64,000 nucleotides of DNA, from assembly GCF_017565705.1 (NCBI RefSeq), contig NZ_JAGDYL010000003.1, positions 33,982 through 97,981 on the forward strand. The letters run 5' to 3'. The position numbers and the translations under genes were made by a program. The number at the start of each line of letters is the position of its first letter. The stretch's first letter is position 1. Source of the stretch: Leucobacter ruminantium (GTDB lineage: Bacteria > Actinomycetota > Actinomycetes > Actinomycetales > Microbacteriaceae). The notes under the pieces were generated by a model. It worked only from the letters and a program-made list of their open reading frames with translations. It did not search any database and was not told the DNA's origin. This document shows positions 1 through 64,000 of this stretch, piece by piece.

Positions 1-1620
1 TGGGCGACGCACGGCGGCCCGACCGACGCGAACGCGCACCCGCATCTCGGCGACGACGGGAAGCTCGCACTCATCCACAACGGCATCGTCGAGAACTTCG
101 CCGACCTGCGCGCGGAACTCGGCGACGTCGAGCTCAGCAGCGAGACCGACACCGAGGTCGTCGCCGTGCTGCTCGGCCGCGAGGTCGCCGCCACCGGCGA
201 TCTCGAGACCGCCTTCCGCAACGTCGTGAGGCGCCTCGAGGGCACCTTCACCCTGCTCGCGATGCACCGCGACGAGCCGGGCAAGATCGTCTCGGCCCGT
301 CACCACTCGCCCCTCGTGGTGGGCCTCGGCGAGGGCGAGAACTTCCTCGGCTCCGACGTGGCGGCCTTCGTCAGCTCGACGCGCCGCGCCGTGGCGGTCG
401 ACGAGGACAACATCGCGATCATCACCCCCGACGAGGTGCGCATCGTCGACTTCGACGGCGCTCCGGTCGAGTTCGCCGAGTTCGAGGTGGAGTGGAACGC
501 GGACGCCGCGGACAAGGGCGGCTGGTCCTCGTTCATGGCGAAGGAGATCAACGAGCAGCCCGAGTCGGTCGAGAACACGGTGCGAGGCCGCATCTCGGGC
601 GGCGGCGTCGTGATCCCCGAGCTCGCGGAGCTCGGGGACGAGCGCCTGCGGAGCATCGATCGCATCATCATCATCGCCTGCGGCACCGCCTCCTACGCCG
701 GTCAGGTCGCGGCCTACGCGATCGAACAGTGGGCGCGCATCCCAGTCGAGGTGCAGCTCAGCCACGAGTTCCGCTACCGCGATCCGGTGCTGAGCGATCG
801 CACCATGGTGATCTCGGTGAGCCAGTCGGGCGAGACCATGGACACCCTGATGGCCGTGAAGTACGCGATCGAGCGCGGCGTCACGACCGTGTCGGTCTGC
901 AACACGCAGAGCGCGACGATCCCTCGCGAATCCGATGCCGCGGTCTACACGCACGCCGGCCCCGAGGTGGCGGTGGCCTCGACCAAGGCGTTCACGGCGC
1001 AGATCACCGCCCTCTACCTCGTCGGCCTGCACCTCGGCCGCGTACGAGGAACGATCAGCGCCGAGGAGTCGGCTCAGGCCGTCGCACAGTTCGAGGAGCT
1101 GCCCGCGAAGCTGCGCGAGGCGGTCGACACCCACGAACAGGTCGCGCAGCTCGCGCACTGGATGGCCGACACCCGCTCGGTGCTCTTCCTGGGTCGCCAC
1201 GTGGGCTTCCCGATCGCGCTCGAGGGCGCGCTCAAGCTCAAGGAGATCGCGTACATCCACGCCGAGGGCTTCGCCGCGGGCGAGCTGAAGCACGGCCCGA
1301 TCGCGCTGATCGACCACGGCCAGCCCGTCTTCGTGCTCGTGCCGAGCCCGCGCACCGCGCCGCTCATGCACTCGAAGGTCGTCTCGAACATCCAGGAGAT
1401 CCGCGCGCGCGGCGCCCGCGTGATCGCGATCGTGGAGAAGGGCGACACCGCGGTGCTGCCCTACGCCGACGACGTGATCCGCCTGCCGCTCGCCGATGCG
1501 CTGTTCGAGCCGCTGCTGCAGGTGATCCCGCTGCAGTGGTTCGCGCTCGAGCTCTCGACCGTCAAGGGGCTCGACGTCGACCAGCCGCGCAACCTCGCGA
1601 AGTCGGTCACGGTCGAGTAG
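1..1620 (+). CDS. glmS: Glutamine--fructose-6-phosphate aminotransferase, 5' truncated by the window edge
   Basis: GlmS makes glucosamine-6-phosphate from fructose-6-phosphate and glutamine, the entry step to UDP-GlcNAc and peptidoglycan. The frame is open from base 1 and begins inside the class II glutaminase domain with WATHGGPTDxNAHPH, so about the first 70 residues, including the N-terminal catalytic Cys, lie outside the window. Two SIS domains follow, with CGTASYAG and SQSGETMDTL near 680-850 and the second around 1180-1400 containing HAEGFAAGELKHGPIALI. The C-terminus KSVTVE is the conserved GlmS tail that closes the active site. acpS starts 10 bases downstream, so the two are probably cotranscribed. 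The identification is certain; only the start is missing. Confidence 0.97.
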   Translation, partial: WATHGGPTDANAHPHLGDDGKLALIHNGIVENFADLRAELGDVELSSETDTEVVAVLLGREVAATGDLETAFRNVVRRLEGTFTLLAMHRDEPGKIVSARHHSPLVVGLGEGENFLGSDVAAFVSSTRRAVAVDEDNIAIITPDEVRIVDFDGAPVEFAEFEVEWNADAADKGGWSSFMAKEINEQPESVENTVRGRISGGGVVIPELAELGDERLRSIDRIIIIACGTASYAGQVAAYAIEQWARIPVEVQLSHEFRYRDPVLSDRTMVISVSQSGETMDTLMAVKYAIERGVTTVSVCNTQSATIPRESDAAVYTHAGPEVAVASTKAFTAQITALYLVGLHLGRVRGTISAEESAQAVAQFEELPAKLREAVDTHEQVAQLAHWMADTRSVLFLGRHVGFPIALEGALKLKEIAYIHAEGFAAGELKHGPIALIDHGQPVFVLVPSPRTAPLMHSKVVSNIQEIRARGARVIAIVEKGDTAVLPYADDVIRLPLADALFEPLLQVIPLQWFALELSTVKGLDVDQPRNLAKSVTVE

Positions 1621-1630
1621 GGTTCCCGGC

Positions 1631-2011
1631 ATGATCGTCGGGATCGGCGTCGATACGGTCGACATCGCACGCTTCGAGCGGCAGCTGGCGCGAACGCCGG
1701 CGCTGCGCGAGAGACTCTTCACCGAGTCGGAGCGCGGTCTCGCCGACGCCTCTCTCGCGGCCCGATTCGCCGCGAAGGAGGCGCTGATCAAGGCGCTGGG
1801 CGGCTCCGGCAGGCTGAGCTGGCAGGATATGGCGGTGGCGAGGGATCGCGATCGCGCTCCCGGCTTCGTCTCGACGCCCGGCCTCGATGCCGCGCTCGCG
1901 GCGCGCGGGGCCGATCGTGCGCACCTGTCGCTCACGCATGACGGCGGCACGGCGACGGCGTTCGTGGTGGTCGAGTCGACCGGCGGAGTGGAGCAGGAGG
2001 AGGGGCGTTGA
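1631..2011 (+). CDS. acpS: Holo-[acyl-carrier-protein] synthase
   Basis: AcpS transfers 4'-phosphopantetheine from CoA to the serine of acyl carrier protein, activating it for fatty acid synthesis. The 126-residue protein has the family N-terminus MIVGIGVDTVDIARF, whose Asp binds Mg2+, and the motif RFAAKEALIKALGG near residues 47-60. The length is normal. The ATG lies 10 bases after glmS. Its stop overlaps the TTG start of the next gene (TTGA), so the two are translationally coupled. In many relatives an alanine racemase gene sits between acpS and tsaE; none is present here. Confidence 0.95.
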   Translation: MIVGIGVDTVDIARFERQLARTPALRERLFTESERGLADASLAARFAAKEALIKALGGSGRLSWQDMAVARDRDRAPGFVSTPGLDAALAARGADRAHLSLTHDGGTATAFVVVESTGGVEQEEGR

Positions 2012-2622
2012 ACACCGAGATCCGAGACCCCGACGAGATGCACGCGCTGGGGGAGCGCATCGGGCGTCTGCTCGGTGCGGGGGACCTGGTGATCCTGACC
2101 GGCCCGCTCGGGGCAGGCAAGACGACGCTCACGCGAGGGATCGGCGCCGGGCTCGGCGTGCGGGGCCCCGTGCAGAGTCCGACCTTCGTGCTCGCTCGCA
2201 CGCACCCCTCCCTCGTCGGGGGTGCTCCGCTCGTGCACCTCGACGCCTACCGTCTCTCCGATGCGACCGAGCTCGACGACCTCGATATCGACTTCGAGGG
2301 ATCCGTCGTGGTCGCCGAGTGGGGCGCCGGACTCGTGGAGGAGGGCGACTCGTGGATCGAGATCGTCATCGAGCGACCCGTCGGCGGTGACGCGGAGGGC
2401 GTCGATCCGGAGACCGAGGACGCCTCGGAGGAGCCGGTCGAGCCCCGTACGGTCACGGTCACCGGTTACGGGCCGCGCTGGCTGGCCGACGCGGAGAGAG
2501 CGGCTGCTCTGCGCTCGGCGCTGCGGGAGTCGGGGTCGGAGCGCGGCGCAGGGACCGATCGCGGCGCGGCGCGGGAGCGCAGCGCCGAGGCCGGCACGGA
2601 GCAGAACGGAGCGAGCGAGTGA
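2008..2622 (+). CDS. tsaE: tRNA threonylcarbamoyladenosine biosynthesis ATPase TsaE
   Basis: TsaE is the ATPase that partners TsaB and TsaD in making the t6A37 modification of ANN-decoding tRNAs. The Walker A motif GPLGAGKTT places Lys38 on the nucleotide, followed by the switch-like SPTFVLARTHP and the HLDAYRL and VAEWGAGL motifs typical of the family. The 204-residue length exceeds the usual 150-160. The excess is a charged, low-complexity C-terminal tail from about residue 140, rich in Glu, Arg, Ser and Ala, probably disordered. The start is TTG inside the acpS stop, and the stop overlaps the GTG of tsaB. Confidence 0.93.
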   Translation: MNTEIRDPDEMHALGERIGRLLGAGDLVILTGPLGAGKTTLTRGIGAGLGVRGPVQSPTFVLARTHPSLVGGAPLVHLDAYRLSDATELDDLDIDFEGSVVVAEWGAGLVEEGDSWIEIVIERPVGGDAEGVDPETEDASEEPVEPRTVTVTGYGPRWLADAERAAALRSALRESGSERGAGTDRGAARERSAEAGTEQNGASE

Positions 2623-3257
2623 ACGAGGCCCCCGAACTCGGCGAGCGGGTGCTGCTCGCCATCGACACCGCGATCGGCACGAGCATCGCGCTCGGCGTCG
2701 ACGGGCGCATCTTCGAGGCGACGAGCGACGACCCGCGGGGGCACGCCGAGCGCATCGGCTCGCTGCTCGCCGAGGTCTTCGAGACCGCGGGAGTCGGCCC
2801 GGAGCGCGTCGAGGGCGTCGTCGCCGGTATCGGGCCCGGCCCCTTCACCGGTCTCCGCGTCGGCATCGCGGCGGCGCAGGTCTTCGCGCAGTCGCGCGGG
2901 GTGCCGCTGCTGCCGCTGCAGGGCCATGAGGCGGTAGCGCTCGAAGCGCTCGCAGGCGCTCTTGCAGGGGTGCACGTCGTGCAGGACGCGAAGCGGCGCG
3001 AGCTCTTCGTCACCGAGTACTCCGGCATCGACTGGGCTGGCGTTCCCGTGCGCAGCGTCGAGCCGCACCTGGTCGCCCGCGCCGATCACACGCCCGCGGC
3101 GAACGAGGTGTGGCCCGAGCGCATCCCGGCGGCGGGCCTCGTGCGGCTCGCCGCGCGCCGCCTCGCGGCGGGTCGCGATTTCGAGCCGAACCGCGCGCTC
3201 TACCTGCGAGCTCCCGATATGCGACAGCCGACCGCACCGAAGCGGGTCTCGACGTGA
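2619..3257 (+). CDS. tsaB: tRNA threonylcarbamoyladenosine biosynthesis protein TsaB
   Basis: TsaB is the catalytically inactive ASKHA-fold partner that dimerises with TsaD in t6A synthesis. The N-terminus LLAIDTAIGTSIALGV is the first phosphate-binding strand pair, and GIGPGPFTGLRVGIAAAQ near residues 70-87 is the family signature. It has 212 residues, typical length. It starts with GTG inside the tsaE stop, and its own stop overlaps the GTG of rimI, so four consecutive genes are linked by 4-base overlaps. Confidence 0.94.
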   Translation: MNEAPELGERVLLAIDTAIGTSIALGVDGRIFEATSDDPRGHAERIGSLLAEVFETAGVGPERVEGVVAGIGPGPFTGLRVGIAAAQVFAQSRGVPLLPLQGHEAVALEALAGALAGVHVVQDAKRRELFVTEYSGIDWAGVPVRSVEPHLVARADHTPAANEVWPERIPAAGLVRLAARRLAAGRDFEPNRALYLRAPDMRQPTAPKRVST

Positions 3258-3721
3258 GCGGCGGCGATCTCTCGCTGCGGGAGGCCTCACCCGACGATCT
3301 CGACGCGATCTGGTCCATCGAGGCCGGGGTGTTCGGCGCCGAGGCGTGGAGCCGCGAGACGATGCGCTCGGAGCTCGAGGGCGAGTACCGGCACTACATC
3401 GTGCTCGTCGACGGCGCCGGGGCCGTGCGCGGCTACGCTGGCCTGCTCGCGGTCGGCGACGACGGCGACGTGCAGACGATCGCGCTCTCGCCCGAGGTGC
3501 GGGGCGAGGGGCACGGCCGCCGACTCATGGACGAGCTGCTCGACGAGGCCGACCGGCGCGGCGTGACGCAGGTCTTCCTCGAGGTGCGGGCCGACAACCC
3601 GCCCGCCCGCGGGCTCTACGCCTCGCTCGGCTTCGAGGAGATCGCCGTGCGCCCGCACTACTACCAGCCCGATGACGTGGATGCGGTCGTGATGCGGCTG
3701 CGGATGGAGGAGCGCCGATGA
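3254..3721 (+). CDS. rimI: Ribosomal-protein-alanine N-acetyltransferase (GNAT family)
   Basis: RimI acetylates the N-terminal alanine of ribosomal protein S18 in well-studied bacteria, and it is conserved between tsaB and tsaD. The GNAT acetyl-CoA-binding motif is seen as [18 protein letters not shown], followed by [21 protein letters not shown], the RimI motif B. I chose the GTG at 3254, which overlaps the tsaB stop and gives 155 residues. The frame is open further upstream, but that would bury much of tsaB. The stop overlaps the ATG of tsaD (ATGA). Confidence 0.93.
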
Positions 3722-4800
3722 GCGCCGACGAGCCCCTGGTCCTGGGCATCGAGACGAGCTGCGACGAGACCGGTGTCGGCATCGTGCGGGGCCGCACCCT
3801 GCTCGCCAACACGATCGCCTCGTCGATGGACGAGCACGCCCGCTTCGGCGGGGTGGTGCCCGAGGTCGCGGCGCGTGCGCACCTCGAGGCCATGACCCCC
3901 ACGATCGAGCGGGCGCTCGCAGAGGCGGGCGTGACGCTCGACGATCTCGACGCCGTCGCGGTGACGAGCGGCCCCGGGCTCGCGGGCGCGCTCATGGTCG
4001 GGGTGTCCGCTGCGAAGGCGCTCGCGGTCTCGCGCGGGTTGCCGCTCTACGCGGTGAACCATCTCGTCGGCCACGTCGGCGCCGACCTGCTGCGCGGAGA
4101 GCAGCTGCGCCCGGCGCTCGGCGATGTCGGCGAGCTCGAGCTTCCGACGGTGGCGCTGCTGGTCTCGGGAGGGCACACCTCGCTGCTCGTCGTGAGGGAC
4201 CTCGTGAGCGACGTCGAGATGCTCGGCGAGACGATCGACGACGCAGCGGGGGAGGCCTTCGACAAGGTCGCGCGCCTGCTCGGCCTGCCCTACCCCGGCG
4301 GCCCGCAGATCGATCGGGTCGCCGCCGACGGCGACCCCCTGGCCATCCGCTTCCCGCGCGGGCTGTCCCTGCCGAAGGACATGGCGAAGCACCGCTACGA
4401 CTTCTCGTTCTCCGGGCTGAAGACGTCGGTCGCGCGCTGGGTCGAGAAGCGCGAGGCCACCGGTGAGCCCGTGCCGGTCGCCGATGTCGCCGCGAGCTTC
4501 CGCGAGGCAGTCGCCGACGTGCTCGTCACGAAGGCGCTCGCGGCCTGCGCAGACCTCGGGATCCCTCGCCTGCTGCTCGGCGGCGGCGTGGTCGCGAATG
4601 CCAGGGTGCGCGAGCTCGCCGCCTCGCGCGCCTCGCGGGCCGGCGTGGAGCTGCGCGTGCCGCCGCTGTCGCTCTGCACCGACAACGGTGCGATGATCGC
4701 CTCGCTGGGGGCTCAGCTCGTGGCGGCCGGCCGTGCACCATCCGGCCTCGATTTCGGGGCCGATTCGACGCTTCCGGTCACGGAGATCCAGGTGCGCTGA
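3718..4800 (+). CDS. tsaD: tRNA N6-adenosine threonylcarbamoyltransferase TsaD
   Basis: TsaD (formerly Gcp/YgjD) transfers the threonylcarbamoyl group from TC-AMP to A37 of tRNA. The 360-residue protein shows [14 protein letters not shown] at the N-terminus and the metal-binding HxxxH in [14 protein letters not shown] context near residues 55-62. It also has VSGGHTSLL near residue 145, [19 protein letters not shown], and a C-terminal [10 protein letters not shown]. All the catalytic motifs are intact. It is the last gene of the t6A operon; an iterated-motif palindrome and a hairpin follow at 4803-4833. Confidence 0.97.
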
Positions 4801-4802
4801 GC

Positions 4803-4833
4803 GAGGGATCCCTCGCCGCTCCGCGAGCGGAGC
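4803..4833. terminator. Motif palindrome and hairpin after tsaD
   Basis: The perfect 12-base palindrome GAGGGATCCCTC at 4803-4814 is two copies of the window's iterated octamer back to back. It is followed by GCTCCGC-GA-GCGGAGC at 4818-4833, a 7-bp stem with a very tight loop. No U-run follows, as is usual in high-GC actinobacteria. A role in ending the tsa operon transcript is inferred from position. Confidence 0.45.
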
Positions 4834-4968
4834 GAGCCGGAACCCGACATCGCACGAACGCGGAAACTCCGGTGAAACCTGAACGGAATGCGGGTTTCTC
4901 GTTAGTGTGTAGTACGGGCGGGGCGGAAGAATCCGCTCCCCGCCGGCTCAGAACGCAGAAGGAGCATG

Positions 4969-5514
4969 ATGTCCGACAACCTCCCAGGCGATCAGCCCGA
5001 GACCAACCCGGCGCCCGACGCGGCGCCCTCGCAGCCGGAGTCCGGTGCTCCCAGTACCCCTACGGCGCCGAGCACCCCGAGCGCTCCCAGCGCACCCCAG
5101 ACTCCCGGCGCGCCTCAGTCTCCGAGCGCGCCTCAGGCCCCGAGCGCCGCCCCGTCGTTCGGCGCGCCGAGCGCTCCCAGTGCTCCCAGCACCCCGAGCG
5201 CGCCTCCGGCGATGCCCTCCTACGGCGCACCGGCGGGCGCAGGCCAGACGGGCTACGCCGCACCGCAGTCGAACGGCCTTGCGATCGCGGCGCTCTGCTG
5301 CGGCATCGGCGGCATCCTCTTCGCCTTCCTGTTCGCGCTGCTCGGCTACGTCGGCGGCATCCTCGGCCTCGTCATGGGCATCATCGCCCGTAAGAAGGGG
5401 CAGGCGAAGGGCCTCGCGCTCGGCGGCATCATCACGGGTTCGGTGGCGCTCGGCCTCTCGGTGATCTCCTCGATCATCGGGTTCATCATCATGACGTCGA
5501 TCATGAACTACTGA
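4969..5514 (+). CDS. DUF4190 membrane protein with proline/serine-rich N-terminus
   Basis: Residues 1 to about 95 are almost entirely Pro, Ala, Ser and Thr, with a degenerate SAPSTPSAPS-like repeat. The remainder has two hydrophobic segments, LAIAALCCGIGGILFAFLF onward and LGGIITGSVALGLSVISSIIG, separated by a basic RKKGQAKG turn. That is the DUF4190 layout seen in many actinobacterial membrane proteins of unknown function. Two ATGs are possible: 4966 leaves one base after AAGGAG, and 4969 leaves four, so I prefer 4969. A second protein of this kind is at 6864-7319 on the other strand. The function is unknown. Confidence 0.75.
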   Translation: MSDNLPGDQPETNPAPDAAPSQPESGAPSTPTAPSTPSAPSAPQTPGAPQSPSAPQAPSAAPSFGAPSAPSAPSTPSAPPAMPSYGAPAGAGQTGYAAPQSNGLAIAALCCGIGGILFAFLFALLGYVGGILGLVMGIIARKKGQAKGLALGGIITGSVALGLSVISSIIGFIIMTSIMNY

Positions 5515-5622
5515 CCCGGGCCGATCACCAGCCGGGGCGGGCCGCTGGGCGGCGCGCCCCGGCTGCGGCGTTTCCGAGGGTGTGAACGCCTACTCCTGCG
5601 CCCGATCCCGTGCGACGACGTC

Positions 5623-6858
5623 TCAGAGGCGTTCGGCCAGCAGCGCGACGTGGCGTCCGCCGGCGCGTGTGAGGAACAGCGTCGCACCCTCGGCGCCGCG
5701 CAGCTTCAGCCGCTTGCGCAGGGCGGCGGGGTCGACGTCGGCGCCTCGCTTCTTGATCTCGAGCCGTCCGATGCCGCGGTCGGCGAGTGCGCGGCGCAGC
5801 TCCTTCTCCTTGACCGGCAGTTCCTCGAGCACCCGGAAACCGGTCGCGAACGGTGTCGCCACCGCGCGGTCGCCCGTGAGATAGGCGATGCGCCCGCTCA
5901 CCATCCCGGCGTCGAGCCGTTCCGCGAGGGAGCCGATGAGTCGGGCGCGGATCACGGCCCCGTCGGGCTCGTAGAGGAACTCGCCGAGCGGTCGCTCGTC
6001 GGCGTCGGGCGTATCGGCCGGAGCGGTGAGCTCGTGCGCCTCGTCGGGTGAGGAGCCCCTGCCGCTGCGATGCACGAGGGCTGCGCGGCCGAGACCCGGG
6101 CGTGCGACCGCGCCGAACCAGAGCCCCATCTCGACGAGCTGTCCGTCGGACGACACCCACTGCGCTTCGGCTCCGTCGGGGATCAGCTCGCGGTCGAGAC
6201 CCGGACCGAGCTTGACCCCTGTCGGCAGACGGTCGCCGTGGGCGAACGCGAAGCCGAGCGAAGGGGAGTAGTCATCGGGGGATGCGACGCGGCGGGTGTC
6301 GCGGTGCCCCGCCGTGCGCCTCGCCGGGTCGAGGAAGACGCCGTCGACCTCGGCGGGCAGCGGCATCCGTTCCGCGTCGCCGACCGTCACCGGGGCTTCG
6401 CTGCCGACCGCGGCGAGATTGTGCTCCGCGATGCGGGCCGTGAAGGGATCCAACTCGACGGCGTGCGGGCGGATCCCTGCCGAGGCGAGCGCGAGCGATT
6501 CGGCGCCGATGCCGCACCCGAGGTCGGCGACGCTGCGGCACCCCGCCTCCGCGAAGCGCGCCGCGTGGAGCGCGGCGATCGGCGCGCGGGTCGCCTGCTC
6601 GAGGCCCGCCGGGGTGAAGAGCAGGAGCTCGGCGAGCGGGCCGAACTTCGCCGCTGCGCGTCGGCGCAGCTCGGCTTGAGTGAGCACCGCGGCGATGAGA
6701 TCGGAGTCGACGCCTGCTGTGCGCAGCTCAGCGCCGACACGGATGCTGTCGCTCCCCGATGCGAGCTCGCGCTCGGCCGTGGCGAGCGTCTCGGCGCCGT
6801 TCGACGAGAGCAGCGCCTCCCAGCCGGGAGGCGCTGCGACGATCGCGGCTTCGGGCAA
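5623..6858 (-). CDS. Class I SAM-dependent methyltransferase with THUMP-like C-terminal domain
   Basis: The 411-residue protein has a Rossmann methyltransferase core. The SAM motif is DLGCGIGAESLALASAG near residues 118-134, the acidic motif II is HAVELDPFTA, and the motif IV-like segment is VDGVFLDPARRT. The C-terminus, about residues 340-411, is GRLEIKKRGADVDPAALRKR onward, resembling the THUMP-like domain attached to predicted RNA methyltransferases of actinobacteria. The substrate is unknown, with RNA most likely by domain content. The apparent start is a TTG five bases after the stop of the DUF4190 gene, with no clear ribosome-binding site, so the start is uncertain. The two genes are probably cotranscribed. 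Confidence 0.8.
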   Translation of the reverse strand: MPEAAIVAAPPGWEALLSSNGAETLATAERELASGSDSIRVGAELRTAGVDSDLIAAVLTQAELRRRAAAKFGPLAELLLFTPAGLEQATRAPIAALHAARFAEAGCRSVADLGCGIGAESLALASAGIRPHAVELDPFTARIAEHNLAAVGSEAPVTVGDAERMPLPAEVDGVFLDPARRTAGHRDTRRVASPDDYSPSLGFAFAHGDRLPTGVKLGPGLDRELIPDGAEAQWVSSDGQLVEMGLWFGAVARPGLGRAALVHRSGRGSSPDEAHELTAPADTPDADERPLGEFLYEPDGAVIRARLIGSLAERLDAGMVSGRIAYLTGDRAVATPFATGFRVLEELPVKEKELRRALADRGIGRLEIKKRGADVDPAALRKRLKLRGAEGATLFLTRAGGRHVALLAERL

Positions 6859-6863
6859 CGGGA

Positions 6864-7319
6864 TCAGTAGTCGTACGAGTAGTCGTCGTAGGAGTAGTCG
6901 CCGGAGCCGAAGGAATCCATGCTCGAGAACGCGGCGCCCATCGTGCCGAAGACCATCACCAGCATGCCGATGTAGAAGATGATGAAGAGGCCGATCGCGA
7001 CGAAGTAGGCGTAGCCGATGATGGTGCCGGTGAGCGCGATGCCGCGGCCGGCATCGCCGGTGCGCTTGATCTGGCTGAGCCCCATGTGGCCGAAGATGAT
7101 GGCGGCGAGCGGGGCGATGAACGCGAGGATGATCGAGAGCAGCGCGAAGGTGTTGGTGTCGGAGACCTTCGTTCCCGCGGGCGCCGGTGCGGGGGAGGCC
7201 TGCGCGGGCGCGTAGCCCGGCTGCGCCGCCTGATAGGGCTGCGTCGGCGCCGTGTAAGGCGGCAGGGGCTGCGTCGGCTGCGCGGGACCGGCCTGATGCT
7301 GCGGGGCGGTGTTCGACAT
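6864..7319 (-). CDS. DUF4190-like membrane protein with proline/glutamine-rich N-terminus
   Basis: The 151-residue protein opens with a Pro/Gln/Ala-rich stretch to about residue 48. Two membrane segments follow, [20 protein letters not shown] and [20 protein letters not shown], joined by the conserved [17 protein letters not shown] loop typical of DUF4190. The C-terminus is a tyrosine/aspartate-rich tail, [13 protein letters not shown]. The ATG at 7319 follows a GAGG-type site. The frame is open about 145 codons further upstream, but that part overlaps the groES promoter and is not coding. The function is unknown. Confidence 0.78.
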
Positions 7320-7460
7320 GGGATCCTCGATTCCGTCGTTACGGCATCCGCGCGAGCGCGCCGGAGCACTGGTCCCGATTATCCCACAGGGCCGCTCGGG
7401 AGGCCGGAGGCCGGCCGGTGGGTGCGCGGCGTTCGCTTTCGGCGATCCCTCGCCCTCTGA

Positions 7461-7487
7461 TTGGCACTCGCCTTGCGAGAGTGCCAA
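7461..7487 (+). promoter_or_regulatory. CIRCE operator (HrcA binding site)
   Basis: TTGGCACTC, nine bases, then GAGTGCCAA form a perfect inverted repeat. It matches the CIRCE consensus TTAGCACTC-N9-GAGTGCTAA apart from one symmetrical change. HrcA repression of heat-shock chaperonin genes through this element is established knowledge. It lies about 80 bases upstream of the groES start. Confidence 0.95.
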
Positions 7488-7502
7488 TGCGGCCCCTAGA
7501 AT
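7473..7502 (+). promoter_or_regulatory. Probable sigma-A type promoter for groES
   Basis: TTGCGA at 7473-7478 and TAGAAT at 7497-7502 are separated by 18 bases. The -35 hexamer lies in the CIRCE spacer and right arm, so HrcA binding would block RNA polymerase directly. The geometry supports the call; the start site is not known. Confidence 0.6.
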
Positions 7503-7569
7503 CGGCTGCAGGGCCCGGCCGAGGTGGTCGGGTGCGAGAGTCACTTTCGTCATTGGAAAGAGGTCAACC

Positions 7570-7866
7570 GTGTCGGTAGCCATCAAGCCGCTCGAGGATC
7601 GTATCGTCATCAAGCAGGTCGAGGCGGAGCAGACCACCGCTTCCGGTCTCGTGATTCCGGACAGCGCCAAGGAGAAGCCCCAGGAGGGCGAGGTCGTGGC
7701 CGTGGGCCCCGGTCGTGTCTCCGATAACGGCACCCGCATCCCGCTCGACGTCAACGTCGGCGACCTCGTGATCTACTCGAAGTTCGGCGGCACCGAGGTC
7801 AAGGTCGGCGGCACCGACTACCTCGTGCTCTCGGCCCGCGACATCCTCGCGATCGTCGAGCGCTGA
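7570..7866 (+). CDS. groES: Co-chaperonin GroES
   Basis: GroES caps the GroEL folding chamber. The 98-residue protein has the family start [19 protein letters not shown], the mobile-loop region [19 protein letters not shown], and [26 protein letters not shown] chose the GTG at 7570, preceded by a GAAAGAGG site; the open frame upstream covers the CIRCE element. groEL is not downstream: a strong terminator follows and then a transporter gene, so groES is monocistronic here. Confidence 0.96.
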
Positions 7867-7883
7867 GCCTCAGGCCGCGCATC

Positions 7884-7922
7884 GAGCGGGCCCGCCGATC
7901 CCTGCGATCGGCGGGCCCGCTC
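7884..7922 (+). terminator. Intrinsic terminator-like hairpin after groES
   Basis: A perfect 17-bp GC-rich stem (7884-7900 paired with 7906-7922) with a five-base CCTGC loop begins 17 bases after the groES stop. Only a short, mixed T-containing stretch follows, as is common for actinobacterial terminators. Confidence 0.8.
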
Positions 7923-7945
7923 CGTCATATCGAGGGGGGTCGGCC

Positions 7946-8875
7946 GTGCCGGTGAGACGAACCCGCGCCGGCCTGGCCTACGGGATCAGCGCCTACGTCA
8001 TCTGGGGGTTCTTCCCCATCTACTTCGGCCTCCTCTCCGCCGTCAACCCCCTCGAGGTCGTGCCGTGGCGGGTATCGGCCACCCTCGTGTTCTGCGCCCT
8101 CATCGTCACGATCTCCCGGCGCTGGGGCCGTGTGCTCGGCATCGTGCGCAGCCCGCGCCAGCTCGGCTGGTTCGCGCTCTCAGGAATCATGCTCTACGCC
8201 AACTGGCAGCTCTTCGTCGTGGGCGTCATGACGGGGCACGTCATCGAGACGGCGCTCGGATACTTCATCAACCCGCTCTTCACGATCCTGCTCGGGGTCG
8301 TCTTCCGCGGTGAGCGCCTGACGCGTCTGCAGTGGGCGGCGGTCTCGGTCGCCGCCGTCGGCGTGCTCATCGCGGCGATCGCCTACGGCACGGTGCCGTG
8401 GATCGCGCTCGGCCTGGCACTCACCTTCGGTCTCTACGGCCTCGCGCACAAGGCCGGGGGCGAGGCGGTCGACGGCATCACCGGCCTCGCCATCGAGACG
8501 CTCGTGACCGCGCCGGTGGGCGCCCTCCAGCTCGTTCTCATATCGGCGCTCACGGGCCTCGAAGCCTTCTCGCACGGCGCCGCAGTCTCGTTCTTCGTGC
8601 TCTTCAGCGGCGTGCTCACCGCCGTGCCGCTCATCCTGTTCGGCGAGTCGGCGCGGAGGCTTCCGCTCTCCTATCTCGGCTTCGTCCAGTTCCTCACCCC
8701 GATCATGAGCTTCCTCTACGGCACGCTCGTGCTGCACGAGGAGATGACCTCCGGTCGCTGGATCGGATTCATCGCGGTGTGGGTCGCGCTCGTGATCCTC
8801 ATCGTCGACATGCTCGGTCAACTGCGCCGTCCGCCCGGCGGTCAGACGAATACGGAGCCTGTTCCCTTAGACTGA
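7946..8875 (+). CDS. rarD: RarD/EamA family membrane transporter
   Basis: The 309-residue protein has about ten hydrophobic segments and the RarD N-terminus GISAYVIWGFFPIYFGLL followed by EVVPWRVSATLVF. RarD-type proteins are drug/metabolite transporter superfamily members whose physiological substrate is not well defined; chloramphenicol resistance has been described for some. The GTG at 7946 follows a GAGGGGGG site. A second GTG six bases later is an alternative. It stands alone between the groES terminator and guaB. Confidence 0.88.
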   Translation: MPVRRTRAGLAYGISAYVIWGFFPIYFGLLSAVNPLEVVPWRVSATLVFCALIVTISRRWGRVLGIVRSPRQLGWFALSGIMLYANWQLFVVGVMTGHVIETALGYFINPLFTILLGVVFRGERLTRLQWAAVSVAAVGVLIAAIAYGTVPWIALGLALTFGLYGLAHKAGGEAVDGITGLAIETLVTAPVGALQLVLISALTGLEAFSHGAAVSFFVLFSGVLTAVPLILFGESARRLPLSYLGFVQFLTPIMSFLYGTLVLHEEMTSGRWIGFIAVWVALVILIVDMLGQLRRPPGGQTNTEPVPLD

Positions 8876-8942
8876 TATGAGGTGCGGGGCCTCGATCAGC
8901 GGACCCTCGGCATCCACCAGGCTCCAACCACAACACAGATGA

Positions 8943-10451
<1,509 letters not shown>

Positions 10452-10492
10452 GCCCGTCGCCCGGAGTGAAAGAGCGGAGCCCCCTCCGCTGA

Positions 10493-10562
10493 TTGAGCGA
10501 GCGGAGCGAGTCGAAATCGAGGAGCGCGCCCTCTGGTTTCGACTCGGCTCCGCCTCGCTCAA
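10493..10562. repeat. Long imperfect inverted repeat of the GAGCGAG family
   Basis: The arm at 10493-10516 (TTGAGCGAGCGGAGCGAG followed by TCGAAA) pairs imperfectly with the arm at 10537-10562, which has two extra bases. They are separated by 20 bases. It lies between the convergent ends of guaB and the LuxR regulator, where it could terminate both. Shorter relatives occur at 53947-53977 and in part near 4825 and 56864. It is a dispersed intergenic repeat rather than a gene. Confidence 0.75.
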
Positions 10563-10584
10563 CGGGCGGGATGGATGGGATCCC

Positions 10585-11505
10585 TCACGGGATGAGGCCG
10601 TGTCTCCTGGCCGTCGCGACCGCCGCGTGGCGGGTCGACGCCTCGAGCTTCGACATCGCCGTCTTGAGATAGCTTTTGACGGTGCTCTCGGCGAGGCCCA
10701 GCGCCTGCCCGATCTCGGCGTTCGTTCCGCCGAGCGCCGCGTGCGAGACCACGTCGAGTTCGCGGGCGGTGAGCCGCGGCGCATCGCCGCCCTCGGACGC
10801 CTCAGCGGTATCGGCCTGCGTCGCTTCGATGCGCAGCGAGGCGGCGGAGCTCTCAGGTGAGGCGGCTTCGATCGTCGCGAGACTGCGCTCGAGCCGGGCG
10901 AGGCGGCTGCGCAGCGCTTCGTCGTGAACCGTTGCCGCGATGCTGCGCAGTTCGGCGTGGCTGCTGCGCAGCGTCTCGAGCACGGGTCCGGGCAGCCCCC
11001 GGGGCGCCTGCTCCGTCGCCAGGCGCGCGGCGAGGCGCGTCGCCCGGCGATCGATCTCGTCCTGCACCTCGATCTCGCGAGCGAGCTCGGCACCGACCGA
11101 GGCCGCCGCCTGCGCGAACTCGGCCCCTCCGAACGTGCTCGTGCGCGCGCCCCCGTAGAGCACGGCCCTGGTGGCGCCGCCGACGATGACGGGATAGGCG
11201 AACAGCGCCCGGATCCCTTCGCCGAGCACCTGCGAGTCGTAGTCGTGGGTGATGTGGCGCGAGCTCCGGTAGTCCATGGTCAACCGGGGCCGCCGCTCGA
11301 TCATGGCCCTGCCGCCGAGGCCTCGGCCGGAGTGCACGCACAGGCCGAGCAGGCTCTGCGTGCGGTTGCCCGTGATCGACGTCACGGTCGCGATCCCTCG
11401 CGATTCGAAGCCCCCGAAGACGAGGGGAAAGCGGGTCGCGGCCGCGAACTCGGCCACTGCGAGATCGAGCAGGTTCTGGTGGGCCTGCGGATCGAGTCGC
11501 TGCAT
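10585..11505 (-). CDS. GAF-like sensor / LuxR-family transcriptional regulator
   Basis: The 306-residue protein has a GAF-like N-terminal half, about residues 20-150 (for example HSGRGLGGRAMIERRPRLTM and LFAYPVIVGGATRAVLYGG). A central region of about 150-215 is predicted helical. The C-terminal LuxR DNA-binding domain is LTARELDVVSHAALGGTNAE onward, with recognition segment AESTVKSYLKTAMSKL. I chose the ATG at 11505; a TTG four codons upstream is possible. It is divergent from the prpE-DUF485-actP operon across about 104 bases, so it is the likely regulator of short-chain fatty acid use. That role is inferred from position; the ligand is unknown. Confidence 0.85.
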   Translation of the reverse strand: MQRLDPQAHQNLLDLAVAEFAAATRFPLVFGGFESRGIATVTSITGNRTQSLLGLCVHSGRGLGGRAMIERRPRLTMDYRSSRHITHDYDSQVLGEGIRALFAYPVIVGGATRAVLYGGARTSTFGGAEFAQAAASVGAELAREIEVQDEIDRRATRLAARLATEQAPRGLPGPVLETLRSSHAELRSIAATVHDEALRSRLARLERSLATIEAASPESSAASLRIEATQADTAEASEGGDAPRLTARELDVVSHAALGGTNAEIGQALGLAESTVKSYLKTAMSKLEASTRHAAVATARRHGLIP

Positions 11506-11609
11506 CGGGACTACCAACTTTCGGGGGTATTGGGTGGGCCCCCTCGCTCAATAGCCTAATCCACGCACACGACGGCCGCATGGCCGCGCTGGTTTCAAAG
11601 GAGAAATGA

Positions 11610-13589
11610 GTGAGCACAGCAATATCTGTTCCCCGCCCAGGAGATCGCTATCCCGAGGTCATCTCACGGAGCATCGAGGATCGCGACGCGTTCTGGCTCG
11701 ATGCGGCCGAGAGCGTGTCTTGGGAGACCCGGCCGACCCGCACCATCGACGAGCGCAGCGCGAGCGAGTGGCGGTGGTTTCCCGACGGCAGGCTGAACGT
11801 CTGCTACAACGCGCTCGACCGGCATGTCGAGGCCGGGCGCGGCGCCGAGGCGGCCCTGATCTACGACTCCGCGATGACGGGCACCCGCGCGAGCATCAGC
11901 TACGAGCAGCTGAGGGATCACGTGGCCCGCTTCGCTGGCGTGCTGCACGACGCGGGCGTCGTCGCAGGCGACCGCGTGCTGATCTACCTGCCGATGACGC
12001 CGGAAGCGGTGATCGCGATGCTCGCCTGCGCGCGCATCGGCGCGATCCACTCGGTCGTCTTCGGCGGCTTCGCGGCGAACGAGCTCGCGGTCCGGATCGC
12101 GGACGCGAAGCCCCGCGTGATCGTCACCTCCTCGGGCGGCCTCGAACCGAATCGCGTTGTCGAGTACCTGCCGCTCGTGCAGCGGGCGCTCGAGATCGCG
12201 GGCGGCCCGGAGTCGGGCGTCGAGACGGTGATCGTGCGCGACCGCGACGCCGTGCCGGGCTCGGCCGCCGACTACGCGGACGAGCAGGGGATCGCGTGGC
12301 GGGACTGGGCGGAGCTCGAGGACCGGGCGACGCCGGCCGATCCCGTGCCCGTGCGCTCCGAGGATCCGCTCTACATCCTCTACACCTCGGGCACCACGGG
12401 CAGCCCCAAGGGCGTGGTGCGCGACAGCGGCGGCTACGCGGTCGGGCTCGGCTGGGCGATGCGCAACATCTACGACTTCGGCCCGGGCGACACGATCTTC
12501 ACCGCCTCCGATGTCGGCTGGGTGGTCGGCCACTCCTTCATCGTCTACGGGCCGCTGCTCGCGGGCGGCACGACGGTGCTCTACGAGGGCAAGCCGGTGG
12601 GAACGCCGGATCCCGGGGCCTTCTGGCGCATCCTCTCGAGCTACGGCGCGAAGATGCTCTCCACAGCACCCACGGCGCTTCGCGCGATCCGGCGCGAGGA
12701 TCCCGAGCTCGTCGAGCTCGCGAAGTACGATCTCTCCTCGCTGCGAGCCGTCTACCTCGCGGGCGAGCGGATGGATCCCGAAACCTGGCACTGGATCAAC
12801 GACGGTCTCGGAGTGCCGGTGGTGGACCACTGGTGGCAGACCGAGACCGGCTGGATGATCTGCGCGAATCCGCTCGGCATCGAGACGCTGCCGTCGAAGG
12901 CCGGTTCGACCTCGGTGCCCATGCCCGGCTTCGACGTGCGCATCGTCGACTCGAAAGGCGAGGACATCACGGCTCCCGGCGTCGAGGGCAACATCGCGAT
13001 CAGGCTGCCGCTCGCGCCTGGCGCGCTGCTCGGCATCTGGGGGAGCGAGCAGCGCTTCGTCGACTCCTACCTGTCGGCGTTCCCCGGCTACTACGCCACC
13101 GGCGATGCCGGGCACTACGACGAGGACGGCTACCTCTTCGTGATGGGCCGCACCGACGACGTGATCAACGTTGCAGGGCACCGGCTCTCGACGGGCTCGC
13201 TCGAGGAGGTGCTGACGCAGCACCCCGCCGTTGCCGAGTGCGCGGTGATCGGCGTGCACGACGAGCTCAAGGGGCAGCGGGCCGCGGGCTTCGTCACCCT
13301 GAAGCACGGCGAGGAGGTGGTGCGCGAGGAGCTTGCGGCCGAGCTGGTGCGCATGGTGCGCGAGCACATCGGGCCCGTGGCCGCCTTCCGCGACGTCACC
13401 ATCGTGGAACGGCTGCCGAAGACGCGCTCGGGCAAGATCCTGCGCAAGACGATGCGCCAGATCGTCGACGGCGAGGAGTACCGAGTGCCCGCCACCATCG
13501 AGGATCCGACCGTGATCGACGCGCTGATCGAGGCCCTCGGCGACACGGTCTCGGCTCCGCCGACGCAGGCGGTGTCGGTGCCGCGCTGA
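11610..13589 (+). CDS. prpE: Propionyl-CoA/acetyl-CoA synthetase (AMP-forming, PrpE-like)
   Basis: The 659-residue enzyme activates a short-chain acid to its acyl-CoA via an acyl-AMP. The P-loop YTSGTTGSPKG begins at residue 258, the A5 motif is DHWWQTETGW near residue 407, and RSGKILRK supplies the catalytic lysine at residue 609. Acetyl-CoA synthetases usually read DTWWQTETGG at A5. The DHWWQTETGW form resembles propionyl-CoA synthetases, so PrpE is my preferred name, but acetate is not excluded given the acetate symporter downstream. The GTG at 11610 lies seven bases after AAAGGAG. An ATG four bases upstream is in a different frame. Confidence 0.85.
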   Translation: MSTAISVPRPGDRYPEVISRSIEDRDAFWLDAAESVSWETRPTRTIDERSASEWRWFPDGRLNVCYNALDRHVEAGRGAEAALIYDSAMTGTRASISYEQLRDHVARFAGVLHDAGVVAGDRVLIYLPMTPEAVIAMLACARIGAIHSVVFGGFAANELAVRIADAKPRVIVTSSGGLEPNRVVEYLPLVQRALEIAGGPESGVETVIVRDRDAVPGSAADYADEQGIAWRDWAELEDRATPADPVPVRSEDPLYILYTSGTTGSPKGVVRDSGGYAVGLGWAMRNIYDFGPGDTIFTASDVGWVVGHSFIVYGPLLAGGTTVLYEGKPVGTPDPGAFWRILSSYGAKMLSTAPTALRAIRREDPELVELAKYDLSSLRAVYLAGERMDPETWHWINDGLGVPVVDHWWQTETGWMICANPLGIETLPSKAGSTSVPMPGFDVRIVDSKGEDITAPGVEGNIAIRLPLAPGALLGIWGSEQRFVDSYLSAFPGYYATGDAGHYDEDGYLFVMGRTDDVINVAGHRLSTGSLEEVLTQHPAVAECAVIGVHDELKGQRAAGFVTLKHGEEVVREELAAELVRMVREHIGPVAAFRDVTIVERLPKTRSGKILRKTMRQIVDGEEYRVPATIEDPTVIDALIEALGDTVSAPPTQAVSVPR

Positions 13590-13655
13590 GCGGCGCGATC
13601 CCTCATCTTCCCCGTCCGATCCCAGATCTTCCCATCCATGAGGCAAGGAGGCCCC

Positions 13656-14084
13656 ATGTCCAATGAACCCCGGGGGTTCGAAGAGACCCCCATCGACTAC
13701 GAGGCGTTCCAGGCGCGCCCGGAGTTCCAGGAGTACAAGCACCGCTTCCGGCGCTTCGTCTTCCCGCTCGCCGCCGCGTTCATGATCTGGTTCCTGCTCT
13801 ACGTGGTCCTCGCGGCCTACGCGCACGACTTCATGGCGCGTCCGCTGCTGGGCCTGAACGTCGGGCTGTGGCTCGGCCTGGCGCAGTTCGTCACGACCTT
13901 CGGCATCACGATGTGGTACGTGTCGTTCGCGAACAAGCGCCTCGATCCCGCCACGGTCGAACTGCGCGGCGAGCTCGAGGACATCGAGCGCGGTGCGGAT
14001 CCCTCAGGCGCCGTCGGCACCCGCAACAGCGATGACACCGACGGCCTCGACGGCACCACCGGCACCGAGGGAGGCGCCCGATGA
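13656..14084 (+). CDS. DUF485 inner-membrane protein
   Basis: DUF485 proteins (YjcH-like) are small membrane proteins almost always encoded just before the acetate symporter ActP; they are probably accessory subunits of unknown mechanism. Here the 142-residue protein has RPEFQEYKHRFRRFVFPLA leading into a first membrane segment and MARPLLGLNVGLWLGLAQFV in the second, then the conserved MWYVSFANKRLDP. The ATG at 13656 follows AAGGAGG; an earlier ATG at 13638 has no such site. The acidic, Gly/Thr-rich tail after residue 105 is longer than usual. The stop overlaps the ATG of actP. Confidence 0.9.
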   Translation: MSNEPRGFEETPIDYEAFQARPEFQEYKHRFRRFVFPLAAAFMIWFLLYVVLAAYAHDFMARPLLGLNVGLWLGLAQFVTTFGITMWYVSFANKRLDPATVELRGELEDIERGADPSGAVGTRNSDDTDGLDGTTGTEGGAR

Positions 14085-15697
14085 CCGCGCAGATCTTCCA
14101 CCTGACCGAGACCGGCCAGCAGAACCCGGTGCTCAATATCGGCATCTTCCTCGCCTTCGTCGCGGTGACGATGGTCATCGTGATCCGCGCGAGCCGCAAC
14201 AACAAGAGCGCGGCCGACTTCTACGCGGGCGGGCGCTCGTTCTCGGGCAGGCAGAACGGGCTCGCGATCGCCGGCGACTACCTCTCGGCGGCGTCGTTCC
14301 TCGGCATCTGCGGCGCGATCGCGATCAACGGCTACGACGGCTTCCTCTACTCGATCGGTTTCCTCGTCGCCTGGCTCGTGGCGCTGCTGCTCGTCGCCGA
14401 GCTCATGCGCAACACGGCGAAGTTCACGATGGCCGACGTGCTGTCGTTCAGGCTGCGGCAGAAGCCCGTGCGCATGGCCGCGGCGCTCACGACCCTCGCG
14501 GTCTGCTTCTTCTACCTGCTGGCGCAGATGGCGGGCGCGGGCGGCCTCGTGTCGCTGCTGCTCGGGATCGACGACAAGCTGGGGCAGTCGCTCGTGATCG
14601 CGGTCGTGGGGGTCGTCATGATCCTCTACGTGCTCATCGGCGGCATGAAGGGCACCACCTGGGTACAGATCATCAAGGCCGTGCTGCTCATCGCGGGCGC
14701 CGGCGCGATGACGGTGTGGGTGCTCGCGCTCAAGGGCCTCGACTTCGGCGCCGTGCTCGACGCCGCCGTCAACAACCCCGAGAACGCGAACGGTGCGGCG
14801 ATCCTCGCACCGGGCCTGCAGTACGGCGCCAACCCGATCGACTTCGTGTCGCTCGCCCTCGCCCTGGTGCTCGGCACCGCGGGCCTGCCGCACGTGCTCA
14901 TGCGCTTCTACACCGTGCCGACGGCGAAGGAGGCGCGGCGCTCAGTCGTGTGGGCGATCTGGTTGATCGGCATCTTCTACCTGTTCACCCTCGTGCTCGG
15001 CTACGGCGCCGCGGCTCTCGTCGGGCCCGAGACGATCGCGAACGCACCCGGCGGCCAGAACTCGGCGGCACCGCTGCTCGCTTTGCACCTGGGCGGCCCG
15101 CTGCTGCTCGGCTTCATCTCGGCGGTCGCGTTCGCCACGATCCTCGCCGTGGTCGCGGGGCTCACCATCACGGCCTCGGCCTCGTTCGCCCACGACATCT
15201 ACAACAGCGTCATCAGGAAGGGGCAGGCGTCGGCGAAGCAGGAAGTGCGTGTCGCGAAGATCACGACGCTCGTGATCGGCGCGGCCGCGATCCTCGGCGG
15301 AATCGGCGTGCAGGGGCAGAACATCGCCTTCCTGGTGGCGCTCGCCTTCGCGGTCGCGGCCTCGGCGAACCTGCCCACGATCCTGTACTCGCTGTTCTGG
15401 AGTCGCTTCACCACCCGCGGCGCCGTGTGGTCGATGGTGGGCGGACTGGTCTCGGCCGTACTGCTGATCGCCCTCTCGCCGGTCGTGTCGGGCGATCCCG
15501 CCGCCATGCTCGGAGATGGACTCGACTTCGCGATCTTCCCGCTGAAGAACCCGGGCATCATCTCGATACCGCTCGGCTTCCTGCTCGGGTGGCTGGGGTC
15601 GATCACCGATCCCGGTCGCGAGTCGAAGCGCCTGGCCGCCGAGATGGAGGTGCGCGCGCTCACGGGCCACGGCGCGGAGCCGCCCGTGCAGCACTGA
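14081..15697 (+). CDS. actP: Cation/acetate symporter, sodium:solute symporter family
   Basis: The 538-residue protein has about thirteen hydrophobic segments and SSS-family motifs: SAADFYAGGRSFSGRQNGLA, then GDYLSAASFLGICGAIAING near residues 65-85, and GLPHVLMRFYTVPTAKEARR near residue 270. These match ActP, which takes up acetate and other short-chain carboxylates with sodium. It overlaps the DUF485 stop by four bases and follows the acyl-CoA synthetase, giving an uptake-plus-activation operon. Confidence 0.92.
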   Translation: MTAQIFHLTETGQQNPVLNIGIFLAFVAVTMVIVIRASRNNKSAADFYAGGRSFSGRQNGLAIAGDYLSAASFLGICGAIAINGYDGFLYSIGFLVAWLVALLLVAELMRNTAKFTMADVLSFRLRQKPVRMAAALTTLAVCFFYLLAQMAGAGGLVSLLLGIDDKLGQSLVIAVVGVVMILYVLIGGMKGTTWVQIIKAVLLIAGAGAMTVWVLALKGLDFGAVLDAAVNNPENANGAAILAPGLQYGANPIDFVSLALALVLGTAGLPHVLMRFYTVPTAKEARRSVVWAIWLIGIFYLFTLVLGYGAAALVGPETIANAPGGQNSAAPLLALHLGGPLLLGFISAVAFATILAVVAGLTITASASFAHDIYNSVIRKGQASAKQEVRVAKITTLVIGAAAILGGIGVQGQNIAFLVALAFAVAASANLPTILYSLFWSRFTTRGAVWSMVGGLVSAVLLIALSPVVSGDPAAMLGDGLDFAIFPLKNPGIISIPLGFLLGWLGSITDPGRESKRLAAEMEVRALTGHGAEPPVQH

Positions 15698-15793
15698 GTC
15701 GGCTGTCTCTCGCGAGCGCCCTCCGCGCGCCCCGCCCCGGGCGGGTGGAGGTCGCTCGCGAATCTCCGAGAGGAGGCCGGGTAGACTGGCGGG

Positions 15794-16915
15794 GTGAGCA
15801 ACGAGATCGAGATCGGCCGCGGCAAGCGCGCGAGGCGCGTATACACCTTCGACGAGATCGGCATCGTGCCGACGCGGCGCACCCGCGATCCCGAACTCGT
15901 CTCGACCGCGTGGGCGATCGACGCGTTCCACTTCGACATCCCGGTGCTCGGCGCCCCCATGGACTCCGTCATGTCGCCGGCCACCGCGATCGCTCTGGGC
16001 CGTCTCGGCGGTCTCGGCGTGCTCAACCTCGAGGGCCTCTGGACGCGCCACGAGGATCCGGAGCCCCTGCTCGCCGAGCTCGCAGGCATCGACGACGAGG
16101 TGACCGCGGTGAAGCGCATGCGCGAGCTCTACTCGGCTCCCATCCGCCCCGAGCTGATCACCTCCCGCCTCGGTGAGATCCGCGAGGCGGGCGTCACCGT
16201 CGCCGGCGCGCTCTCGCCGCACCGCACCGCCGAGTTCACCGACACCGTCGTGAACGCGGGCGTCGACCTCTTCGTGATCCGCGGCAACACCGTCTCGGCC
16301 GAGCACGTGGCCGAGCCCGGCCGCGAGCCGCTCAACCTCAAGCAGTTCATCTACGAGCTCGACGTGCCCGTGATCGTGGGCGGCGCCGCGACCTACCAGT
16401 CGGCGCTGCACCTCATGCGCACGGGTGCGGCAGGGGTGCTCGTCGGCTTCGGGGGCGGCGCCTCCTCGACCACCCGTGCGACCCTCGGCATCCGCGCCCC
16501 CATGGCGAGCGCGATCGCCGATGTGGCCGGCGCCCGCTCCGACTACCTCGACGAGTCCGGCGGCCGCTATGTGCACGTGATCGCAGACGGCGGGCTCGGC
16601 ACCTCGGGCGACCTCATCAAGGCGATCGCCTGCGGCGCCGACGCCGTGATGCTCGGCGCGGCCCTCGCGAAGGCCTCAGACGCCCCGGGCCTCGGCTGGC
16701 ACTGGGGGCAGGAGGCCCACCACGAGGATCTGCCGCGCGGCCGCCGCCTCCGCGTCGAACCCGTCGCGCCGCTCGCCGAGGTGGTGAACGGGCCCGCGCA
16801 TGTCGCCGACGGCAGCGCCAACCTGGTCGGGGCTCTGCGCCGCGCCATGGCCACGACCGGCTACTCCGAGGTCAAGGAGTTCCAGCGGGTCGGCATCGTC
16901 CACGCCGAACGCTGA
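15794..16915 (+). CDS. guaB3: GuaB3 family IMP-dehydrogenase-related protein
   Basis: The 373-residue TIM-barrel protein resembles IMP dehydrogenase but has no CBS domains. FDEIGIVPTRRTRDPELVST at the N-terminus, DIPVLGAPMDSVMSPATAIA and the C-terminal VIADGGLGTSGDLIKAIACG are diagnostic of the actinobacterial GuaB3 group. In the loop equivalent to GPGSICTTR of GuaB the sequence reads GGGASSTTRATLGI, so the catalytic Cys position appears to be Ser. I recall this loop also lacking Cys in other actinobacterial GuaB3 proteins, so it is probably a family trait. The reaction is therefore uncertain. The start is GTG. Confidence 0.88.
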   Translation: MSNEIEIGRGKRARRVYTFDEIGIVPTRRTRDPELVSTAWAIDAFHFDIPVLGAPMDSVMSPATAIALGRLGGLGVLNLEGLWTRHEDPEPLLAELAGIDDEVTAVKRMRELYSAPIRPELITSRLGEIREAGVTVAGALSPHRTAEFTDTVVNAGVDLFVIRGNTVSAEHVAEPGREPLNLKQFIYELDVPVIVGGAATYQSALHLMRTGAAGVLVGFGGGASSTTRATLGIRAPMASAIADVAGARSDYLDESGGRYVHVIADGGLGTSGDLIKAIACGADAVMLGAALAKASDAPGLGWHWGQEAHHEDLPRGRRLRVEPVAPLAEVVNGPAHVADGSANLVGALRRAMATTGYSEVKEFQRVGIVHAER

Positions 16916-16917
16916 TC

Positions 16918-17790
16918 TTGTCAGGCACGACGTCATCGCGCCGCCCGGAGTACCTGGGCGATCCGACGCTCGCACGCGTCATGCTGCGCCCGCAGTGGAT
17001 CCTCGCGCTCCTGCTCGCCCTCATCGTCGCCGCGGTCTTCGCGTGGCTCGGCAGGTGGCAGATGGACAACGCGATCCGCACCGACGCCCACGAGACCTCG
17101 CAGTTCGAGACGCCGCGGCCCCTGTCAGACCTCGCCGAACCCGGCGCGCCGGTGACGGAGGCCGCCGCCGGGGCCGTGGTCACGGTTCCGGGCGCCTTCC
17201 GCGCCGACGATCTGCGGGTCGTCGCCCCCCGCGACAACGCGGGGGAGCGGGGCGCTTGGGTGGTCGCGCACCTGGTGACCCCGGCCTCGGACGATGGCGA
17301 GGGATCCCACCTCGCCGTCGCCGTGGGTTGGGCGCCCGACGAGGGCGCCGCCGAACGGGTCGTCGCGCAGCTCTCCTCCGACCCGGAGTTCACCGGCGAA
17401 CGCGAGCTCGAGGGGCGGTTCATGCCGTCGGAGGGGCCGACGGTTCCCGAGCCCGGGCAGGATCCCTCGCTCCTCGAGAGCATGGTGCCGGCGCAGCTCG
17501 TCAACCTCTGGAACGGAGTCGACGGACCGGCCTACGCCGGATACCTCGTCATGCACCCGACGGGCGATGCGTCCGAGCTCCTCGACACCGCGGGTCTCGA
17601 TCCGATCGACTCGGTCGCCCCGGAGGCCCCCGAGTCGGTGAATTGGCTCAACGTGTTCTACGCGATCGAGTGGATCGTGTTCGCGGGCTTCGCGGTCTTC
17701 CTGTGGTTCAGGCTCGCGCGCGACGCCTGGGAGAAGGAGCACGAGCTGCAACTGCTGGAGGCCGCTGACGGCGTCGACTCGTCCGTCTGA
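16918..17790 (+). CDS. SURF1 family cytochrome oxidase biogenesis protein
   Basis: SURF1 proteins help assemble haem-copper oxidases. The layout fits: a membrane segment at about residues 24-42 (ILALLLALIVAAVFAWLGRW), where the conserved LGxWQ appears as LGRWQMDNA, a periplasmic domain, and a second membrane segment near residues 245-265 (YAIEWIVFAGFAVFLWF). The TTG at 16918, two bases after the guaB3 stop, gives 290 residues; an in-frame ATG at 16981 would remove 21 residues and still keep the first membrane helix. The start is unresolved. Confidence 0.82.
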   Translation: MSGTTSSRRPEYLGDPTLARVMLRPQWILALLLALIVAAVFAWLGRWQMDNAIRTDAHETSQFETPRPLSDLAEPGAPVTEAAAGAVVTVPGAFRADDLRVVAPRDNAGERGAWVVAHLVTPASDDGEGSHLAVAVGWAPDEGAAERVVAQLSSDPEFTGERELEGRFMPSEGPTVPEPGQDPSLLESMVPAQLVNLWNGVDGPAYAGYLVMHPTGDASELLDTAGLDPIDSVAPEAPESVNWLNVFYAIEWIVFAGFAVFLWFRLARDAWEKEHELQLLEAADGVDSSV

Positions 17791-17882
17791 GCCGCCTCCA
17801 TTCCCCGAGCCCGCTTCCGCCCTCTGCGCCTGTCGAAGGCGGCGCCCGTTCCGCGCGACCTCTAAGGCAACCTCTCGATAGA

Positions 17883-18368
17883 ATGGAGATCATGCGACTG
17901 CAGCCCAAGCCCGCCGACTATCCGCGCATCCGGAAAGCGCTGAGCTTGTACAAGGTGACCTCGGTGATCACCGGCGTCATGCTGCTGCTGCTCTGCGCCG
18001 TGATGGTGATGAAATACGCCTTCGGCGTGCAGCTCTTCCTCTTCACCCCCGACGGCTTCGCGCACTTCTACCCGATCGCGCAGGAGGGGCTCGAGAGCGA
18101 GTTCAAGCCCGAAGGCTTCGATCTGTTCCGGGCCATCCTCATCGCGCACGGCTGGTTCTACGTCGTCTACCTCGTCTCGGACTTCATGCTGTGGAGCCCG
18201 ATGCGATGGAGCTTCTGGCGCTTCATCCTCATCGCGCTCGGCGGCGTGATCCCCTTCATGTCCTTCTTCCTGGAGGCCCGCATCGTGCGCGAGGTCACCG
18301 AGTTCCTCGATTCGACCGCAGCCGTTCCAGCGGCTCCCGACTACGAAAGCGCAAAGGATCCCTCTTGA
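17883..18368 (+). CDS. DUF3817 integral membrane protein
   Basis: The 161-residue protein shows the DUF3817 pattern: a basic N-terminus, [20 protein letters not shown], a short periplasmic loop with [15 protein letters not shown], then [16 protein letters not shown] and [23 protein letters not shown]3817 genes commonly precede guaA in actinobacteria; the function is unknown. ATG 17883 or ATG 17892 could be used, the latter having GGAG just upstream. Its stop overlaps the TTG start of guaA. Confidence 0.85.
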
Positions 18369-19948
18369 CAGAACAGACCAACACGGCGCAGAAACCGGTT
18401 CTCGTCGTCGACTTCGGTGCGCAGTACGCGCAGCTGATCGCGCGCCGCGTGCGGGAGGCGGGGGTCTACTCCGAACTCGTGCCACACTCCATCACCGCAG
18501 CCGAGGTGGCCGCCAAGCAGCCGCTCGGCATCGTGCTGTCGGGCGGCCCCTCGTCCGTGTACGAGGAGGGTGCGCCGCGGCTCGACACCGGCATCTTCGA
18601 CCTCGGCGTGCCCGTGCTCGGCATCTGCTACGGCTTCCAGGTCATGGCGAGCGCGCTCGGCGGAGTGGTCGGCAACACCGGCGACCGCGAGTACGGCGCG
18701 ACCGAGGCGGTCGTCGTCGGCGGTGGCGGTGCGATCCTCGGCGGGCAGCCCGAGACCCAGAACGTGTGGATGAGCCACGGTGACGCCGTGCAGCAGGCAC
18801 CTGAGGGCTTCGAGGTGCTCGCCCGCACAGCGGTCACCCCGGTCGCGGCGTTCGGATCGCCCGAGCGCAAGCTCTACGGCGTGCAGTGGCATCCCGAGGT
18901 GAAGCACTCCGATCACGGGCAGCGCATTCTCGAGAACTTCCTGCACGAGGTCGCCGGGATCCCCTCCGACTGGAACGCGGGCAACGTCATCGCCGAGCAG
19001 GTGGAGCGCATCCGCGCGCAGGTGGGCGATGCGCGCGTCATCTCCGCGCTGTCGGGCGGCGTCGACTCCGCCGTCTCGACCGCGCTCGTGCACAAGGCCA
19101 TCGGCGACCAGCTGACCGCCGTGTTCGTCGACCACGGCCTGCTGCGCAAGGGCGAGCGCGAGCAGGTGGAGCGCGACTACGTCGAGTCGACCGGCGTGCA
19201 CCTCATCACCGTCGACGCCGCCGACACCTTCCTCGGGCATCTCGAGGGCGTCACCGACCCCGAGCAGAAGCGCAAGATCATCGGCCGCGAGTTCATCCGC
19301 GCCTTCGAGAAGGTGCAGCTCGACCTCGTCGCCGAGGCAAAGGCCTCGGGTGAGAAGGTCAAGTTCCTCGTTCAGGGCACGCTCTACCCCGACGTGGTCG
19401 AGTCGGGCGGCGGCGCCGGCACCGCGAACATCAAGTCGCACCACAACGTCGGCGGCCTCCCCGAAGACCTCGACTTCGAGCTCATCGAGCCGTTGCGCAC
19501 CCTGTTCAAGGACGAGGTGCGCGCGATCGGCCGCGAGCTCGGCATCCCTGAGGCCATCGTCGGCCGTCAGCCGTTCCCGGGCCCCGGTCTCGGCATCCGC
19601 ATCGTCGGCGAGGTGACCCGCGATCGCCTCGAGACGCTGCGCGAGGCCGACGCGATCGCTCGCGAGGAGTTGACCGCGGCCGGTCTCGACCAGACGATCT
19701 GGCAGTGCCCGGTCGTGCTGCTCGCCGACGTGCGCTCGGTCGGCGTGCAGGGCGATGGCCGCACCTACGGCCATCCGATCGTGCTGCGTCCGGTCTCGTC
19801 GGAGGACGCGATGACGGCCGACTGGACCCGCGTGCCCTACGATGTGCTCGCACGCATCTCGAACCGCATCACGAACCAGGTGCCCGAGGTCAACCGCGTG
19901 GTGCTCGACGTCACCTCGAAGCCCCCGGGGACCATCGAGTGGGAATGA
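18365..19948 (+). CDS. guaA: GMP synthase (glutamine-hydrolysing)
   Basis: GuaA aminates XMP to GMP. The 527-residue protein has a class I glutaminase domain with GICYGFQ supplying nucleophile Cys88, then the ATP pyrophosphatase P-loop [10 protein letters not shown] near residue 230, and the dimerisation domain ending PPGTIEWE. All the motifs are intact. The TTG at 18365 overlaps the DUF3817 stop (TTGA) and is preceded by AAAGGA, so an apparent longer frame upstream is not needed. The last codons form the left arm of a 14-bp inverted repeat. Confidence 0.97.
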
Positions 19949-19976
19949 GCCGCGAAGCTGCGCATTCCCACTCGAT
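19934..19976 (+). terminator. Hairpin including the guaA stop codon
   Basis: A perfect 14-bp inverted repeat (19934-19947 with 19963-19976) has a 15-base loop and starts within the last codons of guaA. It probably ends or protects the guaA transcript. Confidence 0.6.
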
Positions 19977-20104
19977 CGAGGGGGCGGCCAGCCGCTCAAA
20001 GCAAAGCGGAGCTTTGCGCGGCGTTGCCGCTGAGCGCGCCCCCGCGCTCAGCCGACGTGCGGAGCACGGAGGATACTAGCCGCGAAGCTGCTCATTCCCG
20101 CTCG
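19948..20104. repeat. Direct repeat of the guaA 3' flank around hairpin-rich DNA
   Basis: The 27 bases at 19948-19974 (AGCCGCGAAGCTG onward) recur at 20078-20104 with two differences. The roughly 100 bases between them hold a 7-bp hairpin at 20001-20017 (GCAAAGC-GGA-GCTTTGC) and a 10-bp hairpin at 20029-20052 with a CCCC loop. No open frame of note is present. It may be an old duplication or a small insertion that duplicated its flank. Confidence 0.65.
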
Positions 20105-20113
20105 TAGAGCGCT

Positions 20114-20151
20114 GCGGCCCGGGTCGATCCGAAGGGATCGGCCCGGGCCGC
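20114..20151 (+). terminator. Strong hairpin upstream of the XRE-cupin gene
   Basis: A 17-bp stem with one G-U pair (20114-20130 with 20135-20151) and a four-base GAAG loop is followed by CTTGCGTGT. It most likely stops read-through from guaA before the regulator at 20190. Confidence 0.75.
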
Positions 20152-20189
20152 TTGCGTGTCCTGAGCGGGGAGTGTGACAAGATATCGGG

Positions 20190-20729
20190 GTGCTTGGAGA
20201 ACGCATTCGCAGACAGCGGCAGTCGATCGGAATGACGGCGCAGCAACTGGCGCGCGACGCCGGGCTGTCGCCGGCCCAGATCAGTCAGATCGAGCACGGG
20301 AACAGCGATCCGAGCCTCGACGCGCTGCGTCGGATCGCGCGTGCGCTGGGAACGCCGCTGTTCGACTTCTTCTCGGAGAGTGAGGACGGCCCCGTGCGCG
20401 TCGTGCGGGAGGACGAGCGCATGGTCGTGCGCACGCCGCGCGGTGGTCTCTCGTATTCGCGGGTGTCGCCGGGGAGCGGTCGGCTCGAGGTGCTGATGGG
20501 GGAGCTGGCTCCCGGGGCTGCGTCGAGTGAGGAGCCGTGGGCGCATGCGCCGAGCGAGGAGTGCGTGCTCGTGCTGGCGGGAACGCTGACGCTGGAGGTG
20601 AACGGCGAGGAGGTCGAGCTGGCTGCGGGCGACAGCGCGTATTTCGCATCTGCGCATCCGCACCGCTTCCTGAACCGGACCGAGGCGGTGGTGCGGTTCA
20701 CGCTGTCGGTGACGCCGCCCAGCTACTGA
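20190..20729 (+). CDS. XRE-cupin transcriptional regulator
   Basis: The 179-residue protein has an N-terminal helix-turn-helix (residues 1-60), with TAQQLARDAGLSPAQISQIE as the HTH and RRIARALGTPLFDFF closing it. A C-terminal cupin_2 domain includes PWAHAPSEECVLVLAGTLTL and AAGDSAYFASAHPHRFLN. Such regulators usually sense a small amine, amino acid or sugar acid in the cupin pocket. The GTG start has no strong ribosome-binding site. It is followed on the same strand by an antiporter and an aminotransferase, which it probably controls. Confidence 0.87.
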   Translation: MLGERIRRQRQSIGMTAQQLARDAGLSPAQISQIEHGNSDPSLDALRRIARALGTPLFDFFSESEDGPVRVVREDERMVVRTPRGGLSYSRVSPGSGRLEVLMGELAPGAASSEEPWAHAPSEECVLVLAGTLTLEVNGEEVELAAGDSAYFASAHPHRFLNRTEAVVRFTLSVTPPSY

Positions 20730-20795
20730 CCGCCGGGCCGGGCGCGTCCGATGGGGGAGTGCGCGTCTCCGACTCCGCGGTGAGCGAGCACCTCA

Positions 20796-20840
20796 TCAGT
20801 TTCACTGATATTGAATTTCGCTTTTGTTTGAGTAAACTGA
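20796..20840 (+). promoter_or_regulatory. AT-rich promoter with candidate operator upstream of nhaC
   Basis: This is one of the few AT-rich stretches in the window. TTGAAT at 20811-20816 and TAAACT at 20833-20838, 16 bases apart, resemble a -35/-10 pair. TCAGT-TTC-ACTGA at 20796-20808 is an inverted repeat just upstream, and AAACTGA at 20834-20840 mirrors the TCAGTTT at its left end. A site for the upstream XRE-cupin regulator is inferred. Confidence 0.5.
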
Positions 20841-20916
20841 GTCGAGCGCGATCCTCGCGCCGCGGCACCGCGAACGGCGGTGCCCACTTCGAACTCAGAA
20901 CAGACAAAGGTGCCTC

Positions 20917-22452
20917 ATGAGTGAAGACCGGGCCGCAGCGCCCCTCCTCAGTTTCCGGATCGGCCTGCTCGGGGCCTTCATCGCGCCGATCGTGTTCGTC
21001 GTCTCGACGATCGTCTTCTTCGTGGTCTTCCGCGCGTTCGACATGAACGCGCTCACCGCAGCTGCCCTCGCGGGGCTCTTCATCGCGGCGCCCTTCGCGC
21101 GTCGCTACGACGCCTTCTGGGAGGCCGCGGCTCGGGGCGTCTCCTCGAAGACCTCCGTGATCCTGATCCTGCTCCTCTTCTCGATCGGCCTCACCTCCTC
21201 GCTCATCAAGTCGACCGGCATCTCCGAGGGATTCATCTGGTTGTCCCTGTCGCTCGGCGTGCACGGCGGCCTCTTCATCGCGATCACCTTCGCGGCCGTG
21301 TGTGCCATCGCCATGGCCACCGCATCGTCCCTCGGCACGATGTTCACCGCCTTCCCGATCTTCTACCCGGCCGGCTTCGTGCTGGGTGCCGATCCCGTGC
21401 TGCTCGCGGGTGCCATCCTGTCGGGCGCCCTCTTCGGCGACAACCTCGCTCCGATCTCCGACTCGACGGTCATCTCCTCGACGACGCAGCGCTACCGCAC
21501 CAAGGACGGCACGGCCGAGGTGCCCGGCGTGGTCGGCAGCCGGCTGCGCTACTCGCTGACGGCCGCCGCCATCGCGTTCTGCCTCTTCCTCGGCATCGGA
21601 ACGCTGGTCTCCCCGGGCAGCGAGGCCGTGGCCGGTGTCTCGCCCGACGACTTCTCTCCAGCCGGGCTCTGGATGCTCATCGCCGTCGTCGTGCTGCTCG
21701 GCACGGCGATCGTCACCCGCAACATCTTCAAGGCCGTGACCGCCGGCCTCGTATCGGGCATCGTGGTCGGCCTGCTGAGCGGCGTGCTCGAGCCCGCGGG
21801 CATCATCGGCGTCGAGGGTGACGCGATCACCGGCTTCCTCATCGGCGGGGTGGCGAACATCCTGCCCATCATCGGGCTCAACGTGGGTATCTTCGCGATG
21901 CTCGGCGTGCTCGAGAGCGCGGGCGTGCTCGACCGCCTCGTCGAGAAGGTCGTGTCGAGCGGCTGGGTCACCACGCCGCGACGCGCAGAGCTCGCGATCG
22001 GTGCCGGCATCCTCGCGACGACCACCCTCTTCGCCGGGGTCAACGGCCCGTCGATGCTGGTCTTCGGCCCGATCGCCGATCGCATCGGCGCCCAGGTGAA
22101 GCTGCACCCGTTCCGCCGCGCCAACGTCATGGACTGCTTCGCACTCGGCCTCGGCAGTGTCGTGCCGGTGGTGAGCTCCTTCCTGTTCATCGCGAGCCTG
22201 CTCACGGTCGATCAGGGATCCGCCCCGGCGCTCGACCCGATGTCGATCTTCACGGGCGCCTTCTACCCGCTCGTGCTCACCTGCGTCATCCTCACCGCTG
22301 TGCTCACCGGCTGGGGTCGCAGATACGAGGGCATCGGCGGTTCCGTCGAGAAGGATCCCTCGCGCGCGGCCGACCTCGATGCCGACGCGCCGCAGGCCGA
22401 CCCGACCGCCGTCGGCGACCAGCGCACCCGCACCACGACCGAAACCCGCTAA
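20917..22452 (+). CDS. NhaC family Na+/H+ antiporter
   Basis: The 511-residue protein has 11-12 hydrophobic segments and the NhaC-family motif GALFGDNLAPISDSTVISST near residue 175. It also has MATASSLGTMFTAFPIFYPAG, and in the second half GVNGPSMLVFGPIADRIG. Members exchange Na+ for H+; some relatives exchange organic acids such as malate and lactate. The cytoplasmic tail after residue 480 is acidic and Pro/Thr-rich. The aminotransferase gene starts nine bases downstream after AAGGAG, so the two are one operon. The linked enzyme suggests an amino-acid-derived exchange substrate, which is inference. Confidence 0.85.
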   Translation: MSEDRAAAPLLSFRIGLLGAFIAPIVFVVSTIVFFVVFRAFDMNALTAAALAGLFIAAPFARRYDAFWEAAARGVSSKTSVILILLLFSIGLTSSLIKSTGISEGFIWLSLSLGVHGGLFIAITFAAVCAIAMATASSLGTMFTAFPIFYPAGFVLGADPVLLAGAILSGALFGDNLAPISDSTVISSTTQRYRTKDGTAEVPGVVGSRLRYSLTAAAIAFCLFLGIGTLVSPGSEAVAGVSPDDFSPAGLWMLIAVVVLLGTAIVTRNIFKAVTAGLVSGIVVGLLSGVLEPAGIIGVEGDAITGFLIGGVANILPIIGLNVGIFAMLGVLESAGVLDRLVEKVVSSGWVTTPRRAELAIGAGILATTTLFAGVNGPSMLVFGPIADRIGAQVKLHPFRRANVMDCFALGLGSVVPVVSSFLFIASLLTVDQGSAPALDPMSIFTGAFYPLVLTCVILTAVLTGWGRRYEGIGGSVEKDPSRAADLDADAPQADPTAVGDQRTRTTTETR

Positions 22453-22461
22453 GGAGAAACC

Positions 22462-23604
22462 ATGTCCGCCACTCCCGCACCGCTCGCCCCTGCGCAGTTC
22501 CGCACGCTGTTCCCCGCCCTCGACGATGCGCCGCACTTCGCGAGCTGCAGCCAGGGCGCGCTCTCCGATCACCTCGCCCACACGATGCAGCGCATGACCG
22601 CCGGGCTCATGGACGCGCAGGCGCCGTGGGGCGCGTGGGTCGCCAAGGTGGAGGAGTACCGATCCCTCGCCGGCCGCTTTCTCGGCACCAGCGGGGAGAA
22701 CGTCGCCGTCCTCTCCTGCGCTTCCGAGTGCGCCTTCCAGGTGGTCTCCTCGCTCGACTGGAGCGGCGAGCGCAACCGCCTCGTCACCTCGGATCTCGAG
22801 TTCCCCTCGGTCGGCAACGTGTGGCGCGCGCAGCGCGACGGGATCGACGTCGTGAACGTCGAGGGCGTCGAGGCTGCACTGCACGCCGACAACTGGATCC
22901 CGCTCATCGACGAGCGCACCAAACTCGTGTCGATCCCTCTCGTCAGCTACATCAACGGCACCCGCCCCGAGATCGAGCGCGTCGTCGAGCACGCCCACTC
23001 GGTCGGAGCGCTCGTGTTCGTGGACGCCTACCAGGGCGCGGGCGTCGTGCCCTTCTCGGTCGATGGGCTCGGCTGCGACTACCTCGTGACGGGCAACCTG
23101 AAGTACCTGCTCGGTCTGCCCGGCATCGCGATGCTCTACGTGCGCGACAGCGGGAACGTGGAGCGCCCCGCCGCCCTGACGGGCTGGTTCGGCCGGGTGA
23201 ACCCGTTCGCGTTCGACCCCGCGGGCGTCGACTACCCGGCCAACGCGCGCCGTTTCGAGCTGGGCACCCATCCGATCCCCTCGGCCTACGCGGGCGTCGC
23301 CGGCTTCGAGATGGTCGCGAAGCTCGACCCCGCCGCCGCGTGGGAGCACATCGTGGGGCTTCGCGAGTACCTCGCCGAGCAGCTGCGCGGGCTCGGCCTG
23401 CAGCTCGACTACCCGGAGGACGCCGCGCACCGAGGTCCCCAGGTGGCCGTGATCGGCGAGGATCCCGACGATCTCGCCGCGCGCCTCGCCGAGCGGCGCA
23501 TCGGCACCTCGCCCCGAGGTGAGCGGCTGCGCCTCTCGCTGCACGCCTACTCGGCCGAGCGCGACATCGACGCGCTGGTCTCGGCGCTGCGCGAGGTGCG
23601 CTGA
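22462..23604 (+). CDS. Class V aminotransferase-fold PLP enzyme
   Basis: The 380-residue protein belongs to the cysteine desulfurase/isopenicillin-N-epimerase-like class V group. The N-terminal part has LFPALDDAPHFASCSQGALS. SVGALVFVDAYQGAGVVPF near residue 180 carries the PLP-contacting Asp, and DYLVTGNLKYLLGLPGIAML contains the Schiff-base lysine. It lacks the desulfurase active-site Cys loop I would expect near the C-terminus, so a lyase, epimerase or aminotransferase role is more likely. The substrate is unknown. It is operonic with the NhaC antiporter. Confidence 0.75.
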   Translation: MSATPAPLAPAQFRTLFPALDDAPHFASCSQGALSDHLAHTMQRMTAGLMDAQAPWGAWVAKVEEYRSLAGRFLGTSGENVAVLSCASECAFQVVSSLDWSGERNRLVTSDLEFPSVGNVWRAQRDGIDVVNVEGVEAALHADNWIPLIDERTKLVSIPLVSYINGTRPEIERVVEHAHSVGALVFVDAYQGAGVVPFSVDGLGCDYLVTGNLKYLLGLPGIAMLYVRDSGNVERPAALTGWFGRVNPFAFDPAGVDYPANARRFELGTHPIPSAYAGVAGFEMVAKLDPAAAWEHIVGLREYLAEQLRGLGLQLDYPEDAAHRGPQVAVIGEDPDDLAARLAERRIGTSPRGERLRLSLHAYSAERDIDALVSALREVR

Positions 23605-23699
23605 CGCGACGGCGGCGTTCGGGCGGGGATCGCGAGGGATCCCCGCCCGAACGGGGTCGAGGGATCGCCTCACTCAGCCGCGCCTGTCAGACTGGGGGA

Positions 23700-24671
23700 G
23701 TGCCGGATACTCAGAACGGCCGCGTTGCGGTCTACCTCGACTTCGATAACATCGTGCTCTCCTGGTACGACCGGGTGCACGGTCGCAATTCCTTCGCGAG
23801 GGATCGCCAGCGCATCGCCGAGAATCCCGACGACCCGGAGATCGCCGCGCGGTTGCGCGCCGCGGTCGTCGACGTCGGCGCGATCATCGACTACGCATCC
23901 TCGTTCGGCACGCTCGTGCTGACGCGCGCATACGCCGACTGGTCGGCGCCCATGAATGCGGAGTACCGCTCCCAGCTCGTGGCCCGCGCGGTCGACCTCG
24001 TGCAGCTCTTCCCGGCGGCGGCCTACGCGAAGAACGGAGCGGACATCCGCCTCGCGGTCGACGCGGTGGAAGACATGTTCCGGCTCGACGACCTCACCCA
24101 CGTCGTGATCGTGGCCGGCGACTCCGACTACGTGCCGCTCGCGCAGCGCTGCAAGCGGCTGGGCCGCTACGTCGTGGGTATCGGCGTGGCCGGCTCCACG
24201 GCGAAGGCGCTCACGGCGGCCTGCGACGAGTTCGCCTCGTACGACGCCCTGCCCGGCGTCGAAGCCGTCGAGCGCGAGCAGCCGGCCAAGCGCCAGCGCC
24301 GCGGCAAGGGGGCGGACGCCCCGCAGCGGGAGGAAGCGCCGGCGAAGCGGAAGCCCGAGACCGCGGCCGAGCACGCCGCGCCCGAACCCGAGCTCGAAGA
24401 CCTCGACGCCTTCACCGACTCGGATGACGATTCCGAGGTCGCGGTGACCGGACTCCTCATCCGGGCGCTCTGGCTCAGCCAGGACAAGGACGACTCGGGC
24501 TGGCTGTACAGCTCCGCGGTGAAGCAGCAGATGCGGCGCATGGATCCCTCGTTCAACGAGAAGGCGCTCGGCTTCCGCACCTTCTCCGACTTCCTGCGCT
24601 CCCGCTCCGACGTGGTCGAACTCGAGGAGACGGGGCACGAGCGGCTCGTGCGACTGCGCGATCAGTCGTAG
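23700..24671 (+). CDS. NYN-domain nuclease-like protein with C-terminal OST-HTH/LOTUS domain
   Basis: Residues 1-170 form a PIN-like NYN fold: YLDFDNI supplies the first Asp pair, NGADIRLAVDAVEDMF the next, and IVAGDSDYVPLAQRCKRLGR the last. These are the acidic residues expected of a metal-dependent RNase. A charged linker of about 180-250 follows, then a LOTUS/OST-HTH module (GLLIRALWLSQDKDDSGWLY onward to FLRSRSDVVELEE), an RNA-binding domain known from limkain/MARF1-type proteins. RNA processing or decay is the likely role, but the target is unknown. The start is GTG. It converges with the Bax-inhibitor gene across a shared terminator. Confidence 0.85.
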   Translation: MPDTQNGRVAVYLDFDNIVLSWYDRVHGRNSFARDRQRIAENPDDPEIAARLRAAVVDVGAIIDYASSFGTLVLTRAYADWSAPMNAEYRSQLVARAVDLVQLFPAAAYAKNGADIRLAVDAVEDMFRLDDLTHVVIVAGDSDYVPLAQRCKRLGRYVVGIGVAGSTAKALTAACDEFASYDALPGVEAVEREQPAKRQRRGKGADAPQREEAPAKRKPETAAEHAAPEPELEDLDAFTDSDDDSEVAVTGLLIRALWLSQDKDDSGWLYSSAVKQQMRRMDPSFNEKALGFRTFSDFLRSRSDVVELEETGHERLVRLRDQS

Positions 24672-24690
24672 GAGACTCGGCTCGGACATG

Positions 24691-24736
24691 AGAAGACGGG
24701 AGGGCCCGGCCATTCGGCCGGGCCCTCCCGTCTTCT
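24691..24736. terminator. Bidirectional terminator between NYN gene and Bax-inhibitor gene
   Basis: A perfect 21-bp stem (24691-24711 with 24716-24736) has a four-base ATTC loop. The arms begin AGAAGA and end TCTTCT, so each strand has a pyrimidine run after the hairpin. It serves both convergent genes. Confidence 0.9.
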
Positions 24737-24750
24737 CTGCGAAGGCGCGG

Positions 24751-25575
24751 TCAGTCGCCGCGCAGAATCGCGAGAATGCGCAGGATCTCCACGTACAGCC
24801 AGATGAGGGTGACCATGAGGCCGAACGCGGCCGACCACGCCCACTTCTCGGGAACGCGGTTGCGCACGCCGTTCTGGATCAGTTCGAAGTCCATGACGAG
24901 CGAGTACGCCGCGAGCAGCACCGCGAGCGCACCGATGGCGACTCCCAGCCAGCCCGAGCGCATACCCCATGGGTTGTCGGTGAGACCGAACATGACCATC
25001 ACGAAGTTCACGAGCGAGAAGGCCGCATAGCCGACGAGCGCGATGAGGAAGATCTTGTTGAGCCTGGGGCTCGTGCGCACCTTGCCGCTGCGGAAGAGCA
25101 GCAGGGTCACCGCGAACACCGAGAGCGTGCCGATGATCGCCTGCGAGACGATGCCAGACCACTGCGCCTCGAAGATGCCCGAGATGCCGCCGAGGAAGAC
25201 GCCCTGGAACACGGCGTAGAGCACGATGAGAGGGACGCTCGGCTGCTTCTTGAAGGAGTTGACGAGACCGAGCACGAGGCCGATGATCGCGGCGGGCAGG
25301 GCGAGGATCGGCATGAACCAGCCGACGGCGCCGAACGCGAGCACGACGAGGAAGAGCACCAACGTCTTGGAGATGGTGTTCTCGTAGGTCATCGGCTTGT
25401 CGGAGGGCGTGATGACCGGGGGCTGCTGGGCGCCGAAGCCGGCCTCCGTCGCAGGCTCGTCGATGCCGGGGCGGTGCGTCTGCGCCGCCGGCTGCTCGTA
25501 GATGCGGCGCAGCTCATCGGCGGTCAGCGACCTGCCGTTGAGCGCCGGGTTGTTGCTGAGGGCGGGGTTGCTCAT
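24751..25575 (-). CDS. Bax inhibitor-1/YccA family membrane protein
   Basis: The 274-residue protein has a cytoplasmic N-terminus of about 75 residues with SNNPALNGRSLTADELRRIY, then seven membrane segments. Motifs of the bacterial Bax1-I family are present: GLVLGLVNSFKKQPSVPLIV, YAVFQGVFLGGISGIFE, and the last helix LIWLYVEILRILAILRGD, which carries an acidic pore-region residue. Family members act as pH-sensitive calcium leak channels or protease modulators; the role here is unknown. Single gene, with its promoter in the divergent region shared with the GDPD gene. Confidence 0.88.
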   Translation of the reverse strand: MSNPALSNNPALNGRSLTADELRRIYEQPAAQTHRPGIDEPATEAGFGAQQPPVITPSDKPMTYENTISKTLVLFLVVLAFGAVGWFMPILALPAAIIGLVLGLVNSFKKQPSVPLIVLYAVFQGVFLGGISGIFEAQWSGIVSQAIIGTLSVFAVTLLLFRSGKVRTSPRLNKIFLIALVGYAAFSLVNFVMVMFGLTDNPWGMRSGWLGVAIGALAVLLAAYSLVMDFELIQNGVRNRVPEKWAWSAAFGLMVTLIWLYVEILRILAILRGD

Positions 25576-25685
25576 GCGTCGGAATCCTCTCCTGGCGTAT
25601 GGGCCTGATGGGTATGGTGATTCCAGACTACCCAGCTCGGGCTTTGCGGGGGCTGTGACTTCGCATTTCCCCTAGGCTGGTGCGC

Positions 25686-26696
25686 ATGCGGTATTCGGAG
25701 CAGGCGCCCCTGATCATCGGACATCGTGGGGCGTCCGGGTACCGTCCCGAGCACAGCGAGTCGGCCTACCGGCTCGCATTCGAGCTCGGCTCCGACCTCG
25801 TCGAGCCCGACATCGTGGCGACCCTCGACGGCGTGCTCGTCGTGCGGCACGAGAACGAGATCTCGGGCACCACCGACGTCGCGGAGCACCCCGAGTTCGC
25901 GGATCGCCGCACCACGAAGACGGTCGACGGCGAGAGCCTCACGGGCTGGTTCACGGAGGACTTCACCTGGGCCGAGCTGTCGACCCTGCGCTGCCGCGAG
26001 CGGCTGAGCGGCACGCGCCCCGGCAACCGCGACTACGACGGAGCCGAACCGCTGCTGCGTCTGCGCGACGTGCTGGTGATCGTCGACGAGGAGTGCGCTC
26101 GGCTCGACCGGCCTCTCGGCGTGGTCGTCGAGGTGAAGCACGCCCGCTACTTCCTCGACCTGGGCATCGACCTCGGCGCGCTGCTGCTCGACGAGCTCGC
26201 GGCGACGGGGTGGGACGCGCGCCCGGAGCGGCTCGTGGTCGAGTCGTTCGAGCTGGGCGTGATCGATCGGCTGCGCGACGCAGGTCTGCCCGCCTCCTAC
26301 GTCTTCCTGATGGAGGTGCCGGGCGGGCCCGCCGACGAGCCGCTGCCCGGCGCACCCTCGCGCGACTACGGGTGGTACCGCGGCGACGCCGGCCTCGAAC
26401 TGCTCGCGGGCCGCGTCGACGGCATCAGCGTGGACAAGTCGCTGCTCGTCGGCGATTCCGGGCAGGATCTCGTCGGGCGCGCTCACGAGCGCGGCCTGCT
26501 GGTCTTCACCTGGACTCTGCGGCCCGAGAACCGCTTCCTGAGCCGGGGCCGCCGCACTGCGGGCGAGACGGCCGAGTGGGGCGACTGGGCGGGGGAGTTC
26601 GGTGCCGTGCTGCGCACGGGCGTCGACGGGATCTTCGTCGATCACCCCGATCTCGGGTGCTCGGCTCGCGAGGCGCTGGCCGCGGGCGGCGCGTAG
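25686..26696 (+). CDS. Glycerophosphodiester phosphodiesterase
   Basis: GDPD enzymes hydrolyse glycerophosphodiesters to glycerol-3-phosphate and an alcohol. The 336-residue protein has IIGHRGASGYRPEHSESAY, where the catalytic His and Arg are in HRG and the Glu in PEHS. LVEPDIVATLDGVLVVRHEN supplies the metal ligands and second His. The spacing insert from 70 to 110 is typical of the GlpQ-like subgroup. A GTG six bases upstream is an alternative start. Its last 55 bases overlap the 3' end of the acyltransferase gene on the other strand. Confidence 0.9.
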   Translation: MRYSEQAPLIIGHRGASGYRPEHSESAYRLAFELGSDLVEPDIVATLDGVLVVRHENEISGTTDVAEHPEFADRRTTKTVDGESLTGWFTEDFTWAELSTLRCRERLSGTRPGNRDYDGAEPLLRLRDVLVIVDEECARLDRPLGVVVEVKHARYFLDLGIDLGALLLDELAATGWDARPERLVVESFELGVIDRLRDAGLPASYVFLMEVPGGPADEPLPGAPSRDYGWYRGDAGLELLAGRVDGISVDKSLLVGDSGQDLVGRAHERGLLVFTWTLRPENRFLSRGRRTAGETAEWGDWAGEFGAVLRTGVDGIFVDHPDLGCSAREALAAGGA

Positions 26697-28003
26697 GGAT
26701 CCCTCGCCGACCCTCGACCCAGCAGCACCGCCGTCGCGACCGCGATCGTGCCGCAGAGCGCCGTCGCGAAACCGAGCCCCGAGACCGTCACCCAGAACGC
26801 CGCCGCGAAGGCGAGCCCCGCGGCGACCACGACCGCCGCGGGCGACGCCGCGCGCTCCGCGAGCGCGGCGGGCACCCGCTCGAAGCGCCCGAGGGGCGCC
26901 CCGAGCAGCACGACGATCGCGAGCACCGCGAGGTAGACGAGCGGGCGCGTCGCCCACCACGCCGCCGATGCGGGAGCCGGTCCGCCTCCGGGCAGCAGCA
27001 GGCCGAGGCCGGTCAACGCGATGATCACCGGCAGATGCCAGAGGTAGACCGTCATGGCGCGCGAGCCGACCAGGAAGGCGACCGCCTGAACGGGGCGAGC
27101 CGCCATGCACCGCCGCAGCGTCGGTCGCAGCAGCTCGAAGAGGGCGATCTGCGAGACGCCGAGCAGGGCGAGCGAAACCGTGGGCGGGTTGAGGTTGTGC
27201 AGCATGTCGGGGGAGTGCCAGCCCGCGGCGACACCGGCCCACAGCAGCAGGTAGCCGGCGGCCGCGACGGCGAGCAGCCGGGCGGCGCCTCCGCGCCGCT
27301 GGGCGATACGGGAGAGCGATCCGTCGAGCAGCATGAAACCGAGCTGCTGCACGAAGCACCACACGAAGACGAAGTTCAGCCAGCCGATCGCGTCGACGCC
27401 GGTCGCGACGCGGAGCGCGTCGACGGCGACCGCGGCGAGCAGCAGCGCCGCGAGCGCGGGCGTGCGGGCGCGGTCGTGCAACCGCGCGAACAGCGGCACC
27501 GCGCTCTGCGCCAGCAGGAACGCGGCGAGGAACCACAGCGGCGTGCCCGCACCCGCAGCGACCGCGTCGAGCAGTGCGGGATCGACGCCTGCCGCCCTGC
27601 CTCCCGCGAGCACCGCGAGCCAGAGGACGAAGAAGGGCAGAGCCGGACGTGCGAGCCGCAGCACCCGGCCGCGCACGTAGTGCCACCACCGCTCGCCGCG
27701 CGCCGCCGCGCTGCGCCAGGACCGGATGCCCGTGTAGCCGCCCAGCACGAAGAACAGCGGCATGATCTGACCGACCCAGGTCGCCGCCGCGAACCACGGC
27801 TGCGCCTCGAGCGGGCGAGACAGCACGACCCCGTCGGGCCCGGCCTCCGCGCCGATCATGAGCAGGTGGATGAGCACGACGAGCAGCAGAGAGCCGATGC
27901 GCGCCGCGTCGATCGAGAGGTCTCGGGCCGCAAGGGATCCCTCGCCCGAACCGCGCGGCGGAGCACCGCCCGCCGCGCGCCCCGGCTCGGGAGCGGTCGG
28001 CAT
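26642..28003 (-). CDS. Acyltransferase 3 family membrane protein
   Basis: The 453-residue protein has 10-12 hydrophobic segments. DLSIDAARIGSLLLVVLIHL opens the acyltransferase-3 domain, although the usual RxxD...H arrangement near the first helix is only partly recognisable. MPLFFVLGGYTGIRSWRSAA is the conserved second segment, and MTVYLWHLPVIIALTGLG lies near residue 320. Such enzymes O-acylate envelope sugars or lipids; the target is unknown. The ATG at 28003 overlaps the asparaginase stop (ATGA), so the two are co-transcribed. The 3' end overlaps the GDPD gene. Confidence 0.82.
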   Translation of the reverse strand: MPTAPEPGRAAGGAPPRGSGEGSLAARDLSIDAARIGSLLLVVLIHLLMIGAEAGPDGVVLSRPLEAQPWFAAATWVGQIMPLFFVLGGYTGIRSWRSAAARGERWWHYVRGRVLRLARPALPFFVLWLAVLAGGRAAGVDPALLDAVAAGAGTPLWFLAAFLLAQSAVPLFARLHDRARTPALAALLLAAVAVDALRVATGVDAIGWLNFVFVWCFVQQLGFMLLDGSLSRIAQRRGGAARLLAVAAAGYLLLWAGVAAGWHSPDMLHNLNPPTVSLALLGVSQIALFELLRPTLRRCMAARPVQAVAFLVGSRAMTVYLWHLPVIIALTGLGLLLPGGGPAPASAAWWATRPLVYLAVLAIVVLLGAPLGRFERVPAALAERAASPAAVVVAAGLAFAAAFWVTVSGLGFATALCGTIAVATAVLLGRGSARDPYAPPAASASRAEHPRSG

Positions 28004-28989
28004 CAGCCGCGCACCCCGCTGCACTCCCCGACCAGATTGCGCTCCATGAGGGATCGCAGCTCGTCGCCGCGGTACCCGAGGTCGAGCAGGTATCCGAGTT
28101 TCGCGATCGCCGCCTCGACCGTGAGGTCGGATCCGTCGATCACACCGGTGGCGGCGAGCTCGCGGCCGACGGCGTAGCGGCCCAGGTCGACGCCGCCGAT
28201 CGCGCACTGGGTGATCGCGACGACTGGGATGCTCGCCGCGATCTCGCGCAGGGCTCCGAGCATGCCCGGCCGGGCCATGGGGCCATTGCCGCTGCCGTAG
28301 CACTCGAGCACGATCCCCTGGGGGCCGGCCCCGGCCGCGGCGGTGAGGTCCGCCGCGGTGACGGCCGGGGTGAAGCGGAAGGCGAGCACGCGGGCCGACC
28401 TGGTGGGGCCGTCGCCGCTGCGGCTCGCCGGGACGCCCTCGGGGCTCGCGGCGAGCGGCAGTTCGGCGCGGAAGGCCTGGAACGCGCGGCTGTCGTGCTT
28501 GGTCGCCCGGACCGCGGGCAGCAGCCCGCCGCCGAAGGCGATCGACGCGGGCGCGCCCGGGGAGGCCCGCACCGCGGTGCGCAGCGCGAGCGACAGGTTG
28601 TCGAACGCGTCGGTGCCGAGAGATCCGTGAGGCAGCTGGCTGCCGGTCACGACGACAGGGGCGCCGAGGTCGGCGAGGTCGAATGCGAGCCTCGCCGCAG
28701 TGTAGGCGAGCGTGTCGGTGCCGTGCGTCACGACGACGCCGCGGGGGCGTTGCAGGCGGGCGCGGGCGCGGATGGCGCGCGCGATGCCCGGCGCCGTGTC
28801 GGCGTCGGCGTTCGAGCTGTCGATGGCGGGGAGGAGGTGGTTCACGCGGTGCTCGATGCCGAGGGGGCGGCAGACGCGCGCGACGACGCCCTCGAGGATG
28901 TCGGGGAACTCGGGATCGGGGGCGAGCCCCGCTTCGGTCTCGCGCATGCCGATCGTGCCGCCCGTCGCGAAGACCAGAACTCCTGCCAT
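28003..28989 (-). CDS. L-asparaginase
   Basis: The enzyme hydrolyses asparagine to aspartate and ammonia. The 328-residue protein carries VFATGGTIGMR at the N-terminus, with the nucleophilic Thr at residue 12, and VVTHGTDTLAYTAARLAFDL with the second Thr-Asp pair near residue 90. The C-terminal domain has GIVLECYGSGNGP and VVAITQCAIGGVDLGRYAVG. No signal peptide is seen, so a cytoplasmic (type I-like) enzyme is expected. It is upstream of the acyltransferase in the same operon and divergent from pcrA. Confidence 0.93.
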   Translation of the reverse strand: MAGVLVFATGGTIGMRETEAGLAPDPEFPDILEGVVARVCRPLGIEHRVNHLLPAIDSSNADADTAPGIARAIRARARLQRPRGVVVTHGTDTLAYTAARLAFDLADLGAPVVVTGSQLPHGSLGTDAFDNLSLALRTAVRASPGAPASIAFGGGLLPAVRATKHDSRAFQAFRAELPLAASPEGVPASRSGDGPTRSARVLAFRFTPAVTAADLTAAAGAGPQGIVLECYGSGNGPMARPGMLGALREIAASIPVVAITQCAIGGVDLGRYAVGRELAATGVIDGSDLTVEAAIAKLGYLLDLGYRGDELRSLMERNLVGECSGVRG

Positions 28990-29110
28990 CCGTCTATTGT
29001 CGCACCGGAGCGGGGCGCGGGAGGACCGGGGCCTCGCGGGAGGCGCGGTCGCGCGGTGCGGCCGGCGGGCGCGGCGCCGTTGTCAGGGGTCGAGCCTAGA
29101 CTTGAGGGCG

Positions 29111-31714
29111 ATGAGCGAATTCGAACTTCTTGATCCCTCGGGAATCCCGGTCGGCGACGGTTTCGGCGGCGGCGACGCTCCCGGGGGCGCCGGCGGCGAC
29201 CCGCTGCTCGACGGGCTGAACCCTGCGCAGGAGCGCGCGGTCACGGCCCGCGGCCCCGCTCTGCTCATCGTCGCGGGGGCGGGGTCGGGCAAGACCCGCG
29301 TGCTCACCCACCGCATCGCGCAGCTCATCCGCGGCCGTGAGGCGTGGCCGAGCCAGATCCTCGCGATCACCTTCACGAACAAGGCCGCGGCCGAGATGCG
29401 GGAGCGTCTCGAAGGGCTGCTGGGCTCGGGCGTCGAGGGCATGTGGGTGTCGACGTTCCACTCGGCGTGCGTCAGGATCCTGCGCCGCGAATCCGAGCGC
29501 TTCGGCTACGTGTCGGGCTTCACGATCTACGACTCGGCCGACAGCAGGGCGCTCCTCAAGCGGATCATCAAGGAGCTCGACGCCGACAGCTACGGATTCA
29601 CACCGGCGAACGCGGGATCGAAGATCTCCCGACTCAAGAACGAGCTCACCGATGTCGACGGCTACCGGGCGACGATGAACGAGAGCGACCCGAGGGATCG
29701 CCTGTTCGTCGAGATCTTCTCCATGTACCAGCAGGAGCTGAGGCGGGCGAACGCGTTCGACTTCGACGACCTCATCGGACAGACGGTGCAGCTCTTCCGC
29801 TCCCATCCCGATGTCGCTGCGGTCTACCAGCGGCGGTTCCGCCACATCCTCGTCGACGAGTACCAGGACACCAACCACGCGCAGTACGCGCTGATCCGGG
29901 AGCTCACGAGACCGGTAGAGCCGGAGCAGGTCGAGGGGCTGACGCCCCCCGCGAGGGATCGCGAGCTCGACGCGTCGGGCCGCATCCCGGGGGCCTCGCT
30001 CACGGTCGTCGGCGACTCCGACCAGTCGATCTACGCCTTCCGCGGCGCCGACATCCGCAACATCGTCGAGTTCGAGCGCGACTTCGCGGGAGCCGAGGTG
30101 GTGAAGCTCGAGCAGAACTACCGCTCCACGCAGAACATCCTCTCCGCGGCGAATGCCGTGATCGGCAACAACTTCGATCGGCAGGAGAAGAACCTCTTCA
30201 CGACCGCGGGCGACGGCGAGAGGATCGTCGGCTTCACCGGGTACTCGCAGCACGACGAGGCGCGCTTCGTGGCGGAGGAGATCGAGGATCTGCATCGGGC
30301 AGGCGTCGCCTACGGCGACATCGCCGTCTTCTACCGCACCAACTCGCAGACGCGGGCGCTCGAGGAACTGCTCATCCGCTCGGCCGTGCCCTATCGCGTG
30401 CTCGGCGGCACGAAGTTCTACGAGCGCGCCGAGATCAAGGACGCGATGGCCTACCTCACGAGCATCGCGAACCCCTACGATCCGATCGCCTGGTCTCGGC
30501 TGCTGGGCGCGCCGAAGCGCGGCATCGGACCCATGGCCGAGGCGCACCTGGCGAACTTCCAGGAGGCGCAGGGCATCTCCTTCCTCGACGCGATGCTGCG
30601 CGCCGATGAGGTCGCGGCGCTGGGGCCGAAGCCGAGGTCGACGGTCAAGGAGCTCGGGGCGCTGCTCATCCGCGCCGCGCGCATGGCCGCGGGCGGCGGG
30701 GCCACCGACGAGCCGGGGAGCGGGGAGAAGGCGCCGGCACCGGTCGGCGACGTGCTGAAGCTGATCCTCGACGAGACCGAGATGATCGAGAAGCTGCGCG
30801 CGAAGCGCGATCCGCAGGACGACGCGCGGGCCGAGAACCTCGAGGAGCTCATCGCGGTCGCCCGCGAGTTCGACGCGAAACAGCCGGGGGCGGGCCTCCT
30901 CGCATTCCTCACCGAGGTCAGCCTGGTCGCCGCCGCCGACGACCTCGACGACACCAGCGGTACGGTCTCGCTCATGACCATGCACACCGCGAAGGGACTC
31001 GAGTTCAAGGCCGTGTTCATCACCGGTGTCGAGGAGGGGCTGCTGCCGCACCAGATGTCGGTCGACGAGATCGGCGGCATCAACGAGGAGCGACGCCTCA
31101 TGTACGTCGGGATCACGCGAGCGCGCGAGCGCCTGTACCTCACGCTCGCCTCGACGCGCGCCACCTTCGGCGACGTCTCCGTCGCGATGCCCTCGCGCTT
31201 CCTGCAGGAGATCCCCGAGGGGCTCATCGACTGGCGGCAGTCGCCCGGTGAGGTCACCGGCCGCGGCGGAACGGAGTCGCGGGCGCTCAACGCGCCGCGC
31301 GGTTCCTCATCGGGAGCGAGCGGCTACGGTTCGCGTTCGCGCGGCCGCGTCGACTCGTCGGTGTCGTTCGGAGCGTCGGGCGCGGCCGGTCGGGGCTCCG
31401 GCTCCGCCGCCGTGAGCGAGCCGGCGAGCGGCAACATGCAGTCGGCGCTCGACAAGTGGCGCGAGCGCAAGCGCCTCGCGAAGGAGGCCCAGGCGTCGGG
31501 CGGCGGCTTCCCGAACATGATCGGCGGAGCCACCCGGGACAACGGCGATCTCGAGCTCGCGCCGGGCGACCGGATCAAGCACGACGAATACGGCGAGGGC
31601 CGGGTCTCGGCGATCACCGGCGCAGGCTCGAAGCGGGTGGCGCACGTGGTCTTCGAATCGGTCGGCGAGCGCAAGCTGCTCGTCAAACTCGCGCCGATCT
31701 CCAAGGCCGAGTAG
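29111..31714 (+). CDS. pcrA: ATP-dependent DNA helicase PcrA/UvrD
   Basis: The 867-residue superfamily 1A helicase unwinds DNA in repair and replication restart. Motif I AGAGSGKTRVL has Lys61, motif II is VDEYQDTNHAQY, motif III is GDSDQSIYAFRGAD, and motif VI is MYVGITRARERL. The C-terminus after residue 730 is Gly/Ser/Arg-rich, then ends with GDRIKHDEYGEGRVSAI, a Tudor-like RNA-polymerase-binding module known from PcrA. I took the ATG at 29111; the frame is open about 130 codons upstream, but that is composition-driven and overlaps the asparaginase gene. Confidence 0.95.
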   Translation: MSEFELLDPSGIPVGDGFGGGDAPGGAGGDPLLDGLNPAQERAVTARGPALLIVAGAGSGKTRVLTHRIAQLIRGREAWPSQILAITFTNKAAAEMRERLEGLLGSGVEGMWVSTFHSACVRILRRESERFGYVSGFTIYDSADSRALLKRIIKELDADSYGFTPANAGSKISRLKNELTDVDGYRATMNESDPRDRLFVEIFSMYQQELRRANAFDFDDLIGQTVQLFRSHPDVAAVYQRRFRHILVDEYQDTNHAQYALIRELTRPVEPEQVEGLTPPARDRELDASGRIPGASLTVVGDSDQSIYAFRGADIRNIVEFERDFAGAEVVKLEQNYRSTQNILSAANAVIGNNFDRQEKNLFTTAGDGERIVGFTGYSQHDEARFVAEEIEDLHRAGVAYGDIAVFYRTNSQTRALEELLIRSAVPYRVLGGTKFYERAEIKDAMAYLTSIANPYDPIAWSRLLGAPKRGIGPMAEAHLANFQEAQGISFLDAMLRADEVAALGPKPRSTVKELGALLIRAARMAAGGGATDEPGSGEKAPAPVGDVLKLILDETEMIEKLRAKRDPQDDARAENLEELIAVAREFDAKQPGAGLLAFLTEVSLVAAADDLDDTSGTVSLMTMHTAKGLEFKAVFITGVEEGLLPHQMSVDEIGGINEERRLMYVGITRARERLYLTLASTRATFGDVSVAMPSRFLQEIPEGLIDWRQSPGEVTGRGGTESRALNAPRGSSSGASGYGSRSRGRVDSSVSFGASGAAGRGSGSAAVSEPASGNMQSALDKWRERKRLAKEAQASGGGFPNMIGGATRDNGDLELAPGDRIKHDEYGEGRVSAITGAGSKRVAHVVFESVGERKLLVKLAPISKAE

Positions 31715-31772
31715 CCGCGTCCTGCGGCGAGACGCCCAGCGCCCGCACCACCCGAAAGGACGCGCCGTTCCG

Positions 31773-32987
31773 ATGCGCAGCCGCCAGAACCCCTCCGCGT
31801 CATCGTCCGACCGCCGCGCCCGCGCGGCGGTCGCCGTGCTGTTCCTCACCAACGGCGCGCTGTTCGCCAACATCCTGCCCCGCTATCCCGAGATCAAGGA
31901 GCACCTCGGTCTGGGGAACGCGGCCTACGGCCTCTCGGTCGCGGCCTTCCCCGCCGGGGCGATCCTCGCCGGCCTCGCCGCGGCCGCCCTGATCAGGCGA
32001 TTCGGGTCCGCGAGAGTGGCGGTCGCCGGCACGGTGCTCACGAGCCTCGGGCTGCTCGTCGCGGGTCTCGCGCCGAGCGCGCCCGTCTTCGTGCTGGGTC
32101 TGTTCGTCGGCGGCGCCATGGATGCGATCACCGATGTCGCGCAGAACGCCCACGGGCTGCGGGTGCAGCGGAGATACGGTCGCTCTATTCTGAACTCCTT
32201 CCACGCCGTGTGGTCGATCGGCGCCGTCGCGGGCGGATCCATGGCCGCGGCGGCGATCGCGCTGAGACTGCCCATCGGCGTGCACCTCGGGATGTCGGCG
32301 GCGCTGTTCTCCGCGCTCTCCCTCGTGGCCCTGCGCTTCTGCCTGCCGGGCCGCGACGATGAGGGGGACGAGCGGGCGGTCGCCGGCCCGGAGGAGATCC
32401 GTGCGGGGCTGCGCTCGGTCATCACCCCGCGCATCGTGCTCGTGCTCATCGCGCTCGTGGTGATCGCGGTGGCCGGCACGGTCGTCGAGGACGCGGGCAG
32501 CTCCTGGGCCGCCCTCTACCTGTCCTCCCTCGGAGCACCGTCTGCCGTCGCCGCGCTGGGGTTCATCTCCCTGGTCGGTGCGCAGTTCGTCGGCCGTCTC
32601 GTCGGAGACGGCATGGTCGACCGTTTCGGGCAGAGGGCGGTCGCCCGAGCCGGCGGAGTCGTCGCGGCTCTCGGGATGGGCGCAGCTCTCGCGTTCCCGA
32701 GCATCCCCGGAACCGTCCTGGGGTTCGCGACGGCCGGTCTGGGCGTCGCCACCCTGGTGCCCGCCGCGATGCACGCCGCCGACGAGCTCCCCGGGCTGCG
32801 TCACGGCACCGGTCTGACCGTCGTCTCCTGGCTCATGCGTCTGGGATCCCTGCTGTCTCCGCCGCTCGTCGGAATGATCGCCGATGCCTCGAGCCTCAGG
32901 GCCGGACTGCTCCTCGTGCCCGCCGCGGGTCTGGCCGTGGTGCTCCTGGCCGGAGCCCTGCGGGGGCGGGGGCCGATCCCTCGCTGA
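31773..32987 (+). CDS. MFS transporter (YbjJ-like)
   Basis: The 404-residue protein has twelve hydrophobic segments. LFLTNGALFANILPRYPEIK in the first helix and GGAMDAITDVAQNAHGLRVQ in the fourth resemble the YbjJ-type MFS group. VGDGMVDRFGQRAVARAGG is the signature loop between helices 8 and 9. The substrate is unknown; relatives are predicted exporters. The ATG lies 58 bases after pcrA and follows GAAAGGA. There is no clear functional link to its neighbours. Confidence 0.83.
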   Translation: MRSRQNPSASSSDRRARAAVAVLFLTNGALFANILPRYPEIKEHLGLGNAAYGLSVAAFPAGAILAGLAAAALIRRFGSARVAVAGTVLTSLGLLVAGLAPSAPVFVLGLFVGGAMDAITDVAQNAHGLRVQRRYGRSILNSFHAVWSIGAVAGGSMAAAAIALRLPIGVHLGMSAALFSALSLVALRFCLPGRDDEGDERAVAGPEEIRAGLRSVITPRIVLVLIALVVIAVAGTVVEDAGSSWAALYLSSLGAPSAVAALGFISLVGAQFVGRLVGDGMVDRFGQRAVARAGGVVAALGMGAALAFPSIPGTVLGFATAGLGVATLVPAAMHAADELPGLRHGTGLTVVSWLMRLGSLLSPPLVGMIADASSLRAGLLLVPAAGLAVVLLAGALRGRGPIPR

Positions 32988-33192
32988 ACCTCGGGCGTCG
33001 ACGGTGTCCGTTCTCACCGTCGGCGCTCCTCCGCGCCGCTGCGATCCGAACCCGATGCGTCATCGGTCGAAACGGCTCCGGCGAGATTCCTCACCACGCG
33101 GATGATCCCTCACGGAATCGGCAGAAGAATGCTGGAGGGCGTTTCGGCAACCCCGCCGCGCGCCCGCGACCCCAGCTGCAAAGGAGCAATGC

Positions 33193-34497
33193 ATGACGAG
33201 CCCGCCCGCCGGAACGGCGAACTCCACCTCGATCGACTACGCGAAATGGAACCGCCTGCACACGCTCGCCGCGTTCTGCACGCTCGGCGGCACCGCGCTC
33301 GACGGGTACATCCTGGGCGTCGTCGGCGGTGCGATCGGCGCCGCCACAGATGAGCTCCACTTCTCCGCGCTCAGCCAGGGGCTCATCGGTGCGAGCGCGC
33401 TCATCGGAATCTTCATCGGCGGCATGGTGCTCGGCAGGGCGGCCGACCGCTGGGGCAGGCGCGTCGTCTTCCGCTGGAACCTCATCGCCTTCGTGATCCT
33501 CTCCGTTCTGCAGCTGTTCGCCGTCACCACATGGGATCTCGCGATCTACCGCATCCTCATCGGCGTCGCGATCGGCGTCGAGTACGCCGTGGGCGCCGCG
33601 CTGCTGTCGGAGTTCCTGCCGGCGCGGGTGCGCGGCATGTTCCTCGCCGCTCTCCAGTCGACCTGGTTCCTCGGATTCGTCGGCGCGAACTTCGTCGCGC
33701 TCGCCTGGGCAGACGTCAACTGGCGGGTGGTGCTCGCCAGCAGCGCCATCCCCGCGGTCATCATCGCCATCGCGCGCATCAAGCTGCCCGAGTCGCCGCG
33801 GTGGCTGCAGTCGCAGGGCAGGGCAGACGAAGCTCAGGCGATCGTCGACCGGCACTTCCCGCCTGGTACGACCCTCCCCGAGGTGCAGCAAGCCGAAGAA
33901 CGCGGACGCTTCTCCGAGCTGTTCGACCGCCGCAACTGGAAACTCACCACCTACGGCGGCCTGTTCTGGGCGTGCCAGGTCGGTCCGCTCTTCGCGATCT
34001 TCACCTTCATCACCCCGGTGCTCGACGACCTCGGCCTGCCGCAGGGTTTCAGCCGCGATTTCATCATGAACATGCTGCAGTTCGCGGGCGCGGTCGTCTT
34101 CATCTGGGTGCTCGTCGCGATGACCCGGCGCAGTTTCGCGATCTCGACATTCGGAGTGACGCTCGCCTCCCTGCTCGTGCTCGGCATCTTCCCGAGCGCG
34201 CCGCTCGCCGTGCTCGCGATCGCCACCGGCGTCTACCTGTTCGTCGCATCGGGCGCCTCGAACCTCCAGTTCGTGTACCCGTCCGAGATGTTCCCGACCC
34301 GTCTGCGCACATCGGGCGTCGGCTTCTCCGCCTCGATGAGCCGCTTGGGCGCCGCCCTCGCCACGTATCTCATGCCCGTCCTGATCGCCGCAGTCGGAGT
34401 CAACGCCTCGCTCCTGCTGCTTGCGCTCTTCCCGCTCGTCGGCCTCATCGCGTCGATTCTCTGGGCCCCCGAGACGAGCAAGACCCCCATTCGCTGA
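33193..34497 (+). CDS. MFS transporter (sugar-porter/SV2-like)
   Basis: The 434-residue protein has twelve hydrophobic segments with strong family motifs: GGMVLGRAADRWGRRVVF between helices 2 and 3, and KLPESPRWLQSQGR before the central loop. FPTRLRTSGVGFSASMSRLG lies near residue 370. This group carries organic acids, aromatic acids or sugars by proton symport. The ATG at 33193 follows AAGGAG. An ornithine-cyclodeaminase-like gene and a PucR regulator follow on the same strand, so an amino-acid-like or amine substrate is inferred. Confidence 0.84.
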   Translation: MTSPPAGTANSTSIDYAKWNRLHTLAAFCTLGGTALDGYILGVVGGAIGAATDELHFSALSQGLIGASALIGIFIGGMVLGRAADRWGRRVVFRWNLIAFVILSVLQLFAVTTWDLAIYRILIGVAIGVEYAVGAALLSEFLPARVRGMFLAALQSTWFLGFVGANFVALAWADVNWRVVLASSAIPAVIIAIARIKLPESPRWLQSQGRADEAQAIVDRHFPPGTTLPEVQQAEERGRFSELFDRRNWKLTTYGGLFWACQVGPLFAIFTFITPVLDDLGLPQGFSRDFIMNMLQFAGAVVFIWVLVAMTRRSFAISTFGVTLASLLVLGIFPSAPLAVLAIATGVYLFVASGASNLQFVYPSEMFPTRLRTSGVGFSASMSRLGAALATYLMPVLIAAVGVNASLLLLALFPLVGLIASILWAPETSKTPIR

Positions 34498-34507
34498 GGG
34501 ATCCCTC
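34496..34507. repeat. Iterated-motif palindrome at the MFS stop codon
   Basis: GAGGGATCCCTC is a perfect 12-base palindrome made of two head-to-head copies of the window-wide octamer. It starts inside the TGA of the MFS gene. It is one of the few places in the window where the two orientations fuse. Confidence 0.85.
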
Positions 34508-34559
34508 GCGTCGTATCAACCACCCGACCAACCGTTCCAGATCGAAGAAAGAAGCAGCG

Positions 34560-35552
34560 ATGTCTCAGATCACCCGCGGCCAGAACCTCCGCTACCTCTC
34601 CCGGAAGGACGTCGAGAACCTCGGCATCTCGCGTCGAACGGTGCTCGACCACGTGCGACGCGCGCTCGTCGAGCACGGGCACAAGCGCACCGAGATGCCG
34701 GCGAAGATCGGAGTGCACCCCTACGAGGACGTCTTCTTCCACGCCATGCCCGCCTTCATCCCCGAGATGGACGTCGTCGGCGCGAAGTGGATCGAGTGCT
34801 ACCCGCGCAACCCGCGGGAGTTCGGTCTGCCGCAGACGACGGGCGTGCTGTGCCTCAACGACGTCGAGACCGGTGTGCCGCTCTCGATCATGGACTGCAC
34901 CTGGCTCACCGCCGCCCGCACCCCCGCCGTGACGGTGCTCATGGCGAAGGAGCTGCACCCCGGCGCGCGCAGCTTCGGCATGTTCGGCGCGGGCGTGCAG
35001 GGACGCGAGCACGTGCGCTACGCAGCGGAGCACCTCGACTCGCTCGAGGAGATCGTCGTGTTCGACCGCTTCCCCGAGGTCGCGGAGCGGCTCGTCGCCG
35101 ATCTGCAGCCCGAGACCGGCGTGAAGCTCCGTGTGGGCGCATCGATCGAGCAGGTGGTGAAGGAGTGCGAGGTGCTGAGCTCGGCGACGCTCGTCGTACG
35201 GGAACCTCTGGCGCTCGCGAAGAGCGAGTGGGTGTCGGCGGGGCAGACGATCCTGCCCTGCGACCTCAACACCTTCTGGGATCCCGAGATCCCGATGCGC
35301 GCCGACGCCTACATCACCGACTCGACCGAGGAGCACGATCTCTTCGTGGAGATGGGGTACTACCCAGGGGGTAGCCCCCGGATCGCTGCCGAATCGGGTG
35401 AGGTGCTGGCGGGGCTGAAGCCGGGCCGCACCTCTCCCGACCAGCTCATCGTCAACAGCAACATCGGCATGGCGGTCTGCGACATGGCCGTCGCGGCGGC
35501 GATCCACGAGGCCGCGGAGGCGGCAGGGGCCGGACAGCTGCTGGAACTCTGA
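34560..35552 (+). CDS. Ornithine cyclodeaminase/mu-crystallin family protein
   Basis: The 330-residue protein has LRYLSRKDVENLGISRRTVL at the N-terminus, a central IMDCTWLTAARTPAVTVLMA typical of the family, and the NAD(P)-binding FGMFGAGVQGREHVRYA near residue 140. Family members include ornithine cyclodeaminases, ketimine reductases, alanine dehydrogenases and partner subunits of amine oxidases, so the reaction cannot be assigned. The ATG at 34560 has only a weak GAAAGAAG site. It is between an MFS carrier and a PucR-type regulator, which suggests an inducible pathway for an amino acid or amine. Confidence 0.82.
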   Translation: MSQITRGQNLRYLSRKDVENLGISRRTVLDHVRRALVEHGHKRTEMPAKIGVHPYEDVFFHAMPAFIPEMDVVGAKWIECYPRNPREFGLPQTTGVLCLNDVETGVPLSIMDCTWLTAARTPAVTVLMAKELHPGARSFGMFGAGVQGREHVRYAAEHLDSLEEIVVFDRFPEVAERLVADLQPETGVKLRVGASIEQVVKECEVLSSATLVVREPLALAKSEWVSAGQTILPCDLNTFWDPEIPMRADAYITDSTEEHDLFVEMGYYPGGSPRIAAESGEVLAGLKPGRTSPDQLIVNSNIGMAVCDMAVAAAIHEAAEAAGAGQLLEL

Positions 35553-35633
35553 GCCGGTCGCGGCGGCCCTCCCCGGTTCAGGAGAGCGCGTCGCGGTCGG
35601 ATACGATGAACCCCGAGAGGAGGTGGGTCGCGC

Positions 35634-36830
35634 GTGCAGAACACTCTCGTCGATGAGGTGCAGCTGCTCATCGACCGGCTCGCGACCCGCCTCCAGCAGT
35701 CCATCGCGATCGACGCCCGCGACGGGGAACTCATCGCGGTCAGCCGGCACTTCGGCGACGCCGATCCCTATCGGATGCATCTGCTGCTGCACCGCACCAT
35801 GCCGCCGGGGGCGCGGGACTACTTCTCCTCCTTCGTGAGGGATCTCAGCGGCTCCGCTCCCGTGCGGGTTCCGGGGAACCCGCAGATGTCCATCGAGCCG
35901 AGATGGTGCTACCCCGTGGGCGACGGTCTCGCCTATCTCTGGATCATCGATCGCGGGGTGCATCTGCCCGGCGACGAGATCGAGCGCTACTGCAGACAGC
36001 TCGCCATGATCCTCGAGGAGCGCACGACGGCGCAGGACGGGGACAGCACTGGGGTCGGGACGGCCGGGTGGCTGCGCGAGCTCGTGCTCGGGCGAGAGGC
36101 CGCGACGCCGGAGCCGGAGGCGGGAAGGCTCTTCGCCGTCATGGCGTACTGCGCCTCGGGAGAGGAGCATGATTCGCTGCACGAGCTCCTGAAGCGCGCG
36201 CTCCGACCCGCATCGCTCTGCGGCCTCTCGACGGCGACGGTGCTCGACGCCGACGGATTCGCCGTGGCGGTGCTCGCGGGGGAGGGCGACGACGGCATCG
36301 TCGACCGCGGAGCGTTGGAGTGGGTGCGCACGGAGGGTACCAGGAGCATGCGGGAGATCGGGCTCGACCGCGGAGCGGGCCTCGCGGGTCTCGCGTCGGC
36401 CTCCGAACTGCGCGCGCTCTACGCCCGGGCCGCGATCTCGGCGGTGCTGTGCAGGGAGCTCTACCGGAGCGAACCCGTGGTCGGGTGGAGCCGGGTGGCC
36501 GGCCTGGCAGCCGCGGTCGCACCGGCGCAGCCGCCGCACGCGATCGAAGAGAGCCGCACCGGAGCGCTCGCCGCGGCGCTCCGCGACCCCGAGAGCTTCG
36601 CCTTCGACACGGTCGGGGCGCTGCTCCGCTCCGATCAGGAGACGGGACCGGCGGCGCTGCTCCACGTGCACCGCACGACCGTGAACTACCGCCTGCATCA
36701 GCTCGCCGACGCGACGGGAATCGATCTCGCCGTGCCTTCCGACCGCTTCCTCGCCTTCGTCGAGTGGCTGCGAGTCGCGCTCGAGCGCGAGATTCCCGCC
36801 GACCTCATGGCGGCGGCGCACGCGGTGTGA
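35634..36830 (+). CDS. PucR/CdaR family transcriptional regulator
   Basis: The 398-residue protein has a long N-terminal sensory region without a recognisable ligand motif, and a C-terminal PucR-type HTH. The HTH is ALLHVHRTTVNYRLHQLADA followed by RFLAFVEWLRVALE. PucR regulators usually activate purine, amino-acid or sugar-acid catabolism next door. The GTG at 35634 follows GAGAGGAGG. It lies 81 bases after the cyclodeaminase-like gene on the same strand and is its likely regulator. Confidence 0.85.
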   Translation: MQNTLVDEVQLLIDRLATRLQQSIAIDARDGELIAVSRHFGDADPYRMHLLLHRTMPPGARDYFSSFVRDLSGSAPVRVPGNPQMSIEPRWCYPVGDGLAYLWIIDRGVHLPGDEIERYCRQLAMILEERTTAQDGDSTGVGTAGWLRELVLGREAATPEPEAGRLFAVMAYCASGEEHDSLHELLKRALRPASLCGLSTATVLDADGFAVAVLAGEGDDGIVDRGALEWVRTEGTRSMREIGLDRGAGLAGLASASELRALYARAAISAVLCRELYRSEPVVGWSRVAGLAAAVAPAQPPHAIEESRTGALAAALRDPESFAFDTVGALLRSDQETGPAALLHVHRTTVNYRLHQLADATGIDLAVPSDRFLAFVEWLRVALEREIPADLMAAAHAV

Positions 36831-36887
36831 GCGTGTCGCGCGCCGCGCATTCCGCGGATGTCGGGGGAGCGGCGTAGGGTCGATGTC

Positions 36888-37967
36888 ATGACCGATTCAG
36901 CGCTGAGCGTCTGGCCCGCGATCGTCGAGGACGCGCGGCGCTACCCGAGCCCGCACAACTCGCAGCCGGTGAAACTGCGTCCGACGGGCCCTCTGACCGC
37001 AACGCTGTACTACGACCTCGACCTCGGGCTCCCGGCCGAGTCGTTCGGCATCCCCTTCGCGCACGTCTGCGCCGGCGTATTCCTGGAAACACTGCGGGTC
37101 GTGGCCCGTGCCGCGGGCTACGAGGTCTCCGAGCGTCTCGACCTCGCCGAGATGGACTTCGAAGGATCCGAGCGCCTCCACCGCTTCGCCGAGGTCGAAC
37201 TCGAGCCGCTCGATCTCTCGGAGAAGGAGCGGGCGGAGGCCCGCATCGCCCTCGAACGGCTCCGCACCAGGCGCACGTCCCGGCGGCCCTACACGAGCCG
37301 CACGGTTTCCGTCGACGTGCTGCGCGGAGCCGAGCGGATCTGCACCGAGGCGGGCTACGAGTTCCGCAGCACCGACGACCGCGCGCTCGTCAAACGCATC
37401 GTGCACGTCAACCAGGCGACCCTCTTCGACGACCTCGAGAACGACGCCGTCTACGACGAGATCATGACATGGCTCAGATTCTCGAAGCGAGAGGCCGCCG
37501 AGAAGGCGGACGGCCTGTCGGCCGAGGCGATGCTGCTGCCCGGCCGCATCCTGCGCTTCGCGATGGGGCACCGCGGCCTGTGGCGCGCCCCGGTGATCGG
37601 AGCCGCCATCCGGGGCGTCTATCTCAACACCATGCGCGGCGTGCACCAGCTCGGCTGGCTCGAGGGGCCGTTCGCGGGTCCAGGGGACTACATCGAGGCC
37701 GGCCGCACCTTCATGCGCGTCTGGCTCGAGCTGCATCGCAACGGCGTCGTGCTGCACCCCTTCGGCACGGTGATCACGAACCCGCGCTCCCACGAGCTGT
37801 TCGCAGACGCCGTCGGGGCGCGCGAGGGCGACGGCCGTATGGCCTGGATGCTGTTCCGCTTCGGCTACAGCCCCTACCCGCCGCTCGCGCACCGCAGAAG
37901 CGCGGCCGCCATGCTGCTGGAGAACGAGAGCGCCGCGACCGCGGCCTCGGGAGAGGAGGCGCGATGA
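36888..37967 (+). CDS. Nitroreductase-like flavoprotein (Acg-like)
   Basis: The 359-residue protein resembles Acg-type nitroreductase-fold proteins. DARRYPSPHNSQPVKLRP near residue 15 matches the family SPHNxQPW region, and RLRTRRTSRRPYTSRTVS near residue 125 matches the second flavin-contact region. The length is well above classical nitroreductases (about 200), as in the Acg group. The substrate and even redox activity are unknown. The ATG follows a weak AGGGTCG site. Its stop overlaps the ATG of the next gene (ATGA), so the two proteins are made together. Confidence 0.7.
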   Translation: MTDSALSVWPAIVEDARRYPSPHNSQPVKLRPTGPLTATLYYDLDLGLPAESFGIPFAHVCAGVFLETLRVVARAAGYEVSERLDLAEMDFEGSERLHRFAEVELEPLDLSEKERAEARIALERLRTRRTSRRPYTSRTVSVDVLRGAERICTEAGYEFRSTDDRALVKRIVHVNQATLFDDLENDAVYDEIMTWLRFSKREAAEKADGLSAEAMLLPGRILRFAMGHRGLWRAPVIGAAIRGVYLNTMRGVHQLGWLEGPFAGPGDYIEAGRTFMRVWLELHRNGVVLHPFGTVITNPRSHELFADAVGAREGDGRMAWMLFRFGYSPYPPLAHRRSAAAMLLENESAATAASGEEAR

Positions 37968-39553
37968 AGCGCTGGGTCACATTCGCACTGCTCGCCGTGC
38001 TGGAGCGGGCGGTGCGGCTGCTCATGCCGCGCGTCGGCACCCACCGCATCCTGCTCGCCCCCGGCATCGAGCCGCTGCGGTGGAAGCTGGGGCGGCTGCG
38101 CGCCTGGCGCACCTTCGAGCAGACCGCGAAGCGGGTGCCGGCCTACCGCGAGTTCCTGGCCGAGCGCGGCTTCCCGCGCCGACTCGACACGAGCGCGGGC
38201 GTCGAATCCGCGCTCCTCACCATCCCCGAGATGGACAAGGACTCCTACGTGAAGCGGTGGTCGATCCCCGAACGCTGCCTCGACGGCAGGATCCCTCGCC
38301 GCGGCGTGATCGTCGATGAATCGAGCGGCAGTTCGGGAACGCCGACGAGCTGGATCAGGGGGCCGCGCGAACGCATGGCGACACGGCAGATCCTGCAGCT
38401 CGGCTACTCGAACACCGCGCAGTCGATGAAGTATCCGCCGTTCGTGCTCAACGCCTTCTCGCTCGGCGCGTGGGCCACCGGCATGAACGTCACGACCTCG
38501 CTCACCGACGTGAGCATGATCAAGTCGATCGGGCCCGACAAGAACAAGATCATCCAGACGATCCAGGAGTTCGGGCCGAAGCACACCTACGTGATCCTGA
38601 GCTACCCGCCGTTCCTGAAGTCGCTCTTCGACGACACCCGCCTCGACTGGTCGAAGTACGACATCGTCGCGGCGTTCGGCGGCGAGGGCATCAGCGAGAG
38701 CATGCGCGACCGCATCCTCGAGGTGGCCCACTCCGCGTACGGCAGCTACGGCGCGAGCGATCTCGAGATCAACCTCGCACTCGAGACCGACTTCACGGTC
38801 GAGCTGCGGCGCGCGATCGCGGCGAGTCCCGAACTCGCGAAGCGCGTCAGCAAGCGTGCCGAATACGGCGTGCTGCCCATGATCTTCCAGTTCAACCCGT
38901 TCAACTACCTCATCGAGACCAACGCCGAGGGCGAGCTGCTGGTGACGATCGTGCGTTCCGAGAATCTGAACCCGCGCATCCGCTACAACATCCACGACCG
39001 CGGCCACGTGATGCGCGTCGCCGAACTCGAACCGGTGCTGCGCGAGCTCGGGCTGCAGCGCGTGCTGAAGTCGAAGCTGCTCGACCTGCCGCTGCTCTTC
39101 CACTACGGACGCAGCGACCTCTCGGTCGACTTCAACGGCGCGGTCGTGGGGCCCGACTCGCTCCGCGACGTCATCAACGCCCACGAACTCCTGCTCGGCA
39201 TCGTCGAGAACCACCGTCTCATCTCCTTCGAAGACGGCAGCGGTAACCGTCAGCTGCACCTCGCCATCCAACTGGTCGAGGGATCGGACACCGCCGATCT
39301 CGATGCGGAGAGGCTCGCCGCGGAGGTCTTCGCCGAGCTGCGCCGCGCGAACGGCGACTTCCACAACGCGATCCTCACCTCGGACGACGCGATGCTGCCG
39401 ACCCTGGCCTTCTACCGATTCCGCGAGGGGCCGTTCGAGAACGACGGGGCGAAGCTGAAGAACGAGTACGTCGCGCACCTCGACGCAGGGCAGCTCGGCT
39501 CGGCAGGGCTCGACCTGTCCATCATGGCGGCGAAGCAGCTGCCGCTGAGCTGA
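37964..39553 (+). CDS. Adenylate-forming ligase (phenylacetate-CoA ligase-like)
   Basis: The 529-residue protein has the PaaK/CapK-type layout. A Ser/Gly-rich P-loop VDESSGSSGTPTSWIRG lies near residue 115, AFGGEGISESMRDRI near 235 is the usual G(G)E motif, and AYGSYGASDLEI is the A5-like motif. RYNIHDRGHVM carries the ribose-binding Asp. A hydrophobic first 20 residues (WVTFALLAVLERAVRLLM) may associate with the membrane. It is expected to adenylate a carboxylic acid; whether CoA is the acceptor cannot be told. Translationally coupled to the nitroreductase-like gene and next to a TetR regulator. Confidence 0.75.
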   Translation: MKRWVTFALLAVLERAVRLLMPRVGTHRILLAPGIEPLRWKLGRLRAWRTFEQTAKRVPAYREFLAERGFPRRLDTSAGVESALLTIPEMDKDSYVKRWSIPERCLDGRIPRRGVIVDESSGSSGTPTSWIRGPRERMATRQILQLGYSNTAQSMKYPPFVLNAFSLGAWATGMNVTTSLTDVSMIKSIGPDKNKIIQTIQEFGPKHTYVILSYPPFLKSLFDDTRLDWSKYDIVAAFGGEGISESMRDRILEVAHSAYGSYGASDLEINLALETDFTVELRRAIAASPELAKRVSKRAEYGVLPMIFQFNPFNYLIETNAEGELLVTIVRSENLNPRIRYNIHDRGHVMRVAELEPVLRELGLQRVLKSKLLDLPLLFHYGRSDLSVDFNGAVVGPDSLRDVINAHELLLGIVENHRLISFEDGSGNRQLHLAIQLVEGSDTADLDAERLAAEVFAELRRANGDFHNAILTSDDAMLPTLAFYRFREGPFENDGAKLKNEYVAHLDAGQLGSAGLDLSIMAAKQLPLS

Positions 39554-39559
39554 GCCGGC

Positions 39560-40183
39560 TCAGCCGAGGACGGTGCGGTAGTCGTCGAGCGCCTGGAGGA
39601 ACTCGTTCTCCTCGGCCGTCGCGTCTCCGTCGGCCCGGGCCCACACGTGCATGTGCGCAGCGACCATGCCGTGGACCAGGGTCACCGCGAGCGTGGCCTC
39701 CCGCTCCGGCGAATCGAGCTTGGCGTGCTCCGGGTGCTCGCGCAGCCACGCGATCGTCACCGTCGTAAGGTGGTACGACGACTCGAGCAGCGTGGAGATC
39801 GTGAGGCGCACGGCCTCGGGCTGCTCGGCCATGAGCCTCGCCCTCAGTCGTGCGACCTCGGCGTTCACCTGGCGGTGGCCGATCGCGGCGAAGAGCAGCC
39901 GGAAGATGCCGAGCGGCAGGTTGTCGGGGCTCGAGTCGAGCACTTCGAACGCATCCGATCCCTCGGGGATGCCGATCGCGCGACCGACGATCGCGTAGTC
40001 CCGCGCCGGAAAGTAGTTGAAGAAGGTGCTGCGAGAGATGTCTGCCTGCTCGCAGATGGCCTCGACGGTGACGTTCTCGACGCCGTGCTCGAGGGCCAGA
40101 CTGACCGCGGAGGTCTCGATCGCGTTCTCGGTCGCGCGGCGCTTCCGCGCACGGAGCCCTTCGGGCTTCGGAGCTTCGGTCAT
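39560..40183 (-). CDS. TetR family transcriptional regulator
   Basis: The 207-residue protein has an N-terminal TetR HTH (about residues 12-60): AICEQADISRSTFFNYFPAR is the helix-turn-helix, with the characteristic FFNYF. The C-terminal ligand domain is all-helical with no recognised motif. The start at 40183 is chosen because MTEAPKPEG precedes the HTH at the usual distance. It ends convergently, seven bases from the ligase gene, and may regulate that pair. Overlapping palindromes CTCTAGAG and AGAGCTCT at 40189-40200, just upstream of its start, are a candidate auto-operator. Confidence 0.85.
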   Translation of the reverse strand: MTEAPKPEGLRARKRRATENAIETSAVSLALEHGVENVTVEAICEQADISRSTFFNYFPARDYAIVGRAIGIPEGSDAFEVLDSSPDNLPLGIFRLLFAAIGHRQVNAEVARLRARLMAEQPEAVRLTISTLLESSYHLTTVTIAWLREHPEHAKLDSPEREATLAVTLVHGMVAAHMHVWARADGDATAEENEFLQALDDYRTVLG

Positions 40184-40386
40184 GCTCACTCTAGAGCTCT
40201 CCTCTCGGCGGCGAACGGTGCCGGTGCGCACGTGGTTCGCGCTTCGAGTGTAACGATCGCGGCTGAAGACGAGGTCAGATTCTGGCCCGTGTCCCGACTC
40301 TCATGAGAATCCCTGGTGAGGTGGGTTTCCCCATGAGCGGGGAGGTGCCTGACCTCACGCTGTGACGGGTGCCCCGCGGGTCGCGG

Positions 40387-40395
40387 TGCTAGAAT
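40387..40395 (+). promoter_or_regulatory. Candidate extended -10 promoter of sucCD
   Basis: TGC-TAGAAT at 40387-40395 is an extended -10 element (TGN plus a near-consensus hexamer) in the 291-base gap between the TetR gene and sucC. No good -35 is seen at the usual distance. The implied leader is about 75 bases. The rest of the gap shows no coding frame or named element. Confidence 0.45.
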
Positions 40396-40474
40396 TCGGG
40401 ATTGGTCGACTTATCTCGACGTCGAGACATTTTTCTGCCTCGGATCACCCCGACTCCCAAACGAAGGACAGTAC

Positions 40475-41641
40475 GTGGATCTGTACGAGTACCAGGCACG
40501 AGATCTTTTCGAGCGATACGGAGTGCCGGTGCTTGCCGGCATCGTCGCGGACACCCCCGAAGAGGTGAGGGCGGCCGCCGAGAAGCTGGGCGGCGTCGTC
40601 GTCGTGAAGGCGCAGGTCAAGACCGGCGGCCGCGGCAAGGCCGGCGGCGTGAAGGTCGCGAAGAACCCCGATGAGGCCTACGAGGCGGCGCAGGCCATCC
40701 TCGGCCTCGACATCAAGGGCCACGTGGTGAAGCGCGTGATGGTGGCGGCGGGCGCCGACATCAAGCAGGAGTTCTACTTCTCGGTGCTGCTCGACCGTGC
40801 GAACCGCTCCTACCTCTCGCTCTGCAGCGTCGAGGGCGGCATGGACATCGAGCAGCTCGCCGTCGAGAAGCCCGAGGCGCTCGCGCGCGTCGAGGTGGAT
40901 CCGATCACCGGCATCGATGCAGCCAAGGCCGAGGAGATCGCCCGCGCGGCGAAGTTCCCCGAGGAGCTCGTCGGCAAGGTCGTGCCCGTCTTCCAGAAGC
41001 TGTACGAGGTCTACACCGGTGAAGACGCGACCCTGGTCGAGGTCAACCCGCTCGTGCTCACGGGCGAGGGCGAGATCATCGCCCTCGACGGCAAGGTCTC
41101 GCTCGACGCCAACGCCGACTTCCGCCAGCCCGAGCACGAGGCGCTCGAGGACAAGGCCGCCGAGGATCCGCTCGAGGCCAAGGCGAAGGCGCAGGATCTC
41201 AACTACGTGAAGCTCGACGGCGAGGTCGGCGTGATCGGCAATGGCGCCGGTCTCGTGATGTCGACGCTCGACGTCGTCGCCTACGCGGGCGAGAACCACG
41301 GCGGAGTGAAGCCCGCCAACTTCCTCGACATCGGCGGCGGCGCCTCGGCCGAGGTCATGGCGGCCGGCCTCGATGTGATCCTCGGCGACCCGCAGGTCAA
41401 GTCGGTCTTCGTCAACGTCTTCGGCGGCATCACCGCCTGCGACGCGGTCGCCAACGGCATCGTCGGTGCGCTCGAGAAGCTCGGCGACGCCGCGAACAAG
41501 CCGCTCGTCGTGCGGCTCGACGGCAACAACGTCGAGGAGGGCCGCGCGATCCTCAACCAGGCGAACCACCCGCTCGTCGTGCAGGCAGCCACCATGGACG
41601 AGGGCGCCGACAAGGCCGCCGAACTGGCCAACGCCCGCTAA
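40475..41641 (+). CDS. sucC: Succinyl-CoA synthetase beta subunit
   Basis: SucC with SucD interconverts succinyl-CoA and succinate with substrate-level phosphorylation in the TCA cycle. The 388-residue protein has [19 protein letters not shown], the ATP-grasp [39 protein letters not shown] with metal-binding residues, and [17 protein letters not shown]. The GTG at 40475 follows GAAGGA. sucD starts 30 bases downstream after GAAAGAAG. The pair forms a typical two-gene operon. Confidence 0.97.
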
Positions 41642-41671
41642 CCGACGAGACTCACGGAAAGAAGCAACAGA

Positions 41672-42574
41672 ATGTCGATCTTCCTGAACAAGGATTCCAA
41701 GGTCATCGTCCAGGGCATCACCGGCGGCGAGGGCACCAAGCACACCGCGCGCATGCTCGCCGCGGGCACGAACATCGTCGGCGGCGTGAACGCGCGCAAG
41801 GCGGGCACCACCGTCTCGCACGTCGATGCCTCCGGCGCTCAGGTCGAGTTGCCGGTGTTCGCCTCGGTCGCCGAGGCGATGGCCGAGACCGGCGCCGACG
41901 TGTCGGTCGCCTTCGTGCCCCCGGCCTTCACCAAGGACGCCGCGATCGAGGCCATCGACGCCGGCATCGGCCTGCTGGTGATCATCACCGAGGGCGTGCC
42001 CGTCAAGGATTCGGCCGAGCTGTGGGCGCACGCGAAGGCCACGGGCGGCAAGACCCGCATCATCGGCCCGAACTGCCCCGGCATCATCACCCCCGACGAG
42101 GCGCTCGCCGGCATCACGCCCGCGACCATCACGGGCAAGGGCCCGATCGGCCTCGTCTCGAAGTCGGGCACGCTGACCTACCAGATGATGTACGAACTGC
42201 GCGATCTCGGCTTCTCGACCGCGATCGGCATCGGCGGCGACCCCATCATCGGCACCACCCACATCGACGCGCTCGCCGCGTTCGAGGCCGACCCCGAGAC
42301 GAAGGCGATCGTGATGATCGGCGAGATCGGCGGCGACGCCGAGGAGCGTGCGGCCGAGTTCATCAAGGCCAACGTCACCAAGCCGGTCGTCGGCTACGTC
42401 GCGGGCTTCACCGCCCCCGAGGGCAAGACGATGGGTCACGCCGGCGCGATCGTCTCCGGCTCGGCCGGCACCGCGCAGGCGAAGAAGGAGGCCCTCGAGG
42501 CCGCCGGCGTCAAGGTGGGCAAGACCCCCACCGAGGCCGCGAACCTGCTGCGTGAGGCATTCGCAGCGCTGTAA
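41672..42574 (+). CDS. sucD: Succinyl-CoA synthetase alpha subunit
   Basis: The 300-residue alpha subunit binds CoA and carries the phosphorylated His. [20 protein letters not shown] is the CoA-binding N-terminus, [20 protein letters not shown] follows, and [20 protein letters not shown] contains the active His. Length and motifs are complete. The final codons and 3' flank are part of a direct repeat (42567-42594 and 42628-42655). Confidence 0.97.
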
Positions 42575-42655
42575 GCGCGTCGGCGTTCACGCGCGAATGC
42601 TACTGGCGCCACTGCGCCAGTACAACGCGCTGTAAGCGCGTCGGCGTTCACGCGC
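42567..42655. repeat. Direct repeat of the sucD 3' end around a small hairpin
   Basis: A 28-base segment covering the last sucD codons, the TAA stop and 20 following bases (42567-42594, CGCTGTAAGCGCGTCGGCG onward) recurs exactly at 42628-42655, 61 bases away. A 33-base interval separates the copies and holds the hairpin at 42601-42622. The structure parallels the guaA 3' duplication at 19948-20104. Confidence 0.85.
42601..42622 (+). terminator. Hairpin after sucD
   Basis: TACTGGCGC at 42601-42609 and GCGCCAGTA at 42614-42622 form a perfect 9-bp stem with a four-base loop, 26 bases after the sucD stop. It is placed to end the sucCD transcript. Confidence 0.6.
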
Positions 42656-42810
42656 CGAGCTGCGAGGCTCCCGCTCCCCGAGCTTGTCGAGGGGGGGCGG
42701 GAGCCTTGTGTTGTGCGGGTGCCGCGTCCGATGTTCGTCGCACGGGGCCGGCGCCCGGGGCCCGAGTCGGCGCCGCCGCATACGCCTGCGCTCGCCGCGA
42801 GATGAGGGCT

Positions 42811-42862
42811 TCTGCACGAGATGCCCCCTCGTTCCCGGGCAATAGGGGGCATCTCGTGCAGA
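42811..42862. repeat. Perfect 19-bp inverted repeat
   Basis: TCTGCACGAGATGCCCCCT at 42811-42829 is exactly reverse-complemented at 42844-42862, with a 14-base spacer. It sits about 105 bases upstream of the MetE-like gene. The spacer contains CCCGGG. It could be a terminator, a large operator, or a copy of a dispersed repeat; no second copy is present in this window. Confidence 0.9.
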
Positions 42863-42966
42863 CGCACGGGTGTCGTACTCCGCGCCCCCGGGGGGAGCCC
42901 GAGGAGTGCGGGGAGCGCGGGGCCCGCGGCGACGGGATGCCCTGGGCGCTCACTACACTGGAGCGC

Positions 42967-44076
42967 ATGACGCAACCCCAGGCCGGTAGTGACTGCCCCG
43001 CCGATCACGACGGAACGCTGCGCGTTTCGCCCAGTGCGATCGGCGCCCACCTCGTCGGCAGCATCAACTTCGACGACGCCGAGACCACGATGCGCACCGC
43101 CGCAGAACACCTCGGCGACCGACTCAAGCGCATCCCCGACGGTGAGGTGGGGGAGCGCTTCCACTGGATCGTGTTCCAGGCCGATCGCCTCGGACAGGCG
43201 GACGGTATCGAGCGCGTCGGCGACACCCCGATCCCTCTCCGCATGCTCGACATGCGCCAGGTGCGCCTCGCCGACGGCGTGCGCGCCGAAGACCTCGATC
43301 TGCCGCCGCTCGGCTACGCCGATGCCGCGCTCGACTCGTGGGCCGTCTTCGCGAGGCTGAAGCGCGAGGGCGTCGTCCCGGCGGGTACCCGATTCCAGGT
43401 GTCGCTGCCGACCCCGCTCGGCGTCGTCGGCAGCTTCGTCCGCGCCGAGGACCGCGCCGAGTTCGAGCCGGTCTACGAGCGGGCGCTCGCTGCCGAACTC
43501 GATCGCATTCTCACCGAGATCCCCCACGACGAGGTTGCGATCCAGTGGGACGCCGCGCTCGAGTTCGCGATGCTCGAGGGGCAGACGAGCTTCACGGGGC
43601 AGCCCTACGAGTGGTTCGACGACGTCTGGGCCGGCACAGCCGAGCGCCTCGCCCGCCAGATCGACCGCGTTCCCGCCGACGTCGAGGTCGGCGTGCACCT
43701 CTGCTACGGCGACGTCGCCGAGAAGCACTTCGTCGAACCGCGCGACGCTGAGCACCTCACCCGCTTCGCGAATCTCGTCGTCGAGCGGGCGCGCCGCGAC
43801 CTCACCTGGCTGCACCTGCCGGTGCCGATCGAGCGCGATGACGACGCCTACTTCGAGCCCCTCGAGCGGCTCGCGATCCCCGCGGAGACCGAGCTCTACC
43901 TCGGCCTCGTGCACCGCGAGGACGGGGCCGAGGGCGCCGAGCGCCGCATCGCGGCAGCACGGCGGCATGTCTCCCGCACCTTCGGGGTTGCGACCGAGTG
44001 CGGTTTCGGCCGTGCACCGGAGGGGACGACCGTGCCCCTCTTCGAGGCGCACCGGGCCGTCACCGCGTCCTGGTAA
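42967..44076 (+). CDS. MetE-fold protein (cobalamin-independent methionine synthase-like)
   Basis: The 369-residue protein resembles the C-terminal catalytic barrel of MetE but is far shorter than MetE (about 750). Near the N-terminus, SAIGAHLVGSINFDDAETTM replaces the usual folate region. EVGVHLCYGDVAEKHF supplies the His and Cys that bind Zn in MetE, and ATECGFGRAP near residue 347 supplies the second Cys. The Zn site therefore looks complete. Stand-alone proteins of this kind may use another methyl donor or catalyse another C-S reaction; the substrate is unknown. The frame is open upstream, but ATG 42967 fits the start of similarity. Confidence 0.72.
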   Translation: MTQPQAGSDCPADHDGTLRVSPSAIGAHLVGSINFDDAETTMRTAAEHLGDRLKRIPDGEVGERFHWIVFQADRLGQADGIERVGDTPIPLRMLDMRQVRLADGVRAEDLDLPPLGYADAALDSWAVFARLKREGVVPAGTRFQVSLPTPLGVVGSFVRAEDRAEFEPVYERALAAELDRILTEIPHDEVAIQWDAALEFAMLEGQTSFTGQPYEWFDDVWAGTAERLARQIDRVPADVEVGVHLCYGDVAEKHFVEPRDAEHLTRFANLVVERARRDLTWLHLPVPIERDDDAYFEPLERLAIPAETELYLGLVHREDGAEGAERRIAAARRHVSRTFGVATECGFGRAPEGTTVPLFEAHRAVTASW

Positions 44077-44096
44077 GGGGGCGCCGTCGCGCCCCC
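44077..44096. terminator. Hairpin between convergent MetE-like and GAP-family genes
   Basis: GGGGGCG (44077-44083) pairs with CGCCCCC (44090-44096) across a six-base loop, directly after the MetE-like stop codon. The position between convergent genes supports a terminator role. Confidence 0.55.
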
Positions 44097-44150
44097 GTGG
44101 CTACAGGGGAGCGCGCCCAAGCCGGAGCGCGCCCGCGCGTCACGGATCCC

Positions 44151-44912
44151 TCACCCGATGAACGGCAGTCGCAAGCCGAGCTCCGTAAACGCGGACCGGG
44201 CGAGCAGGAAACCGATGATGCCGAGGATCCACGAGGTGTTCTCGGCGCCGGTGCGCTGCATCCAGGCGGTGAAGCGCTGCAGCGGCCGCTCGACCGCGCG
44301 GGCGGCGAGGAGCCTCGCCGCGAGCAGCAGCAGTGCGGGGGCGATCATGACGAGGCAGTATCCGGCGAGCAGGGCGAAGCGGGCAGGCATGCCGAGCGGT
44401 GCGTCGGCGATCATCGTCATACCGATGAGATAGGGCAGCATCGACGCGACCTCGATGAGGCCCGCCGCGAGCGCCACCCCCATCACGGCCGCGCCGCTCG
44501 TGTGCGGGGCGAGCACCCGCTCGCGCCACCTGAGCAGACGGGCGCTGCCCTGCTGCGCCGAGGGATCGCCCGCCTTCGCGCGCTTCTTGCGGCGGGAGTC
44601 GCGCTCGCCCATCCAGATCCCTGCGGCGAGCAGCGCGAGGCCGACGAGCAGCAGCGCCCACTGGCCGAACGCGGAGTCGAGGAAGTCGCGGCCGATGTGG
44701 ATCGCGCTCACGATGCCGAGTGTGAAGAGGATGCCGACGAGGTAGTAGAAGCCGGTGATCGAGCCGAGGTACAGCAGGATCCTGCCGACGCGCGGCCGGC
44801 CCGGTGCGATGAGGAAGAAGAGCGGGATCAGGAGGGTTCCGACGCTGAGGCCGTCGACGAGGGCGAGGATCGCGAGCGCTGCTGGGAGCGGGAGGCCGGT
44901 GAGGAAGTCCAT
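44151..44912 (-). CDS. GAP family (Sap-like) integral membrane protein
   Basis: The 253-residue protein has six to seven hydrophobic segments. LPAALAILALVDGLSVGTLL is the first, the short basic loop APGRPRVGRILLY follows, and SGAAVMGVALAAGLIEVASM lies in the second half. This pattern matches the GAP family (Sap, sulfolipid-1-addressing protein) of actinobacteria, implicated in exporting glycolipids or peptidolipids in mycobacteria. The cargo here is unknown. The ATG at 44912 gives MDFLTG; a GTG six codons upstream is possible. It is divergent from the histidine kinase gene. Confidence 0.78.
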   Translation of the reverse strand: MDFLTGLPLPAALAILALVDGLSVGTLLIPLFFLIAPGRPRVGRILLYLGSITGFYYLVGILFTLGIVSAIHIGRDFLDSAFGQWALLLVGLALLAAGIWMGERDSRRKKRAKAGDPSAQQGSARLLRWRERVLAPHTSGAAVMGVALAAGLIEVASMLPYLIGMTMIADAPLGMPARFALLAGYCLVMIAPALLLLAARLLAARAVERPLQRFTAWMQRTGAENTSWILGIIGFLLARSAFTELGLRLPFIG

Positions 44913-45019
44913 GCTCAGAGCATCTCGCACCGCGAGGGATCCTGGATCGGCTGAAGGCAGGATGCGGCGTCATCCTTTGGTCGGAGGCGGAAGCCGGGCG
45001 ACCCTGCTTGGATGGTGGC

Positions 45020-46252
45020 ATGGGAGCTGAGCGGGAGCCGATGCCGGGGAGCAGAGCCGCGCCCGGTGCTCCCTCTTGGGCGGCCGAGCGCCCGTGGGCG
45101 ATGGCCGGGCTGTACCTGCTGCTCGCGGCGGGGCTCGCGGTGCTCGGCGGGGCGGGGCTGTGGGATGTGTTCTCGCTGCTGCCCGAGCACCCGCCCGCCT
45201 GGTGGACCCTCGCGACCGCCGTCCCGGCCTGCGCGACCGTGCTGCTGGAGAGACGGGCGCCCTTCGTCGGCCTCGCGCTGTCGCTGCTGCTGTTCGTCGC
45301 CGATCTGCTGACCGTCGGCGGTCTCGTGCCGTTGCTCGTGATGCTCGAGCTGATCCACGCCTGCGTGATCTCGCTCCGCCCCCGGCAGCGCCGACGCATG
45401 CTCTGGGCAAGCGCGGCCGGTGCGGTCGTGCTGAGTGCGACCGCGTTCGCGCTCACGAGGGATCCCCGCGTCGCGCTCATGATCGCGCTGCAGTTCGGCG
45501 GCCTGCTCGGGGTGACGTTCTGGTACGCCAACTCGGTGGCCCAGTCGCGCGAGCTCGTCGAACTGCACCGCAGGCGGGCCGAGGACGCGGTGCGGCTCGC
45601 GGAGCTGGACCGGATCGCCGCGGTGCAGGGGGAGCGGGACCGCATGGCGCGCGAACTGCACGACGTGGTGGCCGGCCATGTCGCGGCGGTCGCGATCCGC
45701 AGCGAGGCGGCGCTCGGCATGCCGGGAGGCGACAGCGCGGAGCGCGGCTCGCTGCGCGCGGTGCGCGACTCGAGCCTGGAGGCCCATGCGGCGCTGCGGT
45801 CGATGATCCAGGTGCTGCGCTCGGGGGAGTCGGATCCCTCGCCCTCCCCGGGTCGGGCCGGGATCGCCGATCTGGCCGATGCGGCCGTGGCGTCGGGGGT
45901 CGGCGACGTGCGCGTGATCGACGGCATCGGCTTCGAGCTGTCGGCGCCCGTCGATCATGCCGTGGGCAGGGTCGTGCAGGAGGCGCTCGCGAACGCCGTG
46001 CGGCACGCCTCGGGCGCGGAGGTCGAGGTGCGGCTCTCGGAGGGCGCCGGCGAGGGCGCCGGCGAGGTGCGCGTCGACGTCGTCTCGCGCGGCGGCTCGG
46101 CGCTCGCACGGCCGGAGCTGCGGGGGAGCGGGATGGGGCTCGGGCTGCTCGAGGAGCGGGCGCACGCCCTCGGCGGCGAGATCACGGCCGGTCCCGAGAC
46201 GGGCGGGGTGTGGGCCGTGCGCGCCAGGCTGCCGCGGGGAGAGGGATCGTGA
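45020..46252 (+). CDS. Two-component sensor histidine kinase (HisKA_3/NarL type)
   Basis: The 410-residue protein has four to five hydrophobic segments in residues 25-165 with almost no extracellular domain, which suggests sensing in or at the membrane. Then come a coiled segment and the dimerisation/phosphoacceptor motif ERDRMARELHDVVAGHVAAV with His214. The ATPase domain has VQEALANAVRHASGAEVEV (N box) and GSGMGLGLLEERAHALGGEI (G box). The ATG at 45020 gives MGAERE; a TTG four codons upstream is possible. Its stop overlaps the GTG of the response regulator. Confidence 0.9.
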   Translation: MGAEREPMPGSRAAPGAPSWAAERPWAMAGLYLLLAAGLAVLGGAGLWDVFSLLPEHPPAWWTLATAVPACATVLLERRAPFVGLALSLLLFVADLLTVGGLVPLLVMLELIHACVISLRPRQRRRMLWASAAGAVVLSATAFALTRDPRVALMIALQFGGLLGVTFWYANSVAQSRELVELHRRRAEDAVRLAELDRIAAVQGERDRMARELHDVVAGHVAAVAIRSEAALGMPGGDSAERGSLRAVRDSSLEAHAALRSMIQVLRSGESDPSPSPGRAGIADLADAAVASGVGDVRVIDGIGFELSAPVDHAVGRVVQEALANAVRHASGAEVEVRLSEGAGEGAGEVRVDVVSRGGSALARPELRGSGMGLGLLEERAHALGGEITAGPETGGVWAVRARLPRGEGS

Positions 46253-46914
46253 CCGACGGAGCGCGGTCGCCCCGCGTGGTGATCGCGGACGATCACGGCA
46301 TGATCCGCGAGGGGCTGCGCATGATCCTCGAATCCCACGGGGTCGAAGTGGTGGGAGAGGCCGCCGACGGGGCCGCCGCGATCCGGAGCGCCGCAGCCCT
46401 CCAGCCGGACGCGGTGCTCATGGATCTCCGCATGCCCGGCGTCGACGGCATCGCGGCGACGCGGGAGATCGTCGCCGCCGGCACCGCCGAGGTGCTCGCG
46501 CTCACGAGCTTCGACGAGGACGAACTGGTGTTCGCCGCGATCCGGGCGGGCGCCGCCGGCTTCCTGCTGAAGACGACCGCTGCGGGGCCGCTCGTGGACG
46601 CGGTGCAGCGCGTCGCGGCGGGGGAGGGCGTGCTCGATCCCCGGGTCACCAGGCGGGCGCTCGCCGCCATCGCCGAGGGATCGGCCTGCGGCGGGGAACG
46701 GGAAGCGGAGCTGCACGGCCTCGACCAGCTCACCGCGAGGGAACGGGAGGTGCTGGCCGCGATGCGCGAGGGGCGATCCAACGCGAGGATCGCCGCCGCC
46801 CTCGGCATCTCGATCCCGACGGTGAAATCGCACGTCTCGAGCGTGCTGGTGAAGCTCGGCGCGGAGAGCAGGGCGCACGCGGCAGCGCTCGCCCGGGACG
46901 TCCGGCTCGAGTGA
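46249..46914 (+). CDS. NarL/LuxR family response regulator
   Basis: The 221-residue protein has a receiver domain with VVIADDHGMIREGL (acidic pair at residues 14-15), phospho-acceptor Asp59 in VLMDLRMPGVDG, and FLLKTTAAG carrying the conserved Lys. A LuxR HTH follows at about 155-215 (LTAREREVLAAMREGRSNAR and SIPTVKSHVSSVLVKLGAES). It is the cognate partner of the overlapping kinase. The target genes are unknown; the divergent GAP-family membrane gene is the nearest candidate. Confidence 0.93.
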   Translation: MTDGARSPRVVIADDHGMIREGLRMILESHGVEVVGEAADGAAAIRSAAALQPDAVLMDLRMPGVDGIAATREIVAAGTAEVLALTSFDEDELVFAAIRAGAAGFLLKTTAAGPLVDAVQRVAAGEGVLDPRVTRRALAAIAEGSACGGEREAELHGLDQLTAREREVLAAMREGRSNARIAAALGISIPTVKSHVSSVLVKLGAESRAHAAALARDVRLE

Positions 46915-46918
46915 GGCA

Positions 46919-47884
46919 TCAGCGGGAGAACGCCTCGCGGAGCGCGGGCTCGAGCTCCGGGTACGCGAACTCGAACCCCGCCCGCTGCAGCCGCTCCGGC
47001 AGCACCCAGCGGCTCTTGAGCACGAGCTCCGTCTCGGTGCGGATGCCGATCGCACCGATCTCGAGCAGGGGGCGAGGGATCGGCGGCCCGACCCGCACGC
47101 CGAGCACGCGCCGCACGAGGGCCATGAACGTGCGGTTGTCGACGGGGTTCGGCGCGCAGGCGTTGACCGGACCGGAGAGCGAGGGATCGGCCTCCAAGAA
47201 GTCGACGATCCGCGCGACGTCCTCGATGTGCACCCAGCTGAAGCGTTGGGCGCCGCGGCGCGCGCCCGGCAGATGCGCGGTGCCTGCGGCCCGGCGCGCG
47301 CGGCTCACGGGCCACCGGCCGTCGTACTGGGCACCCCCGAGCCTGAGCCTGGCGAGCGCGCGGATCGGACCGAGCACACCGCCGTGGCCGAGCACGATCG
47401 CGCTGCGCAGGGCGACGCGACGCGTGCCCGGCAACTCGTCGGCGAACAGCGCCGCCTCCCACGCCTTCGCGACCTCGACCGAGAAGCCGGTTCCGATCTC
47501 TCCGCCGACCTCGGTCCTGGGGCGATCCTCGGCGTGACGGTAGATGGTCGCCGTCGAGGAGTTCACCCAGAGCGGCGGCGGGGCGTCGGCCGCGGCGATC
47601 GCCCGGGAGAGGGCCGCGGTGGTCTCGAGACGGGAGCGGAAGATCTCGGCGCGGTTGTCGGGAGTGTAGCGGCAGTTGACACTCTTGCCCGCGAGCCCGA
47701 CGACGAGCGCCGCGCCGTCGACGGCCCGGCCGATCCCCCGCGGATCGTCCCAGCGCAGCTCGGCGCCGGAGCGCCCGATCGTCACGACCTCGCGACCGGC
47801 CTCCCGGTAGCGCCGGGTCAGATACGCGCCCATGAATCCGCCGGCGCCGCCGACCACCACCCTGCCGTCGATCTCTGCGCTCAT
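46919..47884 (-). CDS. TIGR01777 family NAD-dependent epimerase/dehydratase-like protein
   Basis: The 321-residue protein starts with a Rossmann motif VVVGGAGGFMGAYLTRRYRE. LAGKSVNCRYTPDNRAEIF is the characteristic segment of the TIGR01777 (YfcH/SulA-like) group, and NSSTATIYRHAEDRP contains the Ser-Thr/Tyr region. The C-terminal half ends VLPERLQRAGFEFAYPELEP. The biochemical role of this group is not settled. The ATG at 47884 overlaps the stop of the DUF4166 gene upstream, and the 3' end converges with the response regulator four bases away. Confidence 0.87.
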   Translation of the reverse strand: MSAEIDGRVVVGGAGGFMGAYLTRRYREAGREVVTIGRSGAELRWDDPRGIGRAVDGAALVVGLAGKSVNCRYTPDNRAEIFRSRLETTAALSRAIAAADAPPPLWVNSSTATIYRHAEDRPRTEVGGEIGTGFSVEVAKAWEAALFADELPGTRRVALRSAIVLGHGGVLGPIRALARLRLGGAQYDGRWPVSRARRAAGTAHLPGARRGAQRFSWVHIEDVARIVDFLEADPSLSGPVNACAPNPVDNRTFMALVRRVLGVRVGPPIPRPLLEIGAIGIRTETELVLKSRWVLPERLQRAGFEFAYPELEPALREAFSR

Positions 47885-48516
47885 GCCTGCTCCTCGGGGA
47901 CGATGGCGTACTCGAATCCGCCGCGGTAGCCGTAGATGCGGCCCACCACCGGGGCATCGACGGTGAGTTCGACGTATTGGCCGCCGCCCTCCGCCGCACG
48001 GCTCTTGCGCAGCCGCACGACGGGCGCGAGCGGCCTCGGGATGCGCAGCCGCAGCCGACCGAGCACCACGCCGACCGCCCGGCTGGTGAGCACGAGCGCC
48101 CCGTCGCGCACGTCCACTTCGAACGACGCCGAGAGCGTCCACGGGGCGCCGATCCGGTCCACGACGCGATCGCCGACCCGCACCACGTCGTCGGACATCA
48201 CCCATTCCCCGCCGGGCAGGCCGATCTCGCGCCGCGCGACCGCCGTGCCCGCCTCCGTTCCCGGCCCGGCGGCGATCGTGCGGTTGACGATGCGGAACGG
48301 CACGGCCTCCGCGTACCCGCCGTAGAGCGCGCCCCGGCGCTCGAACGCCCGCAGCAGCGGGCGCAGCCACCGCGACCGCGAGCCGAACTCGGAGAACTCG
48401 CCCCGCCCCAGGCCGACGCAGCCCTCGGGGATCGCGGAGAAGTAGCGGCGCAGCTCGGGGTGCAGATCGTGGATCCGTTCTCCGAGGGCCGCCTCGTAGG
48501 GCGATCGCAGTGCCAT
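47881..48516 (-). CDS. DUF4166 domain-containing protein
   Basis: The 211-residue protein matches DUF4166: SPYEAALGERIHDLHPELRR at the N-terminus, VPFRIVNRTI in the middle, and a C-terminal ELTVDAPVVGRIYGYRGGFE. DUF4166 is often found next to, or fused with, TIGR01777 epimerase-like proteins, as here. The function is unknown, possibly lipid-associated. No signal peptide or membrane helix is seen. Confidence 0.8.
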   Translation of the reverse strand: MALRSPYEAALGERIHDLHPELRRYFSAIPEGCVGLGRGEFSEFGSRSRWLRPLLRAFERRGALYGGYAEAVPFRIVNRTIAAGPGTEAGTAVARREIGLPGGEWVMSDDVVRVGDRVVDRIGAPWTLSASFEVDVRDGALVLTSRAVGVVLGRLRLRIPRPLAPVVRLRKSRAAEGGGQYVELTVDAPVVGRIYGYRGGFEYAIVPEEQA

Positions 48517-48607
48517 ACCGCCAGCCTATGCGGAGAGCCGGGCCGGGCGCGCCTCGGCTGCGTGTCAGGGGTGCGCGATAGCCTTGACGGGTCCTGAGGA
48601 GGCGTCG

Positions 48608-50506
48608 ATGAGAGCAGTGCTGACGGCGGTGGTCGCCGCGATCGAGGCGGCGGCGGTCGCGCTCGTCGGCCTGGCCGTCGTCGTCGTGCCGGCCGTGCTG
48701 CTCTGGGTCATCACGTTCTCGCTCGCCGCCGAACCCGGCGAGGTCTTCGGCAGCGCGGTCGGCGTGTGGTTCCTCGCCCACCTCGTGCCGCTGGAGTTCC
48801 CGGTGAGCGCCGAGGCCGCCGTCGGCCTCGGGCTGCCGCAGGCCGCGTTCGAGTTCCCGTTCTCGCTCGCGCCGCTCGGCATCACGCTGATCACCGTCGC
48901 GCTCGGCGCTCGCGCGGGCTGGCGTTTCGGCGCCCGCGGCGGAGCCGGTGCGGGCGGCGTGCTCGGGGGCGGTCTCGGCTTCGCCGCGGTCGCCGCCGTG
49001 GTGTCGCCGGTCGCCGGCGGGGTGCTCGCGCGGCCCGTATGGGCCGCGGTGCTCGCGGCGGCGGCCTTCTATGCGGCCTCGTCCCTCTGCGGTTTCGTCG
49101 TGAGGGCGGTGCGGGAGGATCATGGCTGGTGGCGACGGCTCATGCGCTCGGTGCAGCGAGGGATCGGGAGCCTCGGCCTGCCGGGCGACGCCGCCTTCCC
49201 GGTGCGCCTCGGCGAGACCTTCCGCCTGGCGGCCGCGTCGCTGCTCGCGCTGCTCGGCCTCGCGTCGATCGGGCTGGCGATCGCCCTCGTCGCCGGCTAT
49301 GTGCAGGTCGCAACGCTGTCGCAGGCGCTGCAGCTCGACGGCCTCGGCGCCTTCGCGGTGTTCCTGCTGCAGCTCGCCCTGCTGCCGGTGTTCCTGATCT
49401 GGGCGGCCTCGTGGCTCACCGGGGCCGGCTTCTCCGTGGGGATCGGCAGCTCGGCGACCCCGTTCGAGTCGCTGCTCGGCCCGATGCCCGCGCTGCCGCT
49501 GTTCGGCGCGATCCCGCAGGGGTGGGGCAGCGGCGGAGCTCTCGCGCCGGCCCTCGTGGTGCTCGTCGGCGCGGGCGTCGGCGCGGCCTTCGCCCGCAGG
49601 CCGCTGCTGCGGCGCACCTCGTGGACCGCGGCGCTCTCTATGGCCGCCGCTGCCGGCGTGATCACGGGTCTCGTCTGCACCGGAGCCGGTGCGCTCGCGC
49701 GGGGCGCCATCGGGCCCGACAGGCTCGCCGAGGCGGGGCCGCACCCCTGGCTGCTCGGCGGCCTCGCGGCTGCGGAGCTGGGCGGCGGCCTGCTGCTCGG
49801 CGTCGCCGCGGGCCGGTGGGACGGCGCCCGGTTGCGTGCCGTGCTCTCGGGGGAGCACAGGGGATCGGGCGGCTCCGAGGATTCGGGTGACGGGTTCGAT
49901 CGCGCGGGTCTCGTCGACGGGGCTGATCCGGCGCCCAGCCCCGGTGGCGAGGATCAGCAGGCCACGGCGCCGCTCGGCTCCGTGCGTCGCGCGGGCGGAT
50001 CGCGGACCCCCTGGTGGAAGCTCGGCCCGCGTGATGCGAAGGCCGATCCCGCGACCGGAGGTGAGAGCTGGGGCGACGCGTCGCACCTGCTCGCGGAAGC
50101 GCAGAGCGATCGCTCCGACGGCTTCTCCGCTGGAGGGGACCCGGCCGACGAGTCGACGACCGAGGAGTATACGACCGAGGAGTATACGACCGAGGAGTAT
50201 ACGACCGAGGAGTATGCGGTCGAGACGCACGCGACCGACGGGTCGGCAGCCCCCGAGGCGACCCGGGAGCCCGAGCTCTTCGACATCGACGCTCAGGATG
50301 CGGAAGTCGCCGGCGAGAGCGGTGAGCCGGGGCACGGTGCCGGCGGTGACACCGCGGGTCCCGGTACCCCGGTCGATCCCACCGCTCTCGACGAGGAGGA
50401 GCTGCTCCGCGCCTACTCCTGGGACGGCAGCCCTGAGAGCGCGGCGGAGGCGTCCCCGGCCGGGAGGCGTCGCCGCGGTTGGTCGTTGCGCCGCCGCAGC
50501 CGCTAA
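48608..50506 (+). CDS. DUF6350-type large membrane protein with acidic repeat-bearing tail
   Basis: The 632-residue protein has about ten hydrophobic segments across residues 1-420 (for example VVAAIEAAAVALVGLAVVVV and SVGIGSSATPFESLLGPMP), the pattern of actinobacterial DUF6350 proteins. The function is unknown. The last 200 residues are hydrophilic and acidic, with a tandem TTEEY repeat at 50156-50215 and a basic terminus, RRRRGWSLRRRSR. The ATG at 48608 lies five bases after GAGGAGG, better than an upstream TTG. The TPP riboswitch begins about 12 bases after its stop. Confidence 0.75.
   Translation: MRAVLTAVVAAIEAAAVALVGLAVVVVPAVLLWVITFSLAAEPGEVFGSAVGVWFLAHLVPLEFPVSAEAAVGLGLPQAAFEFPFSLAPLGITLITVALGARAGWRFGARGGAGAGGVLGGGLGFAAVAAVVSPVAGGVLARPVWAAVLAAAAFYAASSLCGFVVRAVREDHGWWRRLMRSVQRGIGSLGLPGDAAFPVRLGETFRLAAASLLALLGLASIGLAIALVAGYVQVATLSQALQLDGLGAFAVFLLQLALLPVFLIWAASWLTGAGFSVGIGSSATPFESLLGPMPALPLFGAIPQGWGSGGALAPALVVLVGAGVGAAFARRPLLRRTSWTAALSMAAAAGVITGLVCTGAGALARGAIGPDRLAEAGPHPWLLGGLAAAELGGGLLLGVAAGRWDGARLRAVLSGEHRGSGGSEDSGDGFDRAGLVDGADPAPSPGGEDQQATAPLGSVRRAGGSRTPWWKLGPRDAKADPATGGESWGDASHLLAEAQSDRSDGFSAGGDPADESTTEEYTTEEYTTEEYTTEEYAVETHATDGSAAPEATREPELFDIDAQDAEVAGESGEPGHGAGGDTAGPGTPVDPTALDEEELLRAYSWDGSPESAAEASPAGRRRRGWSLRRRSR
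50156..50215 (+). repeat. Four tandem 15-bp repeats within the DUF6350 gene
   Basis: ACGACCGAGGAGTAT is repeated four times without change and in frame, encoding four TTEEY units, followed by a degenerate copy. Perfect identity at DNA level suggests recent slippage expansion. It lies in the disordered cytoplasmic tail. Confidence 0.9.
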
Positions 50507-50518
50507 GCTGGAGGGGCA

Positions 50519-50612
50519 ATCCACGGGAGCCCCGACGCGCGGGGCTGAGATTGAACTTCTCGCGAGTTCTCACCGTTCAACCTGATCTGGGTCATACCAG
50601 CGGAGGAAGGAC
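50519..50612 (+). promoter_or_regulatory. TPP riboswitch (THI element)
   Basis: Conserved blocks are present in order: CACGGGAGCCCC and GGGGCTGAGA near 50522-50550, then the CCTGATCTGG helix and GTCATACCAGCG-GAGGAAGG at 50581-50610. CTGAGA and the ACCTGATCTGG/ACCAGCG pairing are the thiamine pyrophosphate binding core. The ribosome-binding region GGAGGAAGG is inside or next to the final helix, so ligand binding probably hides it. It controls the thiamine uptake genes that follow. Confidence 0.95.
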
Positions 50613-50619
50613 CATCTCG

Positions 50620-51696
50620 ATGATGCCTGCACGCCCCTCATCCCTCGCGATCCGTCGCGCCGTTCCCGTCGCGGTCGTGGCGGCCGCGGCGCTCGGCCTC
50701 GCGCTCACCGGCTGCTCCGGCTCGCCGGACGAGGCCGACTCCCGGAAGGTCACCCTCGTGGTGCACGACGCCTTCCCGAACGAGGAGTTCGCGAAGGCCG
50801 CGAGCGCCGCGACCGGATACGACGTCGAGGTCATCACGGGAGGCGAGGGAGGCGAGCTCACGAACAAGCTCGTGCTCACCCGGGGCGCCCCCATCGCCGA
50901 CGCCTTCTACGGCGTCGACAACACCTACGCCTCCCGCCTGATCGAGAACGACGTGGTCGAGCCCTACACCCCGGAGGGGCTGCCCGCCTCGGCCGACGAG
51001 TACGCCTTCGACGGCTCGGGATCCCTCACCCCCGTCGACGTGGGCGCGACCTGCATCAACATCGATACCGAGTGGTTCGCCGAGCACGGCATCGCCGAAC
51101 CCAGCAGCTACGAAGACCTCGCAAGGCCCGAGTACCGCGACCTGAGCGTGCTGCTCGACCCGCTGTCCTCGTCGACCGGAGGCTCCTTCCTGATCGGCAC
51201 CGTCGCCGAGTTCGGCGAGGACGGCTACCTCGACTACTGGCAGCGCCTGCTCGACAACGGCGCCCGCCTCGAGCAGAACTGGAGCGACGCCTACTACGGG
51301 CAGTTCTCGGCCGCGAGCGACGGCGACAGGCCGATCGTTCTCTCGTACAGCTCCTCGCCCGTTGCGACCCTGAACGACGACGGCACGGCATCCTCCTCGC
51401 GTGCGCTGCTCGACACCTGCACGTCCGAGGTCGAGTACGCGGGTGTGCTCGCGGGCGCCGCGAACGCCGAAGGCGCGCGGGCGGTCGTCGACTACCTCGT
51501 CTCCTCCGAGTTCCAGGCCACGATCCCCGACACCATGTACATGTACCCGGTCGATGCTGACGCCGGGCTGCCCGAAACCTGGGCGGAGTTCGCGCCGATG
51601 CCGAGCCGCGAGCAGCTGCGCGACCTGCCGGCCTCCGAGGTCGACGCGGGCCGCGAGGGCTGGCTGAAGCGGCTGGGCGAGCAGATCGGGCTCTGA
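50620..51696 (+). CDS. thiB: Thiamine ABC transporter substrate-binding lipoprotein
   Basis: The 358-residue protein has a lipoprotein signal ending LALTGC, with Cys32 as the lipidated residue. The mature domain resembles ThiB/TbpA: TLVVHDAFPNEEFAKAASAA, KLVLTRGAPIADAFYGVDNT, and VLLDPLSSSTGGSFLIGTV. The TPP riboswitch upstream supports thiamine as the ligand. Two adjacent ATGs (50620, 50623) are possible. The permease gene follows 50 bases later. Confidence 0.92.
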   Translation: MMPARPSSLAIRRAVPVAVVAAAALGLALTGCSGSPDEADSRKVTLVVHDAFPNEEFAKAASAATGYDVEVITGGEGGELTNKLVLTRGAPIADAFYGVDNTYASRLIENDVVEPYTPEGLPASADEYAFDGSGSLTPVDVGATCINIDTEWFAEHGIAEPSSYEDLARPEYRDLSVLLDPLSSSTGGSFLIGTVAEFGEDGYLDYWQRLLDNGARLEQNWSDAYYGQFSAASDGDRPIVLSYSSSPVATLNDDGTASSSRALLDTCTSEVEYAGVLAGAANAEGARAVVDYLVSSEFQATIPDTMYMYPVDADAGLPETWAEFAPMPSREQLRDLPASEVDAGREGWLKRLGEQIGL

Positions 51697-51746
51697 GCGG
51701 ACTCGGCCGGGGCCGATGGAGACGCCGAGGGCATGAGGGCGAGAGG

Positions 51747-53429
51747 ATGAGGCGGAGCGCGTGGGGCGTCGCCGGATGGACGGCCGCGGTGGCGCTGCCG
51801 CTCGCCTTCCTCATCGTCTTCTTCCTGTGGCCGGTCGTCGCGCTCGTGGCGACCGGGTTCGGCGGGGGCGTCACGGGCGGCGGGGTCGACCTCGGCGGCA
51901 TCGCCGAGGTGTTCGGCTCCCAACGCACCTGGCGCGTCATCGGCAACACCCTCTCGCAGGCGGGGCTCGCGACCGTCGTCTCCGTGCTGCTCGGCGTGCC
52001 CGCGGCCTACGCGCTCTACCGGCTGCGGTTCCCCGGGCAGACGCTGCTGCGAGGGATCCTGACCGTGCCGTTCGTGCTGCCGACGGTGGTCGTCGGCGTC
52101 GCGTTCTCCGCGCTGTTCGGTCCGGGCGGGCTGCTCGAGTTCCTGGGTCTCGACCGATCCCTCGCCGTCGTCGTGCTCGCCCTCGCCTTCCCGAACGTCG
52201 CGGTGGTCGCGCGCACCGTGGGCGGCTTCTGGGCGCGGCTCGACGACAGCTCCGAGCAGGCCGCGCGCGTGCTCGGAGCCGGCAGGCTGCGGGCCTGGCT
52301 CATGATCGTGCTGCCGGCGCTCGCCCCCGCGCTCGCATCCGCCGCCGCGCTCGTGTTCCTCTTCTGCTCGACGTCGTTCGGCACGGTGCTGATCCTGGGC
52401 GGCAGCCGACAGGCGAACGTCGAGACGGAGATCTACCGCCTCACCGTGCAGTTCCTCGATCTGCGCGGCGCCGCCGTGCTGTCGCTCGCGCAGTTCGCGA
52501 TCGTGGGGGCGACGCTCGTCGTCTCGTCGCGTCTGCGACGGGCCGGGGAGCGCGCCGTCGAACTCCGCGAGGAGCGGCGCGACCTCGCGAAGCGGCCGGA
52601 GCTGCGCGACGCACCCGTGCTCGTCGTGTTCGCGGCGACGGTGCTGCTGCTCCACGCGCTGCCGCTCGCGGTGCTGGTGGCACGCTCGCTGCGCGACACG
52701 GCCGGCGCATGGAGCCTCGCCAACTACGTCGCGCTCGTGGACCCGCCGGAGACCCTGCCGCTCGACGGCCCCGTGATCGGGGCGATCTGGTTGTCGCTGC
52801 GCTTCGCGGTGCTCGCCGCGCTCATCGCGATGACGCTCGGCGCCCTGCTGGCGCTCGTGCTGTCGCGGAGACCGGGATCGCGCGCGCTGCGGCGCGGCAT
52901 CGACCTGTTCGACGGCGTCGTGATGCTGCCGCTCGGGGTGTCTGCGGTGACCCTCGGCTTCGGCCTCCTGCTGACCATGCACCGGCCGTTCGGCATCGGC
53001 TTCGACCTGCGCACCTCGACCGTGCTCATCCCGATCGCGCAGGCGCTCGTGGCGCTGCCGCTCGTCGTCCGGGTGCTGCTGCCGGTGCTGCGAGGGATCG
53101 ACCCCGCGCTGCGGGAGGCCGCCGCCACGCTCGGCGCAGACGCGTTCGACGTCCTGCGCAGGGTCGAGCTGCCGATGCTCGGGCGCTCCGCGGGGCTCGC
53201 GCTCGGCTTCGCCTTCGCCGCGTCGCTCGGCGAGTTCGGGGCGACCTCGTTCCTCGTGCGGCCGGGAGCGCAGACGCTGCCGGTCGCGGTGGCGGAGCTG
53301 ATCGGGCACCAGGCGCCCGGCTCGTACGGTGCGGGGCTCGCGGGGGCGGTGGTGCTCGGCACGCTCACTGCGGGGATCATGCTGCTCGCGGAGCGGATGC
53401 GCGCCGACGGCGCGAGGGCGGAGTTCTGA
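51747..53429 (+). CDS. thiP: Thiamine ABC transporter permease (fused two-domain)
   Basis: The 560-residue protein has about twelve membrane segments and two copies of the permease EAA loop. EQAARVLGAGRLRAWLMIVL lies near residue 170, and EAAATLGADAFDVLRRVELP near 465. This duplicated layout is that of ThiP and related iron/thiamine permeases. The stop overlaps the ATG of the next gene (TGATG). A thiQ ATPase would normally follow; it does not. Confidence 0.9.
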   Translation: MRRSAWGVAGWTAAVALPLAFLIVFFLWPVVALVATGFGGGVTGGGVDLGGIAEVFGSQRTWRVIGNTLSQAGLATVVSVLLGVPAAYALYRLRFPGQTLLRGILTVPFVLPTVVVGVAFSALFGPGGLLEFLGLDRSLAVVVLALAFPNVAVVARTVGGFWARLDDSSEQAARVLGAGRLRAWLMIVLPALAPALASAAALVFLFCSTSFGTVLILGGSRQANVETEIYRLTVQFLDLRGAAVLSLAQFAIVGATLVVSSRLRRAGERAVELREERRDLAKRPELRDAPVLVVFAATVLLLHALPLAVLVARSLRDTAGAWSLANYVALVDPPETLPLDGPVIGAIWLSLRFAVLAALIAMTLGALLALVLSRRPGSRALRRGIDLFDGVVMLPLGVSAVTLGFGLLLTMHRPFGIGFDLRTSTVLIPIAQALVALPLVVRVLLPVLRGIDPALREAAATLGADAFDVLRRVELPMLGRSAGLALGFAFAASLGEFGATSFLVRPGAQTLPVAVAELIGHQAPGSYGAGLAGAVVLGTLTAGIMLLAERMRADGARAEF

Positions 53430-53950
53430 TGGGTGCGGGCGCCGCGGCTCGCGGCTTCGACGTGCTGCTGATCGACGGCCGCTCCGGCTCGGGCAAGACC
53501 TCGCTCGCGGATTCGGTGTTCGCCGATCTCGAAGCCGCGGGTCATCGCCCGCAGGTGCTGCGGGTGGAGGATCTGTACCCGGGATGGGACGGGCTCGCCG
53601 AGGGCTCCCTCGCCGTCGCGAACGCACTCGACGAGGGAGCGTACCGCAGGTACGACTGGATCGCGGGAGAGTTCGCGGAGCTGCGGACGATCGCCCCGCG
53701 GCCTCCGCTCGTGATCGAGGGCTGCGGGGCGATCACCCGTGAGAATCTCGCCGCGGCCGCGCGGTGGGCGGGGCCTGGCGGGCGGGTGCGCGCGGTCTGG
53801 ATCGAGTGCCCGGCCGGGGAGCGGCGCGCCCGCGCGATCGCCCGCGACGGCGAGATGTACGCCCCGCACTGGGAGCGTTGGGCTGCGCAGGAGGACGCCC
53901 ACTACGCCGAGCACGAGCCCTGGGATCTCGCGGACGGGCTCGCCGGTTGA
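53429..53950 (+). CDS. P-loop kinase-like protein in the thiamine uptake operon
   Basis: The 173-residue protein has Walker A in LLIDGRSGSGKTSLADSVF with Lys23, QVLRVEDLYPGWDGL as a uridine-kinase-like substrate segment, and VIEGCGAITREN as a Walker B-like strand. VWIECPAGERRARAIARDG is a lid-like basic region. It has no ABC signature (LSGGQ), so it is not the missing ThiQ. It resembles small nucleoside-kinase-like proteins of actinobacteria. Being translationally coupled to thiP, a role in thiamine or hydroxymethylpyrimidine phosphorylation is possible, but that is inference. Confidence 0.72.
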   Translation: MGAGAAARGFDVLLIDGRSGSGKTSLADSVFADLEAAGHRPQVLRVEDLYPGWDGLAEGSLAVANALDEGAYRRYDWIAGEFAELRTIAPRPPLVIEGCGAITRENLAAAARWAGPGGRVRAVWIECPAGERRARAIARDGEMYAPHWERWAAQEDAHYAEHEPWDLADGLAG

Positions 53951-53977
53951 GCGAGCCCTTTCCTCCGCCTCGCTCAA
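53947..53977. repeat. Short GAGCGAG-family inverted repeat
   Basis: TTGAGCGAG (53947-53955) pairs exactly with CTCGCTCAA (53969-53977) across 13 bases. It overlaps the stop of the kinase-like gene and lies before the converging metQ. It shares its arm ends with the larger repeat at 10493-10562 and probably terminates both transcripts. Confidence 0.7.
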
Positions 53978-53995
53978 TCAGCGGGAGGCCGCGCG

Positions 53996-54808
53996 TCAGA
54001 ACGCCGCGGGAACGTCCTTCTCCTCGAGCACGGCACGCACCTCGTCGCTGTGGAATGCCTTCGCGAGAGCCTCGACCTCGGGGGAGTCGGCGTTGTCCTC
54101 GCGCGACACGAGCGACACGGCGAACTGCTCGTCCTGCTCGGTGATGAGCGCGTCGTCAGCGGGGGTGAGGCCGAGTTGACGGGCGAAGGTGCCGTGCAGG
54201 AACACGGCGTCGGCCTCGGGGTAGGCGGCCACGAGCTGCATGATGTCGATCTCGGTGAACTGGAGGTTCTTCGGGTTCGACGTGATGTCGTCGACCGTCA
54301 CCGTCCACTTATCGGCCTTCGGGTCGAGCTCGATGAGCCCGGCGTCGGCGACCATCTGCAGGGATCGAGCGGCGTTCGACTTGTCCTGCGGAATGACGAT
54401 CTTGCCGCCCTCGGGCACCTCGTCGAAGCTCTTCCACTTGCTCGAGTACATGCCCACGACGGTGAGGTAGACGGGCTCGATCACGGTCAGCGAGGCGTTG
54501 TTGGCCTCGTTGAACTCCTCCATGAAAGGCGGGTGCTGCACGAAGTTCGCGTCCAGCTCGCCGTTCTCCAGCATGGTGTTCGGCTGCACGTAGTCGGCGA
54601 CCTCGACCATCTCGATCTCGTAGGGCCCCTCGATGGCCTCGGCCGCCGCCTGCACCACGTCGGTCATGGGAGTCGTCGTCGCGGCGACCTTGAGGGTCTG
54701 CGTCTCGCCCTCGGAGCCGCCCGATTCGCCCGAGCCGCCCGCGCAGCCGGCGAGGAGCATGAGCGCTGCGGCGCCGATGGCGACCGGGGCGAGGAGACGT
54801 CGTGTCAT
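53996..54808 (-). CDS. metQ: Methionine ABC transporter substrate-binding lipoprotein (MetQ/NlpA)
   Basis: The 270-residue protein has a lipoprotein signal ending LLAGC, with Cys22 lipidated, followed by a Gly/Ser-rich linker. MetQ-family motifs are VEVADYVQPNTMLENGELDA and NFVQHPPFMEEFN, then KIVIPQDKSNAARSLQMVAD. It binds methionine, possibly D-isomers or oligopeptides. It is the last gene of the minus-strand order metN-metI-metQ, 43 bases after metI. Confidence 0.93.
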   Translation of the reverse strand: MTRRLLAPVAIGAAALMLLAGCAGGSGESGGSEGETQTLKVAATTTPMTDVVQAAAEAIEGPYEIEMVEVADYVQPNTMLENGELDANFVQHPPFMEEFNEANNASLTVIEPVYLTVVGMYSSKWKSFDEVPEGGKIVIPQDKSNAARSLQMVADAGLIELDPKADKWTVTVDDITSNPKNLQFTEIDIMQLVAAYPEADAVFLHGTFARQLGLTPADDALITEQDEQFAVSLVSREDNADSPEVEALAKAFHSDEVRAVLEEKDVPAAF

Positions 54809-54851
54809 GAGGGATCCCTATCTGTTCGATGAATGGAGGTCTGTGCGGGGC

Positions 54852-55532
54852 TCAGCGCTTGTCGAGCGCCCGCGAGATTCGGTGGCCGAGGCTCTGCAGG
54901 ATGATGACGCAGACGATGATGAGCGCGATCACCACGTACATGAGCATGAAGTCGTACTGGTGGTAGCCGTAGCGCATGGCGAAGTCGCCGACGCCGCCGC
55001 CGCCCACCACGCCGAGCACGGTGGAGTACGAGACGAAGCTGATCGTCGCCGAGGTGAGCGCGTAGACGAGGCCCGAGCGCCCGTCGACGAGGAGGAAGCG
55101 GAAGACGGTCTGCGGGATCGTCGCGCCCATCGACGCCGCGGCCTCGGTGAGGCCGCTCGGCAGTTCGAGCAGGATCTGCTCGGTGAAGCGCGCGTAGATG
55201 GCGACGGCGACGAAGCCGAGCGGGAAGGTCGCGGCCACGGTCCCGAAGCTCGTGCCGAACACGGCGCGGGTGAACGGGATCATGAACACGACGAAGAGCA
55301 GGAACGGGAATGAGCGCACGATCGTGACGTAGAGGTTCGCGATCGTCCAGGTGGTGCGCTGCTCCATGAGCCCGCCCTCGCGGGTGAGGTAGATGAGGGT
55401 GCCGAGCGGCGTACCGAACACGATGGCGACGACGATCGAGACGAGTACCATGTAGCCCGTCTCGCCCATCGCGACCGCGATCTCGCCGCCGTACTCGCCG
55501 AAGATGCGCTCGAACTCGGAGAGGAGGTTCAT
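54852..55532 (-). CDS. metI: Methionine ABC transporter permease
   Basis: The 226-residue protein has five membrane segments and the MetI EAA loop TEAAASMGATIPQTVFRFLL near residue 130. The N-terminal helix region is GETGYMVLVSIVVAIVFGTP. Its ATG overlaps the metN stop by four bases. Length and loop are typical. Confidence 0.93.
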   Translation of the reverse strand: MNLLSEFERIFGEYGGEIAVAMGETGYMVLVSIVVAIVFGTPLGTLIYLTREGGLMEQRTTWTIANLYVTIVRSFPFLLFVVFMIPFTRAVFGTSFGTVAATFPLGFVAVAIYARFTEQILLELPSGLTEAAASMGATIPQTVFRFLLVDGRSGLVYALTSATISFVSYSTVLGVVGGGGVGDFAMRYGYHQYDFMLMYVVIALIIVCVIILQSLGHRISRALDKR

Positions 55533-56302
55533 TCGCCGAGCACCTCCCTCACGTGCGCGAGATAGCTCTGACCACGGTCGCGCCTCGCGGCGTCGACCTC
55601 GACGATGTCGTGCAGCCTGCCCGACTCGAACACCGCCGCGCGATCGCAGATCGCCTTCACCGCCTCGAGTTCGTGGGTGACGAGCGCGATCGTGGTGCCG
55701 AAGCGCTCGCGGGTGGCCGAGAGCAGGTCGAGGATCTCGCTCGTCGTGTGCGTGTCGAGGGCGGAGGTCGGCTCGTCGCAGAGCAGCAGTGAGGGCTCCG
55801 TGACGAGCGCTCGCGCGATCGCGACGCGCTGCTTCTCGCCGCCCGAGAGCTGCGCGGGGTAGTGGTCGACGCGGTGCCCGAGACCCACGAAGTCGACCAT
55901 CTCGCGGACTCGAACCGAGTCGGGGCCCGAACGCGCCTTGCGCCGCTGCAGCCGCAGCGGCAGCTCGACGTTCTGCCGCACGGTGAGGTTGCCGACGAGG
56001 TTGTAGGCCTGGAAGACCACGCCGATGCGGTGCCGCATGCGGTTCATCTGCGACTTGCCGAGCCCTGCGAGGTCGGTGCCCTCGACCAGCACGCGCCCGG
56101 AAGTGGGGTGGTCGAGGCCGTTCATCAGCCGCAGCAGGGTCGACTTGCCCGCGCCGCTCTCGCCGAGCACGCCGAAGATCATTCCGCGAGGGATCGCGAA
56201 GTCGACGTCGGCGAGGGCGGTCACGGCCGCGGGGCCATCGCCGAAGCTCCGAGTGACGTTCCGGAACTCGACGGCGGGAGTCGCAGGGGTGGGCGCTGTC
56301 AT
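55529..56302 (-). CDS. metN: Methionine ABC transporter ATP-binding protein, short form
   Basis: The 257-residue ATPase has Walker A GESGAGKSTLLRLMNGLDHP, Q-loop region VFQAYNLVGNLTV, signature LSGGEKQRVAIARAL, Walker B LLCDEPTSALD and the switch His in VTHELEAV. Typical MetN proteins are about 340 residues, with a C-terminal NIL/ACT-like domain that senses methionine. That domain is absent here, so trans-inhibition by internal methionine should be missing. The start ATG at 56302 is clear; upstream frame openness is not coding. Confidence 0.9.
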   Translation of the reverse strand: MTAPTPATPAVEFRNVTRSFGDGPAAVTALADVDFAIPRGMIFGVLGESGAGKSTLLRLMNGLDHPTSGRVLVEGTDLAGLGKSQMNRMRHRIGVVFQAYNLVGNLTVRQNVELPLRLQRRKARSGPDSVRVREMVDFVGLGHRVDHYPAQLSGGEKQRVAIARALVTEPSLLLCDEPTSALDTHTTSEILDLLSATRERFGTTIALVTHELEAVKAICDRAAVFESGRLHDIVEVDAARRDRGQSYLAHVREVLGE

Positions 56303-56370
56303 CTGCGGGCGGCTCGTTGCTCTCGTGCTCGGTTCGGGAGGCTGACCTCCCCGGTTGTTGTTAGACTCGG

Positions 56371-56378
56371 TATAAGAT
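56371..56378 (+). promoter_or_regulatory. Possible -10 region upstream of osmC
   Basis: TATAAGAT directly precedes the ATG at 56379 in a short AT-rich patch (TTGTTGTTAGACTC upstream). If it is a -10 element, either the transcript starts at or after the first ATG, or translation begins at the later in-frame GTG at 56424. The last bases, AAGATATGCCC (56374-56384), recur in the purH leader. Confidence 0.35.
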
Positions 56379-56849
56379 ATGCCCTTCGGGGTGAAAACAC
56401 AACCGAGAGCGGGCGAGATAGTGGGACACGCGGACGACGAGACGCGACTGGGCGAGGCGATCTTCACCGCGGTCGCCCGCAATTCCAGCGGTGTGAATGG
56501 GGAGAGCGCGGTCGAGGGTGGCCTGCGCGTCGCCGTGGCCTCGCCGACGGCGGAGGACCGCGGCGGCGCGACCAACCCCGAGGAACTGCTCGCGCTGTCG
56601 TGGGCCACCTGCCTGAACGCCGCCGCGCGCGTGGTCGCAGGGCCGGGCGTCGACGTCGAGGTGCGCGCCGAGGTCTCGCTGCACCCGCGACTCGACGGGG
56701 AGGGGTTCGAGTTCTCCGCGCGCGCCGAGCTGCGCTTCGCGGGCAAGACCGCCGCGGAATCGGCCGAGCTCGCAGCCGCGGCGCACGCGCGCTGCCCCGT
56801 CTCGCGCATGCTCGGAGGGCAATCGCCAGTAGAGGTCGTCGCCGTCTGA
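56379..56849 (+). CDS. OsmC/Ohr family peroxiredoxin-like protein
   Basis: The 156-residue protein carries both redox cysteines of the family: Cys78 in NPEELLALSWATCLNAA and Cys139 in AHARCPVSRML. The N-terminal strand region ARNSSGVNGESAVEGGLRVA is typical. Family members reduce organic hydroperoxides with dihydrolipoyl or similar thiols. The start could instead be the in-frame GTG at 56424 (VGHADDE). It is divergent from metN and followed by purN. Confidence 0.85.
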   Translation: MPFGVKTQPRAGEIVGHADDETRLGEAIFTAVARNSSGVNGESAVEGGLRVAVASPTAEDRGGATNPEELLALSWATCLNAAARVVAGPGVDVEVRAEVSLHPRLDGEGFEFSARAELRFAGKTAAESAELAAAAHARCPVSRMLGGQSPVEVVAV

Positions 56850-56939
56850 GCGGCCTCCGCAGATCGAGCGAGGCGGAGCCGATCGCTCGCCCGACCGGCG
56901 GAAGGATTCGCTCAGGCGACCGGCGGGTAGACTGGTGGG

Positions 56940-57578
56940 GTGCTGAATGTCGTGGTGCTCATCTCGGGCGGTGGCAGCAACCTCAAGGCGCTGCTCGAGG
57001 CGGCAGCCGACCCCGCATACCCGGCACGCATCGTCGCCGTCGGCGCCGACACGGACGCCGCGGGTCTCGCCCACGCGGAGGCGGCGGGAGTGCCGAGCTT
57101 CATCGTGCGTCCCGGCGACCACGGCAGCCGTGAGGAGTGGGGCCGGGCGTTCGCCTCGGCCATTCGCGAGCATCTGCCGCGGGGCTCCGAGAATTCCGAG
57201 GGCCCCGGAGACCCCGAAGGTGCGGCGGGCTCCGACGAAGGACTCGTGGTGAGCGCGGGCCTCATGCGCATCCTCCCCGCCGACTTCGTGCGCGAGTTCT
57301 CGCCGCGTCTCATCAACACCCACCCCGCGCTGCTGCCGCTCTACCCGGGGGCCCACGCGGTGCGCGACGCGCTCGCCGCGGGCGCGACCGAAACGGGCGT
57401 CACGGTGCACGTCATCGACGAGGGCGTCGACACGGGTCCCGTCCTGCGTCAGGCCCGCGTCGAGATCATCCCCGGCGAGCCGGAGGAGGAGCTGCACGAG
57501 CGCATCAAGCAGCTCGAGCGGCCCCTGCTCGTGCAGACCGTGCGCGATATCGCGCTCGGCGAGCTGAGCCTGCGGTAG
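56940..57578 (+). CDS. purN: Phosphoribosylglycinamide formyltransferase
   Basis: PurN transfers formyl from 10-formyl-THF to GAR in purine synthesis. The 212-residue protein has VVLISGGGSNLKALLEAA, and later LINTHPALLPLYPGAHAVRD with the catalytic His. HVIDEGVDTGPVLRQARVEI supplies the catalytic Asp. Near residues 82-101 there is a low-complexity insertion rich in Gly, Ser, Glu and Pro (about 57181-57240) between the strand bearing the family Asn region and GLVVSAGLMRILP. The start is GTG at 56940. purH follows after a 157-base leader. Confidence 0.93.
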   Translation: MLNVVVLISGGGSNLKALLEAAADPAYPARIVAVGADTDAAGLAHAEAAGVPSFIVRPGDHGSREEWGRAFASAIREHLPRGSENSEGPGDPEGAAGSDEGLVVSAGLMRILPADFVREFSPRLINTHPALLPLYPGAHAVRDALAAGATETGVTVHVIDEGVDTGPVLRQARVEIIPGEPEEELHERIKQLERPLLVQTVRDIALGELSLR

Positions 57579-57735
57579 CGCCGAGAACCGAGTACCGTCC
57601 CCAGATCCGCAACAGGCAGCAAAAGATATGCGATCGGCGAAAGATATGCCCGAACCGAGCTGAAACTCCATATCTTCTGCAGATCCCAGATATTCCACGC
57701 AGCGGCCTCCCGGCCGTTAACCCAGAAGGAGCCCG
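57579..57735 (+). promoter_or_regulatory. purN-purH leader with repeated AAGATATG sites
   Basis: This 157-base AT-richer gap contains AAAAGATATG (57621-57630), AAGATATGCCC (57641-57651) and an inverted CATATCTT (57669-57676), plus a weaker AGATATTCC at about 57688. No known riboswitch was recognised. The repeated octamer looks like an operator or a set of -10-like elements. The 11-mer is shared with the osmC upstream region. purH has a clear AGAAGGAG site at the end. Confidence 0.45.
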
Positions 57736-59394
57736 ATGGCAGTCCAGAGCCACGACCCCAGCCTCTACGAGCACCGCGACGTCGTCCCGGTGCGGCGAGC
57801 CCTCATCTCGGTGAGCGACAAGACCCGTCTGCTCGATCTCGCCGCGGCGCTCGCGGGTGCGGGCGTCGAGATCGTCTCGACCGGCTCGACCGCTCAGACC
57901 ATCCGTGACGCGGGCCACCCCGTCACCGACGTGGCCGAGGTCACCGGTTTCGCCGAGGCGCTCGACGGTCGTGTGAAGACGCTGCACCCGGCGGTTCACT
58001 CGGGCCTGCTCGCCGATCTGCGCCTCGCCGATCATCGCGAGCAGCTCGAGCAGCTGGGCTTCGCCCCCTTCGAGCTCGTGGTCGTGAACCTCTACCCGTT
58101 CGAGGAGACGGTCGCGTCGGGCAAGCCGGCGGCCGACGTCATCGAGAACGTCGACATCGGAGGCCCCGCCATGGTGCGCGCCACGGCGAAGAACCACGCG
58201 AACGCCGCGATCGTCGTCTCTCCGGCCCGCTACGACGAGGTCATCGCGGCCGTGAACGCGGGCGGCACCACGCTCGCGCTGCGCCGATCCCTCGCCACCG
58301 AGGCCTTCGTGCACACCGCGCAGTACGACGCAGCGGTGGCGAACTGGTTCCTCGACCAGGAGGACGCCGAGTGGGGCGATGCGCCCGTGAACGAGGACGC
58401 GCAGGCCGAGTCCTCCGTCGACAGCATCTTCGAGGCCACCGAGGGCTATGTGGGGTACGAGACCTTCGGCCTGCGCGAGGCGGTGCTGCGCTACGGCGAG
58501 AACAGCCACCAGCGCGCGGCGCTCTTCACGGAGAACGAGGGTGCGGGCATCGCCCAGGCGACCCAGCTGCACGGCAAGGAGATGTCGTACAACAATTACG
58601 TCGACGCCGATGCCGCTCTGCGCGCGGCGTACGATCACGAGCGCCCCGCCGTCGCGATCATCAAGCACGCCAATCCCTGCGGCATCGCCGTCGCCCCTGA
58701 GGGCGCGGCCGATCCGATCGCCGCGGCGCACGAGCTCGCGCACGCCTGCGACCCCGTGTCGGCGTTCGGCGGCGTCATCGCCGCCAACCGCATCGTCACG
58801 GCGGGTATGGCGAAGACCGTCGCCGAGATCTTCACGGAGGTGATCGTGGCGCCGGGCTTCGAACCCGAGGCGCTCGCGATCCTCACGCAGAAGAAGAACG
58901 TGCGCCTGCTCGTGCTGCCCGAGAGCTTCGCCCAGAATCCGGTCGAGTTCCGCCAGGTGTCGGGCGGCTTCCTGCTGCAGGACGCCGACCGCGCCTTCAA
59001 GCCCGCGGCCGAGTGGGAGCTCGCGACGGGCGAGCCTGCGGACGCCGCGACGCTCGCCGAGCTCGAGTTCGCATGGCGGGCCTGCCGCGCCGTGAAGTCG
59101 AACGCGATCCTGCTCGCGTCGGGCGGCGCCTCCGTGGGCGTCGGCATGGGTCAGGTGAACCGCGTCGACTCGTGCCGCCTCGCGGTGCAGCGCGCGGGGG
59201 AGCGGGCAGCCGGCTCTGTGGCCGCCTCCGACGCCTTCTTCCCGTTCGCCGATGGTCTGCAGGTGCTGCTCGACGCCGGTGTTCGCGCCGTGGTGCAGCC
59301 CGGCGGATCGGTGCGCGACGCCGAGGTCGTCGAGGCCGCGAAGGCCGCGGGCGTCACCATGTACTTCACGGGTGAGCGGCACTTCTTCCACTGA
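57736..59394 (+). CDS. purH: Bifunctional AICAR formyltransferase/IMP cyclohydrolase
   Basis: PurH carries out the last two steps to IMP. The 552-residue protein has the cyclohydrolase domain first ([54 protein letters not shown]). The formyltransferase domain follows, with [31 protein letters not shown] and [15 protein letters not shown]. The C-terminus [13 protein letters not shown] contains the conserved RHFxH. All motifs are intact. The ATG follows AGAAGGAG. Confidence 0.97.
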
Positions 59395-59495
59395 TCGGCC
59401 GGGGATCCGGCCGCGGTCGGCGCCAACGCGCCCGTGCGACTGCGGCAGGATCCCTCGCACATAACGCACCGAACCGAGATAAGCGAGGAATCAAC

Positions 59496-59852
59496 ATGGA
59501 AATCGTCAAGGGAATTCTGGTCGTGCTGCACCTCGTGGGCTTCGCGATGGTGTTCGGCGCTGCGGTCGTGCAGTTCATCGCGGCGCGGAAGGGCGGCCAG
59601 GCCCGCATCCTGCCCGTCATGGTGTGGGGCGCGCTGCTGCTGCTCGTCACGGGGCTCGCGCTCGTCGGCATGACCTACGCGCTGGGCGGTCAGCCGAACA
59701 ACATCAAGATCGGCGTGAAGCTGATCGTGCTGCTCGCGCTGACCGGTCACATCTTCGGCGTGCGCAAGAAGGAGAGCGTGTCGGCGGGCGGCTTCGGCGC
59801 CATCGCCGGCATGGCGCTGGCGAACGCGGCGATCGCGGTGCTCTGGCACTGA
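59496..59852 (+). CDS. Small integral membrane protein, unknown function
   Basis: The 118-residue protein has four hydrophobic segments: ILVVLHLVGFAMVFGAAVVQ, VMVWGALLLLVTGLALVGMT, GVKLIVLLALTGHIFGV, and a final IAGMALANAAIAVLWH. Conserved-looking histidines lie in the first, third and last segments, reminiscent of haem-binding four-helix membrane proteins, but this is weak. The ATG follows AGCGAGGAA. A perfect palindrome terminator lies 21 bases after the stop. Confidence 0.75.
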   Translation: MEIVKGILVVLHLVGFAMVFGAAVVQFIAARKGGQARILPVMVWGALLLLVTGLALVGMTYALGGQPNNIKIGVKLIVLLALTGHIFGVRKKESVSAGGFGAIAGMALANAAIAVLWH

Positions 59853-59873
59853 GCGCGTAGCGACGCGAGACGG

Positions 59874-59901
59874 GGGCGAGGGATCCGCGGATCCCTCGCC
59901 C
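59874..59901. terminator. Perfect 28-base palindrome built from two iterated motifs
   Basis: GGGCGAGGGATCCG and its exact reverse complement meet at a GC centre, followed by TCTTTTGCG, a short U-rich stretch on the plus strand. Each half contains the window-wide GAGGGATC octamer. It lies between the converging small membrane protein and META lipoprotein genes, so it probably terminates transcription. Confidence 0.85.
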
Positions 59902-59924
59902 TCTTTTGCGTATCGCGGCGGCCG

Positions 59925-60299
59925 CTACCCGTCGTGGCGCTCGAGCGTGCCGATCTCGTCGCCGTTCTCGTCGAAGAGGGTGAGCGTGCCGCCGTCGAGG
60001 CTCGCGCTGCGGGCCTGGGAGAGCCACGTGTCGACGCCCTCGCAGAACATGAGCGTGGAGCGCATGACCCCGAGGTCGATCGTGCTGCCTTCGGCGGCGT
60101 AGCTGCCGCCGACGCTGTTGCAGCCGTCGGTGCCGCTGTAGTCGCCCGTCGTCTCGGAACCGGTGAACTCGAGCGAGGGGCGACCCTTCTGCGAGGGATC
60201 GCCCCATGTGCCGACGAGCGCGGGCTGGGACGCGGAGCAGGCGGTCGCACCGATGAGCAGTGCGGCCGCGACGACGGCCGAGCGCAGGATCTTCTTCAT
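59925..60299 (-). CDS. META domain lipoprotein
   Basis: The 124-residue protein has a lipoprotein signal (KKILRSAVVAAALLIGATAC) with Cys21 lipidated, then a META-domain-like beta fold. Supporting segments are LVGTWGDPSQKGRPSLEF, GTDGCNSVGGSYAAEGSTID and MRSTLMFCEGVDTWL; the GCN and the later Cys are typical of META/HslJ. The function is unknown; HslJ relatives are heat- or antibiotic-induced. The ATG at 60299 is clear and divergent from the aldolase gene. Confidence 0.85.
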   Translation of the reverse strand: MKKILRSAVVAAALLIGATACSASQPALVGTWGDPSQKGRPSLEFTGSETTGDYSGTDGCNSVGGSYAAEGSTIDLGVMRSTLMFCEGVDTWLSQARSASLDGGTLTLFDENGDEIGTLERHDG

Positions 60300-60461
60300 G
60301 CGCTCAGGATAGGACTCCGGCATGGGAGCGGGGTGGGGTCGCGGCGGCCGCCCGGCCGCGGTCGCCCGCGGCTCGATACCCGGCGCGCGGGGTGGAAGAC
60401 GGGACCGATTGCCGATAGCGTCGATCGGAAGGGCGGTGCCGCCGCCGCAGAAGGAGTGAAG

Positions 60462-61370
60462 ATGCCCCTCGCCAGCACCGTCGACATGGTTCGCACCGCA
60501 CGCTCGGGCGGCTACGCCGTGCCCGCCGTGAACATCGCGGACGACCTCTCGATGCGCGCCGTGATCGCAGCGGCAGAGGCGTACCGGTCGCCCGTGATCC
60601 TGCAGACCTCGGTCAAGACCGTGAAATCGATGGGCGTGGACCGTCTCGGCATGATCGCCCGCGCTGCGGCCGAGGCCGCGACCGTGCCGGTGTCTCTGCA
60701 CCTCGACCACTGCCCCGACCGCGCGGTGATATCCTCGGTGATCTCCCACGGCTGGACATCGGTGCTCTTCGACGCCTCCGACCGGCCGCTCGAGACCGCC
60801 CGTGCGGAGACGGCCGAGGTGGTCGCCGAGGCGCACGCCGCGGGCGTCGAGGTGGAGAGCGAGATCGAGAACATCGTCGGAGTCGAGGACGGGGTGGGAT
60901 CCGACGAGGCGGTGCACGCCTACTCGGCGCGCACGCTCGCGGAGGTCGCCGAAGAGACGGGTGCCGACCTCATCGCGCCGCAGCTCGGCACGGCGCACGG
61001 CCTCTACACCCGCGCTCCCGAGCTGCTTCCCGGCCGGGTACGCGAACTCGCGGCGCTGACGGACATCCCGGTCGTGCTGCACGGAGGCACCGGCCTCGAC
61101 GAGGCCGAGTTCGCGGAGTTCATCGAGGCGGGCGTCGGCAAGGTCAACATCTCGACGGCGCTCAAACTCGCGTACATGCATGCGGCCCGCGATCACCTCG
61201 CCGAGTGCGAGCGTACGGGCGTGTGGGAACCGGTGAAGCTGTTCGACGCCGTCTCCGCCCGCATCGAGGCCGAGATCGGCGACCACATCGCGGCCTTCGG
61301 CGCTGCCGGGAAGGCCGGGCCCGAGGGATCGGCGGGGCGGGCCACGGCGGTCGGGGAGGTCGCGGCGTGA
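60462..61370 (+). CDS. Class II fructose-bisphosphate/ketose-bisphosphate aldolase-like protein
   Basis: The 302-residue protein carries the class II aldolase metal site: LHLDHCPD (His), EVESEIENIVG (Glu), PQLGTAHGLY and VLHGGTGLDEAEF (His). GKVNISTALKLAYMHAARDH follows. It is closer to the GatY/KbaY/IolJ-like group than to the glycolytic Fba in general layout, so the sugar phosphate is uncertain. The ATG at 60462 follows AAGGAG. Its stop overlaps the GTG of a CbbY-like phosphatase. Confidence 0.82.
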   Translation: MPLASTVDMVRTARSGGYAVPAVNIADDLSMRAVIAAAEAYRSPVILQTSVKTVKSMGVDRLGMIARAAAEAATVPVSLHLDHCPDRAVISSVISHGWTSVLFDASDRPLETARAETAEVVAEAHAAGVEVESEIENIVGVEDGVGSDEAVHAYSARTLAEVAEETGADLIAPQLGTAHGLYTRAPELLPGRVRELAALTDIPVVLHGGTGLDEAEFAEFIEAGVGKVNISTALKLAYMHAARDHLAECERTGVWEPVKLFDAVSARIEAEIGDHIAAFGAAGKAGPEGSAGRATAVGEVAA

Positions 61371-62134
61371 GCGGCGGTCTGCTGCTCGACTGCGACGGCG
61401 TGCTCTCCGACACCGAGCTCGACGGCCATCTCGCCGCCTTCAACCTCGCCTTCGCCGAGCTCGGCTACGGCTTCCGATGGAGCCGGGAGGTCTACGCCGA
61501 GCTGCTGCGGGTCGGCGGGGGCAAGGAGCGCCTGCGGCGCTACTTCGCAGACCACCCGGAGATCGCCTTCGCGGGCGGAGCGGATCTCGACGCCGCTGTG
61601 CTCGCCCTGCACCGCCGCAAGAGCGAGATCTACGTCGAGATCGCAGAGAGCGGCCGCCTGCCGGGTCGCCCGGGGGTGAAGCGCCTCGTGGAGGAGGCGC
61701 TCGACGCGGGCTGGACGGTCGCGGTGGCCTCGACCTCGGCCCCGGAGAGCGTCGAGGCCGTGCTGCGCACCGTCGTCGGCTCGGAGACCCGCGCCCGGAT
61801 GGCCGGCGTCTTCGCGGGCGACGCGGTCGAGGCGAAGAAGCCCGCACCCGATATCTACCTGCTCGCGCTCTCCGAACTCGGGCTCGAACCCGCGCAGACG
61901 GTGGTGATCGAGGACTCCGACGTCGGCGCCGCCGCCGCGGCCGCTGCGGGACTCGCCCACCTCGTCACCGTCAGCTCGTTCACGACGGAGGAGGTCTTCC
62001 CCGAGGCCTCCGCCGTCGTCACCGATCTCGGGGAGCCGGGCGCCCCGGCGCGCCTGCTGCGCGGCGGGATCGAGCTCGAGGACGGGCTCGTCACGCTCTC
62101 GGGGCTCGCTGCGCTGCGCGGATCCCGGGCCTGA
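61367..62134 (+). CDS. HAD family sugar phosphatase (CbbY-like)
   Basis: The 255-residue protein has HAD motif I LLDCDGVLSDTELDGH, motif II VAVASTSAPESVEAVL, motif III EAKKPAPDIYLLAL and motif IV VVIEDSDVGAAAAAAAGL, with a helical cap between residues 20 and 90. This matches the CbbY/beta-phosphoglucomutase-like group that dephosphorylates sugar phosphates such as xylulose-1,5-bisphosphate. The GTG at 61367 overlaps the aldolase stop, so both act on related sugar phosphates. Confidence 0.87.
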   Translation: MSGGLLLDCDGVLSDTELDGHLAAFNLAFAELGYGFRWSREVYAELLRVGGGKERLRRYFADHPEIAFAGGADLDAAVLALHRRKSEIYVEIAESGRLPGRPGVKRLVEEALDAGWTVAVASTSAPESVEAVLRTVVGSETRARMAGVFAGDAVEAKKPAPDIYLLALSELGLEPAQTVVIEDSDVGAAAAAAAGLAHLVTVSSFTTEEVFPEASAVVTDLGEPGAPARLLRGGIELEDGLVTLSGLAALRGSRA

Positions 62135-62140
62135 GCAGAG

Positions 62141-62178
62141 CCGAGGGGCGAGGGATCCGCGGATCACTCGCCCCTCGG
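62141..62178. terminator. Large hairpin after the HAD gene, containing the iterated motif
   Basis: The 38-base near-perfect palindrome has one mismatched pair. Its left half contains GAGGGATC; the right half has GATCACTC, a single-base variant of the complementary motif. It lies between the convergent phosphatase and aldehyde dehydrogenase genes. Confidence 0.8.
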
Positions 62179-62197
62179 CGTGTTCCGACGGCGCTCG

Positions 62198-63718
62198 TCA
62201 CCCGCGCGCGAGGGATCCCCAGTGCTGCGACGCGCCGGTGGGCGAGACCGCCTGCGGCACCCCGAGCGGGTTGTCGTCGCGCAGCGGGAGGGGCAGGAGC
62301 GCCGCAGGGGCGTTCTGGAACGCGACGGGGCGCAGGAAGCGCGAGATCGCGGCGGTACCGACCGAGGTGCTCGAATCGTTGGTGGTTGCAGGCCACGGCC
62401 CGCCGTGCTGCTGAGCCGGCGTGACGGCGACGCCCGTGGGCCACCCGTCGAAGAGTACGCGCCCGACCTGGCGCGCGAGGGCCTCGACGAGCGCCCGCAG
62501 ATCGGCCGCGTTCGCGGTGCCGCCGTCGGCCTCCTCGGCGCCCAGGTGCACGGTGCCCGAGAGATTGCCCTCGAAGAACTCGGGCACGAGCGCCGCGAGG
62601 TCGGTGTCCTCCGGCACCTCGACGAGGATGGAGAACGGGCCGAACACCTCCTCGGTCAGGGTCTCCCTGGCCGCGCGAAAGGCCTGGAGGGGGATCGCGA
62701 GGACCGTCGGGAGCGCCCATCCCTGCCCCTCCGAGTCGAAGCGCAGCGCGCCGTCGACCACGGGCCTGATCCCGTTGACCGCGAGCGCTGCGTCGCGCCG
62801 CTCCTCGAAGGCACGGGCGATGCCGGGGTTCAGGAGGCGGTGCTCGGCCGACCCGTCCGCGGCGGCGCGCACGGCGTCGGGCAGGGCGGATCCCTCGGGG
62901 ATGAAGACGACGCCGGGCTTCGTACACAGTTGGCCGGCCGAGCCCGAGACGCTGGCGAGGAACCCCGCCGCGAGCGCGTCCGCGCGCTCCGCGACGGCGG
63001 CCGCCGTGACGAAGACGGGGTTGACGCTGCCGAGCTCGCCGAAGAACGGGATGGGCGACGGCCGCGACGCTGCGATGTCGGCGAGGAAGCGACCCGCGGG
63101 GATCGAACCCGTGAAGGCCCCGGCGGCGATGCGCGGATCCCTGAGCACCGCGACGCCCTCCTCGCGTCCGTGGATCAACTGGAAGGTGCCGTCGGGCATG
63201 CCTGCGGCGCTGAGGGCATCGGCGGCGACCTCGGCAGTGGCGTCGGAGAGTTCGGGGTGACCGGGGTGCGCCTTCACGATGAGAGGGCAGCCCGCCGCGA
63301 TGATCGCGGCCGAGTCCCCGCCCATGACCGAGAAAGCGAACGGGAAGTTCGAGGCCGCGAAATTGATGACAGGGCCGAGCGGCACGTGCACGCGTCGGAT
63401 ATCGGGACGCGCGCCGAGCGCGAAGGCGTCGTCGGCCGGGTCGATCCGGGCGTCGAGATGAGCGCCCTCCGCCACGGTGTCGGCGAACAGGCGCAGCTGC
63501 ACGGCCGTGCGGGCGACCTCGCCGTTCAGGCGCGCCTCGGTGAGCCCCGTCTCGCGCATCGCGATGCCCACGAGTCGGTCGCGGTCGGCCTCGAGCGCGT
63601 CGGCCACCGCGACGAGCGCGCGGGCGCGCACAACCGGCTCGACGGCTGCCACGGCCGGGGCTGCGGCCGCCGCGCGGGCGACGACGGCTTCGATCGCGGG
63701 GGAGAGGGCGTCGGTCAT
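62198..63718 (-). CDS. Aldehyde dehydrogenase, 2,5-dioxovalerate (alpha-ketoglutarate semialdehyde) type
   Basis: The 506-residue protein belongs to the group that oxidises 2,5-dioxopentanoate to 2-oxoglutarate in sugar-acid or hydroxyproline pathways. VHVPLGPVINFAASNFPFAF, IPFFGELGSVNPVFVTAAAV with the general-base Glu, and SGSAGQLCTKPGVVFIPEG with nucleophile Cys265 are diagnostic. ALPTVLAIPLQAFR and the C-terminal AISRFLRPVAFQNAP follow. The upstream frame openness past the ATG at 63718 is not coding; GGAGGAACATCC lies just before the start. Confidence 0.87.
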   Translation of the reverse strand: MTDALSPAIEAVVARAAAAAPAVAAVEPVVRARALVAVADALEADRDRLVGIAMRETGLTEARLNGEVARTAVQLRLFADTVAEGAHLDARIDPADDAFALGARPDIRRVHVPLGPVINFAASNFPFAFSVMGGDSAAIIAAGCPLIVKAHPGHPELSDATAEVAADALSAAGMPDGTFQLIHGREEGVAVLRDPRIAAGAFTGSIPAGRFLADIAASRPSPIPFFGELGSVNPVFVTAAAVAERADALAAGFLASVSGSAGQLCTKPGVVFIPEGSALPDAVRAAADGSAEHRLLNPGIARAFEERRDAALAVNGIRPVVDGALRFDSEGQGWALPTVLAIPLQAFRAARETLTEEVFGPFSILVEVPEDTDLAALVPEFFEGNLSGTVHLGAEEADGGTANAADLRALVEALARQVGRVLFDGWPTGVAVTPAQQHGGPWPATTNDSSTSVGTAAISRFLRPVAFQNAPAALLPLPLRDDNPLGVPQAVSPTGASQHWGSLARG

Positions 63719-64000
63719 GGATGTTCCTCCGGGGTCGGCGGTGGGGCCGATGCGCTCCCGGCCCTGGCTCAGTCTGGCATATCGCCCGACGGTGCGGACT
63801 GTCGCCCGTGAACGGTTCGCGGCGCTGCGACTGTGCGGTATGTTCACACGTTCCCAGTCGTACGAGAGCCGAGGCGGGCCGGCCTGCGGGTGAGGACGCA
63901 GGGCGCACACCGGCCGCGGTCGCGACCATACGAACGTCGCGGGCCCCGGACACACAAGGGGAAAACGGGGCGCGGCCCAACAAAACGCGAGGGCCCAGAG
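63719..64000. other. Gene-free end of the window upstream of the aldehyde dehydrogenase
   Basis: The first 50 bases hold the minus-strand leader of the aldehyde dehydrogenase gene. The remainder, to the window end, has no gene with a ribosome-binding site or recognisable product and no terminator-like hairpin. It may be the regulatory region between this gene and the next one beyond the window. Confidence 0.55.

What the first reader, a model, noticed from the sequence alone, without database searches (positions are those of the whole stretch)
918..62896. GAGGGATC/GATCCCTC is a highly iterated DNA motif across the whole window
By hand I count about 31 GATCCCTC (for example 918, 4560, 7444, 10579, 11392, 13597, 13998, 17461, 22354, 22661, 24543, 29132, 38290, 45833, 51020, 58286, 62889). 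I count about 31 GAGGGATC (for example 1840, 2135, 17299, 23634, 28048, 29692, 35837, 44560, 46241, 47074, 49158, 52051, 56188, 60193, 61323). At roughly 70% GC about two or three in total would be expected. Most extend to GCGAGGGATC. About two thirds are inside genes, where the motif is read in different frames and on both strands, so it is not a protein repeat. It resembles HIP1, DNA uptake sequences, Chi or a methylation-linked motif. I know of no such signal described for Microbacteriaceae.
Basis: partly seen in the sequence, partly recalled or inferred. Interest (0 to 1): 0.9.

Follow-up and report, generated by a model that had tools for sequence, protein, structure and literature searches.

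The report
Self-tag DNA word in Leucobacter
One Leucobacter species carries the same eight-letter DNA word about 2,500 times while its sampled relatives do not, and the word likely works as a "self" tag by which cells recognise their own kind's DNA when taking it up.

Summary
GAGGGATC/GATCCCTC occurs 63 times in the window (5.6 expected) and 2,548 times in the genome, against 7 for the reversed control. With proteins and codon usage held fixed, 974 coding copies are seen where 74.2±7.9 are expected.

The burst is specific to this genome. The other 53 Leucobacter genomes hold 9-388 copies; 397 family and 395 phylum genomes hold at most 376. Sites are newly made: 2 of 128 aligned relative 8-mers match, against 27% for background 8-mers. 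Nine low-GC, acquired-looking stretches hold 2 sites in 175 kb.

The word is directional, balanced between strands, denser between genes and near stop codons, and enriched as inverted pairs (107 inward against 10 outward). This is the profile of the DNA uptake sequences of Neisseria and Haemophilus. It does not fit palindromic HIP1 or polar Chi.

Best reading: an uptake-type motif spread by molecular drive, apparently the first in a high-GC Gram-positive. Against it: comEC is now split by an integrated element, no pilus ATPase was found in the 53% of the genome examined, and uptake is untested.

The parts
918..925 (-). motif copy; strand = the strand on which GAGGGATC is read (also for all rows below)
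1840..1847 (+). motif copy
2135..2142 (+). motif copy
2296..2303 (+). motif copy
4560..4567 (-). motif copy; relatives encode GVPR or AVPR here, own GIPR
4803..4814 (.). two overlapping inverted motif copies (GAGGGATCCCTC) 2 bp after a gene end
7444..7451 (-). motif copy
10579..10586 (-). motif copy
11392..11399 (-). motif copy
11912..11919 (+). motif copy
13597..13604 (-). motif copy
13998..14005 (-). motif copy
17299..17306 (+). motif copy
17461..17468 (-). motif copy; own DPS, relatives DPQ, APQ or EPQ
18357..18364 (-). motif copy
22354..22361 (-). motif copy
22661..22668 (-). motif copy
22932..22939 (-). motif copy
23634..23641 (+). motif copy
23659..23666 (+). motif copy
23798..23805 (+). 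motif copy
24543..24550 (-). motif copy; the only window site with an identical 8-mer in aligned relatives (2 of 5)
26698..26705 (-). motif copy
27936..27943 (-). motif copy
28048..28055 (+). motif copy
29132..29139 (-). motif copy
29692..29699 (+). motif copy inside the UvrD/PcrA-like helicase gene; arginine codon CGC in relatives is AGG here
29953..29960 (+). motif copy
32975..32982 (-). motif copy
33104..33111 (-). motif copy
34496..34507 (.). two overlapping inverted motif copies at a gene end
35837..35844 (+). motif copy
38290..38297 (-). motif copy
39278..39285 (+). motif copy
39957..39964 (-). motif copy
43230..43237 (-). motif copy; Ile-Pro ATC CCG in all 5 relatives, ATC CCT here
44145..44152 (-). 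motif copy
44560..44567 (+). motif copy
44934..44941 (+). motif copy
45457..45464 (+). motif copy
45833..45840 (-). motif copy
46241..46248 (+). motif copy
46675..46682 (+). motif copy
47074..47081 (+). motif copy
47181..47188 (+). motif copy
49158..49165 (+). motif copy
51020..51027 (-). motif copy
52051..52058 (+). motif copy
52156..52163 (-). motif copy
53092..53099 (+). motif copy; Arg-Gly-Ile in all 5 relatives and here, rewritten to CGA GGG ATC
54809..54816 (+). motif copy
56188..56195 (+). motif copy
58286..58293 (-). motif copy
59449..59456 (-). motif copy
59878..59897 (.). spaced inverted pair between two convergent genes; predicted 13-bp hairpin, -27.4 kcal/mol, followed by a T-rich stretch
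60193..60200 (+). motif copy
61323..61330 (+). motif copy
62150..62157 (+). motif copy
62210..62217 (+). motif copy
62889..62896 (-). motif copy

Best explanation
GAGGGATC, present 2,548 times in this Leucobacter genome and not expanded in the relatives sampled, likely acts as a DNA uptake sequence: a directional word that would raise the chance that a fragment of the species' own DNA is taken up by natural transformation. SHOWN: genome-wide excess beyond codon usage, core [G>C,A,T]AGGGATC with a weaker GGC before it and C or G after it, no strand polarity, de novo origin in this lineage by both synonymous and amino-acid-changing substitutions, near absence from acquired-looking stretches, excess between genes and as inward-facing inverted pairs. 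INFERRED: fragments carrying the word were taken up and recombined more often, so alleles with the word spread by molecular drive; a surface or pilus-linked protein reads the word; ComEA, ComEC and DprA did the rest. ALSO INFERRED: uptake is now switched off or rare in this strain, because a mobile element nearly free of the motif, hence recent, has split comEC; elements that gain by blocking transformation are known in other transformable bacteria.
For: Density .95/kb in 68 of 95 held stretches chosen as motif-rich.77/kb over the whole genome. Codon-preserving null fails: 974 vs 74.2 +/- 7.9 in all 95 unmasked stretches. De novo: 2 of 128 ungapped relative 8-mers match against 27% of background 8-mers, at about 81% DNA identity; the commonest mismatch numbers are 3 (43), 2 (32) and 4 (21); codons at the motif are identical in 31% of 407 comparisons against 58% elsewhere. 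The commonest precursor GCGGGATC is depleted, 109 against 271 scaled from relatives. Asymmetric unit: AGGGATC 10.3x relatives, but the palindrome CGGGATCCCG 0.30x (11 vs 20 copies) and GATC 1.02x. Strand balance 642:639 with no heterogeneity between stretches. Density 1.97/kb between genes vs .78/kb within; 3.09/kb near stops vs 1.49/kb near starts. Inward pairs within 50 bp 107, outward 10, direct 44. 9 of 79 stretches of 15 kb or more hold 2 sites in 175 kb at GC .58-.66. ComEA and DprA families present. Known uptake sequences likewise are non-palindromic, about 10% inverted repeats, without orientation bias and commoner outside genes (PMC1939737, passages), and adopt inverted pairs between genes (PMC3630211, passages).
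Against: Uptake was not tested. comEC is split, so this strain is probably not transformable now; the N-terminal piece has no Pfam match and rests on the tblastn hit. A pattern scan for pilus ATPases in 53% of the genome gave three hits, which are an ABC transporter, FtsK and a DEAD-box helicase. None of 25 relatives sampled shows a dialect of its own, whereas Neisseriaceae dialects mark clades. One-mismatch forms show no overall excess (748 vs 738 scaled), although uptake-driven motifs are reported to show a graded excess (abstract passage). Most overlapping inverted pairs are inside genes (42 of 72), and few hairpins have a T-run.
Confidence: 0.5

Rival explanations
1. A HIP1-type motif: a methylase marks the word and methylation-biased mismatch repair, or a chromosome-structural role, creates and keeps the sites inside the cell, with no DNA uptake involved.
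For: Density is near that of HIP1 (1000-2000 per Mb in PMC4390886, passages); the palindrome GGGATCCC is an alternate HIP in two thermophilic Synechococcus; AGGGATCCCT is enriched 67x, though on 124 vs 1 copies; absence from acquired-looking DNA fits this too.
Against: HIPs are palindromic, and extensions keep them so; here CGGGATCCCG falls to 0.30x while AGGGATC with either C or G next rises equally. No MethyltransfD12 (Dam-type) gene in the genome; the one N6_N4 methylase resembles those of many motif-poor relatives (family in 42 of 54); the one C5 methylase lies in a nearly motif-free stretch and the family is in 32 of 54. Type I, III and other methylase families were not surveyed; one type I methylase sits on a motif-free stretch.
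Confidence: 0.2
2. Another biased DNA-transfer route, such as gene-transfer-agent packaging or chromosome mobilisation that prefers fragments with the word, drives the same molecular spread.
For: Explains the same drive signature, also with comEC split.
Against: No such machinery was looked for; known examples with an 8-mer preference are not known to me (recall).
Confidence: 0.12
3. A recombination or segregation signal (Chi- or KOPS-like) selected for genome maintenance.
For: GC-rich octamer at high frequency.
Against: No strand polarity: 642 against 639, and F:R ratios across 68 stretches are if anything too even (chi-square 32.5 on 67 df), with no bias to the coding strand (202:228, p=.23). 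Chi and KOPS orientation with replication is recalled, not looked up.
Confidence: 0.05
4. Copies of a mobile short repeat (REP/MITE type) or a by-product of codon bias or contamination.
For: Some relatives have REP-like intergenic hairpins with a partly similar GGATCC-TGCG sequence.
Against: Coding copies arose by point changes at conserved codons, not insertions; codon null excluded; contamination estimate .34%.
Confidence: 0.03

Closest known systems
DNA uptake sequences (DUS) of Neisseriaceae, GCCGTCTGAA dialects
   Same: Short non-palindromic word, very high copy, both strands without polarity, inverted pairs between genes, lineage-specific spelling (PMC3630211, passages)
   Different: High-GC Gram-positive host; no known dialect family around it (25 relatives sampled); 42 of 72 overlapping pairs are in genes; no receptor identified; comEC split
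Uptake signal sequences (USS) of Pasteurellaceae, AAGTGCGGT
   Same: Core plus weaker flank, excess outside genes, about 10% inverted repeats, amino-acid changes tolerated (PMC1939737, passages)
   Different: Different word, phylum and presumably pilus type; flank here is GC-rich
HIP1 and alternate HIPs of cyanobacteria, incl. GGGATCCC
   Same: Copy number and near-identity of the inner GGGATC (PMC4390886, passages)
   Different: Not palindromic; no cognate methylase found in three families; burst seen in one species only
Chi sites
   Same: GC-rich octamer scattered through genes
   Different: No strand polarity

Membership tests
DNA uptake sequence (DUS/USS) | Directly shown to raise uptake or transformation | not testable with these tools
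   needs an uptake assay
DNA uptake sequence (DUS/USS) | Extreme genome-wide over-representation beyond codon usage | tested here: met
DNA uptake sequence (DUS/USS) | Non-palindromic word on both strands without polarity | tested here: met
DNA uptake sequence (DUS/USS) | Excess outside genes and as inverted pairs | tested here: met
   unselected stretches give 326 in 308 kb between genes vs 974 in 1,421 kb within, a weaker contrast because acquired stretches are poorly gene-called
DNA uptake sequence (DUS/USS) | Uptake and processing genes present and whole | tested here: not met
   ComEA and DprA families present but comEC split in two pieces on two contigs
DNA uptake sequence (DUS/USS) | Type IV filament machinery | tested here: inconclusive
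   none in 53% of the genome by sequence pattern
DNA uptake sequence (DUS/USS) | Sequence-specific receptor (ComP-like) | not tested
   no search made
HIP1 / alternate HIP | Palindromic unit | tested here: not met
HIP1 / alternate HIP | Cognate DNA methylase (GATC/CGATCG type) | tested here: inconclusive
   no Dam-type gene; single N6_N4 and C5 genes not specific to this genome by family presence; other families not surveyed
Chi / KOPS | Strand polarity | tested here: not met
   (on contigs, not a closed chromosome)

The most novel reading that the evidence does not exclude
A DNA-uptake self-recognition code arose from nothing within one species of a high-GC Gram-positive genus, wrote itself into about 2,500 places by molecular drive, including through amino-acid changes, and has just been disabled by a mobile element that plugs comEC. 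It would be the first uptake sequence outside Pasteurellaceae and Neisseriaceae known to me, and the first case where the ancestral, motif-free state is still visible gene by gene in close relatives.
Probability: 0.42. Interest if true: 0.92.

Novelty: new variant of a known kind. Interest (0 to 1): 0.78.

Why it matters
How uptake sequences begin is an open question, because in Neisseria and Haemophilus the motif is shared by whole clades. Here some 2,500 copies appear in one species while relatives at about 81% DNA identity show what stood at each site before, so the order and cost of motif creation can be read directly. If uptake is confirmed, it shows that self-marking of DNA evolved again in Actinobacteria. 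If not, an unknown force has still rewritten thousands of codons in one lineage. Either way the motif also marks which DNA is native and which is recently acquired.

Tried and rejected
Markov nulls alone: third-order models flag other words in many actinobacteria (72 of 80 named loci were long enough to test; top words CGACGTCG in Arthrobacter citreus, 26 vs 1.6, and CGGCATCC in Microbacterium, 39 vs 6.2), so they cannot carry the claim. I moved to codon-preserving shuffles. Those other genera were not given the codon test, so they may hold motifs of their own.

Dialects in relatives: 25 relatives were tested on 15-20 kb each with the codon null. The strongest, AGCGCTGC in G415 (11 vs 1.1), is 744 genome-wide against 190-659 in the other 53 genomes, so it is not comparable. 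GCAGGATGAC in G438 proved to be a REP-like hairpin repeat, 290 copies there, 150 in G401, 105 in G441.

Even spacing: after merging neighbours the gaps fit an exponential (CV 1.00, p=.23). Overall loss of one-mismatch words: not seen. Viral contigs with the 16-mer palindrome: 3 found, none motif-rich apart from a 1.45-kb piece holding one overlapping pair. A relative of the comEC-side recombinase in viral contigs: none. Literature search for the octamer as text: 1,596 papers, the 15 listed mostly unrelated papers (primers, viruses, cloning), not useful. Paper searches returned nothing; one search returned 5 papers, none about Leucobacter competence by title and abstract.

Rows dropped: 187 of 315 site-by-relative pairs (not aligned, or gaps); 6 masked stretches; searches use stretches selected at >0.5 motifs/kb and >5 kb (32 or 68 sequences), one search does not select.
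Full report
WHAT IS THERE. The whole genome (3,305,448 bp, 69 contigs) has 1282+1266 copies; the same word read backwards has 4+3. Genes were called with a simple codon-based caller of my own, so gene ends are approximate. Shuffles that keep every protein and each gene's codon counts predict 3.2 +/- 1.7 copies in the window's genes, 43 are there; in all 95 unmasked stretches held (1,729,378 bp) they predict 74.2 +/- 7.9 and 974 are there, no shuffle of 40 exceeding 94.

WHO HAS IT. The genus is Leucobacter: a helicase protein of the window matches L. chironomi DSM 19883 best (88%), and two contigs of genus-mates have the lengths of named Leucobacter contigs. Among 54 genomes of the genus the other 53 have 9 to 388 copies. 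Among 398 genomes drawn from the family the next highest has 376, and among 396 drawn from the phylum again 376, the same genome. The search draws on one genome per species and not all species are held, so a nearer sister with the motif may exist.

THE UNIT. The core is AGGGATC, with G before it preferred (A, C and T there total 167 against 28 scaled from relatives), G-G-C further upstream and C or G after. It is directional: AGGGATC is 10.3 times denser than in 40 stretches of 25 relatives, equally when followed by C or by G, while the palindrome without the A, CGGGATCCCG, is at 0.30 (11 vs 20 copies) and plain GATC at 1.02.

HOW IT IS LAID OUT. In 68 stretches chosen as motif-rich the strands are balanced, 642 to 639, with no difference between stretches (chi-square 32.5 on 67 df). 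Density is 1.97/kb between genes and 0.78/kb within; without selection 326 in 308 kb and 974 in 1,421 kb. Between genes it is denser near stops, 3.09/kb, than near starts, 1.49/kb. Within 50 bp, inward-facing pairs number 107, outward 10, direct 44; 72 of the inward pairs overlap as GAGGGATCCCTC, 42 of them inside genes, 26 between; of 35 spaced pairs 24 lie between genes. All 10 spaced intergenic pairs of the first sample fold into hairpins (mean -28.5 kcal/mol, mean z -5.8 against simple shuffles), but few have a T-run, so terminator use is possible and not shown.

IT IS NEW. Five relatives at about 81% identity were aligned to the window. Of 128 ungapped comparisons at motif sites 2 are identical, against 27% for 8-mers at large; most differ at 2 to 4 positions. 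Codons touching the motif are identical in 31% of 407 comparisons, 51% for neighbours and 58% elsewhere. Many changes are synonymous and bring in rare codons, for example Arg-Gly-Ile rewritten to CGA GGG ATC at 53091 while all five relatives keep other codons; others change the protein, such as GVPR or AVPR to GIPR at 4558. The precursor GCGGGATC is depleted to 0.40. The overall number of one-mismatch words is unchanged, 748 against 738, which a simple graded drive would not predict.

NATIVE AND ACQUIRED DNA. Stretches fall into two kinds. 9 of 79 stretches of at least 15 kb hold 2 sites in 175,276 bp at GC .58 to .66; 5 more are intermediate. The motif-poor ones carry type I restriction genes, a metal-transport ATPase, glycosyltransferases, and a serine recombinase with a mobilisation protein. 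So the motif marks resident DNA, as any of the drive explanations predicts.

THE UPTAKE GENES. ComEA and DprA families are present. comEC is in two pieces: residues 71-356 on C15 and 341-894 on C48. A large serine recombinase (Resolvase and Recombinase domains) ends 6 bp from the start of the C-terminal match (L065:15614-17269 and 17275). The flank on C15 up to the break has no motif in the first 30 kb of the contig and 11 from 30,783 to 39,502; the flank on C48 has 2 before the break. Six more of the 54 genomes show the same split near residue 345, with the two pieces 39 to 55 kb apart in the five where both are on one contig. That both own flanks belong to one element is inferred. Mobile elements that disrupt competence genes, comEC among them, are known in other transformable bacteria (PMC4774983 and PMC12637031, passages). 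A pattern scan for a pilus ATPase in the held 53% found only an ABC transporter, FtsK and a helicase.

READING. The layout matches uptake sequences point by point: non-palindromic, about a tenth in inverted repeats, no orientation bias, excess outside genes (PMC1939737, passages), and inverted pairs between genes with lineage-specific dialects (PMC3630211, passages). I therefore hold that it is most likely an uptake sequence spread by molecular drive, at 0.5. The HIP reading keeps 0.2: copy number is alike and an alternate HIP, GGGATCCC, contains the same inner letters (PMC4390886, passages), but the unit here is not a palindrome, no Dam-type methylase is present, and the single N6_N4 and C5 methylases belong to families common in the motif-poor relatives. 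Chi-like polarity is absent. That uptake sequences are so far described from Pasteurellaceae and Neisseriaceae is from the abstracts seen and from recall; searches showed none for Actinobacteria or Microbacteriaceae in an open-access library.

Noticed in passing
own genome C15:28742-29608 and C48:17275-18942; G323, G208, G096, G420, G412, G399: comEC is split near residue 345 in 7 of 54 Leucobacter genomes; in the own genome a large serine recombinase abuts the break. comEC looks like a recurrent integration site in this genus; the elements of the other six were not examined.
   Followed up: partly
G438 (L073-L076), G401, G441, G410: REP-like intergenic repeat with GGATCCTGCG ... CGCAGGATGAC arms, sometimes in tandem arrays; 290, 150, 105 and 82 copies of GCAGGATGAC.
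   Followed up: partly
L128 (Arthrobacter citreus); L102, L115, L108 (Microbacterium); L124 (Flexivirga caeni): Strong third-order excess of CGACGTCG, CGGCATCC and CGGCATAC in 14-22 kb loci; not tested against codon usage.
   Followed up: no
own genome C15:1-20000 (L014): Type I restriction-modification genes (HsdR, HsdM) on a stretch without the motif.
   Followed up: no
   Followed up: no
68 motif-rich stretches of the own genome: Forward and reverse copies are more evenly balanced than chance (chi-square 32.5 on 67 df); inverted pairs explain part of it.
   Followed up: no
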